Assembly (NCBI RefSeq): GCF_907164915.1
Contig: NC_061862.1
Location: 120,121,877-120,185,876, forward strand
From: Impatiens glandulifera
Lineage: Eukaryota > Streptophyta > Magnoliopsida > Ericales > Balsaminaceae
Length of the DNA: 64,000 bases
Direction: 5' to 3'
Within the stretch, counting starts at the first letter, position 1; each line of letters begins with the position of its first letter. Positions 1 to 64,000 of this stretch are shown here, piece after piece. The translations under genes and the position numbers were made by a program. The notes beneath the pieces were generated by a model. The model was not told where the DNA came from. It searched no databases and saw only the letters and a program-made list of their open reading frames with translations.

Positions 1-1031
1 TCGTATTGGTATGAGGTACTAAACCCTCATTCTAAGTTGGAGCAATAGTTGTGGCGTTAAAACGAGGTGGAGTAGGAATATTTACCTCGGACTGGGCTTC
101 TTTTGTGAGGATAAGGTTTCAGTTGCTTCTTCTGGTCTTGCTATTGCACGGCTAGTGGTATTAGCGACAAATTTAGCGACTGAATTGAATCCCTTTGATG
201 GTGAAGCATGAGTGGACGGATTAAATTTTTCGAACCACCCACTGATCTTCCTCCTGCCTTCTTTGTATTGACAGTCTTTCCCCCACTCAATTGTTGGCGT
301 GTCACCTCAGAATTATACTATTTGGATTTGTTTATCTTGGTAATATATCGACCACTAAAGGCAGAAGTTATAATTTTACTAGGGTTTAGAGGGGTACCTG
401 GACTGGTGGGAATGTTTAGATGTGTCATAATCCACCCGATCTGCATTGTGAAGTCGAGACTGTGTTTGTTGTGGGAGGACACCATTTCGTACAAAGTGTT
501 AAATAAGATTAGCCCCCAGTTGATGTTATCTCCCCTAATGATGGCGCCCATCATATCAAACTTTGATTGAGTTATGATGTCAAAGTTTCCGCCCCTTGCT
601 TGTAGGGATTTAGCGGCAATGTCGCACATAACACGATATTCGCACTTTAAATCTTTCTTCTAGCCGTTGACGCTCACTGGAATGCCACTGTCGGAGAACG
701 AAGACTATGGTTTAGTTAGAGTAGTCAGAGATAGCGCTTCCGAGAAACCCCTGCTAGTAGTTGAGAGATGCAGGACTTCATCGAATAGTTGTTCTGTAAT
801 GATGAACTTCACATCATTCACCTTGGATAAAATACAAATTGCATATAGCTTTGTTGAATCAAAGAATCCACGAACCTCTTCAAGATAGAAGATAGGAGGA
901 CCTTCTAAAAAATATCTCAGGCTAGATTCCTAACGGATCTATTTATTTACTGCATCTTGATGCTTCCAGATTCATATATGGAATCAAAGTTCACCTGCAC
1001 GATATGGTTAAATAACGCATTATCTTTAGCC
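1..1031 (-). pseudogene. accessory ORF copy 1 (long type) of element A, broken
   Basis: Reading from the ATG at 1031, the product starts MAKDNALFNHIVQVNFDS, the typical N-terminus of this family, then hits stops and frameshifts. The clean part, 629-318, shows GGNFD, AIIRGDNINW and a Q-I-G-W stretch, and closely matches copy 5 in element B (GGNFD, GIIRGDKIN). The LPTEG site is eroded to an LSTTSRG-like sequence. Below 318 the reading frame becomes low-complexity and continues past the window start, as expected for the long version. The function is unknown. The domain layout is reminiscent of the 'putative plant transposon protein' domains, an unverified inference. A pyrimidine-rich leader of TCATCT repeats lies just upstream (1036-1115). 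Confidence 0.75.
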
Positions 1032-1386
1032 ATGTTTATGGATTAGAAGAAGATGAAGATGAAGATGAAAAAGAAGGATGAAGATGAAGATGCTTTTTAG
1101 AGAGAAGGCAAAGCAAAAATATTTTAGAGTTTGTATGGGAAATTTTAATCCTAGATTTCTGGCATGCATTCCATTTTAAGTGGGATATTCCAAACGTGTA
1201 TCCAACTTCCCTTATAAGTTGAACCGTCATTTTTAAAGTGCATTTCCCCAAAATGATTAAAAGAGGAAATTTGACGCTAGTTTGAAAATTATTTCCAAGG
1301 TACAATCATTACTTTTAAAATTAAATTCTTTATGACCGTTATTTAAGAAAATGACTTTTAATTATGCAAATTAATTAAAAACACTT

Positions 1387-1400
1387 AGATTTATATAAGC
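1387..1400 (-). promoter_or_regulatory. TATA box candidate for accessory ORF copy 1
   Basis: The minus strand reads GGCTTATATAAATC, followed by a transcribed-looking leader rich in TCATCTTC before the ATG at 1031. The distance to the ATG (~360 bp) is longer than for the other copies, so this assignment is weaker. Confidence 0.35.
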
Positions 1401-1619
1401 CATAACTTTATATTAAATATAGATAACTTTATAAATTTAAACTTAAGTGACCGGTTTTAAAACAAAATAACATGTTCACATTCTTCTAAACCGAAAGGAC
1501 AATGGAGGTTTAGCACAAGATCTAACGACTTGAGAATCCTAGGGTTAGTTCCTTCCTAGCATGTGTCACTTCTACCCAATGGATCCAGCTTACGACTTTT
1601 TTCTTTAGTCAAAAGGTTC

Positions 1620-2010
1620 TACGTGCAAGGTTGACGTGAAAATCAAGGAGGATCCAACCAAGCTTAGAAACATGCCACTTTAAGAATTCCGAGAATCGTT
1701 CGGTAGGAAGATCAAAAAGCCTAGTGAAATCTTCATCTTTAAGAATTAAATTTCTTCATGCCACTTTTGACAGAATGGAATCATCAACAACTTTTGCTAG
1801 GCACCTTTTTCAACTATCTCATTAGCTAATGCCCAAGCATTTTTGAAGAATTCAAAGACTTCCTCATCATGAATCACTTGAGATCCTTTGAGGAACTTTC
1901 TTAACCTAGAGTTTTCTACAGATAAAAACATTTCAAGGACCTCCTCTTCTTCAAGAGACAGAACAAAGTCGAAATCGATGATTAGGGTGTTTAACGAAAG
2001 CTTGATCCAT
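1620..2010 (-). pseudogene. accessory ORF copy 2 (short type) of element A, truncated
   Basis: The ATG at 2010 opens MDQAF, but one base of frameshift later the family signature appears: LIIDFDFVLSL, then EVLEMF and a conserved R-L-R-K-F-L. A further frameshift leads to FTRLFDLPTERFSEF, where LPTER (1696-1710) is the family LPTEG site. The match fades near 1620, before the NW motif. The N-terminus LIIDFD matches copy 4 of element B (SLIIDFDSTL), so copies 2 and 4 look like the same paralogue. It sits between RNase H and copy 1, so A carries at least two accessory ORFs in a row. Confidence 0.7.
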
Positions 2011-2092
2011 TTCAAGATTTGTGAGGGTAGAGGAAGATTCGCTTAGAGAGTTCCGAAATGGATTTATGTGAGCTGATTCTAACAAATATGTC

Positions 2093-2100
2093 TTTAAATA
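2093..2100 (-). promoter_or_regulatory. TATA box for accessory ORF copy 2
   Basis: The minus strand reads CCTATTTAAAGAC, about 85 bp before the ATG at 2010, followed by a CT-rich leader. Copies 3, 4, 5 and 7 have a TATA-like box at nearly the same distance. Confidence 0.5.
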
Positions 2101-2789
2101 GGACGGAGTTACCACTTAAGGATCATCCTAATATCTATTGGTCAAGAGAATCTAGCTGTTATTTTGGTCATAAATGTGGTCGTTAAAAGACATAGTTCTT
2201 CACGTTACCCGAGATTTGAGCTTTTTAATGTTGTAGAAGAGATAAGAGCAGATTAATTAATTAAAGCATTTTCCTCATTTTTTCTTTAAGGAAAACACTA
2301 CCGAAATGGTCACATAAATAACTGGTCCGTTTTCTGCATGTCTTTTCCCAAGGGACAGAATATTTTATTTTGAAGAGAAACTGAATCGATCGGTTTTGTT
2401 CAAATTCAAAATAGTTGGTCGGCTTGAGCTCCAGATTGCTCCATTTTTTACATGTATCCTAATTGAGTGATATTTATTAATTTCAAAATGGGAAAAATGC
2501 CCGGTTTAATCTACATATAATTATTTATCTTCTATACTTATGCAAGTGAAAGTTTTTAGAAAATCGAAAATCTGAATATCCGACCGGTTTGAGAAAATAC
2601 TTAAACTTTTTAAAAGCCCATCAGTTTAAGAGAGTACCAAGATCATATTTTTATGCTGTTGAGATATTTTTAGAAGCGAAGGCTTCTCCCAAAAAATATT
2701 CCCGATTTTTCATGAAAGATGACTTATTTTTGAAAAGGAGGGAGTTTCTTCCTAAATGCATGCCGGTATTTTTAAAATAATTTAGTTAA
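2101..2789 (-). other. non-coding spacer between RNase H and accessory ORFs (A)
   Basis: No coding signal on either strand. The plus-strand ORF at 2589-2780 has no recognisable domain and is opposite the spacer. The equivalent stretch in element B is 29600-30170. Confidence 0.5.
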
Positions 2790-4300
2790 TATCAGCAAGT
2801 CCTAGGATGTTTCTAAAGTAAGAAAACTTAGTCTCCTAGAGTTGATTGGTGAATATGTTGGCCACTTGATGATCAGTTGACACATATTCCATCCGAATAT
2901 GCTTATCTGTCACATGGTCCTGAATGAAATGATGTCAGATATCGATATATTTGTTCCTCAAGTGTAACACCAGGTTATATGTTATGACAATGGCACTCGT
3001 GTTGTCATAAAAGATCGGAGACTCCACAACCTCGATACTGAAATCCCTTAGTTATTGTTGAATCTAGAGTAGTTGAGCAACGCAACTACCGACTGCAAGA
3101 TACTCTGCCTCTATTGTTGAAGTTTCAATGGATGTTTTCTTCTTTTTGTACCAGGACACGAGTTGGTGACCTAGGAACTGACAAGTTCCGCTGGTACTCT
3201 TTATGTCCACTTTACATCTTGCATAGTCTGCATCGGAATAACTTATTAGATTGAAATAGGAATCTTTTGGATACCATAGTCCCATGTTTTGAGTTCCTTT
3301 AAGATATTTTAATATTCTCTTAGCCGCAACATAATAAGATTGTTTGGGGTTGACCTTGAATCTCCCGTAGACTCCTACCGCGAATAGAATATTAGGTCAA
3401 CCTACTGCTAGGTAGAGAAGAGTGCAAATTATTCCACGATAAGCAGTATTGTCAACGCTTTGACCATCTTCATCCTTGTCAAGCTTAATCGAGGAACTCA
3501 TTGGTATTTAGGTAGAAGAACAACTCTCCATGCCAAACTTCTTTAATAGCTCCTTTATATACTTGGCCTGATTGATGAAAGTTCTCCCTTCAATTTGGCA
3601 AACTTGAAGGACCAAAAAAATAATTTTAGCTCGCACATCATACTCATTTCAATCTTATTTATTATCAAAATAAAAATTTTCACACAATTTAGGGTTAGTT
3701 AACCCCAAAATAATATCATTAACACAAATTTGTACAAGTAAGATATGCTCATCTTTCTCAAATATAAATAATGTCTTATCTATGGATCCTATGGTAAAAT
3801 CATGATAAAAAAAACTTGACTAGTCATATAATGCCTTATCCTGTTTATAAACATGACTAATAAATGTAGGATTCTTAAAATTCGGGGGTTGCTCAACATA
3901 AACTTCCTCATTGATTATACCATTTTGAAAAGCACTCTTAACATCCATTTAAAAAACTTTGAAATTTTTAAAAGCAGAAAATACTAGAAAGATTATAATG
4001 ACCTCTAATCTGGCGACATGAGCTAATGTCTCTTTGAAGTCAATTTCTTCTTCCTATTTGTAGACTTGGGCAACTAGTCTAGCCTTGTTCATTGTAACCA
4101 AACTGTCTTATTTATTCCGAAAGACCCATATAGTTCCAATGACAGATTGATTAACTGGTCTTTGAACTAGATGCCAAACTTTATTCCTCTCAAATTGGTT
4201 TAGTTACTCTTGCATTTCTAAAATCCAATCAGGGTCAAGCAATGTTTCATCCACCTTTTTAGATTCAATATGTGAGATGAAAGTAGAATTTTCATATTCT
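2790..4300 (-). pseudogene. copia reverse transcriptase-RNase H of element A
   Basis: From 4300 downwards the minus strand reads the copia RT. MDVKSAFQNGIINEEV is near 3955-3895. The catalytic YVDD box is replaced by CVND near 3735-3720, so one catalytic aspartate is lost. RNase H follows: GLWYPKDSYFNLISYSDADYA and the SxxTxEAEYLA-like T-I-E-A-E-Y-L-A are readable in 3285-3064. The C-terminal HxxxD region and the terminal F-R-N-I-L-G-L-A-D peptide end near 2790. Several frameshifts and stops (for example at 3420 and 3510) break the frame. In a live element this enzyme copies element RNA into DNA in the virus-like particle; this copy cannot. Confidence 0.85.
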
Positions 4301-4559
4301 TCTAATAGTTGATGTCTGGTCCTAATAGGTGTAGAGGGGTTACCCATGATTAGCTCGGGAGGATGATTTTTATTCTATTTGAGGTTCGGTCTTGAAATGC
4401 TTTCTGACCGACCAATTATTTTATCATGATTTGACTGACTGGTACGCTGATCAATGTCAGAACGACCGGTTTCCTCGGCAATATCTGAGCCGTCAACTAC
4501 TTGTTGTGGAGCAACTTGATCTGGCTGAACTTCGGCGTTATTAACCGTTTGGTCATAGA

Positions 4560-5480
4560 CAATTCTTTGGTAGATTTAAATTTAATCTTCACTATCAGAT
4601 AGGATATTGATATTCTCCAATCTGTTAGATAAATCAATGGTTATGGAAGTGTTACTTTCACCAAATTCATCAAATATAATATGGGATGATTCTTCAACAG
4701 TAAGAGTTCTATTATTATAAACTCTATATACTTTACTAACTGTAGAATATCCTAGCATAATACCAACATAATATTTAACATTAAAAGCATTAAAATAGTT
4801 TTCCTATTGTTGTGGATGTAACACTTACAACAAAAGATCCTAAAATACCAGATATTAGGAACTTTATCATGGTAAATCTCAAAGGGAATTTTACTAAATC
4901 GTTTATTTATCATGGACCAATTTTGGGTATGACATGCTGTATTGATAGCTTCTGCCCAAAGTATTTGAGCTACACTTGAATCTGCTATCATGGATTTGGA
5001 AGCTTATTTAAGAGTTCTATTTCTTCTTTTAGCTAAGCCATTTTGTTGAGGGGTTTTAACACTATACAACATATGTCTAATACCAGATTCCTCAAGGTAA
5101 GAAGTAAAAGTTCTATTAGTGAATTCGGTGCTTCTATCACTTCTAATTTTTTTAACACGTACAAAATTTTCATTTTGTACTCTTTTAAGCATTTTAATTA
5201 AATTTAGGGTTGCTTTATCTTTGGAAACTAAGAAAATAAATCAAGTAAACATAGAATAATCATCAATCATTACTAGTGTGTACTTCATTCCTCTTAGGCT
5301 GGTTACTTTAACCGGACCGAAAATGTCCATGTGTAGAAGTTCTAAACATCTGTTTGATTGATTATTTCATTTACTTTTGAAAGTTGATTTGATTTGTTTG
5401 CCCATATTGCAAGCAAAGCAAACCTCGTCTTTTAAAAACTTAATGCTATGAATACCTTGAACTAACTCTTTAGTACAAAT
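4560..5480 (-). pseudogene. copia integrase of element A
   Basis: The HHCC zinc-binding N-terminus is partly readable (ends C-F-A-C-N-M-G-K-Q-I-K near 5425-5395). The DDE core follows: I-R-S-D-R-S-T-E-F near 5160 keeps the second Asp. The catalytic Glu of the PQQNGVAERRNRT-type motif is replaced by Lys (TPQQNGLAKRRNRT, 5050-5010). The next helix WAEAINTACHTQN is at 4955-4915. Frameshifts separate the pieces. Normally this integrase inserts element DNA into chromosomes; loss of the catalytic Glu alone would inactivate it. Confidence 0.85.
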
Positions 5481-5589
5481 ATAATTGATTGTTTTAAATT
5501 TTAAATTATTTAACCTTTTATGCCACAACTAGTTTTGGTCGCTTTTAGAAATCATGTAAATAGAGTTATCAGAATTATTTTAACATTTT

Positions 5590-6000
5590 ACTTTATAAAT
5601 GGTTTCTAACCTATGCCCTGTCAACAAAGTACTTCCCTAATAATTCTTAACTAGACATGCTTATTTATGAAATTCAACAGTTTATCCTATGTCACACATT
5701 TGACTTATGCTACGCAAGTTATAAAAAAAAATTTCAACATGTAGCACATTATTTATTGTTTGGTTTCCATGGACAATCTTACCCTTGCCTACAGCCTTAC
5801 CCTTAGTGTTGTCACCGAAAATTATCTTTGAACTAGATTCTTTCACAATATCGGTTAGCAGCGTGTTATTTCCAGTCATGTGCCTTGAACATCCATTGTT
5901 CATGTACTATTCCGAATCCTCCAAGTATTTAACCAGTTTACCCTACAAAATACAACTATTTACACCTTTTGGTACCCACATTTAATTGGGTCGACGACTA
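5590..6000 (-). pseudogene. copia protease and pre-integrase segment of element A
   Basis: 5903-5682 reads NNGCSRHMTGN, where copia proteases have DSGCSRHMTGN. The catalytic aspartate is therefore Asn. It is followed by the usual I-I-F-G-D-N and LHVE...NLRSISQMCD blocks. Upstream (5990-5905) is the shared linker that ends VNS..GKLVKYLEDSE. Confidence 0.8.
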
Positions 6001-6888
6001 ATTAGTTCCTTAGGAATCTATACTTGTCTTACTTTGATGGTTCTCCTAGTGCTCGTCTTAATAATTTTACATGAATTAGGCTTGACATCTCCCTGTATGC
6101 CTCTAGATGAGTCATCATGTTTTAAAAGGAGGTTTTGAGAGTAACTTTTTGGACTTTTCTCATGTACATGTCCATCCGACTGACTGGCTCTCCTTCTCTC
6201 AAGACTAAGCCATCGTGAATAATTAGTTGGTCAACAAATTTTAGTTCCTTTTTAATTCTCGACTCATCTATATCATGATTTTCTTCATTATTGGTTGATG
6301 TACCCTTAATAAAGATTATGAGAGGAAACTTGCAATTCTTGGGTCTCAACTCTTTATGTGACGTACCGGGATTGTTGTTTTTGTTGCCTAGACTGAACTT
6401 GCAATTAACAAGTCTCTAATGACCTGTCATCTGGCTCACAACATCTCTAGATTTCGACAATTCATCAATTACATATTTGGTTCTTTCGTTTTCCTCAGTT
6501 AACAATTGAACAGTCTCCTTGAGCTCTTCATTCTCAAAAGATTGTTCAACTGTTCTACCAGTTTGGTTATCTGACTGAGTTGATACGAGACTAGACAAAT
6601 TCTTGTACTCAATACCATGTCATTGAGTGCAATAATCAGATCTTCTTAGGTAAATTCCTTAGAGGCAAAGTCGAATACCTCTTCGTCATTTACCATGAAG
6701 CATCTGACTTCTTCATTGTCATTGTCTAAATCTCTATGACACCATTTGCTTCCGCCATCATCAGCGAGCAACACTTTATGGACCTCCTTATTGTGTTTGG
6801 ATGGTTGACAGTCCTCCCTTGGTTTCTAATCGGTCGACCTTTTATCATCTATTCTTGGTTTCCGGCACTCCGACTTGTAGTGACCATA
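6001..6888 (-). pseudogene. gag zinc-knuckle end and acidic/coiled spacer of element A
   Basis: From 6888 the frame reads GHYKSECRK (end of a CCHC knuckle), an acidic linker with F-D-F-A-S-K-E-F-T and L-N-D-M-V, then a coiled-coil-like stretch (NEELKETVQLLTEENERTKYV, 6598-6416) and a VWIPKEL-type tail near 6020. The same order occurs in B, C and D, so this spacer is a family hallmark. The element starts here by truncation. Confidence 0.75.
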
Positions 6889-7204
6889 GAGAAACTAAAA
6901 TTGTGATCATCTTGACTTGTTCATCCAACAAAAGAAAGACGATAAGATTGTGGATCCTGAGAAGTGGAATACATTGTGTAAGGGGTTGAAGAACGAGATG
7001 CTTCATTCATTGTAGTGATTACTGTAAACTGTGGACTTAATGCAGAACTATTGGTTGTCAATCCAATTGAACTATCAGGAAAATGAATTTATAGATTTTT
7101 TTAATAATGTTGAAAGATGTTGTATATTAAAATGTATGTATGAAAGACTCTTCTTTCTTTTTTAAATTTTATTTATTTTTCCTTATGGAAGTGGAGATTG
7201 GATA
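6889..7204. other. unassigned sequence
   Basis: This lies between the truncated end of element A and the CACTA end. Short open frames exist on both strands, but no domain is recognisable. It may be internal CACTA sequence. Confidence 0.3.
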
Positions 7205-7356
7205 TCTACTAATCGTCGTTGCAATTAAGACAACAACGAGGAGACTTCTTCCGATTGAGAGCGATTGACATATGACCAATCGCTATAGGCCTATAGAGAT
7301 TGGTTTGGAGGTTAATAGCGATTGGTTTACCATTCGCTATAGGGTTTTTTACTAGT
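7205..7356 (-). mobile_element. terminal part of a CACTA (En/Spm-type) DNA transposon
   Basis: The minus strand from 7356 begins CACTAGTAAAAAACCCTATA, the typical CACTA terminal inverted repeat. Subterminal repeats follow, with ATAGCGATTGG / CCAATCGCTAT in both orientations (7260-7340). CACTA elements make 3-bp target duplications; TCA at 7357-7359 would be one side. The opposite terminus was not found in the window, so the element is truncated or very diverged. Confidence 0.55.
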
Positions 7357-7369
7357 GTCAATAGTCTCA

Positions 7370-8775
7370 TCGTGTTGGACTTTTCGTGTGTCAACAAATC
7401 CAAGAGCGATCAATCTCGTTTCGAAAGTCAAGGGCCTCATCATGTTGGACTTGTCATTTGTTAATAGATCAAGGAGAGATCTATCTCATTTCCAGCAGCC
7501 TCAGCATGCTGGATTCGTCATGTGTCAATAGATTTAGGCGTGATCTTTTTTTCTCGAAGACCAACATCCTTAGCATATTGGACCCATCATATATTAATAG
7601 ATCTTGATGCAATTTGTTTTTCTCTTCGAGCTAGCAACCTCAACGTGCTGGATTCATTTTTTGTGCACGAACTGTCATCCCTAGTGTTCCAGATTTTTTT
7701 TGTCCCTTTCATGAACCAGCAGTCGCATCGTGCTGTGTTCGTTTATTTAATTTAAAGAACTGACAGTCATAGTGTGCCATTTTTGTTTATGTTCTTTTCA
7801 TGAACCAACAACCTCAACTTGATGGATTCATTTGTTCTGTTCCACGAACCGGAAGCCCTGGCGTGCCAGATTCGTTTGTGTCCCTTTTTCGTGAAATAAT
7901 AGCATCAGCGTGCTGGATTTATTTATTTTATTTCACGAACTAGAAGCTTCAGCGTGTTCGATTCATTTGTTTTGTTTCACGAACCGACAGCCCTGGCGTG
8001 CCAGATTTGTTGATGTACCTTTCATGAACCAGAATCCTCATCGTGCTGGGTTCATTTGTTTCATTTCATGAGCCGGTAGCCTTACCGTGTCAGATTCGAT
8101 TGTGTCCCTCCCTTTCATGAATAAGTAGCCTCGGTATGCTAAGTTCATTTGTTTCATATCACGAGACGACAACCCTAGCATGCCAAATTCGATTGTGTCC
8201 CTTTGATGAACCAACCTTAGTGTTCTGGATTCATTTGTTTCATTTCACGAGTCGACTTCCCTAAAATACCAGATTTTTTATGTCCCTTTGCTGAAATAAC
8301 AACTTCATCGTGCTAATTTCATTTGTTTCATTTCACAAACTGACAACCCTAATGTGATGAATTCGTTTGTGTACCTTTCATGAACTAGCAGTTTCAGCGT
8401 GCTGGATTAATTTGTTTCATTTCACGAACCATCAGCCTTAGCATGTCGGATTCATTTATTTCATTTCATGATCCAACCACTTCAATGTTCTGAGTTCATT
8501 TGTTTCATTATATGAACCAACAATCCTATTGTGTTGGGTTCATTCATTTATTTCATTTCATGAATATACATCCCTTGTGTGTTGGGTTCATTTGTTTCTT
8601 GACATGAACTAGAAGCCTTACGGTGCCAAGTTTATTTATTCTAATTCATAAATCGTCAACCTTTGTGTGCCAGTTTCTTTTTAAAGTGTTACATGAATCA
8701 ACAGACCCGACGTGTTGAATTCATTGTCCGTATTGTTTCATGGGTTGGTAGTTGGAGCGTGCTGGATTCTATGTT
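7370..8775. repeat. minisatellite, ~45-bp units in ~90-bp pairs
   Basis: A GTGCTGGATTCATTTGTTTC unit alternates with a GTGCCAGATTCGTTTGTGTC unit, each followed by a (TTT)CATGAACC or CACGAACC linker. The pair repeats roughly every 90 bp for about 1.4 kb (~30 diverged monomers). The first few units (7370-7650) are longer (~75 bp) because they carry an extra TCAATAGATC-like segment. Divergence between units is high, so the array is old. No coding role is seen. Confidence 0.75.
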
Positions 8776-11700
8776 ACCACATATGTTTTTAATTTTCTTG
8801 TTGATATGATAAATTTGAATCTTCTTCAAATTGCTCATTGTCCTTCGACATGAGAATTTGATAATTGTCAATTATCGCTCATTTTCTCATTGATATGAGT
8901 ACTCGTTATTTTCTTACCCATAAAGTTGCTCATACATCTTATAATGTGAGAACTTAATTATCTAGATGATGTTTTACCATCTGATCAATGAAACATTATT
9001 TGATACGTTATTTTCTTACGGTTCTCTTGAAATGTAAGAAATAAACATCTTAAAAAAAATTTCTCATTTATGATTTTGGTAGGCTTTCGTTAATAAGAAT
9101 ATCGAAATATATGTGTAGAAAATATTTTAACTCTCATCTTAGTGTGAATTTTGGTTAACAAGATTCAAATTCTACTTTTTTCATCGATGTAATTCCTAGA
9201 TCATCGTGATCAGGTAATCGGTGAAACGCAAGATATGCCACAACACAAGGTTTAAGACTTATTATTGATTGTCTTTTATATGTAAGATAGAACTGCCAAA
9301 TACATCGTCTTATGGATGTATAGGGAGTCTCTATACAAGAACACGTGATTATAAAATTCCATGCTTGTGTATATTGATATTTTTTACATGTATTAGTTGG
9401 AATGTTACTATTGTCACATAATTAATTCCTCAAAATACATCATTGTCAAGAAAAGATAAAGCAGAATAGAAGATGCACGACCTATGTTGTATATTTTCTT
9501 CTCTTCTTTAACATTTTACATGTTGGGGTTATAAAATTTATGCTTATATGATCAGTCTTGGCCACACTTTTTGCAAAATGAGAGATCATCTTCTCCAAAC
9601 TCTATACAAGAGGGGTATTCTGTAAACACTCAATGTTTACACTCCAAAATTATAAAGGGTGTTCCCAATTTAGTATGATGTTCATACTTGATTATTGAAC
9701 CTAGAGAACAAAATTTTTTAAAAAATCACTTTTTGAATTTTTCTCGGAAGGACCCTTGATTAGCGGTCCAAACACAAATTTCCAAAAATATACGAGTTTC
9801 ATATGTTTTTATACGTTCAGAAAGACCGTCTTGAAAAATAATGATCTTTGATTGTAATATTGTTGTTGGACAAAATGTGCCGAACAACCAGTTCGAGATA
9901 TATTTGTGTGTCCAAACATCAATTTTCAAAAAGAGATGGAATTTAGGAAACCTAAAATTTTAGATTGACCAGTTCAAAAAATTCTTGAATTTTGAGTATA
10001 ATATTGATGCTGACGATTTTGTGTAAGAGACCTTCAAAAAGGCAAAAAACATCAAAACTGAGTTGTAACAAGCGAGTCGGGAGAGAGTCAAGATGGGTCA
10101 ATATACCAGGATTGGTACCTAAAAATATTTAACAAACGTGCATGCTAACGCCAGGTGTGCGGTTAATTTAAAAATCTTTCAAAACCATGTGTTTGTGGTT
10201 GATTTATATTGATGAAAATCTTGGAGGATCTCCGACTTCAAAAAAAATCACCCAGGATTCTATACTGAATGGATTTAGGTTTTCTTGAATGTTTTGGAAA
10301 GTTGGTAGAGTCTTCTACCATGTTGATTTGTACCATGAATAACGTTGATGCTTTTAACCCCCTCGAATCGGTAGTTGAAGACGATACGACCAAGATAGGA
10401 TGAAACTGGAAATGTCCTTCGTATTTAATGCATAACTAATACTATATTTTTTAGTTTTTGTATTGTAACCTATGGTTGGAAGCCTAAGACGTAGACCGTT
10501 TGGAATGGAAGCGGTACCGCGTCTCCATTCAACGACTAAGGTGTTAAATTTAGCCCGACAATCCGATGCAAGTTCACCCATTTTGTTCTAGGAGCGAACT
10601 GGATTATAGAATGACTTAAAAAATTCATATCTTTTGTTTGCCTAAACTAGTTTCAGAAAACGAAGATACCATTGGAAAGATATTTGAGTTAGCTTTCATT
10701 TGATATCAAATAGTGCCATGGTTCTAAATAAAGCCCACGTGAGGTCATCTGTAAACCAAGTTGTTCACTTCGAGACCTTCGTTGTTCCATCGAGATTTGC
10801 TTGGACCTTCTGACAGTCTTGAAGATTTCTTCTAATACCAAAGTGGAAGTTAACAACCTCATATTTCCTACGCATACTAGATCAGCCTTAATAGTGGCCT
10901 GAGTCAAAAGTGATTATCATTTAAAGTTTTGGTTGATCCGAATGGCAAAAAACCGAAAACACAAAAAGGCCTAACTTTAAAAAATCGTAACTCGGTCTAC
11001 ACTGAACCATTTTGAAGAGTGACCTGTTATATATAAGGAAAAAAAGCCTAGACGCATGAGTGAAGGAATTAAAGTCAGTTCAAGTCAATAAAGTAGTTGT
11101 TAGTTTTATTAAATTCGTAATTCCTAAGTTAGCCTTTACCTCATTTAATTGAGAGAGGATTGATCATTTGTTAAATACCATTTGAGAGAAAGAGAGAGAG
11201 AGTCTTGGACAAAAAGAAACCATTTGAAGAACATTCAGAAGGTGATTACAACGAGTCTTCATAGATTCCATCGAAGATCTTCTAATTGTGATTCTTCTTT
11301 ATTCTTGTAGCTTCAGGTAGATTCTCTTGTTCTAATGACATTGTAATACTTATTGAACGTCCGGTCTGAACACCGATGTCGATGATTGTTGAACAACAGT
11401 TTGATTAACTAATTTTTGTTTGGTCTTAATTCATTGAATAATTGTCTGAATTGTTGTCTGATTGTTGGTTAAACCTAGCGACTAAAGTCCATAAGTAGTT
11501 GAGTCTAGTTTTAGGAAGAGGCTAGGTCAGGACTCTCTCGTTTTTTAAGTCTAAAATTCACTCCATTCTTCAAACTTTGGTTGCCGGAGGAAGGACTGTC
11601 GATCGGGAATTCATTGACATTCCAAGAGTCTTCGTCGGCGTGACAATGGAACAATAAAAATTCTAGACAACGAGAAATGCTTTGGTGCAAACCATGAAGT

Positions 11701-12706
11701 CAATCTTCTTACAGAAAATGAGTTATAGGCGGTAACTGTTTTCTGTTTTCCAAAAATGTAACAAAGCATATTTGACTCCATTGTTTTAGCAAACCTCCGT
11801 TGTGGTGAGTTTCTGCAAACCGAAGCGAAGAGAAAGTTGGAACAACATTATTCCCGAATGTCGTAAGCTCTGGTCGGAAGAATAGAGGCTTTCACTGTTC
11901 ATTGAAACTGATTCCAAAAAGTTACATACGAATGGCTAAACAACGAGGGAGCTAATTATGAGGTGGCTTCAGAGAACGCAAAGTTAGGAAGATACTCCCA
12001 TGCACTACGTCCGTAAGAAGCAAACACTAGTTGCATGGGGAAATAAGACGCAAATTGTTTTAGCTTTTCAGCTTTACGTCTTTTCCAATTTTCTAAAGTT
12101 CTAGGGGATGTTCAAAGAGGCCCATGGACTTCTCAAACTATAAAAATCTCATGGAAGGTTTAGATTTGAAACTAATTCTTACATAAGAATTAATTAGGCC
12201 CCTGAATTTCTAGCTTTGTCCAATTTCAACCCTAAACTTCTAAAATCAAATTATCTTTCTGAGAATTCAATTTCTTCTGGCCCCTAGACTTTTTTCAATT
12301 TCCAATTTTACCCTCAAACTTTATATTCATCTATTAGATATAATGTTTCAATTTCCAACTTTTGGAAATTTTTTAAGCTTGTTTGGATTCCTTTTATGCC
12401 AAACAACTTTGTTCTTTCAATTGGAGCCTTCAAATTATTTTTAAAAAATTCTAAAAATTCATGAATGATTTAAAATATTATTTTTGTTAAAAATATTATT
12501 TTTCCTTAACTTTTGGGGGCCCATTTGAAAAATGGCTTACTTTGAAATAGTCATTTTCTGAGCTCCATAGACCAAAAATTCATGATATTTCGGTAGTAGG
12601 TTCATATAAATATTTTTGACCTCCTTGGGAATTTTATGAATTTTTGTAACACTTTCGGTAAAACACGTTCGTTATATCGGAGTCATATCAATTGTCTTAT
12701 AACCTC
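8776..12706. other. gene-poor, unclassified repeat-like DNA
   Basis: No ORF above 80 codons has a recognisable domain. The minus-strand ORFs at 10354-10581 and 10689-10907 are not recognised. A TATA-like box at 11025-11037 followed by GA-rich sequence (11186-11200) suggests a decayed LTR promoter. Element C lies at the right-hand edge of this tract, which resumes after 16377. Confidence 0.4.
11025..11037 (+). promoter_or_regulatory. TATA box candidate in unclassified repeat
   Basis: GTTATATATAAGG is followed by a purine-rich leader-like stretch. No ORF follows, so an old LTR is the likeliest host. Confidence 0.25.
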
Positions 12707-12764
12707 TGTTAGATAAAATTCATCGGTCAATAAGAACTTAACAAAACACACTTATTGTACAGGA

Positions 12765-12950
12765 CAGGTCAAGAACTCTAACCGATCAAGAACTCCAACT
12801 GGTCAAGAACTCCAACCGGTCAAGAACTCCAACCAATCAAGAACTCCAACCTGTCAATAACTCTAACCTGTCAAAACCTCCAACCAGTCAAGAACTTTGA
12901 ACGGTCAAGAATCTAACCGGTCAAGTAATCAAACCGGTTAAAAGAAGAAG
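12765..12950 (+). repeat. 17-bp minisatellite in 5' LTR of C
   Basis: About ten units of a CAAGAACTCCAACCGGT type, with variation at the CCGG core (ACCGAT, ACTGGT, ACCAAT, ACCTGT). It lies upstream of the TATA box in U3. Confidence 0.85.
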
Positions 12951-13442
12951 CAAAGTTTATATCCAAAAACGGAAGTTATCCGGTTAACATGAAGCTATGA
13001 ACAACCGGTAGACATCCTAAACCGAAATGAAGTATTCAACCTAAAACCGACGAAGAGACTACTTAAAGAAAGAAGTCAAGATTATCAAACTAAGTACAAT
13101 CTACAAATTGGTGCAAACGATAACTTTGAGTATCTGCGGAAAATGATATCAAAGGATCAGACTGAGACATTCCCATATCCATACAAGTCTAATAATACTC
13201 TGAAAGCTGCAGAAGATTGCCTGAAGAAACAGTTACCATTTTGGTACAAGTCAAAGGTGCAGCTTTCCAGATACAAGCAACTGGCCAACCGGAAGTTGCA
13301 TATTAAGTAAAAGACAAATGAAGCCGGTCTGCTCCATGCCTTGGAACAATTAATGCAATGTTGAACCCTGGCTCAACCAATCAGATTCAAGGATTACCCT
13401 GAAGGTATTCGTTGAAGAAATGTGACCGTTGGCATATTTCAC

Positions 13443-13452
13443 CTATAAAAGG
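13443..13452 (+). promoter_or_regulatory. TATA box of element C LTR
   Basis: CTATAAAAGG follows the GACCGTTGGCATATTTC context that is shared with the LTR of B. Transcription should start about 30 bp downstream, which puts the hairpin module in the RNA leader. Confidence 0.7.
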
Positions 13453-13659
13453 AGAAGTTGAAGAAGCAAGAAAAGATATAGACAAGAGAGAGAACAAGCT
13501 AAAAACTACATAGTGATTAAAGCCATTATCTCTCTAAGATTCAAAGCTTGTGTGTGTTTGTGAAGTGTATTACAATTCCTGTGAGAATTGTACGGTATTT
13601 ATCGAGCAGTAAATAAGTCTCGATCGTGTATTGTGTTTGTGTATTCCTTGGTGAATATC

Positions 13660-13715
13660 CTTCTCGCGGTTTGAGAAGAATGGGTGACGTAGGAGTGTTA
13701 TCTCCGAATATCCAT
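13660..13715 (+). promoter_or_regulatory. shared leader module: two hairpins around TGACGTAG (C)
   Basis: CTTCTC pairs with GAGAAG across a 7-nt loop (13660-13678). Then comes TGACGT (13685-13690), and then GGAG pairs with CTCC across TGTTAT. The same arrangement is in the LTRs of B and D and, in weaker form, E and F. It lies downstream of the TATA box, so it is in the transcript. Confidence 0.6.
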
Positions 13716-14041
13716 AAAAACCTGTCGCGTGCTTTACTTTCTGTCGGTTCCATTTTCTAACCGACTCATATCTTTCCAACCGACTCATATTATTCTAACC
13801 GCCTCACTAATCTTCAACCGAAATTCTCCAAACCGCATCTCCATTCATCATGTGTGTGTGTTGCTTCAACCTGAAACAAACCACTTCCGCACTTGAAATC
13901 GGTTCAAGGGTTTGTGACAGTTTGTACAGTATTGAAATCGGTGTTAATTCTTAACCGGATTAACGCCAACCGTTGAGTGTTGTCAGAAAGTGCTAACCGG
14001 CCGGACCCCGGTCCTCCATCGGCGATCTAGATCTTAACAAT

Positions 14042-14052
14042 TGGTATCAGAG
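14042..14052 (+). other. primer-binding site of element C (tRNA-Met initiator)
   Basis: TGGTATCAGAG follows the LTR end by 2 bp. It is complementary to the 3' end of plant initiator tRNA-Met, the usual copia primer. The next base is T rather than C. Confidence 0.9.
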
Positions 14053-14092
14053 TAGTCAGTTTCAATACTCAAGCAACACGGAGCAAGCAAGC

Positions 14093-14707
14093 ATGACTTT
14101 CACGACTAAGAAAGAATCTGAGGTATTTGATCTCTCCTTTGATGATTTTACCCGATATGATCTAATTGCTGCACTCAATGACATGGTCATTAAGTACATA
14201 AAACTGTCAAAATCTCTTAATCAAACTATTTCAAAAAATAAGTCTAATAGTTCAAGTTGTTCATCTCAAATCAAAGAGGTTGATGTTTCAATAAGTGAGA
14301 TCTCATCTAAGAATGAGAAGCTCAAGGAAGAAATTATAAACTGTAATGATATAACTTCTAAGGATGAGATGATTTATGTAAAGCCAACTTCAAGATGGCT
14401 GAAACTTGAGAGAAGGACAGCCAATTTGTATGGCAAAGAAAAACTTGACCGAAAGTTAAGAGATGTTTACCGAAAATCATCCTTTAAAGTTAAATCATCA
14501 GCAGATAGATATACTATACATACACACAACAGGAAGTCCATCAAAATAATCAAAGTATGGATTCCTAAGGGACTAATAAGCCACGGACCCAAAGAAAAAT
14601 GGGGACCAGATTTTCTATTGTCTATGAATGTAGGTAAATTAAGACAAAAGCTTGGAAGAGACAACATTGCATCCGGACAGCCGGCTGGTGAAAGACACAT
14701 CATATGA
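14093..14707 (+). CDS. Gag-spacer protein of pol-less element C
   Basis: A 204-codon open frame. It starts in the acidic spacer that follows Gag in relatives (E-V-F-D-L-S-F-D-D-F, then ALNDMV), continues with Ser/Asn-rich and Lys/Glu-rich stretches (SSKNEKLKEEI) and ends with the conserved block SIKIIKVWIPKGLISHGPKE. The UBN2 Gag domain, zinc knuckle and all enzymes are missing. After the stop at 14707, a degraded RNase H C-terminus leads to the polypurine tract. It is the C equivalent of the second half of the D frame (43577-44580). Expression and function are unknown. Confidence 0.6.
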   Translation: MTFTTKKESEVFDLSFDDFTRYDLIAALNDMVIKYIKLSKSLNQTISKNKSNSSSCSSQIKEVDVSISEISSKNEKLKEEIINCNDITSKDEMIYVKPTSRWLKLERRTANLYGKEKLDRKLRDVYRKSSFKVKSSADRYTIHTHNRKSIKIIKVWIPKGLISHGPKEKWGPDFLLSMNVGKLRQKLGRDNIASGQPAGERHII

Positions 14708-14949
14708 AGGGAACAAGCATGAAGTGGCTACATCCTCACAAAGTCACTTCTCGAGTCTAACTTTTCTTCCCTTACAAATATTTTAGAATTGTTAGATAAC
14801 AAAAATTTACATACAAAATTCTTCTTCAAATAATGTTCTCTCCTTAAATCAAACCGTTTTTCCAAAACCGGCCAAACAAACATAAGATTCTTAAATCGGC
14901 CTACTTCTTACTTCTTGCATGGTTTTCAATATTTTAAATAAAATAATCA

Positions 14950-14962
14950 AAAAGGGAGAAAT
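14950..14962 (+). other. polypurine tract of element C
   Basis: AAAAAGGGAGAAAT directly precedes the 3' LTR. The same AATAATCAAAAAGG(G/A)AGAAATTG context precedes the LTRs of B and D. Confidence 0.85.
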
Positions 14963-16372
14963 TGTTAGATAAAATTGACCGATCAATAAGAACTTAACAA
15001 AACACACTTATTGTACAGGAACGGTCAAGAACTCCAACCAGTCAAGAACTACAACCGGTCATGAACTCCAACCTGTCAAGAACTCCAACCGGTCAAAAAC
15101 TCTAACTTGTCAAGAACTCCAACCGGTCAAGAACTCCAACCTGTCAAGAATTCCAACCAGTCAAGAACTCCAACCGGTCAAGAACTCCAAAATGTCAAGA
15201 ACTCCAACCGGTCAAGAACTTTGAACGGTCAAGAATCTAACCGGTCAAGTAATCAAACCAGTTAGAAGAAGAAGAAGCAAAGTATGTATCCAAAACCGAA
15301 AATTATCCAGTTAACCTGAAGCTATGAACAACCGGTAGACATCCTAAACCGAAATGAAGTATTCAACCTAAACCGACGACTACTTAAAGAAAGAAGTCAA
15401 GATTATAACACTAAGTACAATCTACAAATTGGTGCAAACGAACACTTTGAGTATCTGCGGAAGATGATATCAAAGGATCAGACTGTGACATTGCCATATC
15501 CATACAAGTCTGATGATACTCTGAAGGCTGCAGAAGATTGCCTGAAGAAACAGTTACTATTTTGGTACAAGTCAAAGGTGCAGCTTTCCAGATACACGCA
15601 ACTAGCCAACCGACATTTGCCATATTAAGTAAAAGACAAATGAAGTCGGTCTGCTCCATGCCTTGGAAGCTTAAACCGCAATTAATGCAATGTTGAACCT
15701 CTGCTCAATCAATCAGATTCAAGAATTACCCTGAAGGTTTCCGTTGAAGAAATGTGACCGTTGGCACATTTCACCTATAAAAGGAGAATTTTAAGAAGCA
15801 AGAAAAGATACAGACAAGAGAGAGAACAAGCTAAAAACTACAAAGTGATCAAAGCCATTATCTCTCTAAGATTTAAAGCTTGTGTGTGTTTGTGAAGTGT
15901 ATTACAATTCCTGTGAGAATTGTACAAGTGTTTATCGAGCAGTAAATAAGTCTCGATCGTGTATTGTGTTTGTGTATTCCTTAGTGAATATCCTTCTCGC
16001 GGTTTGAGAATAAGGGGTGACGTAATAGTGTTATCTCCGAACATCTATAAAAACCTTTCTCGTGCTTTACTTTCTGTTGGTTCCATTTTCTAACCGATTC
16101 ATATCTTTCCAACCGACTCATATTATTATAACGGCCTCACTAATCCTCAACCGACATTCTCCAACCCGCATCTCCATTCATCCTCTGTGTGTGTTTCTTC
16201 AACCTGAAACAAACTACTTCCGCACTTGAACTCGATTCAAGGGTTTGTGACAGTTTGTGCAGTATTGAAACCAGTGTTAATTCTTAACCGGATTAACGCC
16301 AACCGTTGAGTGTTGTTAGAAAGTGCTAACCGGCCGGACCCTGGTCCCCCATCGACGATCTAGATCCTAACA
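14963..16372 (+). repeat. 3' LTR of element C
   Basis: 1410 bp, TGTTAG to CCTAACA. It carries ~14 units of the 17-bp array (15010-15265) against ~10 in the 5' LTR. The leader hairpin has one mismatch (GAGAAT). Confidence 0.95.
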
Positions 16373-16377
16373 ACCTC

Positions 16378-19300
16378 AAAAAGTTTCGTAATCAAGAGTA
16401 AAATGTTTCTAAAAATATGTTCGACATGCACAATAACTCCAGAGATTTTCCAACTGTTTTGGGAATTTTTTTATTTCGGTTGTTGCATATTTCGGGGCTC
16501 CAATTCCTTCATTTCTTTTAAGCCATATTCTTGTGAACTGGTGAAATATTTTATGTACAAAGAATCACAATCTACTAACAAACAAACATTTAAGCAAATC
16601 AACAAATGTGAGAGTTCACATTGTGGTTCACATGTGTGCCTAAGAAGTACACTCAAGTCCCATTCTGTCGTCTTTAAGTCTAGGAATATCTAACGAGAGT
16701 CTAGAATCACTTTTAGACTAAGTTTAGGATATCCTGCTAAATAGACTAAAGACACTATAAATAGATATTCAAGATTTCTAATGGCTTGATACCAACCTGT
16801 TATTGGAATCTAATCAACATCTAGGATTACTCTTTCTGGATTATAGACAAGATTAGGGCACTTACAAGCAAAATAATTCTGAATTCATAATGCAATTGTG
16901 TAACGTACCTTCATAAACAATGGCCAAATACATAGGAGTAGAGACTATTTCACGTGATATACGCATAGGTCATAATTGTTGCGTAACCAAGCACGAGGCC
17001 CTTAATATATGAATACTTTGTTTTCTTTCTTTAATTCTTTGTATAGTTTACTAAAGTAGTAATTCTTAAAGTCAATCATATTACTGCATTTTAAACATAT
17101 ATTAATCTAGAACGTGTATGGCCCAAGCATGGAAAAATCTAGGATATAGAACACCACTTTGGTTCCACATCTCAAACAAATAGGATTGCATCGTATATGG
17201 ATAGTTTTCTATCTACTTTTTGTAAGATTCGAGTGGAAGGTAAGTCACGGGGTTCTATAGCTTTTCATAGAACAAATCTTTTTCTAAAAGTGCACGGGTC
17301 ATGCTTAGAATTTAAATCATTTGATGCGTCCCCTCCATGGGCGGAGCATTCAAAAGGATAGGTAAGGAATGAGACCGACTAACTTGGGATCGCACAAAAT
17401 GCTCTTAAAGATGGAGCATTCGAATGTATCACATCAATCTTAAGATTATATCTTTCATTCCCTAAAATACAAGATGTTAGGTGGACTCTAAAATTGTAGA
17501 CGCTTAGAATGAGAGAAAGAAAAGGAAAGTCTCGCGTACAATAAAATATTTTCTTGATACGTATGGGCAAATTTAAAAGCATACACCTGTGACAAACCAT
17601 ACAATCATGTCCTGAGGGTAGAAATAGATGATCAGATTAAAAAACCTATGCTTATCTATTGATGATACATCTCAAAAGATGATCGTTATATAATTATGGT
17701 TGCTCATGTACACAAAGATTGTACATTACATTCCAAAATTCTAAAACCTAAAGCTAACACCAAGATTTTAGGTTATAAGAAATATAGGAGAGCCTATTGT
17801 CACTTAATGATGCTACACACTCCCAAAGAGATGTCCACATAATTGACAAGAAGCTTCAACTTAGCACCTTGCCTTTTCTCCTTACCATCGAGCCTCTCAT
17901 GGCCGGGGAGAAACTAAAATACCAGCTCTGGAACAGTTTGAAGGATTATCACTTTTAATAGCTTCCATCCGAGATGTAGGAGGGCCAATCACGTGGACAC
18001 CATGTTACGCGCCTTCATGAGAACCATATGCGTCATCTATGGTGTGACCTTCTTCAGCATAGAAATCATGACATATTGGGATTTCCTATTATGCATCGTG
18101 CTGACGGAGACAATAAAGAGTATATTATGAAGTGATATCCTCGTGAATTTTCTTCGAATCGAATACGAATGAGAAAAATTAGAAAGAAACAATTATTGGT
18201 AAGAAGACCAAACTTCTTTTCCGTTTTGACACATGGAGATAGGGGTTAACCCCATTCAGAAACGTTGATTGACTTTTTAGCCATCTTGTCCAATCCAAGA
18301 TTTTTTTGACAAAGACCACAACAAAAAGATTTATATGATAATCTTTTTATGAAACAAACAACTTCCTGAATACGAATGAAAGACTTATGGTGTGCATATG
18401 AATGCAGCAAGAGATGGATCAAAAGAATGATCATCACCTTAAGTTAAAAATGGAACAATGATTATGCAAGATCATGTCTTGGCCTCTATTGAAGACTAAG
18501 GAACATAAATGCCCCTATTAGAATTTTAACCAAGATTAAGTCGTTATCACACAATAACAACATACTCTAGGGAATAAAGATATATAATCTTCTAGGATCA
18601 AGGCCTAAACATAGTCTGGACCTCTTCAACAATTGGATCCACAAAATGACATCTTATTAATAAGGCATGAGCATTAAATGTACTGTCTTTTCTACATTCA
18701 TATCAGAAGAGAAACATCGATTGAAGTATCGGCCAAAAACATGAAATGGTCTAGGCCTGAGTACTCACGAATCGCACAAAAACTCATATAGTGTCCTATG
18801 TATGAAGATATGATCTTTTGGTCGAGCCTATACACATTTTGAATATAAATAGATAAAATGATCTATCTAGAATCCTATAGGTCTTCTAAATTCCTACGAC
18901 TATGAGTATCCACTTCTTCTAATGCGAATACATGTATTTAAGAAGCAAAACACAAACAACTTCAACACATATATATATAACCAATTTCACAAGATTACTT
19001 GATTAATTTTGTGGCAAACCATATGGTTCAACATGCACATCCTGCCTTATAATAGAAATAGACACTTAATTTCTAAATTCATTATATCATTAAAATAGCA
19101 TAGTTCATATAAACAACGTTTGTCAAGTACTCGTGTACATAATAAGTTCGTACACGTAGCAAAGCAACAAAAGACAAATAACTAAAAATACCTAGTGTAA
19201 AAAGTTGGCCTAATAATCCAAGATTATATCATCTTTAGATCCTTCTAGCAACCTATATGCATCTCCTTGTTCAACATTGTTGACTCCTTACATATCATTT

Positions 19301-19443
19301 AGATGATAGAGAAAGAACACTAAGATAACGAATAGGGATTCAAAATGATCGAATATCCTCTAATAGGTGTGGATACTTACAATAAAGATGTGGAGAAATA
19401 AGGGCTAGTGTCTGAAGGAAAAGACCCTCTCAATGGAAATGGA
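16378..19443. other. unclassified repeat-like DNA
   Basis: Short ORFs on both strands show no recognisable domain. One copia-like PBS remnant is listed separately. No RNA gene is seen. Confidence 0.35.
16783..16800 (-). other. decayed copia LTR end plus primer-binding site
   Basis: The minus strand reads CAATAACAGG followed by TTGGTATCAAGCCATTAG. This resembles an LTR end (ACA) followed by the TTGGTATCAGAGCC-type PBS with a small deletion. The associated LTR would lie to the right of 16797. Its start was not found. Confidence 0.35.
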
Positions 19444-19748
19444 ATATCCCTCAGCATGCCAAATTTCTAGAACAATGTAGTGGTACTATAATAAATAGAA
19501 CTCTCTAATCCTAGTAGAAAATTAAACGGTACTATCTCGTATCTCATGGTACTGAAATGATACCATGGAATGGTAAAGTGTATGAGATGATTATATCCCT
19601 CAGCATGCCAAATTTCTAGAACAATGTAGTGGTACTATAATAAGTAGAACTCTCTAATCCTAGTAGAAAATTAAACGATCTATCTTCTATCTCGTATCTC
19701 ATGGTACTGAAATGATACCATGGAATGGTAAAGTGTATGAGATGATTA
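19444..19748. repeat. tandem duplication, two ~150-bp copies
   Basis: ATATCCCTCAGCATGCCAAA starts at 19444 and again at 19593. The copies stay nearly identical, apart from a 6-bp difference, up to TATGAGATGATTAT near 19748. High identity suggests a recent duplication. Confidence 0.85.
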
Positions 19749-19821
19749 TCCGAAATGGCATCGACCAAACGGACCTCAACCATCCTTTGCACTTGAATAC
19801 ATAAAAAGGAAGAATAGGGAG

Positions 19822-20211
19822 ATGAGGGACAAGGCAAAATTTTCAATTTGTTCAACATCTAAAGATAGAGGACCAAAGGTGATCCTTTACAAGAATAAGG
19901 TGTTGACCCCGAAGGAAAGCCTCGAAGAACAAGGAGTGTCTTAGAGAGAACAAGGCCAGCTAACCCAGAAGTATTTGTCATCAAGGTATATGAACTACCT
20001 CCACGAGCATAATAGAAAAATACCCACCTTTTGCGTGACGAAGATAGTAGTGAGGCAGCAGAAGCAAGACGACACCTATGCACAGTATGAAACTTTAACT
20101 AGACTCTTCACAATAGTGAATAACCTTGTCAAACTTTCGTATGTTGAAGATTCCTCATGCGATGATATATTAAGAATAGTGTCTACTTCACTCACAGAAA
20201 ATCCTACATAA
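19822..20211 (+). pseudogene. unrecognised ORF with one internal stop
   Basis: A frame from ATG 19822 (MRDKAKFSICSTSKDRGPKV) is interrupted once by TAG near 19940 and then stays open to 20211 (78 codons, from SSRYMNYLHEHNRK). Lys/Gln-rich and hydrophilic. I do not recognise a family. It may be a remnant of a transposon gene, since all neighbours are repeats. Confidence 0.3.
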
Positions 20212-20263
20212 TATTCAATGGCTCTTGGGGAGGGTATAGAATGAGCAACATCAATTCATTAGA

Positions 20264-20500
20264 TCAAGATATAAGAATTTCTTGAAAATCTTCGAGAGTA
20301 AGGAAAATGCGCCTATCACCGACGATGAACACCCGAGCATTAGCCGTCCACCTTTCTTGAATGTAAGCCATTAATTTTTCATCAATCTTGATGCAAGCGG
20401 GTGATATAATCTTATTCACACCAAATTGTGTAAATGCATCGAGATTATAAATGAATTTACTGATATGTTGTTCCAAACGTTGCTCAGACAACAAAGACAT
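20264..20500 (-). pseudogene. plant mobile domain-like fragment
   Basis: A 78-codon frame contains KLMAYIQERWTANARVF followed by LTLEDFQEIL. This resembles the 'ERW.P.THTF...TL.DV..LLGL' core of the aminotransferase-like plant mobile domain found in transposon-derived genes. The frame breaks right after the motif. The match is by eye and short, so the family call is tentative. It is hydrophilic and begins MSLLSEQRLEQHISKF. Confidence 0.35.
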
Positions 20501-21079
20501 TTTTCTAGAAAAATTAAAAACTCTAATTAGTTTTTAATTTCTTAGATAACATCCTCTTAATTTTAACCCTATAATCGTCTATTTTTTCTAGAATGCAAAC
20601 ACATATATTGAAAAAGTACATTGGATGGCTTACGATAAATGAGTTGTCATAATTAAGAAGAAATGAGGTGAGAAACTTGGGTGAACGACAATGTCACCCA
20701 CAGTGAAATGTATCTATATTTCTTTTGCAAAAATGGTTTAACACCATTTTATTAAGATTCCCAAAAAGTGGGAGGGTCAATAATCAAAACTAGACAATCC
20801 ATAGTTTTGATCGTAAGATGTCAAACAAACGACCAAAATGTTTCTGAATGGTAGTAACCAAACCACATTACAAACACAAAGACTACAATCTATCTATCTC
20901 AACTTGTGTTATATCTATGTTCGCCCTTTTAACCATATTGTATTTTGCCACGTACCCTTTTCTTTTGTTCTTCATAAAGGTATATTGAATTTAAGTAGAT
21001 GATGATATTTTTCTCCACCCATTATTTAAAATTCCTTTGTATTAAATCATACTAATATAATTAAAGGTATTCTTCTTCA
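20501..21079. other. AT-rich intergenic/repeat DNA
   Basis: No gene, RNA or clear repeat boundary seen. Confidence 0.3.
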
Positions 21080-21325
21080 AGATTTCATGGTTTTTGTCAC
21101 TACTTTTTTTCTTCTTAAGTTTTACATATTTGAGGATCAACAACCTTAGTTTCCTCTTCTCTTTCTCTTCTATTATATCTTTTCTTTCATCCTATGACTC
21201 TTCCTCTTCCTTGTCTTTAAGTTTATCTTCTTTAGCATCCCTATTTTATTAATTTCACTGTTTTATTCATTATCTGAGTGTACCTTTCCTTGTTCCTAAT
21301 CATCATTTCTTTCTTCCTTCTCTTC
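21080..21325 (-). pseudogene. acidic downstream part of LINE ORF1, split by element B
   Basis: The minus strand encodes Glu/Lys/Asp-rich peptide (for example D-A-K-E-D-K-L-K-D-K-E-E-E-E-S) broken by TAG/TAA codons and a frameshift. It would continue the LINE ORF1 fragment at 37531-37990 if element B is removed. Composition and position support this; homology of the acidic tail cannot be shown by eye. Confidence 0.4.
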
Positions 21326-22568
21326 TGTTAGAAAACTAGATAGTTAATTAATAAGTAATTAACTATCTAAAAGAACTTAACTTAATTCAACTTTATGTGT
21401 AGGTACATACCTTCAACCTGGCCGGTCAAAACTATTCAACTGAAACAAGATAAACCGAAACAGATTACTCATATTCTCGGAAGTCCGGTTCGGCTAGAAT
21501 TCAAGACCGATCAATCTATCAACCGACATGTGTCCGGTCAGACCAAACTCTAAGAGCAACACATATTTCCACCGGACAGTGTTAAATCAAAACAAGACTA
21601 AAATATGGATACAAAGGCAATTGTCGTGTTGATGCAAACATATATTTCTCGGAATGTGTAGAGGAAGATCCTCAAAGGTTCAGACTGTGTCACTTGTATT
21701 CTGAAATAAGTCTGCTGATTACACTGAAGGGAGCTATCAGATGAATAATTACCGGATTTTGTATAAATCCAGAAGCAACCTTCAAAGAGCAGGCCGACCA
21801 ATGTATAACTGCCAAGTGTACAAAAACACAAACGTACAACCTACCTAATTTCAAGTCGGCACGACATCATCATTTGGGAAGCTTCCATCGGATTGTTGAT
21901 CCTTTGACCAATCATCTAAGAGAGAGAAATATGACCGTTGTCATATTTCCACCATAAAGGAAGTAAAAAGGCTGAAGAAAAGCCTCTTCTTCGACCTTAT
22001 ACTTGTGGTCACTATCTAGCTTTGGACTCTGAATCATGCGAATATACTTTGAGAAATCTACAAAGTTATTAAGTGATAAGAACAAACTAAATTGTTTTGT
22101 GTGTTTACATATATGTAAAAGTGTATTACAATATTATGTGAGTGTTGTAAAATGAACATCGAGCAGTAAATAAGACTCTATTGTGTGTTGTATTGTGTGG
22201 TTGAATATTCCTTAGTGAATATCCTTCCATTGTTTGAGAAGAAGGAGTGACGTAGGAATTTTATCTCCGAACATCCATACAATCTGTGTCTTGTGTTCTT
22301 TAATTATTTATGGTCATTTAACCGAACCGGTTTCCCTCTATTCTAACTGACCCTTCTCTATTCTTATTTATATTTGATCTGTGTGTGTTGATTTAGGCTG
22401 AAACAAACATTTCTTCCCTTGAATTCGGTTTCAAGAGTTTGTGAAAGTCTGTGTGGTGTTAAGACCGGTGTTAATTCCTAACCGGATTAGCGTCAACGGT
22501 TGTGTGTGTGTTTAAGCGGTCTCCTTTAGCCGGACCCTGGTCTCCTATCGGCGATCCCGATCTTAACA
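21326..22568 (+). repeat. 5' LTR of element B
   Basis: Starts TGTTAGAAAA and ends ATCTTAACA. U3 has several CCGGTC/ACCGA motifs. CCATAAAGGAA near 21951 is in the TATA position (ATTATAAATGG in the 3' copy). The leader module follows: CCTTC pairs with GAAGG at 22223-22245, then TGACGTAG. Confidence 0.95.
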
Positions 22569-22570
22569 AG

Positions 22571-22582
22571 TTGTATCAGAGC
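22571..22582 (+). other. primer-binding site of element B
   Basis: TTGTATCAGAGC, the tRNA-Met initiator PBS with one change from TGGTATCAGAGC. Confidence 0.85.
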
Positions 22583-22631
22583 GGCTAGTTTTAACACTCA
22601 AGTAACAAAAAGCTAGCAAACATAACTCACA

Positions 22632-23455
22632 ATGAGAAGCCCCCCTATGCTAGAAAGTGATGCGTATGTCGACTGGAAGGCTTAGATGTATCTACATCTG
22701 ATTACCATGGATGATAAAATGATGACCATTCTTAAATAAGGTCCGATAAAGATTGAGAAAGAGAATGGTGAATGGACAACTGAAGATAGAAGAAGAAACA
22801 ACCTAGACAACCATTGCATGAGGCATATCTTCAAATCTTAGGACAGAAACACGTTCGGGAAAGTTGGAGATTGCACGTCTGCAAAGGAAGTCTGGGAAAC
22901 GGTGATTCAGCTTCATGAGGGAAATGAAAGAACATGAGAAAACAAGATACTGGTGGCAACTCGGAAATTTGAGAATATCAAAATTAAGTTGGGTAAAATC
23001 ATGAAGGAGTTCAGTGATCGGTTCACAAATGTGGTGAATGAGTTGTCTACCCGTGGAAAGAAGTATGACAACAAGGAGACCATTGTCAAAGCACTAAGAT
23101 CTCTTCCTAGCGCTTGGGACATAAAAACCATGGTGATGAGAGAATCTAACTGCCTCGAAAAAATGAAATTGCACGATGTCTTTAAAGACTTGAAGGAATA
23201 TGAGTTCGAGATGAGTTCAATGTCAACTGCAACCAAAGCTTTTATGACATCCGTGGAGTCAACCGTTCCGGCACCGGTTCAAACTGCTGAACAATTTACC
23301 GAGTATGCAATGGTTATGATTGTAAGAAAATTTGGAAAATTCATAAAGAATAGTCAATCATCAAACAACTCCAACTTCAACTACGGTGATAAATCTAACA
23401 TTAGATGTTTTAATTGTAATGCTTTAGGTCACTACAGGTCGGAGTAGAAGACCAA
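22632..23455 (+). pseudogene. gag (UBN2-type) of element B
   Basis: From ATG 22632 the frame has the copia Gag N-terminus (D-A-Y-V-D-W-K-A, then I-K-I-E-K-E-N-G-E-W) and the UBN2 region. The latter stays open for 164 codons (22953-23447), with ALRSLPSAWDIKTMVMRES and LKEYEFEM. The zinc knuckle reads CFNCNALGHYRSE followed by a stop where the last Cys should be. Stops at about 22683, 22737, 22838 and 22936 make it non-functional. In live elements Gag forms the particle that packages element RNA. Confidence 0.9.
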
Positions 23456-24287
23456 GAAGAGATGACTGACGACCGGATGACCGAAGACCGGTTTACAATA
23501 ACCAAAGGGGTGAATATCAGCAATCCGGTGAAGGCAAAGAAATTCAGAAGGCACTAATAGACGATGATGGCGGGAGCTTATGGGCTTATACCGACTCGGA
23601 AACCGATGATGAAAGATTACCTTGCCTCATGACTAAGGAGGAAGAGGTATTTGATTTCTCTACCGAAGAGTTTACCAAGGAAGATATGGTCACTACTCTC
23701 AATGACATGGTCATTGAGTTTAAGAACCTATCTACTCTTGTACCAACCCGGCTGAATGTCCATACCGTATCAACCGAATAACTTCCAAACCGGTGAATCA
23801 AGTGGAACCAAGACTAATGAACCGATTGAACTATCCTATGAGAATGAGAAGCTCAAGGAGATAGCTCAAAGACATCCAAAATGCAAGTTTGACCTTGGAT
23901 ACAAAGGCGGTAAATCAACTAACTGGAAACATTCCAAAGAGTTGAATCTCAAACAAGAACAAACTTCCTTTCATAAAATTTGTTAATAGTAGCTCAACTG
24001 ATACTAAGGCAGATCATGACTCACAATTGGCTAAGGAAATTAAATATGTAAGTCCAACCGACACGGCTAAATGGCTTCATCTTGAGAGAAGGAAAGCCAA
24101 CCGGCCAGTAAGAAAAGAAACCGGTAAACATTCATATATAACAAATCAACATTCACCACCACGACACAATGAGGCACCTACGGGCAGACAGAGAGATGTC
24201 AAACTAGGTAACGGTGAAATAATTAAAACTACTACTGGGAAAGTCATCCGACTAATTCAAGTATGGATTCCCAAGGAACTAATCAAC
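23456..24287 (+). pseudogene. gag spacer of element B, cut by solo LTR
   Basis: The acidic segment (E-V-F-D-F-S-T-E-E-F-T, then TLNDMVIEF) and the later block P-T-D-T-A-K-W-L-H-L-E-R-R-K-A match the C and D spacers. The block ends VIRLIQVWIPKELINHG at 24292, where the nested LTR interrupts it. The frame resumes at 26489. Frameshifts are present between 23780 and 24020. Confidence 0.75.
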
Positions 24288-24292
24288 CACGG

Positions 24293-26483
24293 TGTAGACA
24301 CTCATTTTTTACCCCTCAATTTTATAGTTTATGCTTTTAATAAATCCGAGCCTATACAAGTTTTTTCGAACTCATTCACGGGCTCATTGCACGATTTATT
24401 TTAAAGACGGTTATTTTTAGAACAATTGAGTTTTTGAAAATAATTGATTTTGGATTCTTAATAAAGTTAAGATAGTAATTTTCCTATGTTACAAGGAAGT
24501 TATTATACTTAGAATATTCAAGGTTTTATTTAATTAATTACTTGGGTATTTATAAAAAAATAATAAAAAATAAAAATATTCTACAAAATATATATTAACG
24601 TTTTTATAAAATTTCGTTAGGTATATTTTGTTTTCTTTTAATTAGATTAGTTGTTAAGATTATTTTGTTAGATTAGTTGTGGATTAGATTTTATTTTATT
24701 TTTGAATAAGTTAGTTAGCATTTTCTTTTTTAATTAGAATGGTTCCTTATAAATAGGAATAATTAAAAATAAACTTGTTTTTTTTTGTGTTTTTAACAAA
24801 ATCTTTTTTTAGGATGAAGGGGTGTAAAGGGGATAACGGTGCAAAAATAGAAGATAACAGTGTTTACACAATCGTGAGAAGCACCCTAGGTCAAAGAAAA
24901 AAAAAGATGAAGGAAGAAGTTGCCAAGAAAAAAGGGAAGAAGTTACGAAGGATTCAACCGTGAGCATGAAGGTTTGGTCATTTTTTTTATTAAAAATTAA
25001 AATGACCAAGTATTACATCATTAATTTTTAAAGCTTAAATCCCATTGGATATTCCATGACATTTAGTGACATGTCAAGTGGAGATTGCTTCATTTAAAAT
25101 ATTTTGACATATTTTAAAATGGAAAAATCTTACCAACATCAAGGGTGTTAAGTGGGCCTTTGGGCCCTAGGGTTTCCCTTGTGAATTCCCTATAAATACC
25201 CCCTCTTAACACCTTAAAAGGGGACCTTCTAAACTTCAACTCTTCACCTTGACCTTCACCTTCCTCTCTCTCTTTTCACATTGCACGTGACATTCTTTTT
25301 TTTTTCTTTTCAAGACCCCAAATTTTAATATTCAAATACCGTTAGGCTGCCCCTTTGAAGTAAAAGAGTTCATCCACTTGAGTCAAGAAAGCAACCATCT
25401 TTGTGAGCTTCTTGACTTTACCTTGATTTTTTTGTCTTCAATAAGATTTCTTTTGTTCTTTCTATTATATAATATGATTGTATATATGATTATTAGCTAA
25501 TTAGGTCTTTAACTTTATGTATGATTTATGTAAACATTAATAACATACTTAACATGTAAATAAAATATAACTAAAAAAACAGAAAGTTTAATGTAAATAA
25601 AAGAAAGTAAAAAAAAGATGTTTTCTTTGTATAGTTTTATTATTATTATTATAGGATTATTATTATTTGAAATATATATTAATAAACATTTATAAAACTT
25701 TAAGGGCCTTTCGAATTTGACGAACCCTAAGTAAAAAACTTTCATTGTACAGTTTTGTTATTTTTATTATATTATTATTATTTGAATAATTAGATCTAAG
25801 ATGTTAAACTCTAAGTAAAAAATAATAAAAAAATTTCTTTGTACAGTTTTATTATTATTATATTATTATTATTTGAATAATTAGATGTTGAATTATATAT
25901 TAATAAACTTTTGTAAAACATTAAAGGCCATTTGAATTTGAAGAGTCTTAAGTAAAAAAATAAAAATAAAAACAATTTGTTTTCTTTGTACATTTTATTT
26001 GTTTTAGTTATCTTTTGTCTTTATTTATTTATTTTTATTTTTATTTTTTCCTTATCTCATACAAACCCTTTAATGCTTAAAATGGAAAAGTTCTAAAATG
26101 TAAAGCGTAAAAAAAATTAAAAAAAAGGCCAAAATTAATTAGTAGAGACCTTAAGGACGTTGTGGGACATAGCGTCTAAAAAACCCTTTCCCACACGTAA
26201 CCAAACGCCGAACTCATATCTCTTAAATTCCTAATTTTTGAAATTAGGTGGCGACTCTCTAGTCGCGAGGTTAATTAATATTGAAAAAAAAGTTAAAAAA
26301 GGCCTATGATACTTCCCATAGGATATGGAGTTGTCTACAAAGCCTTATTTTTAAAACATCAATTTTTCAAATATTAAAATTAATTCTCCTCACGTTTTGC
26401 AAAAAATAAATTTTTTTTAAGGAGTGTCCCAGAATTTTCAAACTAGTTGATCAAAAAAATATTTTTTAAAAACATCGATCACA
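24293..26483 (+). mobile_element. solo LTR (2191 bp) nested in element B, with target duplication
   Basis: The insert starts TGTAGACACTC and ends GATCACA (TG...CA, with TGT/ACA inverted ends). It is flanked by exact CACGG copies at 24288-24292 and 26484-26488. It has no ORF, PBS or polypurine tract inside. Promoter-like CCTTATAAATAGG (24748) and CCCTATAAATACCCC (25189) occur. The length and start sequence fit a long Ty3/gypsy-type LTR (Tat/Ogre-like), an inference. AT-rich (TTA)n stretches lie at 25640-25880. Confidence 0.85.
25189..25203 (+). promoter_or_regulatory. TATA box of the solo LTR
   Basis: CCCTATAAATACCCC is followed by a CT-rich leader (25240-25290). It is a strong plant-type core promoter by sequence. 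Confidence 0.5.
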
Positions 26484-26488
26484 CACGG

Positions 26489-27135
26489 ACCCAAGTAAAT
26501 GTGAGTACCAAATAGGTGTAAATATTTATTTTTGCAAATTAAGAAGAACAAGCATTTGGGAAACACGGAATGGTATCTGGACAGCGGTTGCTCTAAATAC
26601 ATGACCGGAAATAGCAGATTGCTAACCGATATTGTTTAGGAAGTCGGTGCAATGATCACTTTCGATGATAATTCTAAAGGTAGAGCCATGGGAAGGGTAA
26701 GATTGTCCATGAAAACTTAACTATAAGTAATTTACTTCTTGTTGAAAACTTGCATTTTAAAATGTGCATGTTTGAATTAGTAAAATGTGCGATGTAGGAT
26801 ATACGGTTGAATTTCACAAACATGCATGTTTAGTTAAGAATTCTCAGGGTAGCATTTTATTAACTGGAAATAGGTTAGGAAACATTTACAAAGTGGACTG
26901 GAAAACTAAAATAGAAAACCCGGTTTGCATGATAACTAAGAATGATTTAAACTGACTTTGGCATAAACGATTAAACCACCTGAACTTCAAAAATATTAAT
27001 GTTATTTGTACCAGAGAGTTAGTTCAAGGGATGCCTAACATGAAATTTGCAAAAGATAAAGTATGCTCTACATGTCAAATGGGGAAACAAATAAAGGCAA
27101 CTTTTAAAAATAAAGGGAATTATCAATCAAACTAA
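26489..27135 (+). pseudogene. protease and pre-integrase of element B
   Basis: After the linker comes EWYLDSGCSKYMTGN, with catalytic Asp intact (codon at 26580). A stop (26638) and frameshifts follow. The HHCC zinc segment of integrase is readable at 26957-27110 (WHKRLNHLNF ... VCSTCQMGKQIK). Copia protease would cut the Gag-Pol polyprotein. Confidence 0.85.
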
Positions 27136-28020
27136 TGCTTAGAATTGTTTTACATAGATTTATTTAGACCGGTTAGGGTCACAAGCCTAGGTGGTATGCA
27201 TTATACTATGGTTGTTATTGATGATTACTCTAGATTCATTTGGGTAATATTTTTGGTTTCTAAAAATGAAGCTACTCCAAACTTGATTAAACTTTTTAGA
27301 AGATTGCAAAATGAGAAATCAATACGTATAAATAAGATTAGAAGTGATAGAAGAATCGAATTTACAAATAGTACATTAATTGCATTTCTTGAGGATTCGG
27401 GTATTTTTCTCAAAAATTTTGGGCTGAGGCTATAAACATTGCATGTCATACACAAAACCGATCAATGATCAACAAACGGCTAAATAAAACATTGTTTTAA
27501 GTATACTATGACAGAGTTCCTAACATCCAGTATCTTAGGATCTTTGGCTGTAAATGTTATATTCACATCAACGGCAAAAATTATTTGACCGCTTTTGATG
27601 CTAAATCCGATGTCGTTGTAATGTTGGGTTATTCGGTAGTTAGTAAGGCATATATAGTGTATAACACTAGAAATTTAACTGTTGAACAATCTTAGCATGT
27701 TGTTTTTGATGAATCGGTTGAAAGTAATACCGCATCACCCTTTGATCTACATAATCGGATGGAAAATTTAAATATTCAATCTGATGATGAAGACGATGTT
27801 CCAGTTCTTAGAAGGTTTTTCTATGACCAATTAGTTAATGTTGAAACGTAGTCGGATCAAGCTGCTTCACAACAGGAAGTTGACACCTCAGTGTCTACTG
27901 AGGAAATCAGTCGGTTTGACTCTGTTCAGCCTATAGATATGTCTAACCTTGATCAAATAACTAGTCGCTTGGGAGATATAACCGGACCAAACCTTAAAAG
28001 GAATAAGATCATCATTCTGA
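27136..28020 (+). pseudogene. integrase of element B with internal deletion
   Basis: The open frame 27145-27435 gives the DDE core: D-L-F-R-P, VVIDDYSRFIW and I-R-S-D-R-R-I-E-F (first two Asp present). After LEDSG the sequence jumps to the WAEAIN helix (27420). This removes about 30 residues, including the PQQNG...ERRNRT segment with the catalytic Glu. The C-terminal part (FGCKCYIHI, GYSVVSKAYIVYN) follows with stops. The region to 28020 is the acidic linker towards RT. Confidence 0.85.
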
Positions 28021-28189
28021 ACTTATAATAGGTAACCCCTCATCACTCACTCGAACTAGGCATCAACGTTTGGAAGAATATGAAAACTCAGATTTCATAT
28101 CAAAAATTGAGCCGAAAAAGGTGGATGAAGCATTGTTAGATCCCGATTGGATCTTAGAAATGCAAGAGGAATTGAATTAGTTTGAGAAG

Positions 28190-29040
28190 AATAAAGTCTA
28201 GCATCTAGTTCCAAGACCGAAACATCAATCGGTTATAGGAACAAGATGGGTGTTCAGAAATAAACTCAATGAAAATGATTTGGTTACGAGGAACAAGGCC
28301 AGATTAGTGGCCCAAAGATATAAACAAGAAGAAGGCATTGATTTTGAAGAATCATTTTCTCATGTGACCATACTTGAAGGCATTAGAATTTTTCTTGTCT
28401 TTATGGCTTTCAAAAACTTCAAAGTATTTCAAATGGATGTTAAAAGTACATTTTTAAATGGTCAGTTAAATAAAGAGGTTTATGTTAAAAATCCATAATT
28501 AATTAGCCATGTGTATCGACTGGATAAGGCCCTTTACGGTCTAAAATAAGCTCCTAGAGGTTGGTATGATATTGTAACAAAATTCTTTTTCAATCATGAT
28601 TTCACATAGGCTCGGTAGATAAAACCTTATTTAAATTTTAGAAAAAGGGACACATTTTACTGGTTCGAATTTACGTGGAAGATATAATTTTCGGTTCAAC
28701 CGATTCTAAGTTATGTTAAAAATTTTCAAAAATAATGACCGACAAATTTGAAATGAGTATGATGAGAGAGTTGAGTTTCTTTCTAGGTCTCCGGGTTCGG
28801 CAGATCGAGGGAGAAACATTCATCAACCAATCCAAATATACAGCTGAATTGCTAAAGAAGTTCGGAATGGACAACTGCTCTGCAGCCGCTACCCCTATGA
28901 GTTCATCTATTAAATTAGACAAAGATGAGGATGGTCAAGGAGTAGACATTATGGCCTACCGAGGGATAATCGACTCACTATTGTACCTAACAACTAGTCG
29001 ATCGGGCATCTTGTTTGCGGTCGGAGTATGGGGATGATTC
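28190..29040 (+). pseudogene. reverse transcriptase of element B
   Basis: [28 protein letters not shown] and [19 protein letters not shown] are readable in 28230-28498. After several stops comes the active-site region, which reads IYVEDIIFGST (about 28672-28704) instead of YVDD, so one catalytic Asp is Glu. The thumb-side LKKFGMDNCSAAATPMS and AYRGIIDSLLYLT follow in an open frame to 29037. Confidence 0.9.
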
Positions 29041-29590
29041 CAAGCCAATCCTAAGAAATCACATTATACAGAGGCCAAAAGAATCTTATAATATTTAAAG
29101 GGCACTCAAGATGTGGGACTGTGGTATCCAAAGGATTCAAGCTTTAACCTAACTAGCTATTCTGATGCAGACTGCGCAGGTTGTAAAATAGACCAAAAGA
29201 GTATCAGCAGTATATGCCAGTTCCTAGGTGACCGTCTTGTCTCCTGGTATAGCAAGAAATAGACTCCAGTTGCTACTTCAACAGCAGAGGTGGAGAATCT
29301 TGCGGTCTGAAGCTACTGTGCTCAACTCCTTTGGATCCAACAACAACTGAAAGATTTTGGAATAACTGTTGAGGAATCTCCGATCTTCTGTGACAACACC
29401 AGCGCGATAGCTATTACATACAATCCAGTGTTGCACTCAAGAACAAAACATACCGACATCAGACATCATTTCACCCGAGAGCATGTATAGCAGAAGCACA
29501 TCCGCTGGAATACGTCTCGACTGATCAACAAGTAGTCGACATCTTCACAAAGTCATTACCTGAAGCTAAGATTTCTTTCTTTTGAAACAT
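29041..29590 (+). pseudogene. RNase H of element B
   Basis: GLWYPKDSSFNLTSYSDADCA (split by stops), the SWYSKK...TSTAEVE region and the DIRHHF segment define the copia RNase H, which degrades template RNA. The terminal K-S-L-P-E-A-K peptide ends near 29580. Stops at 29036, 29089, 29261 and 29309 inactivate it. Confidence 0.85.
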
Positions 29591-30160
29591 TTTAGGACTT
29601 GCTGATAGCGGTCAACTTCTTCCTTAAATGTTGCTGCATGTTTTTCAAAAACACTCATCTCATAAAAAACTGGGACATGGTCTCATGGAGAAACTCACGC
29701 TTCTCAAATCATGCGCATGGAACTTTTTGAAAACTGATCGGATATATTTCGAAAACTTGCATTCCATTTTAAAAAAACGGTCAGAACTTTATCCATTATG
29801 TGCATGAAAAATCAATGGGATAAAAACTCAAGTATGTTAAAATGGACAAATGTCTTTGGTTGAGGTTGGTTAAATCAACTTATCAAATTATATGTACACA
29901 AATCAAGTGGTTCAAGTGATTTGGATAAAAAAATGGAATTATTTTCAAAATTTAATAACTACTACCTAACCAGCGAGTACTTATTTAAAATGGAATAATC
30001 TATCTCGAAAAACCGGTCATGAAAAACCAACCGATTATGTACATTTTAATTTCAGTTAGTTTATTTTCTGGTCAACATGGGACGATTGGACATTGTTTGT
30101 CATGCATGCTTGAAAATAATACTGTGAAAAAGAAAAATATATACATCTCAAACAACATGA
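29591..30160 (+). other. non-coding spacer before accessory ORFs (B)
   Basis: No coding signal. Contains scattered CGGTC motifs, and corresponds to 2101-2789 of element A. Confidence 0.5.
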
Positions 30161-30172
30161 AGACACGTGTCT
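30161..30172 (+). promoter_or_regulatory. G-box palindrome upstream of accessory ORF 3
   Basis: AGACACGTGTCT is a perfect 12-bp palindrome centred on CACGTG, the plant G-box bound by bHLH/bZIP factors. It lies ~287 bp before the ATG of copy 3. The same palindrome is ~300 bp before copy 6, and a one-base variant ~270 bp before copy 7. Confidence 0.55.
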
Positions 30173-30370
30173 ATCACTGTTCAGAGAAAGACTAACACTC
30201 CACCTAAACAGTATGTCTTGAAAATATAACAAAAATATGATTCTCATCATCACTTCTCTTGGAAATAACAAATATTTCTAAATCTAAGTATAATACTACT
30301 ATACATGCTAACCGATCTCTGGTTGTTTAAATGCCACATCATTTCTCATTTCAAAACTAACTCTCAACCA

Positions 30371-30382
30371 TACTTAAGAAAA
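30371..30382 (+). promoter_or_regulatory. degenerate TATA region of accessory ORF 3
   Basis: ATACTTAAGAAA aligns with CTATTTAAGAAA upstream of copy 4 and is 77-88 bp from the ATG. Confidence 0.35.
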
Positions 30383-30458
30383 TCATCAAGCAAATTGCCT
30401 TGCTTTCTTGCAAACAAAGTTCTTCTCTCGACTTTTAATCAGTTTCTCAATCTGAAGA

Positions 30459-31010
30459 TGTTGAAATCCAATGTCTACTTCAATCCCTTGAAAGATCCGG
30501 TTTACGAAAATTCTTGGAGGACCGGTACGTTATTGACTACAATGTAGTCAATAAATTTTTCAGCACCGCCAAGGTCATTCAGGGGGATATTATCCTCACT
30601 CAAGTTCACGGTAAAACTATCTTCTTTAGTAAGATAGATCTTGCCCTGAGTTGCGGTCTACCCACTGAAGGTTTTACGGATCTCACCTTCCCTCCAATGG
30701 TCATTAATGAGATGCGTCATCACTTTTCTGCTTCTATGAATCTGATGAATTCTTGGGGACCCCAAGAGCTCTCTTCAAAACGAGTTCCAAATTCTGAGTG
30801 AAATCCTGAGCAAAAATATTTTTTGAAATTTTTTGAAATGATGGTTGCCATCACCGAAGGCACTTCGGTGAATTGGTCCCGAATCATATTCAACAATCTG
30901 AAGGAGATGATTATCTCCAATAAAAGACATACCGGATATGCTCCATAGCTATGCGGTATGTTTTTTGACATCAACATCTATCTCGGCCCAGCTGCTGACA
31001 AAGGATAGGA
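30459..31010 (+). pseudogene. accessory ORF copy 3 (short type) of element B
   Basis: After ATG 30459 a frameshift leads into the family domain: L-E-R-S-G-L-R-K-F-L-E-D, V-V-N-K-F-F, GLPTEGFTDL (LPTEG at 30658-30672) and MVAITEGTSVNWSRIIFNN, then stops near 30945. The middle is damaged (stop at 30799, frameshift). It is about 180 residues, a domain-only version without the long tail of copies 5 and 6. First of three tandem accessory ORFs. The function is unknown. No catalytic signature, signal peptide or membrane segment is visible. Confidence 0.75.
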
Positions 31011-31497
31011 TCCAAGCACGCCTTCACCAGATGGACAAAGCAAAAGCTAGAAAAACTACGGCTATTGGCCTATCCCACTACTAGTTCTAGGATCCATCTG
31101 TTTAAAAATGTGTGAATCTCGAATCCATACCGAATATTTTGATAGTTTTTCGGTTATTAAAGTTCTCGGTTATAATAAAATTCGTTCTTAAAACTTCGGT
31201 TTAATTATCAAATGCTTAATTTTTAACTAGTCACGCTGTCAGGGAGAAGATACCGGTTCTCAAGTCTAAACCGAATATTTTAAAAACAAAGCCTACACTT
31301 AATTATTTTTCAAAAATCTTGACCAGTCAATGTAGGCAGGACAGTCTACGTTACACTTTCCTAAGATACATCTTTGAAAATGGAATATTTTGTTCAAGTC
31401 TCAAAAAGCATTCACTTTGGGAATATTGACAAGATATCTCCTAACGGATAAATCTTTTCAATAAATGAAGACATTAAATGCTTTCAAAACCATTCAA
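31011..31497 (+). other. intergenic spacer between accessory ORFs 3 and 4
   Basis: No ORF. Contains CGGTTAT and ACCGGT-type motifs and the promoter of copy 4 at its end. Confidence 0.4.
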
Positions 31498-31509
31498 CTA
31501 TTTAAGAAA
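31498..31509 (+). promoter_or_regulatory. TATA box of accessory ORF 4
   Basis: CTATTTAAGAAA lies ~90 bp before ATG 31588, followed by a leader with CTCTCTCTCTAGA. Confidence 0.5.
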
Positions 31510-31587
31510 CTCTTCATCACAAACAAATTCACAACATCTTTCGTCTCTCTCTCTAGATTAAAATTTCTTTCTCTCAAAACTATCTAG

Positions 31588-32291
31588 ATGAACCCAAACC
31601 TTCGATCATCTCTAATCATTGATTTCGATTCTACTCTAACCTATAGAACAAGTGGAATCATCTTTGAACCACTTGTCAATTCTGGTCTGTGGAAATTCAT
31701 AGAATGATTCGACTCTATTTTGGACTCGAAAGTAATCGATTTCTTCGATAATGCCACTATATTGGAAGATGGAAGAATTATCGTTTTTGTGCAACAATTA
31801 CCCTTCTTGATCTCTGAAGAATCGTTTTCCGAACTCTTCGACTTGCCATCGGAAGGCTTTTCGGATTTTCCCTCTCCTTCCATATCTGCACATGAGGAGT
31901 TTTCTTACTTCTTCTCCAACACTTCCAATCCGGTCCACTGTCACGGTCTGATATCTTTCTTTGCCCCCTATTTGAAATCTTCCACGACATCATTCAACGA
32001 TCCATTTTGGGACATGTGATGAATCAGTACTCTACTCGGTAGGTGTATGAAATGATGGTTGCCATAGCCTGCGAAATACCCATCAACTGGGCTTTTATCA
32101 TCTTCAACAACTTGAAGAAGATGATCGAATCCCCTAGAAGAAGGGTCGGCTATGCGCCTCAAATTAGCCGGTACATTCGCTCTATCATTCCAATTTCAGA
32201 CCTTAGACTGGGAACCCCAGTTAGTCCGGCCAACATCCTGACCGAAGAATTGATGGAAAGATGGATCCAGATGATACAATCCAGGACTTAG
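31588..32291 (+). pseudogene. accessory ORF copy 4 (short type) of element B
   Basis: From ATG 31588 the frame reads SLIIDFDSTL, then a stop at 31705. It reopens as ESFSELFDLPSEGFSDF (LPSEG at 31843-31857), and after two stops and a frameshift as MVAIACEIPINWAFIIFNN, ending at 32291. Overall ~234 codons with only the shared domain. The N-terminus matches copy 2 of element A. Same unknown function as the other copies; probably independently promoted. Confidence 0.78.
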
Positions 32292-32686
32292 GAATTTTTC
32301 TTCGTATTTAACCGTTTTCAATCTACAACCGATTATTTTGTTGTATGACCGGTTGTTCTACCTAACCGGACTATATTTGCCTTTTAAAAGTAACTGCTTA
32401 ATTTAAATGAATGTGCATTACTTTTATCTTTTACCGTTCATCATTTTTCGGTTCATTGTTAATTCGGTTTAGTTTTAATCCGGTTATACCACTTTAATTC
32501 AGATCATTCCAAATTTACCACTTAAACTTACCATCAAAAAAGCTTACCGCCCACTGTTTATCATCCGCATTTACCGTTGATCTCTTTCCGTTAAAAAGTT
32601 ACCGCAATAACTTTTGGAGGGAAAGTTGGCGCCTTTTTGCTGAGAGGGTGTGACGGTTCGACGACATAACCTCCACAACCGATCAT
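32292..32686 (+). other. spacer between accessory ORFs 4 and 5
   Basis: No ORF. Rich in ACCGGT, CCGATT and CGGTTC motifs that also occur in the U3 of element B's LTR. Confidence 0.45.
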
Positions 32687-32700
32687 TTATATAAATAAAT
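32687..32700 (+). promoter_or_regulatory. TATA box of accessory ORF 5
   Basis: TTATATAAATAAAT is 89-102 bp upstream of ATG 32789, with a CTCTCTCTAG leader between. Confidence 0.6.
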
Positions 32701-32788
32701 CTTGAACATTACTTTACTCTCTCTAGAAATCTCTCTTGCTATTACATCTTATCTCTCGACATTTCTTATGTTTTTCAAAACTTTTACC

Positions 32789-35700
32789 ATGGGACGTGAT
32801 AGTGCACTCTTTGTTCATATCATTAGGTTGATTTCGAGGAGATTCAACAAAATGGAACGGAGGAGGTTCAAAGGCTGATGGATGCTATCAAGAACTCGTG
32901 GATAGAGTTCTTCCTTGGAGGTCTATTCGTCTTGCATCAAGATGAAGTTAAGGTGTTCTTCGAGAATGAAAAACTGAAGAAGAATGCCATCCATGCAATG
33001 GTGGGAAGTCAGAACTTCCAGATAACGGAGGAGGTTTTTGCAAAGGCCCTTTATCTCCCAACAGAGGGGCGGGATTTTCTGACCGACTTATCGGAAGAAG
33101 ATTATCAACTCGGATGAACTGGTAGAGTTCACCGGAAGGAAAAGTGCATTAAAATTTGAATATCGGCTGCTATTTGATATCGTCTCCAAATCCATTCAAG
33201 GAAAAGGAGGTAATTTCGACAACATTACCCTGTTCAAATTCGAGATTATGGCCGGAATTATTCGTGGTGACAAGATAAACTAGGTCGGTGCCCTGTTTGA
33301 AATTCTATGTAAAATGGTTGCTAGGAAGAAGGACTGGTCCTTAGGGTATGCGGTGCAGATCGGCAAGATTCTGACCCAACTTCAGATTCCAATCACTCCA
33401 GGTACCGTTCTTCCTTAGAATAAGATTATGAACTTTGTGAATATTTGGAAGAGCTTGGTTCGAGCCGAAAAGGCTAAAGCACCAAGGGAAAACCAAACGA
33501 AAGAGAAAGAATCGAAGACTAAGAAGCCAAAGGTGAAAGAAACCAAGGAAACGACTAAGAAAGGGAAGAAGTCGGTCGCTGAGAAAATGGCAAGTGAGGC
33601 AACCAACAGCGATAAAACATATACTGCATCCACCAGACCAGAAAACCGCGAAAGTACTCCTTTACAAACTCCAGTTGATGTTCAGATTCAAGTCGAACGT
33701 GTTCAAAATCCTGAAAATCCTAAAAATCCGGAGCATCCTACTCGTTCTAAATCATCGGCCAACGTAACCGGTCGATCAAAATCTAAAGAAGCTTTTATTC
33801 CTGAGGTAAGTACCCCTACTCCAGCTACTACCTCTGTACCTAGAAATTCTGAAATTCAACATGTTGGGCCTGCAACCTTAGAGGTTCAACATAGAACGTC
33901 GGATATCATTGATAATATTGTAGAAGATGTCAATCGGTTGGTTGAAACCGATGTGATGAGTATCCGAATTGAAACCGGTCAGATAGCTGAAACTAACTAG
34001 TCAGATAATGATGAGCAAGTCGATGAGACGACTGTAAGGAATGATGAACAAGCCGACGAACGGCTCAAAGACATGTTGAACATGCCGACAAGACGTTTGA
34101 AGGAAATGAAGAAGAGATGTTGGGTGAACACTCTCCGGCACATGAGAGTGCCCACACCGATGGAGGTCCAACCGGACCGGTTGATGAAGAAAACCTTTCA
34201 ATCGGACCTGATCAAAATCCAACTCAGGAGGAGACGGCTAATAATACAGTCATTCTGAATTCTGAGATACCGAACTTTAGAATGACCAATGCTAGGGTCG
34301 ATGAAATTTTTGATGGCATTCTCAAAATTGTTGCGGAAGACGCTCATGATTTATCAAACTCGTTCTATGAATGGTCGAGACTAAGAACTGAAACACTATT
34401 TGAGGACATGCTCACAGATTATTTTGAAGCCAACAGGTGGTCCAACTTAATAAACTTGGAGAGAAAGGTGACGGAGCTCGCCAAGACATCATTCGTACCG
34501 TTAGCCATGTCAAGGGCAAGTTTGGTAGAAACTAACGTAAAATTAAAGGTATTAACGTCAACAATGGAAACCAATTATCAAAATCATATGGTTAATGGTG
34601 GAGTAACTGGGGTAGATAAGAGCGTGTTGGATGCACTGGAATCGGTTGTAGAGAGACTTCAAGCCGATATAAAGAGGATGGAGGAAGAAACCGAGAGGAA
34701 TGTTGCAATGTACTTCACTCCGGTTGAAGAGGCTGACCGACAAGGGAAACAACCTGAACAAACAACTTTTGAGGTTGGTCAATCATCCAGACAAGTAGGG
34801 GATGAACATGAAGAAAGTCAACCGGAATCTCCCTCCACGTCCCAATAAAAAGATGGATCAACGACTTCTCCATCCACCGCAAATGTCCAGGGAAAGGACA
34901 CAAATGTTGATAAGTCTCCATCGAGTAAGTCTCCTAACAGAAATGAATATATAAAGAACAACCCTCCAAGACAGACCGCCGAACTCTATCATTATCGGTT
35001 CATTTTGCGCCTCCGGTACAGAATCAAGTTTTTATTCCATTTCCGGATGAAATGAAGGCGTTCATCTAGAAAACACTTGATATTATTAAGAATGTTGAAA
35101 AGGTCACGTATCAAACACTTGAGATGGTGCAAGCCATGTCGGTCCAGTTAGATGAGTTGGCAAGAGTCAAAGTCGTTGCCAATGAAGAACAGATACGAAG
35201 AGATGAAGATATGGCCAGAAAAATCAGGCCGACGATGAAGAGACGGCACGGCTTGCCAAGGAAACCGAACTTACCGATGTAGAGTTAGCCTAGAAAATTC
35301 AAGACGAGGAGGATAATCCTGAAGCGGCTATATAAGAAAACGCCAATGCGGGTAGAAACTTTCAGCAACACTATATTTTAGCTGTGGAAAATGAAGAAAG
35401 GAGACAGAAATCCACCCCAATTGCCAAACAGACAAGAGCTCAGGAAAAGAAATGAAAAAGAGTACAAGCAACAGTAGTTCTAGCCGGTGCCGCACACACA
35501 AGTATTCAGACGGCTGCGAATCCAGCCGGTGGTTTCAACTATCCAACCGCTGAAGAAGAAGAGGAAGATGTTGCACCTCTAAATCCAAGAATGTATCGGT
35601 TTGCAATCTCCACCACACCGATTTCACCAGCTCCAATTCAATATATCCGCTCTAGTGCGCGGTCAGATCAAGGAACTAGAGCAGACGCCGTTGAACACTT

Positions 35701-35881
35701 TATGCAGAGTCAGAGATCCTCACCATTCCAAGCTCATGCTCAACCGATGAGACACCAATAGTCGGTTGGATTCTCAAATCAACCGGATGGCAATTTCCAA
35801 GATCTAACTGTTGCGAGAACGGGTTTCGTATATAGATGGGTCCACGACAGGATCAACCAACCGGACAAAAGGGGACAATAA
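32789..35881 (+). pseudogene. accessory ORF copy 5 (long type) of element B
   Basis: It starts MGRDSALFVHIIRL, and the family domain follows with frameshifts: LYLPTEGRDFL (LPTEG 33055-33069), then GGNFDNITLFKFEIMAGIIRGD. From 33428 it becomes a long hydrophilic tail. It has a Lys-rich segment (33470-33600), a Ser/Thr/Pro-rich linker, then an open frame of 243 codons (34117-34848) with predicted helices such as LESVVERLQADIKRMEEE. Coiled-coil and Gln/Pro-rich peptides run to the stop at 35879. About 1030 codons in all. The N-terminus matches copy 1 of element A. The long tail distinguishes it from copies 3 and 4. The domain's role is unknown. Confidence 0.8.
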
Positions 35882-35907
35882 TCTCGCAACCTTTAAAATT
35901 TCCATTT

Positions 35908-35911
<4 letters not shown>

Positions 35912-35942
<31 letters not shown>
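35912..35942. repeat. (AT)n microsatellite
   Basis: About 15 AT units just after the stop of accessory ORF 5. Confidence 0.95.
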
Positions 35943-35946
<4 letters not shown>

Positions 35947-36281
35947 TATAACTTATGATACTTTTGATACTTTATATTATTCGGTTTGAAAATTATATAT
36001 ACAATATGACTTACGTCTACTTTGGGAAATTATGATATTTTGTAAACATATAGAGTTTTCGGTTTCAGGTTCAACTTACTAGGTTTGATACTTTTAAAGT
36101 AAAAATATCAAAAAGTTAGAAAATTGCTAAGTATACAAAAATTTTATATACAAAAATCCTTCTCAAATAAAAGTCTTCCCAAAATCAAACCGTTTCTCCA
36201 AAAACCGGCCAAAACAAAACTTAATTTATTTTAAAAACCGGCCATCGATTACAGGGTTTTGAATATTTAACTTAAATAATC

Positions 36282-36295
36282 AAAAAGGAAGAAAT
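36282..36295 (+). other. polypurine tract of element B
   Basis: AAAAAGGAAGAAAT abuts the 3' LTR start TGTTAG. Confidence 0.85.
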
Positions 36296-37530
36296 TGTTA
36301 GAAAAAATAGATAGTTAACTAATAAGTAATTAACTATCTAAAAGAAATTAACTTAATTCAACTCTATGTGCATGTACATATCTTAAACCCGGCCGGTCAA
36401 AACTATTCAACCGAAACAGGATAAACCGAAACAGATTACTCATATTCTCGTAAGTTCGGTTCGGCTAGAATTCAGGACCGGTCAATCTATCAACCTACAA
36501 GTGTCCGGTCAGACCAAAAACTAAGAGCAACACATATATCCACCGGACAATATTAAATCAAAACAAGACCAAAATATAGATACAAAGGCAATTGACGTGT
36601 TGATGCAAACATATATTCCTCGGAATGTGTAGAGGAAGATCCTCAAATGTTTAGACTACGTCACTTGTATTCTAAAATAAGTCTACTAATTAGACTGAAG
36701 GGAGTTGTCAGATGAATAATTACCTGATTTTGTATAAATCTAGAAGCAACTTTCAAAGAGCAGGCAGTCTGCAAATGTACAACTGCCAAGTGTACAAAAA
36801 CAGAAACGTACAAGCTACCTAATTTCAAGTCGGCACAGCATCATCATTTGGGAAGCTTATATCGGATTGTTGATCCTTTGACCAATCATCTAAAGGAGAG
36901 AAATATGATCGTTGTCATATTTCCATTATAAATGGAAGCAAAAAGGTTGAAGAAAAGCCTCTTCTTCGACCTTATGCTTGTGCTCACTATCAAGCTTTGG
37001 ATTCTGAATTTTGAGAATATACTTTGAGAAATCTATAAAGTTATTAAGTGATAAGAACAAATTGAAATGTTTTGTGTGTTTACATATTTGTAAAAGTGTA
37101 TTATAATACTATGTGAGTGTTGTAAAATGAACATCGAGTAGTAATTAAGACTCGATTGTGTGTTGTATTGTGTTGTTGAATATTCCTTAGTGAATATCCT
37201 TCTCATTGTTTGAGAAGAAGGGGTGACGTAGGAGTTTTATCTCCGAACATCCATAAAATTTATGTCTTATTTCCGGCCATTTAACCGAACCGGTTCCCCT
37301 CTATTCTAACCGACCCTTCTCTATTCTTATTTTTATTCGATCCATGTGTGTTACTTCAGGCTGAAACAAACATTTCCGCCTTTGAACTCGGTTCAAGAGT
37401 TTGTGACAGTCTATGTGGTATTAAGACCGGTGTTAATTCCTAACCGGATTATCGTCAACCGTTGTGTGTGTGTTTAAGCGGTCTTCTTTAGCCGGAACCC
37501 GGTCCCCTATCGGGGATCCCGATCCTAATA
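36296..37530 (+). repeat. 3' LTR of element B
   Basis: 1235 bp, closely matching 21326-22568. ATTATAAATGG near 36927 is the TATA box. The leader hairpin CTTCTC/GAGAAG (37199-37217) is intact, followed by TGACGTAGGAG and CTCC. The terminal CA has become TA. Confidence 0.95.
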
Positions 37531-37990
37531 TCATCCTTTATTTCTTCCTATACAATTTTTCCTTGTTGATTGCCTTTGATTTCCCCAATATGCTATTTGA
37601 TCCTTGATTCTTCTGTTTCATTTTCTACTTTTTTTCTTCTTGGGCTTTCATAATTTTTTGATGTTCCTCATTTACTTGTGCACATTCAATGCTAGCATGT
37701 TGGAAACTATTGCAGAATGCACACCTGCGTGGACTCCATTCATATGAGATTTCCATGTTTGTAGACGTTCCTTTCCTTTCAACTATTATCATGTTCTTTG
37801 GTATCTTACTTCGAGAATGCACTTTAGTGTTTATTTTAGAAAAGATATATTTCTCTCCTCCTTCTGTAATTAAGTCCATATATAATTTTCACCAATAAAA
37901 TTGCAATGTGACTTAGAGCTTCTACATTGTACATATGTGCTGAGATGTTCCATTGATTAAACCATATATCATTTTTTACACTTACCAATA
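37531..37990 (-). pseudogene. LINE ORF1 fragment (DUF4283/zinc-knuckle type)
   Basis: Minus-strand 37879-37625 encodes DLITEGGEKYIFSKINTKV, then an I-S-Y-E-W-S-P-R-R stretch and the knuckle C-A-F-C-N-S-F-Q-H-A-S-I-E-C (CX2CX4HX4C). This is the arrangement of plant L1-type LINE ORF1 and related DUF4283 proteins. Upstream, in another frame (to ~38000), VEALSHIAILLVKIIYGL matches the typical 'EGLSHIAS.IGKPL' block, so a frameshift is present. The fragment ends at the element B insertion and probably continues at 21325. Confidence 0.7.
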
Positions 37991-40900
37991 AATTTGAAAA
38001 ACATTCTAAGTTTGAGATGGGGTAATTGCAAAGGTTTTTCAAAAAAACATCGTTTTGATTCTTCCCAAAAAACAGAAAATAATTCTAAGTGTTGGGAGGG
38101 GGTAATTGCGAAAGTTTTTCAAAAATTCTTCGGTTTTGTCTCTTCCCAAAAGAATATAAAAAATAATTATAAGGGTCGAGAATGGGTAATTGCGAAGGTT
38201 TTTCAGTAAACCTTCAGTTTTGACTCTTACCAAAAAAACTGAAAATAATTCTAAGTGTTATGAAAGGAAAATTGCAAAGATTTTTCAAAAAACCATCGGT
38301 TTGACTTTTCCCAAAAAAAATATAAAATAATTCTAAGTGTTGGGAAATGGGTAATTGCGAAGGTTTAAAAAAACCTTCAGTTTTGACTCTTCCCAAAAAA
38401 AATGAAAATAATTCTAAGTGTTGGGAAAAGGGTAATTGCGAAGGTTTTTCAAAAAACATTAGGTTTGGACTCTTCCAAAAAACTAGAAAAATTTTGAAGT
38501 ATTGGGAAGGGGATAATTGTCAAGGTTTTTAGAAAACCTTAGGTTTTGACTCTTCCCAAAAAAACTAAAAATAATTCTAAGTATTGGGAAAGGTAATTGC
38601 GAAGGTTTTTTAAAAAACCATCGGTTTTGACTTTTCCCCAAAAAAAATGACAAATAATTCTAAATGTTGGGAAATATGTAATTGCGAATGTTTTCAAAAA
38701 TCTTTCGGTTTTGACTCTTACCAAAATAATTCTAAATGTTAAGAAATAGGTAATTGCGAATTTTACTGGTTGAGAAGGGGTATTTACGAAGGTTTTTTAG
38801 AAAACATTCAGTTTTGACTCTTACAAAAAAAAACTGAAAATAATTTAAAGTGTTGGGAAAGGGTAATTAATAAGGTTTTTCAGAAATCCATCGGTTATGA
38901 TTTTTCCAAAAAAAATAAATTAATTATAAGTGTTTGGATGGGTAATTATGAAGGTTTTTCAGAAAACATTCGATTTTTGACTCTTCCCAAAAAAACTGTA
39001 AATAATTCTAAGTCTTGGGAAAGGGTAATTACGAAGGTTTTAAAAAACATTCGGTTTTGAATCTTCCCAAAGAAATTGAAAAAACTTCTAAATTTGGATA
39101 GGGTAATTGCGAAGGTTTTTCATAAAACCTTGGGTTTTGACTCTTCCCAATAAAATAAAATAATTCTAGGTGTTGGGAATGGGTAATTGCGAATGTTTTT
39201 CTGAAAACATTCGGTTTTGACTTTTCCCAAAAAAATTAAAAATAATTCTAAGTGTTGGGAAAAGGGAAATTAGAAAGATTTTTCAAAAAATCATCGGTTT
39301 TGACTTTTCCTAAAAAATCTGAAAATAATTTGAAGTGTTGGGAAATGGGTAATTGCGCAGGTTTTTCAAAAAACCTTCAGTTTTGACTCTTCACAAAAAA
39401 ATAGAAAATAATTTTAAGGTCAAGAAGGTGTAATTGCGAAGGTTTTTCAAAAAAAACCTTCAGTTTTGACTTTTACAAAAAAAAACTGAAAATAATTCTA
39501 TGTGTTCGGAAAGGGTAATTGCAAAGCTTTTTTCAGAAAACCATCGGTTTTGACTTTTCCAAAAAAATAGAAAATAATTATAAGGGTTGGGAAATGGATA
39601 ATTACGAATATTTTAAAAACCCTTTAGTTATGACTTTTCCCAAAAAAATGAAAATAATTTTAAGTGTTGGGAAAAGAGTAATTGCAAAGATTTTTCAAAA
39701 AACCTTCGATTTTGACTCTTCATAAAAAAATAGAAAATAATTATAATTGTTGGAATGGGGTGATTGTTAAGGTTTTTCAAAAAAACATTCGGTTTGTACT
39801 CTTCCAAAAAAATTAGAAAAAATTTAAAGTATTGGGAAGGGAATAATTGCGAAGGTTTTTAGAAAACCTTCAGTTTTGACTCTTCCCAAAAAACTAAAAA
39901 TAATTTTAAGTATTGGGAAAGGGTAATTGCGAAGGTTTTTTAGAAAACCATCGGTTTTGACTTTTCCCAAAAAAACAAAAAATAATTCTAAGTGTTGGGA
40001 AATAGGTAATTGTGAATATTTTTCAAAAAACCTTCGGTTTTCACTCTTCCCAATAAATAGAAAATATTTTGAAGGGTTGAGAAGGGGTATTTGTGAAGGT
40101 TTTTTAGAAAACCTTCAGTTTTGGCTCTTAACAAAAAAACTGAAAATAATTCTAAGTGTTGTGAAAGAGTAATTGCAAAGATTTTTTAGAAAACCATCGG
40201 TTTTGAATTTTCCCAAAAAAATAGAAAATAATGCTAAGTGATGGGAAATGGATAATTGCGAATGTTTTTCAAAAAACCTTCGGTTTTGACTCTTTACAAA
40301 AAAATAGAAAATAATTTTTAGGGTTATGAAGGGGTAATTGCGAAGGTTTTTCAAAAAAACTTCAGTTTTGACTCTTAAAAAAAACTGTAAATAATTCTAA
40401 GTGTTCGGAAAGGATAATTGCAAAGTTTTTTCAGAAAACCATCGGTTTTGACTTTTCATCAAAAAATAGAAAATAATTATAAGTGTTGGGAAATGGATAA
40501 TTACGAAGGTTTTAAAAACCCTTTAGTTTTGACTTTTCCCAAAAAAATGAAAATAATGAAAATAATTATAAGTGTTGGGAAAAGAGTAATTGCGATGGTT
40601 TTTCAAAAAACCTTCGATTTTGACTCTTCATAAAAAAATAGAAAATAATTATAAGTGTTGGAATGGGGTAATTGTGAAGATTTCAAAAAACATTAGGTTT
40701 GGACTCTTCCCAAAAAATTCAAAGTATTGGGAAGGGTGTAATTGCGAAGGTTTTTAGAAAACCTTCAGTTTTGACTCTTCCCAAACAACTAAAAATAATT
40801 CTAAGTATTGGGAAAGGGTAATTGCAAAGGTTTTTTTAGAAAACCATCGGTTTTGACTTTTCCCAAAAAAACAAAAAATAATTTTAAGTGTTGGGAAATA

Positions 40901-41134
40901 GGTAATTGCGAATGTTTTTCAAAAAACCTTCGGTTTTGACTCTTCCCAATAAATAGAAAATAATTTGAAGGGTTGAGAAGGGGTATTTGCGAAGGTTTTT
41001 TAGAAAACCTTCAGTTTTTGCTCTTACCAAAAAAACTGAAAATAATTCTAAGTGTTGGGAAAGGGTAATTGCAAAGATTTTTCAGAAAACCATCGTTTTT
41101 GAATTTTCCCAAAAAAATAGAAAATAATTCTAAG
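37991..41134. repeat. satellite array, left block (~82-bp monomers)
   Basis: The monomer is roughly GGTAATTGCGAAGGTTTTTC, then AAAAAACCTTCGGTTTTGAC, then TCTTCCCAAAAAAACTGAAA, then ATAATTCTAAGTGTTGGGAA. The GAAGGTTTTT...AAAAACCTTC core forms a hairpin. The monomer types repeat in fixed order: a rare CCCTTTAG variant occurs at 39620 and 40519, 899 bp apart, with ten other monomers in the same order between. ORFs in this region are artefacts of the repeat. Confidence 0.97.
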
Positions 41135-41417
41135 TGTTGGGTTGAAATTTTTAATGAACTCAACATGTTTTGATAATTTAATTTAAATAATCAAAAAGGG
41201 AGAAATTGTTGGGTTGAAATTTTTAATGTTTAAACTGGTTTTGATAATTTAGTTTAAATAATCAAAAATGGGGAAATTATTGAGTTGAAATTTTTAATTG
41301 ATTTAAAAATAACTTAACAATTTGATTTGATGATTGATGAAATAGTTTTTGGATAAAACTAAGTTCAATAATTGTTAGTCATATCAAATATATAAATATA
41401 TATTTAGATATCAACAT

Positions 41418-41489
41418 TTTAAGTGGTGTAGTGGTAAGCATGCCCGTCTGTCATACAGGTGACTTGGGTTTGAATCACACCAGGTGTAG
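41418..41489 (+). ncRNA. tRNA-Asp(GTC)-like sequence in 5' LTR of D
   Basis: GGTGTAGTGGTAAGCAT gives a D-arm-like stem (GTGT/GCAT). CCCGT-CTGTCAT-ACAGG gives an anticodon arm with GTC and one mismatch. GGGTTTGAATC is the T-loop/B box. The acceptor stem does not pair, so this is a tRNA-like or pseudo-tRNA segment rather than a working tRNA gene. The A- and B-box positions could support RNA polymerase III. Confidence 0.6.
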
Positions 41490-41569
41490 AATTAATAATT
41501 AGATTTTTGTTAATTTGCAGGCACAGCTGAAATTCAACGCGAAGTTAGACCGATTTTATGAAAGAGTGT

Positions 41570-42010
41570 AATAGATGCAAGTAGTTAGACGTGTGAGTCT
41601 AGAAAGAGAAAGTTAGACGTGTGAGTTTATAAAGAGAAAGTTAGACGTGGGGCTCTAATGTTAGTTCAGGCGTCTAATAGACTGATAGATAGGGGCGTCT
41701 AATAGACTGTTAGATGGGGGCATCTAATAGACTGATCAGATGGGGGCGTCTAAAATTAAACGTGTGAGTCTAGAAAGAGAAAGTTAGACGTGTGAGTCTA
41801 AAAAGAGAAAGTTAGATGTGGGGTCTAATGTTAGTTCAGGCGTCTAATAGACTGTTAGATGGGGGCGTCTAATAGACTGTTAGATGGGGGCATCTAATAG
41901 ACTGATCAGATGGGGGCGTCTAATGGACGGCTAAGATGATCAGATGAGGCGTCTAAGCAGATGAACGGCCAAGATGAGGCGTCTAATGAACGGCTAAGAT
42001 GTGATCTGAT
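41570..42010 (+). repeat. TAGACG repeat tract in 5' LTR of D
   Basis: Repeated GTTAGACGTGTGAGTCTA and GGGGGCGTCTAATAGACTG units, in two near-identical blocks (from 41600 and 41765). TAGAC and GTCTA alternate, so many short dyads can form. Confidence 0.85.
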
Positions 42011-42229
42011 AGGCATCTGAAGGCAGATGCTCTTACTGGCAGCTGGCAGCTGACAGTAGAGATCAACAAATGAATAACCGCCTCCTATGCAATAATTCAA
42101 ATTGCATGTACTGCATTGTACTACCACGATTTCAAGAATCTTTTTCTGATGTACTATCCAGTACCTCATGGATAGTACATCCAACGGAAAGATGACGTGT
42201 GTCCAAAAGAAGGATTTGACCGTTGAAGC

Positions 42230-42244
42230 TTTTAAATAATAAAT
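42230..42244 (+). promoter_or_regulatory. TATA-like box of D LTR
   Basis: TTTTAAATAATAAAT follows GACCGTTGAAGC, a context (GACCGTTG) shared with the C LTR TATA region. Confidence 0.45.
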
Positions 42245-42502
42245 TGCTGCCTAAGACAACGGAAAAATTACTGGCTGAAAAATACAAGAAACAAATAGAG
42301 AGCTGCTTCATTCGTTTTTTCATTCAAGAAAGTTCCTGAAATCAAACATCTCACTTATTATCTAGTTGTGAATACATTGTATTACATACTGTCTTTTCGG
42401 TGAGAAAACTTCAGTGTTGTAAGTTGAACAAAGGTTGTTTTGTTCAACAGAGAGTTAGCTAGATTAGTGAACTGTATTTGATTCAAAGAATTATAGTGAA
42501 TC

Positions 42503-42560
42503 CTTCCGGTGGTTGAAAGAATAGGTGACGTAGGAGAGTTTGCTCCGAAAATCCATAAAC
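42503..42560 (+). promoter_or_regulatory. leader hairpin module (D)
   Basis: CTTCC and GAAAG pair at 4 of 5 positions here; the 3' LTR copy CTTCC/GGAAG (45876-45892) pairs fully. TGACGTAGGAG then CTCC follows as in C and B. Confidence 0.55.
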
Positions 42561-42779
42561 AAATTCTTGTGTTCTTTACTTTCTGTCATTCATCTTTCAT
42601 TGATTCAAAGCTTCAAATCCGACGAACATTTCCGCACTTGAATCTGTTTCAAGAGTTCTAGGATTTGCGAAGAATAGAAAGAGATATTAATCCCTAACAG
42701 GATTTTATCAAACTGTTTATCCGAAGTCGTCATCAATAGCCAGACCCCCGTCTCTATTGGTGCCGCTGATCCTATCAAT

Positions 42780-42791
42780 TGGTATCAGAGC
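42780..42791 (+). other. primer-binding site of element D
   Basis: TGGTATCAGAGC, an exact match to the copia tRNA-Met initiator PBS. Confidence 0.95.
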
Positions 42792-42829
42792 CTCGTTTTC
42801 TATTCTCAAGCTTCTAAAGAATCTGAATC

Positions 42830-43576
42830 ATGTATATGGCTGTCATCAACAATGTTCCCATGTTCTCAGAGGAAAACTATATTGTGTGGAAGGTGAGAAT
42901 CCACGCTCATCTAGCTGCCATAGATGATGACATGTGGTTTGTCATCACCAACGGTCCGATAAAGATTGAGAAGGCTAGATCTGAGTGGACCAGTGAAGAT
43001 AAAAGAAAGAACAACCTCGACATCATAGCAAAAGACATCCTATACAAGACATTGAATGACAACATGGCATTCAAGATCATTACATGTCCCACTACCAAAG
43101 ATATTTGGGAGAAGCTGACTAAAACGTGTGAGGGCAACGAGCAAACAAAAGAAAACAGACTCATGGTTGCCACTCAACAGTTCGATAACTTCAAGATGCG
43201 TCCTGGAGAGACGATGACTGAGTTCGATGAAAGATTCAGTAAGATTATCACTTCTCTATCCACTCTAGGTAAGACTTACAGCAACAGAGAGGTTGCGATC
43301 AAAGTCATGCGTGCTTTGCCCAGAGAGTGGGATATTAAGACGATGGCGATGAGGGAGTCTAAAGACCTCAATAAGATGGAGCTCTTTGACTTTCTGGCCG
43401 ATCTAAAGGCCTATGAGTTCGAGTTGAACTATATAAATGAAGAGAAACACCCCACATCCACCATCATAACAAAGGCATTGTTGACTGTTGAGGAGCCATC
43501 TACTGTCACTGCTGTGAAGGCTGCTGCAATGCAGATTAGAAGCAATGTCATGGCTCTTTTCATGAAGAAAATCTAA
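42830..43576 (+). CDS. Gag (UBN2 domain) of element D
   Basis: A 248-codon open frame, the best preserved gene in the window. The N-terminus has the copia Gag pattern F-S-E-E-N-Y-I-V-W-K-V-R, and W-F-V-I-T-N-G-P-I-K-I-E-K. The UBN2 region follows, with KDIWEKLTKTCEGNEQTKEN, VMRALPREWDIKTMAMRES and LKAYEFEL. Frame continuity with 43577-44257 is broken only by TAA at 43574-43576. No CCHC knuckle follows, unlike element B. It is expected to form the particle shell; packaging by a partner element's enzymes is inference. Confidence 0.85.
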   Translation: MYMAVINNVPMFSEENYIVWKVRIHAHLAAIDDDMWFVITNGPIKIEKARSEWTSEDKRKNNLDIIAKDILYKTLNDNMAFKIITCPTTKDIWEKLTKTCEGNEQTKENRLMVATQQFDNFKMRPGETMTEFDERFSKIITSLSTLGKTYSNREVAIKVMRALPREWDIKTMAMRESKDLNKMELFDFLADLKAYEFELNYINEEKHPTSTIITKALLTVEEPSTVTAVKAAAMQIRSNVMALFMKKI

Positions 43577-44257
43577 AAATTCATTAAGAATAGACACTTC
43601 AAGGAAGGAAACAGCAAGCCGAAGTGTAATGAGAAAAAGAAAGATGAGAAAAAGAACAAGAAAGAGCTGAAGACTCTCATGGCAGCTGAAAACAAAGCCA
43701 AGTGGGCCGACAGCGACTCAGATGATTCATCATCCAACGTCAGTGATGATGAAGAGGTCACTTGCTTCATGGAAAAAGAAGAAGTTGACTCTGAGGTATT
43801 TGATTTCTCCTCTGAAAAATTCTCAAGAGATGAGTTAATTACTGCACTCAATTATGTGGTCATTGAGTACAAGAAACTGTCAAACTCTTTTGATGAACTA
43901 AATTTGAAAAACAAATCTGACAGCTCTTCTTCATCTCAAAACAATGATTCTGAAGTTTTTGAAAACAAAATGGCTGAGCTCTCATCTAAGAATGAGAAGC
44001 TCAAGAAAAATGTTCAAACTCTGTTTTCTGAAAACCAACGTTTGACATATGTGGTCGGTTCCTGGACGAAGTCTGGAGATGCAGTTAGACAGCAGATAAG
44101 TATGTTGAGGCCTACCGGATGCAAATCCGGTTTAGGATTTGATGGCAATGACTCAGACAAGTCTTGTGAAAAGTTAAACCCAGAAACTGATAAGTTTAAG
44201 TCTATAAACTTTGTCAAAGGGAGCTTAACTGAGAATGGAACTGATCCAATGCTGTGA
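43577..44257 (+). CDS. Gag-spacer continuation of element D
   Basis: Same reading frame as the Gag ORF, after one stop. It begins Lys-rich (K-K-K-D-E-K-K-N-K-K-E-L-K) where a zinc knuckle would be. Then comes an acidic D-S-D-S-D-D-S-S stretch, E-V-F-D-F-S-S-E-K-F, and the coiled-coil-like LSSKNEKLKKNVQTLFSENQ. The homologous frame then shifts at 44257 and continues to VWIPKGLISHGPKEKWVPD (44496-44550). If the stop is read through or was acquired recently, the product would be ~476 codons. Confidence 0.65.
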   Translation, partial: KFIKNRHFKEGNSKPKCNEKKKDEKKNKKELKTLMAAENKAKWADSDSDDSSSNVSDDEEVTCFMEKEEVDSEVFDFSSEKFSRDELITALNYVVIEYKKLSNSFDELNLKNKSDSSSSSQNNDSEVFENKMAELSSKNEKLKKNVQTLFSENQRLTYVVGSWTKSGDAVRQQISMLRPTGCKSGLGFDGNDSDKSCEKLNPETDKFKSINFVKGSLTENGTDPML

Positions 44258-44740
44258 TGAGTTAACCTTAAAGGATGAGATTACTTATGTTCCGCCAACT
44301 GTTAGCTGGCTGAAACTTAAGATGGAAGCAGCCAGTAAGTCTGGCATATAAAAACTTGACAGGAAGTCAAGGAGTTTTAGACAAACTCCATCCTCTAAGA
44401 TTAACAGTTCAGCTGCTAGCAGAAAGACGTCTGCTAAGCATAAATCATACGCATCGATCACAACGCAACATGGGAAATCCATAAAAATAATCAAAGTATG
44501 GATTCCCAAGGGACTAATAAGTCATGGACCCAAAGAAAAATGGGTACCAGATTCGTTATTGTCTTTGAATGCAGGTAAAACAGGAAAGCAACTTGGAAGA
44601 GCTAGACGGCATCTAGACAGCCGACTGCTCGGACATAGCATATGACAATCAGCAGCCTGAAGTGACTGACATCTTCTCAAAGCCACTTCTCGATTCTAAG
44701 TTTTCTTACATTAGAAATATTTTTAGGATTGTTAGATTAT
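44258..44740 (+). pseudogene. end of spacer fused to RNase H tail (D)
   Basis: In a shifted frame: T-Y-V-P-P-T-V-S-W-L-K-L, then SIKIIKVWIPKGLISHGPKE, then TDIFSKPLLDSKFSYIRNIF (44668-44727), which is the copia RNase H C-terminus. Everything from protease to RNase H core has been deleted between. Element C has the same joined structure. Confidence 0.75.
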
Positions 44741-44769
44741 GATAATGCCTAGATTATGTTTAAATCATG

Positions 44770-44983
44770 AACTCAACTAGTTTTGATAATTTAATTTAAA
44801 TAATCATAAATGGGGAAATTGTTGGGTTGAAATTTTTAATGAACTCAACAGGTTTTGATAATTTAATTTAAATAATTAAAAAGGGAGAAATTGTTGGGTT
44901 GAAATTTTTAATGTTTAAACTGGTTTTGATAATTTAGTTTAAATAATCAAAAAGGGAGAAATTGTTGGGTTGAAATTTTTAAT
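44770..44983 (+). repeat. three ~71-bp direct repeats with polypurine tracts at the D LTR border
   Basis: Each unit has TTTTGATAATTTAATTTAAA, then ATAATCAAAAAGGGAGAAAT (or GGGGAAAT), then TGTTGGGTTGAAATTTTTAA. The 3' LTR start (44820) follows the first tract, so two more tract-plus-LTR-start copies lie inside the LTR. The 5' LTR has the same two. Confidence 0.85.
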
Positions 44984-46150
44984 TGATTTAAAAAATAACT
45001 TAACAATTTGATTTGATGATTGATGAAATAGTTTTTGTATAAACTAAGTTCAATAATTGTTAGTCATATCAAATATATAAGTATATATTTAGATATCAAC
45101 ATCTTAAGTGGTGTAGTGGTAAGCATGTCCGTTTGTCATACAGCTGACCTGGGTTCGAATCTCACCAGGTGCAGAATTAATAATTATATTTTTGTTAATT
45201 TGCAGGCACATCTGAAAGTCAACGCGTTAGACCGATTTTATGAAAGAGTCTAATAGATGCAAAGAGTTAGACGTGCTAGTCTAGAAAGAGAAAGTTAGAC
45301 GTGGGGGTCTAATGTTAGTCCAGGCGTCTAATAGACTGATCAGATGGGGGCGTCTAATGGACGACTAAGATGATTAGATGAGGCGTCTAAGCAGATGAAT
45401 GGCCAAGATGAGGCGTCTAATGGACGGCTAAGATGTGATCAGATAAACATATGAAGGCATATGCTCTTCCTGACAGCTGGCAGCAGAGTATTCCAGGCAG
45501 CTGATCAAAAATCTTTTTCTAATGTACTATCCAGTACCTCCTGGATAGTACATCCAACGAAAAGATGACATGTGTCCAAAAGAAGGATTTGACCGTTGAA
45601 TCTTTTCAAGAATAAATTGCTGCCTAAGAAAACGGAAAAATTACTGGGTGAAAAATACAAGAAACAGAGAGAGAGCTGTTTCATTCGTTTTTTCATTCAA
45701 GAAAGTTCCTGAAATCAAACATCTCACTTATTATCTAGTTGTGAATACATTGTATTACATACTGTCTTTTCGGTGAGAAAACTTCAGTGTTGTAAGTTGA
45801 ACAAAGGTTGTTTTGTTCAATAGAGAGTTAGCTAGATTAGTGAACTGTATTTGATTCAAAGAATTATAGTGAATCCTTCCGGTGGTTGGAAGAAGGGGTG
45901 ACGTAGGAGAGTTTGTTCTGAACATCCATAAACAAATTCTTGTGCTCTTTACTTTCTGTCATTCATCTTTCATTGATTCAAAGCTTCAAATCCGACGAAC
46001 ATTTCCGCACTTGAATATGTTTCAAGAGTTCGAAGGATTTGCGAAGAATAGAAAGAGATATTAATCCCTAACAGGATTTATCAAACTATTTATCCGAAGT
46101 CGTCATCAATAGCCAGACCCCCGTCTCTATTGGTGTCGCCGATCCTATTA
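44820..46150 (+). repeat. 3' LTR of element D
   Basis: 1331 bp, TGTTGGGTTG to CCTATTA (CA became TA). Includes the tRNA-like segment, a shorter TAGACG tract (45240-45440) and a fully paired leader hairpin. Confidence 0.93.
45103..45174 (+). ncRNA. tRNA-Asp(GTC)-like sequence in 3' LTR of D
   Basis: Same as in the 5' LTR. The T-loop here is the canonical GGGTTCGAATC (B box), and the D-arm is conserved. The anticodon stem is weaker (GTCCGTTTGTCATACAG). Present in both LTRs, so it was part of the element before insertion. Confidence 0.6.
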
Positions 46151-49100
46151 GGTATATTGCAAAGATTTTTCAGAAAACCATCGGTTTCAAATTTTCCCAA
46201 AAAAATAGAAAATAATTCTAAGTGTTGGGAAATGGGTAATTGCGAAGGTTTTTCAAAAAACCTTCGGTTTTGACTCTTCACAAAAAAATATAATATAATT
46301 TTAAAGGTTAAGAATGGGTAACTGCGAAGCTTTTTCAAAAAACATTCAGTTTTGACTCTTACAAAAAAAACTGAAAATAATTATAAGTGTTCCGAAAGGG
46401 TAATTGCAAAGCTTTTTCAGAAAACCATCAGTTTTGACTTTTCCCAAAAAAATAAAAAATAATTATAAGTGTTGAGAAAATGGATAATTACGAAGGTTTT
46501 AAAAACCCTTTAGTTTTGACTTTTCCCAAAAAAAATGAAAATAATTCTAAGTGTTGGGAAAAGGTAATTGCGAAGGTTTTTCAAAAAACCTTCGATTTTG
46601 AATCTTCATAAAAAAATAGAAAATAATTATAAGTGTTGGAATGGGTTGATTGTGAAGGTTTTTCAAAAAGCATTCGGTTTGGACTCTTTCAAAAAAATTA
46701 GAAAAAAATTCAAAGTATTGGGAAGGGGGTAATTGAGAAGGTTTTTAGAAACCTTCAGTTTTGACTCTTCCCAAAAAACTAAAAATAATTCTAAGTATTG
46801 GGAAAGGTTAATTGCGAAGGTTTTTTTAGAAAACAATCGGTTTTGACTTTTCCCAAAAAAACAAAAAAATAATTTTAAGTGTTGGGAAATAAGTAATTGC
46901 GAATGTTTTTCAAAAACCTTCGGTTTTGACTCTTCCCAACAAATAGAAAATAATTTGAAGGGTTGAGAAGGGGTATTTTTGAAGGTTTTTTAGAAAACCT
47001 TCGGTTTTGGCTCTAACCAAAAAAACTGAAAATAATTCTAAGTGTTGGGAAAGGGTAATTGCAAAGATTTTTCAGAAAACCATCGGTTTAGAATTTTCCC
47101 AAAAAAATAGAAAATAATTCTAAGTGTTTGGAAATGGGTAATTGCGAAGGTTTTCAAAAAACCTTCGATTTTGACTCTTCACAAAAAAATAGAATATAAT
47201 TTGAAGGGTTAAGAATGGGTAACTGCGAAAGTTTTTCAAAAAATCTTCAGTTTTGACTCTTATAAAAAAAACTGAAAATAATTATAAGTGTTCGGAAAGG
47301 GTAATTGCAAAGCTTTTTCTGAAAACCATCAGTTTTGACTTTTCTCAAAAAAATAGAAAATAATTATAAGTGTTGGGAAATGGATAATTACGAAAGTTTT
47401 AAAAACCCTTTAGTTTTGAGTTTTCCCAAAAAAATGAAAATAATTCTAAGTGTTGGGAAAAGGTAATTGCGAAGGTTTTTTAAAAAACATTCGATTTTGA
47501 ATCTTCATAAAAAAATATAAAATAATTATAAGTGTTGGAATGGGGTGATTGTGAAGGTTTTTCAAAAAACATTCGGTTTGGACTCTTTCAAAAAAATTAG
47601 AAAAAAATTTAAAGTATTGGGAAGGGGGTAATTGCGAAGGTTTTTAGAAAACCTTCAGTTTTGACTCTTCCAAAAAACTAAAAATAATTCTATGTATTGG
47701 GAAAGGGTAATTGTGAAGGTTTTTTTAGAAAACCATCGGTTTTGACTTTTTCCAAAAAAACAAAAAAATAATTTGAAGTGTTGGGAAATAGGTAATTGCG
47801 AATGTTTTTCAAAAACCATCGGTTTTGACTCTTCCCAACAAATAGAAAATAATTTGAAGGGTTGAGAAGGGGTATTTGTGAAGGTTTTTTAGAAAACCTT
47901 CAGTTTTGGCTCTTACCAAAAAAACTGAAAATAATTCTAAGTGTTGGGAAAGGGTAATTGCAAAGATTTTTCAGAAAACCATCGGTTTTGAATTTTCCCA
48001 AAAAAATAGAAAATAATTCTAAGTGTTTGGAAATGGGTAATTGCGAAGGTTTTCAAAAAAACCTTCGATTTTGACTCTTCACAAAAAAATAGAATATAAT
48101 TTTAAGGGTTAAGAATGGGTAACTGCGAAAGTTTTTCAAAAAATCTTCAGTTTTGACTCTTAAAAAAAAACTGAAAATAATTATAAGTGTTCGGAAAGGG
48201 TAATTGCAAAGCTTTTTCTGAAAACCATCAGTTTTGACTTTTCCCAAAAAAATAGAAAATAATTATAAGTGTTGGGAAATGGATAATTACGAAGGTTTTA
48301 AAAACCCTTTAGTTTTGACTTTTCCCAAAAAAATGAAAATAATTCTAAGTGTTGGGAAAAGGTAATTGCGAAGGTTTTTCAAAAAACCTTCGATTTCGAC
48401 TCTTCATAAAAAAATAGAAAATAATTATAAGTGTTGGAATTGGGTGATTGTGAAGGTTTTTCAAAAAATATTCGGTTTGGACTCTTTCAAAAAAATTAGA
48501 AAAAAATTTAAAGTAATAGGAAGGGGGGTAATTGCGAAGGTTTTTAGAAAACCTTCAGTTTTGACTCTTCCCAAAAAACTAAAAATAATTCTAAGTGTTG
48601 GGAAAGGGTAATTGCAAAGATTTTTCAGAAAACCATCGTTTTTGAATTTTCCAAAAAAAATAGAAAATAATTCTAAGTGTTTGAAAATGGGTAATTGCGA
48701 AGGTTTTTCAAAAAACCTTCGATTTTGACTCTTCACAAAAAAACTGTAAATAAATCTATGTGTTAAGAATGGTAATTGCAAATGTTTTTCAGAAAACTTT
48801 TGGTTTGACTATTCCCAAAAAACTAAAAAAAATTCTATGTTCGCGAAGGGGGTAATTGCAAAGATTTTCAGAAAATCTCCGGTTTTAATTATTTTCAAAA
48901 AAACTGAATATAATTCTAAGTGTTGGAAAAGGGTAATTACAAAAGTTTTTCAGAAAACCTTTGGTTTTGATTTTTTTCAAAAAAACTGAAAATAATTTGA
49001 AGTGTTGAGAAAGGGGTAATTGCGAAGGTTTTCAATAATCTTACGGTTTTTACTCTTTCTAAAAAAATTGGAAAAAATTCGAAGTGTTGGTAAGGGCGTA

Positions 49101-52100
49101 ATTGCGAAGGTTTTTAGAAACCTTCGGTTTTTACTCTTACTAAAAAAATAAAAAATAATTTCAAGTGTAGGGAAAAGGGTAATTGCAAATCTTTTTCAAT
49201 AAATCTTCGGTTTGACTCTTCCTAAAAAAAGTAAAAATAATTCTAAGTTTTGGTAAATGGGTAATTGCAAAGATTTTTCAATAAATCTTCGATTTTGACT
49301 TTTCCCAAAAAACCGAAAAATAATTATAAGTGTAATTGCAAAGATTTTCAAAAAAACTTCTGTTATGACTTTTCCAAAAAAACAGAAAATAATTCTAAGT
49401 GTCGGGATGGGAATTGCGAAGGTTTTTCTGAAAAAAAAACATTCGGTTTTGACTCTTCCCAAAAAAACTGTAAATAATTCTAAGTGTTAGGAAATGGTAA
49501 TTGCCAATATTTTTTTTAAAAAAAACCTTCAGTTTTAACTTTTATGTTTTAGGAAGGAGTAATTGCGAAGGTTTTATAAAAAGCCTTCGATTTTTACTCT
49601 TACTAAGAATACTAAAATAATTCTAAGTGTTGGAAAAGTGTAATTGCGAAGGTTTTTCAGAAAACCTTATGTTTTGACTTTTCCCAAAAAAACTGAATAA
49701 AATTTTTAAGTGTTGAAAAATGGGTAATTGCTAAGGTTTTTCAATAAACCTTCGGATTTACTCTTCCCAAAAGAATTGAAAAAAATTTTAAGAATTGGGA
49801 AGGGGATAATTGCAAAGGTTTTCCAGAAAACCTTCGGTTTGACTCTTACAAAAAAAAATAAAAATAATTCTAAATGTTGGGAAAAAAGGTATTTGCAAAT
49901 GTTCTTCAATAAATATCGGTTTTGGCTCTTCCCAAAAAAACAGAAAATAATTCTAAGGGTTGAAAAATGGGTAATTGCGAAGGTTTTCAATAAATTTTCG
50001 GTTTTGACTTTTCCCAAAAAACAGAAAAATAATTATAAGTGTTGGGAAAGGGTAATTGCGAATGTTTTAAAAAAACCTTCGATTATGACTCTTCTCAAAA
50101 AAAAATAATTCTAAGTGTTGGAGAAATGTAATTGCAAAGGTTTTTCAAAAAACCTTCGGTTTTGAATCTTCCCAAAAAAACAAAATAATTATAAGTGTTG
50201 GGAAAGGGTAATTTTGAAGGTTTTTCAAAAAACCTTCGTTTTGACTCTTCCAAAAAAACAAAATATAATTCTAAGTGTTTGGGAATGGATAATTGCGAAG
50301 GTTTTTCAGAAAACCTTAAGTTTTGAATCTTACCAAAAAAACTGAAAATAATTCTAAGTGTTGGGAAAGGGTAATTGCGAAAAACTTTCAAAAAACTTTC
50401 GGTTTTAACTCTTCAAAAAAAAACAGAAAATAAATCTAAGTGTTGGGAAAGGGGTAATTGCGAATGTTTTTATAAAAAACCTTTAATTTTGACTCTTCAA
50501 AAAAAAGTATAAAATAATTATAAGTGTTGGGATGGGGTAAATGCGAAGGCTTTTCAGAAAACTTTCGGTTTTAACTTTTTTCAAAAAAACTGAAAAATAA
50601 TTCTAAGTGTTGGGAAAGGGAATTGCGAAAGTTTTTCAATAAAACTTCGATTTTGACTCTTACCACAAAAACTAGAAAAAATTCCAAATGTTGGAAAGAG
50701 GATAATTGCGAAGGTTTTTACAGAAAACCTACGGTTTTGACTTTTCCAAAAAAAAACTAAAAATAATACTTAGTATTGTGAATGGGGTAATTGCGAAGGT
50801 TTTCAATTAACCTTAGGTTTTGACTCTTCCCTAAAGAACTGGAAAAATTCTAAATGTTAGGATGGGGTAATTACAAAGGTTTTTCATAAACATTCGGTTT
50901 TGACTCTTCCCAAAAAAACTGAAAATAATTTTAAATATTAGGGAAGGGTAATTACAAAGGTTTTTTGGTTTTTACTGTTTCCAAAAAAAAATTAAAAATT
51001 CTAAGTTTGGTAAAGGGTAAATGCGAAGGTTTTGACTCTACCCAAAAAAACAGAAAATAATTTAAGTGTTGGGAAATGGGTAATTGCGAAGGTATTTCAA
51101 AAACCCTTCAGTTTTAACTCTTCCCAAAAAAACTGAAAATAATTCTAAGTTTTAGGGAAGAGTAATTGCGAAGGTTTTTTAAAAAATCTTTGGTTTTGAC
51201 TCTTCTAAGAAAAAACAGTAAATAATTCTAAGTGTTGTTAAAGGGTAATTGCGAAGGTTTTCAAAAAACATTCGGTTTTGACTTTTCCCAAAAAATGGAA
51301 AAAATTTACAGTGTTGAGAAGGGGATAATTACAAAGGATTTCAATAAACCTTCGATTTTTACACTTCCCAAAAAAATTGTAAAAAATTCTAAATGTTGGG
51401 AAGTGGATAATGGCGAAGGTTTTTCAGAAAATATTCGTTTTTGACTCTTCCAAAAAAACTGTAAATAATTCTATGTATTGGGAAATGGGTAATTGCGAAG
51501 ATTTATCAAAAAATCCTTCGGTTTTGACTCTTTACAAAAAAATAGAAAATAATTTTAAGTTTTTGGAAGGAGTAATTGCGAACGTTTTTCAAAAAATCTT
51601 CGGTTTTAACTCTTGTCAAAAAAACAGAAAATAATTTTAAGGGTTGGGAAGGGATAATGGCGGAGGTTTTTCAGAAAAAATTTAAAAATTCTAAGTTTGG
51701 TAAGGGGTAATTACAAAGGTTTTTCATAAAACATTCGGTTTTGACTCTTCCTAAAAAAACTGAAAATAATTTTAAATGTTAGGGGATGGTAATTGCAAAA
51801 GTTTTTCAAAAAACTTCAGTTTTTACTCTTTTCAAAAAAAATTTAAAAATTCTAAGTTTGGTAAGGGGTAAATGCGAAGGTTTTCCAAAAAACCTTCGGT
51901 TTTGACTCTACCCAAAAAAACGGAAAATTATTTTAAGTGTTGGGAAATGGGTAATTGCGAAGGTTTTTCAAAAACCCTTCAGTTTTGATTCTTCCCCAAA
52001 AAACTGAAAATAATTCTAAGTGTTGGGGAAGAGTAATTGCGAAGATTTTTCAAAAAATCTTTGGTTTTGACTCTTCTAAGAAAAAAACAGTAAATAATTC

Positions 52101-54989
52101 TAAGTGTTGGGATGGGGTAATTGCGAAGATTTTTCAGAAAATATTCGGTTTTGACTTTTCCAAAAAAAACTGTAAATAATTCTAAGTGTTGGGAAATGGG
52201 TAATTGCGAAGATTTATCAAAAAAACCTTCGGTTTTGACTCTTTAAAAAAAATAGAAAATAATTTTAAGTTTTTGTAAGGGGTAATTGTGAACGTTTTTC
52301 AAAAAAACTTCGGTTTTGACTATTATAAAAAAAAAGAGAAAATAATTTTAAGGGTTGGGAAGGGATAATTGTGGAGGTTTTCCAGAAAACCTTTAGTTTT
52401 TAATCTTACCAAAAAACTGAAAATAATTCTAAGTGTTGGAAAAAGGGTATTACAAATGTTTTTCAGAAAACTATCGGTTTTAACTTTTCCCAAAAAAATT
52501 GAAAATAATTTTAAGTGTTGAGAAAGGGTAATTGCGAAGGTTTTTCAATAAACATTTGGTTTTGACTCTTCCCAAAAAAACTGGAAAAAATTCTAAGTGT
52601 TGAGAAGGGGGTAATTGAGAAGGTTTTTTTAGAAAACCTTCGGTTTTGACTCTTCACAAAAAAACTAAAAATAATTCAAAGTGTTGTAAAAGGATAATTA
52701 AGAAGGTTTTTCAATAAACTACGGTTTTGTCTCTTCTAGAGAACTAAAAAATCATTTTAATTGTTGGTAAAGGGTAATTGCGATGGTTTTTTAAAAAACC
52801 TTCGGTTTTGACTCTTTCCAAAAAAACAACAAATAATTCTAAGTGTAGGGAAAGGGTTAATTGCGAAGGTTTTTCAGAAAACCTTCAAATTTGACTCTTT
52901 CCAAAAAAAACTGAATATAATTCTAACTGTTGGGGTGGTGTAATTGCGAAGGTTTTTAGAAAACATTCGGTTTTCACTCTTCCCAAAAAAATGAAAATAA
53001 TTATAAGTATTGAGAATGGGTAATTGCAAAGGTTTTTCAAAAAACTTTCGATTTTGATTCTTCCCAAAAAATTGAAAATAATTCTAAGTGTTAAAAAAGG
53101 TAATTGCGAAATTTTTTCAAAAAAACCCTTCGGTTTTGACACTTCCCAAAAAAACTAAAAAAAATTCTAAGTATTGGGAAAAGGTAATTGCGAAGGTTTT
53201 TCATAAAACCTTCTGTTTTGATACGTCCCAAAAAAACAGAAAATAATTCTTAGTGTTAGGATGAGGTAGTTGCGAAGGTTTTCAAAAATCATTCGGTTTT
53301 GACATTTTTCCTAAAAAAGCTGAAAATAATTCTAAGTGTTGGAAAGGGTAATTGCAAAGTTTTTCAGAAAACATTCGGTTTTCTTTACCAAAAAAAACTG
53401 AAAATAATTTTAAGTGTTGAGAAAAGGATAATTGCGATGGTTTTAAATAAATCATCGGTTTTGACTCTTCCCAAAACAATTTGAAAAATTCAGGATGTGG
53501 TAATTGCGAAGGTTTTTAAGAAAACATTCGGTTTAGACTCTTCCCAAAAATACTTAAATAATTCTAAGTGTTGAGAAATGGGTAATTGCGAAAGTTTTTT
53601 AAATAAATCTTTCGGTTTTGACTATTCACAAAAAAATAGAAAATAATTTTAAATTTTAGGAAGGGTAATTGCGAATATTTTTCAGAAAGCCTTCGGTTTT
53701 GACTTTTCCCAAAAAACTGAAAAAAAAATTTAAAGTGTTGAGAAGGGGATAATTACAAAGGTTTTCAATAAACCTTCGATTTTTACACTTCCCAAAAAAA
53801 TTGTAATAAATTCTAAATGTTGGGAAGTAGATAATGGCGAAGGTTTTTCAGAAAACATTAGTTTTGACTCTTAACAAAAAAACTGAAAATAATTCTAAGT
53901 GTTGAGAAATGGGTAATTTCGAAGATTTTTCAATAAACCTTCGATTTTGACTCTTCCCAAAAAATTGAAATTAATTATAAGTTTGGGAATGGGTAATTGC
54001 GAAGGTTTTTAAAAAAACCTTCGTTTTGAGTTTCCAAAAAAAACAAAAAATAATTCTATGTTTTGGGAGGGGGTAATTGGGAAGGTTTTTTTAGGAAACC
54101 TTCGGTTTGACTCTTCCCAAAAAAATTGAAAACATTTCTAAGTGTTGGAAATTGGATAATTGCGAAGGTTTTTCTAAAATCTTTAATTTTGACTCTTCCC
54201 AATAAAAACAGAAAATAATTTTATGTTTTGGAAGGGGTAATTGGGTAAGTTTTTCAGAAAACTTTCAGTTTTGACTAATACCAAAAAAACTGAAAATAAT
54301 TTTAAGTGTTAAGAAAGGGTAATTGCAAAGATTTAAAAAAAAATCAGTTTTAACACTTTACAAAAAACAAAAAATAATTTTAAGTTTTGGTAAGGGTAAT
54401 TGTGAAGGTTTTTCAAAAAGACTTCGGTTTTGACTCTTCGCAAAAAAACTGAAAATAATTTTAAGTATTGGGAAATGGTAATTGTGAAGGTTTTTCAGAA
54501 AACATTCGGTTTTGACTTTTCCCAAAAAAACTAAAAATAATTATATGTGTTGGGAAAGGGTAATTGCGAAGGTTTTTCAAAAATGTTTCGGTTTTGACTA
54601 TTCCCAAAAAAGCTGAAAATAATTTTAAGTTTTGAGGAAGGGCAATTGTAAAGGTTTTTCAAAAAACCTCCACTTTTGACTCTTCCCAAAAAATTTTTAA
54701 AAAATTCTAAGTTTGGGAAGGGGTTATTACGACGTTTTTTCAAAAAACTTTCGATTTTGACTATTGCAAAAAAACAGAAAATAATTCTAAGTGTTGGGAA
54801 AGGTAATTTTGAAGGTTTTCAGAAAACCTTAGGTTTTTAATCTTCCCAAAAAAACTGAAAATAATTCTAAGTGTTAGGAAAAGGGTAATTGTGATGGTTT
54901 TTCAAAAATCTTCGGTTTTGACTCTTCAAAAAAAACAAAAAATAATTCTAAGTGTTGGGATTGAGTAATTACGAAGGTTTTCATAAAAC
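46151..54989. repeat. satellite array, right block
   Basis: The same ~82-bp monomer. 46151-48730 continues the 11-monomer higher-order repeat (CCCTTTAG variant at 46506, 47406 and 48305, spacing 900 and 899 bp). From ~48750 the order becomes irregular, with a separate ~0.85-0.87-kb block duplication (about 51016-51240 against 51866-52110). The array ends at the insertion of element E. Confidence 0.97.
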
Positions 54990-56584
54990 TATTGGGATCG
55001 GTGTTAATAATAGAGTCATGGATCTGACTATTGTGAACAGTTTACGATAAACAATTTGATAATAATCCTGTGAGGGATTAATATATGTTTCTATTCTCCG
55101 CAAATATTCACAAATTCTTGAAACAGATTCATGTGTGGAACTATTTGTTTGATTTGAAGCTTTAGATAATTGAATGCAAATGTTAAAAAGTAAAGAACAT
55201 AATGAGTTTTATGGATGTTTGGAGATGAAACACCTACGTCACCTCTTCTTCCACAACCGGAAGGATATCCACTAAAGACTTTGAATCACATACAACTCAC
55301 TGAGCTAGCTAACTCTCTATTGAATATAACGACCTTTGTTCAACTTACAACATTGAGGTTTCTCACAGAAAGACAGTATGCAATTACAATATAATCACAG
55401 CTATACAGTAAGAGATGTTTTTCTTGTTGCTTGAGGGACTTTTTGAATCTAATGTGTTAAGCAAGTGTGTGAAGTAGAAAGTCGGTAAGTATTTCGGATG
55501 TGGTTCGACCGTTGTCCTTGGGCTTCAATTTATAGTTGAAGTACTCCAACGATCGAATATTCTTTGTAAACACGTGGAATGTGTCCGTTCGATAGCCTCC
55601 TATAGTACGAGAGTACAGCAGACTATGAGTATTTGGATCGTGGCCGTACCGAACGGGTAGTGTGCCGAATATGATCTTGTCTGGTCTGGAAATGCAATTG
55701 CGAGATATTCGTGTACATGGCATTATTTTATTTGATATAATTAACTGGCATGTCAGACTGCTGAAAGTAAGTGGAGCAGGCAGCTGAGTGATCATGGTTA
55801 GATGGATGCTTCCTTCAGACAACAGCTAAAGTGAGGCATTAAACGTTCTTCTTTAGACCGCGTTTAAAGGAGTTAGACGACCCCGTCTAACTACGCTTCC
55901 TTTAGACTGTGTCTAAAGGAGTTAGACGTCCTCGTCTAACTATGTCTTCCTTTAGACCGCGTCTAAAGGAATTAGACATCCTCGTCTAACTACATTTCCC
56001 TTTAGACCGCGTATAAAGGAGTTAGACGTCCTCGTCTAACTACGTTTCCTTTAGACCGCGTCTAAAGGAGTTAGACGTCCTCGTCTAACTATGTTTCTCT
56101 TTAGACCGCGTCTAAAGGAGTTAGACGTACATTTCCCTTTAGACCGCGTCTAAAGGAGTTAGACGTCCTTGTCTAACTACGTTTCCCTTTAGACCGCGTC
56201 TAAAGGAGTTAGACTTCCTCGTCTAACTACATTTCCCTTTAGACCGCGTCTAACGTCTAACTACGTTTCCCTTTAGACCACATCTAAAGAAGTTAAACGT
56301 CCTCGTCTAACTACGTTTTCCTTTAGACCACGTCTTAAGGAGTTAGACGACCTCGTCTAACTATGTAAGATGTCTAGGACTACCTGCTTCAGACCACGTT
56401 AGAAGAAGCAACGTCTTTTATATTTATGCCTGCACAAAACAAATAGACAGCTTAACTTGATCATAACTACATCATTAAAATTATGTTCCAAATTATAAGA
56501 AATCATTTGTATTATTTTAAAGTTAATTAAACTATTTCTTCCTTAATTAACTTTCTCTTTTCTTTGTTTTAATTTTTCCTAACA
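54990..56584 (-). repeat. 3' LTR of element E
   Basis: On the minus strand TGTTAGGAAA to CCCAATA. TATA: ACTATAAATTG at 55526-55537. Leader hairpin CTTCC/GGAAG (55248-55263, 6-nt loop) with TGACGTAG next to it. U3 carries a ~50-bp tandem array at 55850-56360. Confidence 0.85.
55850..56360. repeat. 50-bp tandem array with paired dyads in E LTR
   Basis: Unit: CTTTAGACCGCGTCTAAAGG then AGTTAGACGTCCTCGTCTAA then CTACGTTTCC, about ten copies, one truncated. Each unit has two perfect hairpins: TTTAGAC-CGC-GTCTAAA and GTTAGACG-TCCT-CGTCTAAC. Confidence 0.92.
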
Positions 56585-56720
56585 ATTTCCCCTTTTTGAT
56601 GATGTTAAATCTAAACAACAACAATTAAGTTGAGAACACAAATCAAAATGAATAAGAACGCAGTAGTTTAACCAAAGTATTCAAACATAGTTTAAGGATA
56701 CATAACATGAGATAATAGAT

Positions 56721-59700
56721 TTAAGATCCTTCCCTTTTAACTCTTGGATCTGGACTTTGAAGAATCGATTCCCTAGTAATAAGGTTATGTAGCCGAGCAA
56801 TTTTTCGACCACCACTACCACCGCCTCTATCTCCTCCACGACTGTGGCCACCTCTATCAGATTGACAGCTGCCTCGGCCACCTTGGGTGGTTTTTCTTTT
56901 GGATCGTGTTCCACGAGCGGAGCTTGACCCGCCTCTATTACTTCCTTCCCCTTTTTAACATTATCAAGGTTGATAGCAATAAGAGCTCTTTCTTTTGCAG
57001 CTGTAGCTGCATCTTCATTAACCTGGAAACTCCTTGCAACAGTCTCTACTTGCTAGACATTCGGCTTCTACACTTCTTAGAGAATTTGCAACCTCCAATA
57101 CTTGAGAGAGACATGTTCAATCAAGGACCTTGTCTCATGGTGGAACTCTAAATTGAAGTTTTTCGATTTAACATGAAAATCAGAATGTTGTTTGTGCAGA
57201 TTCTTTTCAAGCTTTTTGTATTGAGTGTGAAGAAGATTTACTTCATAAGTATTTCTCAAAAGATTTTTGTCTGTGACTTTTTGAGCAGAAACTATGGAGG
57301 TAAAGACTTCTTTGTTCTTTGTGGATGCACTTTCAAGATTTTTTTAGTCTAGATGACATTTCCATTATGTTATGTTTCATAGTGCCTAACGAAACCATAA
57401 TAGATGTGTGAAAGCTTGCATCTCCAGGAGAAGCTTCCTCAGACGAAGTAGGGTAGAGAATACAATGTGCGAGTGTGTTGGAACAAAGCGAATATGATTG
57501 ACGTGGAGATTTACCTGTAATGATTGCTCTAATTCCTTATCCTAGGTGGGTTCTGAAGGAGAAATCATCATATTACAAGAGTCATTTCTGACATCTTGGA
57601 ACTCACCACACGGCTGATTGACAAATATTGAAATGTCTCCAAATTGATGAGGAACTTCAGGAAGATATTCATGAAGAGAACCGGCTATCCTCACAGAAGA
57701 TAAGTGACGGGTGGTAGAAGGAGTGGACAACCTTTCTTCAAATGTCTTTTCTTTATATGGGGAAGAGGACTTAGCTTTTTCAGATTCTGCAGCTCTTTGG
57801 GAACGAAAGCGTTCCCCTTTAGTAGACGGGATCTGCTCTTGATCAGATGGCTTTAAGGGTTCCCCCTCAACTTGTGAAGTTGATCCCTGTTTGGAAGACT
57901 TTGAGGGTCCCCCCTCAACAGATAGCTACTTTCTTTGTTCAGATGTTAGGGGAACTTCAAACGTCTCTTTCTGGATGGAAGGCGTCTGCTCATCGTTAGG
58001 GGCATCTACTTCTTCTTCTTCGAGGATCGGAGAATCTTGATGATCTTCAAACTAAGGAAGTGTCTATTGAAGTCTAGATAGGGGACAACGCTCGCCTTGT
58101 GGGGATGGAATGTCATCAATGTGAATGACCAACTCCTCCTCATCTTCGCAGTTGAACTCTATCCCAGATTATTCAGATTGAATGATATAAAGTGTAGAGG
58201 ATCTTGTACCATGAACGTATTGGAGGACAGTAGAGAAATAAGCATCCATGAGCAAGTCGTGGAATTTAAGAGCCTTTTTCTCTAAGTTAGAATTCCTGTC
58301 GAGAGAGTTGAAATTTGCTTCCTCGCCTTGAGTAGAGGAAACTGAGCACGCCCTATCGTATTTGCCAAGACGAGTTCTCTTCTTTAAAGCGCTTTGTGGA
58401 CACTTGTTGTTTTTGCCATTTGAGAATACACTTGTCCATTCTTACTAGTTTCTTCCATTCTGTTGCAAACTCATTGCTGAAAATAATTTCATCGTATTGT
58501 GAATAGAGTCTATAACTCATCCAAGTGTCAAAGACTTCAACCTTCTCAGTAGCTTTTACCTCAACATCCTCCATGATGAGGTCAAAGATTAAATTGGCAT
58601 CAGGTATGTTTTCCGGTACCTCCACAGCAACACATTTTCCTTTTCCTACAACTTTGGCTGGTTTGGGAATAGGCACTAGTTCTTTGAAAAAAATATCTAG
58701 AGCCCCTCTGGTTGCTCTTAATATTTCGAATGGAGAGGGGGTTTTTGAAACGCACCTTCTGGAAGCTCAGTTGCAGTTTCAGTTGCTTTATGAACATGCG
58801 GTTCTTTAATTGTTTCATCAATAGACGTTGCAGCATCTAACTGAATGGGTGCTTGTTCGAAAGTAGTAGTAGTAGTAGTCATAGGAACTACTACCTTCTC
58901 TGTTTTAATTGTAATGTTAATATTACCAGCAACATCTGCAGCTATTGGTTCATCAAGGAAAGCAGACGTGTTTTCCCTGTTGATACAATCAACATTTTGA
59001 CCAATTGGCTCAACAGTTGGTCTTTTAGCTTGTTCCACCACTAGAACTTCAATATTGGGCACTACGGCCATAGGAGCAGAAGAGGTTACCTTAGATGACG
59101 TTTTCGCGGCTTTAGACGCCTCTGTTTGATTTGATCCATGAGTAGACGACTCAGCCCGCTTTTTCATTGGCTGGCTAATGGCGATAGCGAGAAAGATGAT
59201 AGAGGGACATCGGCGATGAGGGTTTTCTCTTGTCTCTCCCTTTTAAGGATGGAGTCAACTTCTCATGAGTCTTTAATAGGTGCCCTCTTTTGGCTATTAG
59301 AGCTTGCAGCGAACTACATGACTAAAGATTTGGCTCCCTTAGAAGTCGTTTTGCAACTAGAAGTCATTGGGCGCTTGGACCAAGTGATCGATTGACCACT
59401 CGTCTATTGACCGGAGGATTCAGGATTCAACGCCTTTGTGAGTTTCATCCTTGCCAAGGAACCCCTTACTGAGATGGCAGTAAATATTCAATAGGGGTTA
59501 AAAACCGCACCCCTATCCATAGGAACTCCCAAATTCTCCAAGAGCCAACCGAGTTGGACAGAGAAGCCCACACTCTACTTGCTCGATGGAAACCATCTGG
59601 CATAGGGTTAAGAATAGAGTGGATGCCCAGTTGATTGGTATCCCTCTAGTTATAGCCACCATGTATTCAAAACTATCTTGGGTGTAAAGATCGAAGGACC

Positions 59701-60141
59701 CTGCCCTTGCCTTAAGCGACTTTGTAACAACGTCGTTTAGAAGGCAGAAATGAGACTCCAAGGCTTTATTCTTCCCATTCATGTTAATCGGTCTGTCAGT
59801 GTTCGAGAAAACACTCTTCATTTCTGAGATAATCTCGACCGGAATCGCAAAGTCAAAGGTATGACCCTCAGAAGGAAGTTTGAAGAACTCCGTGAAAATG
59901 GATTTAGAGAAGGAAAAATTTGCGTCGTTCACCGTTGCCTTGACCGAATCTCCAACCTATTTCCCTATTTTGAAGAACTCACGAACTTCTTCTTCATATA
60001 GAACAAAAGGGCCGCTGAGAAATTTTCTAAAGCTAGATGCCTCCAAAGATTTGAACATCTCCACAATATCTTGTTGTTAAAGAGATCTTGTTCAAATAAT
60101 ATCTTATTGTGAGAGAAAGAGATAATCTTTTTAGTTGTCAT
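56721..60141 (-). pseudogene. accessory ORF copy 6 (long type) of element E
   Basis: ATG 60141 starts MTTKKIISFSHNK. A frameshift leads to DIVEMFKSLEASSFRKFLSG and Y-E-E-E-V-R-E-F-F, then a stop. An open frame 59932-59513 follows, with FKLPSEGHTFDF (LPSEG 59864-59878) and MVAITRGIPINWASTLF. The tail is hydrophilic and Thr/Val/Glu-rich (59167-58718), with an aromatic helix-like block YRLYSQYDEIIFSNEFATEW (near 58525-58466) and a coiled-coil-like segment (57259-57077). It ends in an RGG-rich stretch (about 56895-56790) and stops at 56721. ~1140 codons in several broken frames. Function unknown. Confidence 0.8.
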
Positions 60142-60258
60142 TTTTTAGTATGAGAACGAGATTAGACAAGAAGGATCAAGATTTATTTTAGAGAGGCAGA
60201 GATCAAACTAGGGTTTTAGGATTACAAATAGCGTAAAAACCCTTTAGGCATGCAAGTT

Positions 60259-60271
60259 GTCCTTATATAGT
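60259..60271 (-). promoter_or_regulatory. TATA box of accessory ORF 6
   Basis: The minus strand reads ACTATATAAGGAC, ~120 bp before the ATG, followed by a CT-rich leader. A CACGTG lies just upstream at 60283-60288. Confidence 0.6.
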
Positions 60272-60441
60272 ATTTGAACAGTCACGTGTTCAACAAGTAT
60301 TATTTGAAATAGAACCGTTATTTAATTTAAATGCCTTTTTCCCAAAATTAATTATTAAATGTATTTTACCAAATTCCTAGAGACTGCAACGTCGTGAAGT
60401 AGTTAACTGTAGGGTATATTAGTCATATTTTTAACATTGAG

Positions 60442-60453
60442 AGACACGTGTCT
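60442..60453 (-). promoter_or_regulatory. G-box palindrome upstream of accessory ORF 6
   Basis: AGACACGTGTCT, identical to the element upstream of copy 3, 301 bp from the ATG. Confidence 0.55.
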
Positions 60454-60483
60454 TCAAGTTATTCGAAATTTAGAATATGACTG

Positions 60484-62442
60484 TGATAGGATCAGCTTTA
60501 TCGTAAGAGACGGGGGTCTGGCTAAGGATGAAGGCTTATGAAAAACGGTTTGATAGAAATCATGTTAGGGATTAATATCTCTTTCTATTCTACGCAAACT
60601 TGTGTAAACACTTGAAACAGATTCAAGGCGGAATTGTTTACTTGGGTTTGAAGCACAAGCTGAAATATGAAAAGATGACAGAAATGAAGAACACAACAAT
60701 TTGTTTATGGATGTTCGGAGAAACTCTTCTACGTCACCCCTTCTTCCAACCACTAGAAGGATTCACTATAATATGATGAGAATCAAATACAGTTTACACA
60801 CACTTAGCTCACTATTGAACATAATACTTTTTGTTCAATTATAAGATGAAGAATATCACTCAGCTAATGGTGTTTTGATTCTAGCTCTCTCTCTCGATTC
60901 ACACACAGTTCAATCAGAAAGAAGTTTCACAGAATAAGTTCAGTAAGCAAGATGATTGAGTAGACTCTCTCTCTGCAAAATCAGAATGCTTGTTTGTTTT
61001 GCAAAAGCTCAAGATTGTTAAGGCTGGGTAAGGTGCTTCGTCCGTTGTCCTTAGGATTGATTAAATACTGAGCAGGAGCTAACGGTCGAATCTTCAAGAA
61101 TGATACGTGGCACTCTTCCATTGGAAAGCCTCCATTGTACACAGCAGGTTCTGAGCACAAGGATCGTGGCCGTACCGAACTAGTAGTGCGCCGAATATTC
61201 CATCAGGGATGTACCTGCAAAACGGGTAATGTGAGGAAAATTCTCTTACGTGGCATTCCTTGATTGGATTCATATAGCTGTTGTACTAATCTTCACAAGA
61301 AAATGGAGCAGAAGTAGGGTACAGCTATAGCACGTGGGTAGGAGAAATGCTAGATTCAAGCGTACTGCTTAAACAGAGCATTAGACGTATTTCAATTAGA
61401 CGGATTTGAGAAAATCAGTCTAATGAAATAAGTCAACTCCTTCTAATGAAAAACGTCTATTAGACCACCTGGTCTAATAAAATTAGACTCGCGTCTAATT
61501 ACAATAACCATTAGACGGGTACGTCTAACTCTACTGAGTTAGACTGACGCGTCTAATTCTGGTTCTACCTCAGACTTGTCTAAAGGAGTTAGTCTCACGT
61601 CTAACTTTCACTAATTAGACTACCCGTCTAATTATTAAATAACCATTAGACTGACACGTCTAACTCTCACTGAGTTAGACTGACGCGTCTAATTCCGGTT
61701 TTACCTCAGACTAATTTGAAGGAGTTAGACTCACGTCTAACTTTCACTAATTAGACTACCCGTCTAATTATCCAATAACCATTAGACTTCCACGTCTAAC
61801 TCCAATGAGTTAGACTGGCACGTCTAATTCCGCGTATTCATTAAACTATCCGTCTAATTCTTTACGTCTATTAGACTTACACGTCTAACTCCGATGAGTT
61901 AGACTGTACGTCTAATTCTAATAGACTCACGTCTAATTCTATTAGACTCACGTCTAATTCCGTGTATTCATTAGACTATCCGTCTAATTCTTTATACATC
62001 TATTAGACTTACACGTCTAACTCCGATGAGTTAGACTGTACGTCTAATTCCATTATACTTACGTCTAATTCCGTGTATTCATTAGACTATTCGTCTAATT
62101 CTTTGCACATCTATTAGACTTACACGTCTAACTCCGATGAGTTAGACTGTACGTCTAATTCCATTAGACTCACGTCTAATTCTATTAGACTTACGTCTAA
62201 TTCACGCGTCTATTAGACTGCACGTCTAACTCCGTTGAGTTAGACTGTGCGTCTAATTCTATTAGACTTGCGTCTAATTTTATGCGAATGGAGATTAAAA
62301 TCGTTCTAATGACCCTCATTAGATCCAAGTCTAATAACATGTAGTCTTAATACACCTGTATCAAAACTCAAAAATTATTTCATCATCAAAATATCAGTGG
62401 GTAAATTATTTCAACACTTAGTCAAAATAATTTGACCCAACA
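60484..62442 (-). repeat. 3' LTR of element F
   Basis: On the minus strand TGTTGGGTCA to CCTATCA, 1959 bp. A TATTTAAT promoter motif is at 61060-61067. Leader hairpin CTTCT/GGAAG (60743-60759, with a G-U pair) and TGACGTAG. U3 is a long TAGACG dyad tract (61380-62300). Confidence 0.88.
61380..62300. repeat. TAGACG dyad tract in F LTR
   Basis: Dozens of TTAGAC...GTCTAA dyads separated by 2-5 bp. A larger unit of ~110-130 bp starts TCTATTAGACTTACACGTCT at about 61868, 61999 and 62110. Confidence 0.9.
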
Positions 62443-62728
62443 ATTTCCCCTTTTTTTATGAAGAAATTGCAAACCTGCATACATATAACAAGACATGCAT
62501 TCATCCAATAAATAAACAAACAGACAGCATGCAAGTAATCATTCAAAAACATCCATGTTGATCACATATGAGTGTTTTCAGAAGAAACACTCAAAATATT
62601 GTTCAATGTAACCACGATATGCTTACCAAAAACATTATGAAAACATTCAAAATAACTAAAAAAAGAGATTTAATCATTAGTCTTCTTCTTCTTCCTAGTC
62701 ATGACTTTTGGACAGGATAGACTTCAAC

Positions 62729-63474
62729 CTAAGATGTCTCTAAGACTGCAGTTAGAGGGGAGTTGGAGTCTTCACTTTTTCGTTTCTTAGACTTGAGCGT
62801 TTCCACCCTTTGAATGTAATCAACCACTTTTTGGTAGTTCAGGATCTTAGAGGGGAGGGGAAAACTCTTACCATGTTCGTTCAGACGATGATAGAGAAAA
62901 GAACTGAGAGGACCGTCAAAGCCAAAGATCTTCTTTCTAGTGATAACCATTCTGACAAGATTCCCGAAGAGGAAGCTTGTCCAGTTCACCGGAACACCCC
63001 TGGTGATAGCCACCATGATCTGAAAGACCTTCGTACAATATTTGTAGGAGGTTTCTTTAGACAGAAGGGATTTCGAAATGATATCACTTAAAAGAGCATA
63101 TTCAACCTTCAGAAGGTTTTTCTTTCCATGAATATCTACTTCAGGGGAATCGGAAAAGACTTTTATCATCGTAATCATTAGGTTAAGGTGAGTGGTAGAG
63201 AAATCATCAATACCTTCTGTTGGGAGATGAATGAACTCACCAAAAGATTCTTCTGTGATCCATACCATCTGGCCCATTACTGCACCAGCAATAACATTAT
63301 CTTGATAGGAGCTAGCGGTTTGGAAGAATTCGTTGACAAGTTGTTCATGATAAGTTTCATGAGGGGTGAAGAATCTTCTCAGCCCAGAAGCTTTTAGCGA
63401 TTCAAACATCCAGATTCAAGAGTGGATACAGATTGAAAGTCCACTTGAATCGATTTTGGTCGGAAGGTCAACAT
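62729..63474 (-). pseudogene. accessory ORF copy 7 (short type) of element F, one frameshift
   Basis: ATG 63474 gives a start ending D-F-Q-S-V-S-T-L-E-S-G. A one-base frameshift near 63412 leads into an otherwise open 226-codon frame: MFESLKASGLRRF, YHEQLVNEFFQTA, FIHLPTEGIDDF (LPTEG 63212-63226) and MVAITRGVPVNWTSFLFGN. The Lys-rich end LKSKKRKSED could be a nuclear localisation signal (inference). This is the best preserved copy of the accessory domain in the window. It has no long tail and ends ~290 bp from the LTR. Confidence 0.85.
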
Positions 63475-63566
63475 TTTGATTTGATGAACAAGGGTTTGAG
63501 AGATTAGACTTCTAAAGAGAGAAAGAGGGATTTCAAGGATATTCTATCTTTTAGAGTGAATGAACC

Positions 63567-63576
63567 TATTAATATC
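63567..63576 (-). promoter_or_regulatory. TATA-like box of accessory ORF 7
   Basis: The minus strand reads ATATTAATAG, ~95 bp upstream of the ATG, followed by a CTCTTTCTCTC leader. Confidence 0.4.
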
Positions 63577-63742
63577 GGGGCTTTAATCATGAAGAAAAAA
63601 ACTAATGATTACTCCTACTGTCAAGAATTTCAAAAGAAAGTTCCCAATAAACAGCATTTAATGTTAGCATGAAATAGAACGTCTAATACTAAGTGTACAA
63701 GAAAAAGATGTCAGAAATATTAGTCATTTCTTGCATATTGAG

Positions 63743-63754
63743 AGACACATGTCT
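63743..63754 (-). promoter_or_regulatory. G-box-like palindrome upstream of accessory ORF 7
   Basis: AGACACATGTCT, one base from the G-box palindrome of copies 3 and 6, ~270 bp upstream of the ATG in a matching context (TTGAGAGACAC.TGTCTTC). Confidence 0.5.
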
Positions 63755-63854
63755 TCAATTCTTTTGAGGAATAACTGAATTTATTTTTCGGCGGGAGAGA
63801 GGACTCAAACAGACATCATTTAAAAGACAGATGTCCGAAAAGCCAGAAGATGAA

Positions 63855-64000
63855 GAGTCTAATTACACCAGTAGTTAGACGTTTTATTCTCCTTTTCACA
63901 TTTTCAACTTCTTTTTAAAAATCAGTCTATTAGACTTGTACGTCTAATTATGCTATAACAGCACGTGAGACACGCGTGTCTGATTAGACGTGAGCATCCT
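63855..64000. repeat. TAGACG motifs upstream of accessory ORF 7
   Basis: GTTAGACG, TTAGACTTGTACGTCTAA and ATTAGACG occur within 150 bp, the same motif as the LTR tract of this element. Confidence 0.6.

What the first reader, a model, noticed from the sequence alone, without database searches (positions are those of the whole stretch)
1..63474. Seven copies of an accessory gene family carried by copia elements
Seven copies (1-1031, 1620-2010, 30459-31010, 31588-32291, 32789-35881, 56721-60141, 62729-63474) lie downstream of pol or next to a 3' LTR in four different elements. They share a ~220-residue domain with an FDS-like start, S-G-L-R-x-F, an LP(T/S)EG site and a MVAI......NW.....F block. 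The domain is not Gag, Pol or an envelope-like membrane protein: no signal peptide or membrane segment is visible. Accessory ORFs in plant LTR elements are known in general. Similar unnamed proteins seem to occur in Lamiales annotations (memory only), and I know of no assigned function.
Basis: partly seen in the sequence, partly recalled or inferred. Interest (0 to 1): 0.9.

Follow-up and report, generated by a model that had tools for sequence, protein, structure and literature searches.

The report
Copia accessory genes resembling silencing blockers
Retrotransposons in this plant genome carry one to three copies of an extra gene, in the place where such elements are said to have an "envelope-like" gene, and its predicted shape is closest to a DNA-binding protein that another plant transposon uses to switch off host silencing.

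Summary
[quoted passage not shown] The domain is a diverged PF20167 ("Putative plant transposon protein"): 12 of 20 and 11 of 16 sampled copies match, the best above the curated cut-off, though the window's best copy scores 25.1 against 45. In print PF20167 is reported for an Athila (gypsy) accessory ORF.
Elements carry one to three tandem paralogues; order in the element predicts relationship in 40 of 40 labelled copies. Two gene families show purifying selection (median dN/dS 0.14, 0.09). No membrane segment is seen. The place is that of the Sirevirus "envelope-like" gene; TTAGACG/CGTCTAA boxes crowd the LTRs and the stretch before the gene in E3.

The parts
285..926 (-). E0, last-position domain copy (broken, in-frame stops)
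   Evidence: tblastn E 1.9e-22 (477-833) and 7.9e-15; best position label 'last' for both pieces
1699..1952 (-). E0, first-position domain copy (fragments)
   Evidence: tblastn E 3.5e-4 for 1812-1952; 1699-1788 alone E 0.69; best position label 'first'
2911..5924 (-). E0 copia INT-RT-RH, upstream of its domain copies
   Evidence: tblastn with L002 pol pieces; Pfam rve below its cut-off on 5007-5240 (27.6 against 32.6)
21326..22566 (+). E1 5' LTR
   Evidence: 89.9% identical to 36296-37528 over 1247 columns
22644..23920 (+). E1 gag pieces
   Evidence: Pfam Retrotran_gag_2 39.9 bits on 22938-23444; tblastn
26538..29487 (+). E1 copia INT-RT-RH, broken
   Evidence: Pfam rve 40.6 and RVT_2 38.5 bits on pieces; tblastn
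30439..30939 (+). E1 accessory gene, first position
   Evidence: tblastn; best hit 'first' 104 bits, next label 46
31660..32282 (+). E1 accessory gene, middle position, two frames
   Evidence: tblastn E 3e-15; both pieces best hit 'middle'
32613..32624 (+). promoter-like TTTGGAGGGAAA box before the last gene, followed by TTGGCGCC
   Evidence: present in 8 of 8 loci of the E1/L044/L049 types whose last-gene start was fetched, not seen in the two-copy E0-type loci; promoter role inferred
32827..33544 (+). E1 accessory gene, last position, domain part, two frames
   Evidence: tblastn E 5e-15; both pieces best hit 'last'
33419..34848 (+). E1 last gene, basic/low-complexity part and tail, broken
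   Evidence: open pieces; 34048-34845 matches the tail of L049's open 1008-codon frame, E 2e-12, 28%
36296..37528 (+). E1 3' LTR
54992..56169 (-). E4 3' LTR with repeated TTAGACG/CGTCTAA boxes
   Evidence: 86.0% identical to 72803-74000; 15 CGTCTAA/TTAGACG in 1178 bp
56681..59242 (-). E4 accessory gene tail, broken
   Evidence: open pieces
59513..60058 (-). E4 accessory gene domain
   Evidence: tblastn E 5.6e-23; best position label 'last' 97 bits, next 80
60484..62444 (-). E3 3' LTR with 34 TAGACG/CGTCTA half boxes
   Evidence: 94.9% identical to 68712-70630; 34 against 1.4 expected
62729..63481 (-). E3 accessory gene (about 250 codons in its family; this copy has a frameshift near the start; 62729-63415 open; the start at 63481 is approximate)
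   Evidence: ORF; PF20167 25.1 bits, below cut-off 45; 150 places of 85-100% identity scored in the genome
63482..64000 (-). part of the E3 pol-to-gene stretch that lies in the window; the stretch goes on to 64412 outside it
   Evidence: 15 half boxes in 63482-64412 against 0.4 expected

Best explanation
SHOWN: copia elements, E3 of a Sirevirus-like build, carry one to three sense genes between pol and the 3' LTR. Each encodes a diverged PF20167 domain of about 200 residues; in the two open gene types read in full it is followed by a basic stretch (KSKKRK type in E3's family, KRRKK in L049), and the last gene goes on to a long tail. Two of the gene families show purifying selection. INFERRED: the product is a nuclear, sequence-specific DNA-binding protein that works like VANC of VANDAL transposons. 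It binds short repeated boxes in the element's own non-coding DNA (in the E3 family the TTAGACG/CGTCTAA boxes in the LTRs and before the gene) and removes or blocks host silencing there. Paralogues by position would give several target specificities. It is not an envelope.
Confidence: 0.48

Rival explanations
1. The protein binds the element's own DNA or RNA boxes for another step: promoter activation, integration targeting, or reverse-transcription/nuclear import, not anti-silencing.
For: Box arrays sit in the LTRs and before the gene; PMC2829016 passages place such repeated motifs a short distance upstream of a promoter region and suggest regulation. A VANC-like fold points to DNA binding at most, not to demethylation.
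Confidence: 0.27
2. It is the Sirevirus 'envelope-like' protein in the classical sense: a membrane or particle protein.
For: It occupies the place of the Sirevirus ENV-like gene, with repeated boxes before it as described for ENV-bearing Sireviruses; the last gene's tail looks coiled-coil-like by eye; a PMC3414828 passage names transmembrane and coiled-coil domains as the common trait.
Against: No membrane segment in Impatiens proteins; basic stretches; a compact fold predicted with high confidence. The same passage says it may not be a true envelope gene.
Confidence: 0.06
3. A capsid-associated or RNA-binding accessory protein (chaperone) or an RNA-silencing suppressor.
For: PMC11728184 passages propose an RNA-silencing role for another accessory ORF (Tekay) from its predicted shape.
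Confidence: 0.13
4. Decaying captured host gene without function.
For: The window's own copies are mostly broken.
Against: Purifying selection in two families; 150 close places of one family scored; order kept in 40 of 40 labelled copies.
Confidence: 0.03

Closest known systems
PF20167 Transposase_32, 'Putative plant transposon protein'
   Same: 12 of 20 and 11 of 16 copies match at E 0.01 (7 copies are in both sets), L045 with 52 bits against cut-off 45; 43 of 150 scored places in the genome pass the cut-off, one of them (in L043) beside copia RT-RH
   Different: The window's best copy reaches only 25.1 bits and two others no match at E 10; here the domain lies in Ty1/copia and in tandem paralogues
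Athila (Ty3/gypsy) 3' accessory ORF(+) of sunflower, PMC11728184 (passages read)
   Same: Sense ORF near the 3' end with partial PF20167 similarity and a predicted nuclear signal
   Different: Gypsy, not copia; no paralogue array or VANC likeness in the passages read
Sirevirus / SIRE-lineage ENV-like gene, eORF-3'F (PMC2829016, PMC3414828, PMC6317226; passages read)
   Same: Copia order, long element, sense gene between pol and 3' LTR, repeated symmetric boxes in LTRs and before the gene, AT/TG junction
   Different: No membrane segment; PPT octamer varies; box core differs from CGG-CCG; RT lineage not tested; sequence relation to SIRE1 ENV not tested
Third ORF of a Medicago truncatula copia family, over 790 aa, downstream of pol, PMC2533021 (passages read)
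   Same: Conserved sense ORF after pol in copia, weakly like SIRE1-8 ENV
   Different: No domain named there; not compared here
VANC21 / VANC6 of Arabidopsis VANDAL transposons (PMC5735166, PMC10398659; passages read)
   Same: Transposon-encoded accessory protein; predicted fold; repeated short motifs in the element's own non-coding DNA
   Different: Retrotransposon, not DNA transposon; no sequence similarity found; no DUF1985/DUF287 match; binding and demethylation untested
Retand antisense TRP28 (PF04195) accessory ORF, PMC11963269 (passages read)
   Different: Gypsy, antisense, different Pfam family

Membership tests
PF20167 (Transposase_32) | Profile match above the curated cut-off by the window's own copies | tested here: not met
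   62729-63412 25.1 bits against 45; 59513-59956 and 30439-30798 no PF20167 row at E 10
PF20167 (Transposase_32) | Profile match above the cut-off by relatives of the window copies in the same tree | tested here: met
   43 of 150 scored places; L045 52 bits. Hence filed as diverged kin, not each copy as a member
Sirevirus / SIRE lineage | Copia gene order gag-INT-RT-RH | tested here: met
Sirevirus / SIRE lineage | PPT octamer AGGGGGAG before the 3' LTR | tested here: not met
   E3 has AGGGGAAA then TTG; one AGGGGGAA follows pol
Sirevirus / SIRE lineage | AT/TG junction at the 3' LTR | tested here: met
   E3 and E1 read ...ATTGTT
Sirevirus / SIRE lineage | Repeated symmetric boxes in LTRs and before the accessory gene | tested here: met
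   E3; not seen in E1 LTRs
Sirevirus / SIRE lineage | Place in an RT/INT tree with reference elements | not tested
   no reference sequences at hand; hence 'Sirevirus-like'
VANC anti-silencing proteins | Fold of the solved VANC21 | tested here: met
VANC anti-silencing proteins | DUF1985 / DUF287 or sequence similarity to VANC21 | tested here: not met
   only PF20167 and one chance row at E 0.01; no VANC row among PDB sequences
VANC anti-silencing proteins | Repeated short target motifs in own non-coding DNA | tested here: inconclusive
   arrays in E3, E4 and the 41 kb element, not shown to be targets; absent from E1 LTRs
VANC anti-silencing proteins | Sequence-specific binding and loss of DNA methylation | not testable with these tools
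   needs EMSA/DAP-seq and bisulfite data
Envelope-like proteins | Membrane segment | tested here: not met
   Kyte-Doolittle 19-residue maxima of the Impatiens proteins of 185 residues or more 0.84-1.39; Dorcoceras up to 1.69; no dedicated predictor used
Envelope-like proteins | Signal peptide | tested here: inconclusive
   N-terminal hydropathy was taken from stop-to-stop frames, not from a known start (up to 2.41 in L036, before its likely ATG)
Athila 3' accessory ORF | PF03078 similarity | tested here: inconclusive
   no PF03078 row for 20 and 16 members at E 0.01; genome search for it unanswered

The most novel reading that the evidence does not exclude
The 'envelope-like' genes of plant LTR retrotransposons of both superfamilies (copia Sirevirus-like elements and gypsy Athila) are one VANC-fold family of element-specific anti-silencing DNA-binding proteins; the palindromic repeated boxes of Sirevirus LTRs are their targets; and tandem paralogues kept by position give one element several specificities.
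Probability: 0.27. Interest if true: 0.93.

Novelty: new variant of a known kind. Interest (0 to 1): 0.74.

Why it matters
What the envelope-like genes of plant retrotransposons are and do is an old open question; a passage of PMC3414828 says their origin is unknown, their function unproven and that they may not be true envelopes. If the VANC reading holds, retrotransposons, the largest part of many plant genomes, would encode their own sequence-specific blockers of silencing, and the odd palindromic boxes of Sirevirus LTRs, which a passage of PMC5311732 calls small-RNA mapping hotspots in maize, would have an explanation. One binding assay tests it.

Tried and rejected
Protein search with one sequence or the first alignment reached only Impatiens; a broader alignment reached Dorcoceras. 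The best viral-library match had E 0.3, so a viral origin gains no support. A clostridial protease row (1 of 20 members, E 0.0053), KaiA and F-box rows (E 0.15 or worse) and a Cre row (E 0.34) were taken as chance. That the E3 pre-gene stretch is a copied LTR promoter found only short weak matches, the longest 89 columns at 72%. A first view that the copies at 59.5 and 62.7 kb belong to one element (note) was dropped after LTR comparison. One box for all families was rejected. Folds not listed by the fold tools are not excluded.

Limits: I had chosen 20 of the 150 rows, all stop-free, plus the window copy, 20 of the 150 rows, most with long open frames (1 with a stop). Both favour low dN/dS; the contrast of rare and shared changes is the control, and it is absent (P 0.50). 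L003-L022 are 20 of the 41 matches, which were found by similarity to a last-position copy, so the agreement of their last copies is partly by choice. The labels were set by order in the locus but after I had seen the tree, and loci of unclear order (L001, L005, L009, L016, L020, L022) and some short pieces were left out. In the tree, 52 of 69 long hits were used: surplus E3-type copies and L003 (overlap) were dropped.
Full report
WHERE. The window is C1:120121877-120185876 of a 654 Mb assembly. The one protein hit of the first search is an Impatiens glandulifera protein on a contig of 65,853,558 bases, exactly the length of C3; Impatiens is Ericales.

OBSERVATION. tblastn recovers all seven copies. 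LTR comparison gives E1 at 21326-37528 (+), E3 at 60484-70630 (-; its 5' part lies in L002) inserted in E4 (54992 to beyond 74000, -), while E0 (-) has pol at 2911-5924 but no LTR pair found. E4 keeps gag and, next to it, what I read as the end of RH (frame; no tblastn row); tblastn finds no INT or RT of E4, so it looks pol-deleted. Pfam confirms copia integrase, RT, gag-pre-integrase and gag pieces.

ARCHITECTURE. In 10-kb stretches of related loci the order is INT, RT, RH, about 1 kb, first domain copy, about 0.7 kb, last copy, in one sense (for example L004, L008, L012, L017, L018); copia pol lies upstream in the same sense in 15 of 20 stretches L003-L022. Five PF20167 places, L044 to L048, hold three sense copies within about 3 kb (in L047 the third shows only its start). 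E1 too has three. E3 has one gene only, since its 3' LTR begins 284 bases after it.

POSITIONAL PARALOGUES. Labelled by order, 40 of 40 copies have their best hit outside their own locus with the same label (19 first, 17 last, 4 middle); between two-copy and three-copy loci 36 of 36 agree. In the tree of 52 sequences the last copies, with E4-type domains, form one group of 20 (support 0.98), and the middle copies one of 5 (1.00). The duplications are therefore older than these element families. E0-type loci were fetched by similarity to a last copy, which favours agreement of their last copies only; labels were set after the tree was seen, and unclear loci were left out.

SELECTION. E3 family: 150 places scored of 18,786 first-look candidates, 85-100% identical. 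In 21 copies, changes seen once are 139 nonsynonymous to 96 synonymous (pN/pS 0.43), changes seen twice 30 to 32 (0.28), changes shared by three or more 27 to 85 (0.09) (once against three or more, Fisher P 7e-10); median pairwise dN/dS 0.14 in 210 pairs. Last gene, domain part, 20 copies: median dN/dS 0.09 in 190 pairs (ratio where dS exceeds 0.02); 18:41 once, 5:21 twice, 10:33 shared (P 0.50, no contrast). The copies were chosen mostly for open frames, which lowers dN/dS.

FAMILY. PF20167 matches 12 of 20 and 11 of 16 members at E 0.01, with 7 members in both sets; the only other row is one chance hit. In the genome 43 of 150 scored places (of 3,707 candidates; 42 alone and 1 with its neighbours) pass the cut-off, one of them beside copia RT-RH (L043). 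The window's copies fall below it. Print search: 6 papers hold one of the family's names; the one that bears on this, PMC11728184, reports partial PF20167 similarity of a sunflower Athila 3' accessory ORF, which it relates to Athila ORF1 (passages read). In the listings and passages I saw (name searches; topic searches) there was no PF20167 in copia; only an open-licence library is searched.

PROTEINS. E3-type: about 250 residues, with KSKKRK near the end in 15 and a one-residue variant in 5 of 20 copies. Last gene, young family: an open 1008-codon frame (L049) with the domain, a KRRKK stretch, low-complexity sequence and a tail homologous to E1's. No membrane segment in Impatiens proteins of 185 residues or more. 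Calling the basic stretches nuclear signals is inference.

BOXES. E3 LTRs hold 31 and 34 TAGACG/CGTCTA half boxes, the 931 bases before the gene 15 (expected 1.4, 1.4, 0.4), gag 0, pol 2, gene 0. A second E3-type place has 10 in the 1,201 bases of L051 and 22 in the 901 bases of L052. E4 and the element at 41 kb have the box in their LTRs too. Twelve of 12 first linkers of E0/E1 type lack TTAGACG and show an excess of ACCGAT/ATCGGT (34 against 3.2), which is also raised in pol (14 against 4.3) and in the genes (8 against 2.4). This agrees with, but does not show, changing targets; E1's LTRs show no clear box. PMC2829016 passages describe repeated symmetric boxes in Sirevirus LTRs and before ENV.

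MECHANISM. Passages of PMC5735166 and PMC10398659 describe VANC: it binds short motifs in tandem repeats in its transposon's non-coding DNA, and methylation is lost. I propose the same for these proteins. Steps shown: gene, selection, predicted fold, boxes. Steps inferred: nuclear location, binding, target, loss of silencing. PMC12844716 raises VANC beside an accessory ORF of sunflower Tekay elements and asks whether such ORFs shape methylation (passage), so the general idea is not wholly new; the PF20167-VANC link was not found in the searches named.

Noticed in passing
window 32613; L044 2208, L045 2200, L046 2414, L047 3447, L048 2266, L049 3434(-), L050 1099: A TTTGGAGGGAAA box precedes the last gene in 8 of 8 loci of the E1/L044/L049 types, with TTGGCGCC and mostly a TATA-like stretch in the 7 printed; not seen in two-copy E0-type loci. 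Looks like an internal promoter; the likeness to an E2F site is recalled. TACCGC stands before it on one strand only.
   Followed up: partly
window 37957-41200 and 46185-53000: Arrays of a roughly 82-bp satellite; one repeat family counts 102 copies.
   Followed up: no
window 12764-16373 and 41061-46148: Two short LTR elements with gag-like frames and no pol row, the second with TTAGACG boxes in its LTRs.
   Followed up: partly
L001 8838-9179 (-): A further last-type copy, 74% identical to the one at 477-833, about 1.6 kb beyond E0's last copy.
   Followed up: no
P0001, P0011: Impatiens gene models that include this transposon domain, one named aminoaldehyde dehydrogenase 2-like: likely annotation artefacts or real fusions.
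   Followed up: no
P0003-P0010: Dorcoceras proteins called Dystroglycan-like or mucin-2-like seem named after their low-complexity tails; the shared part is this domain.
   Followed up: partly
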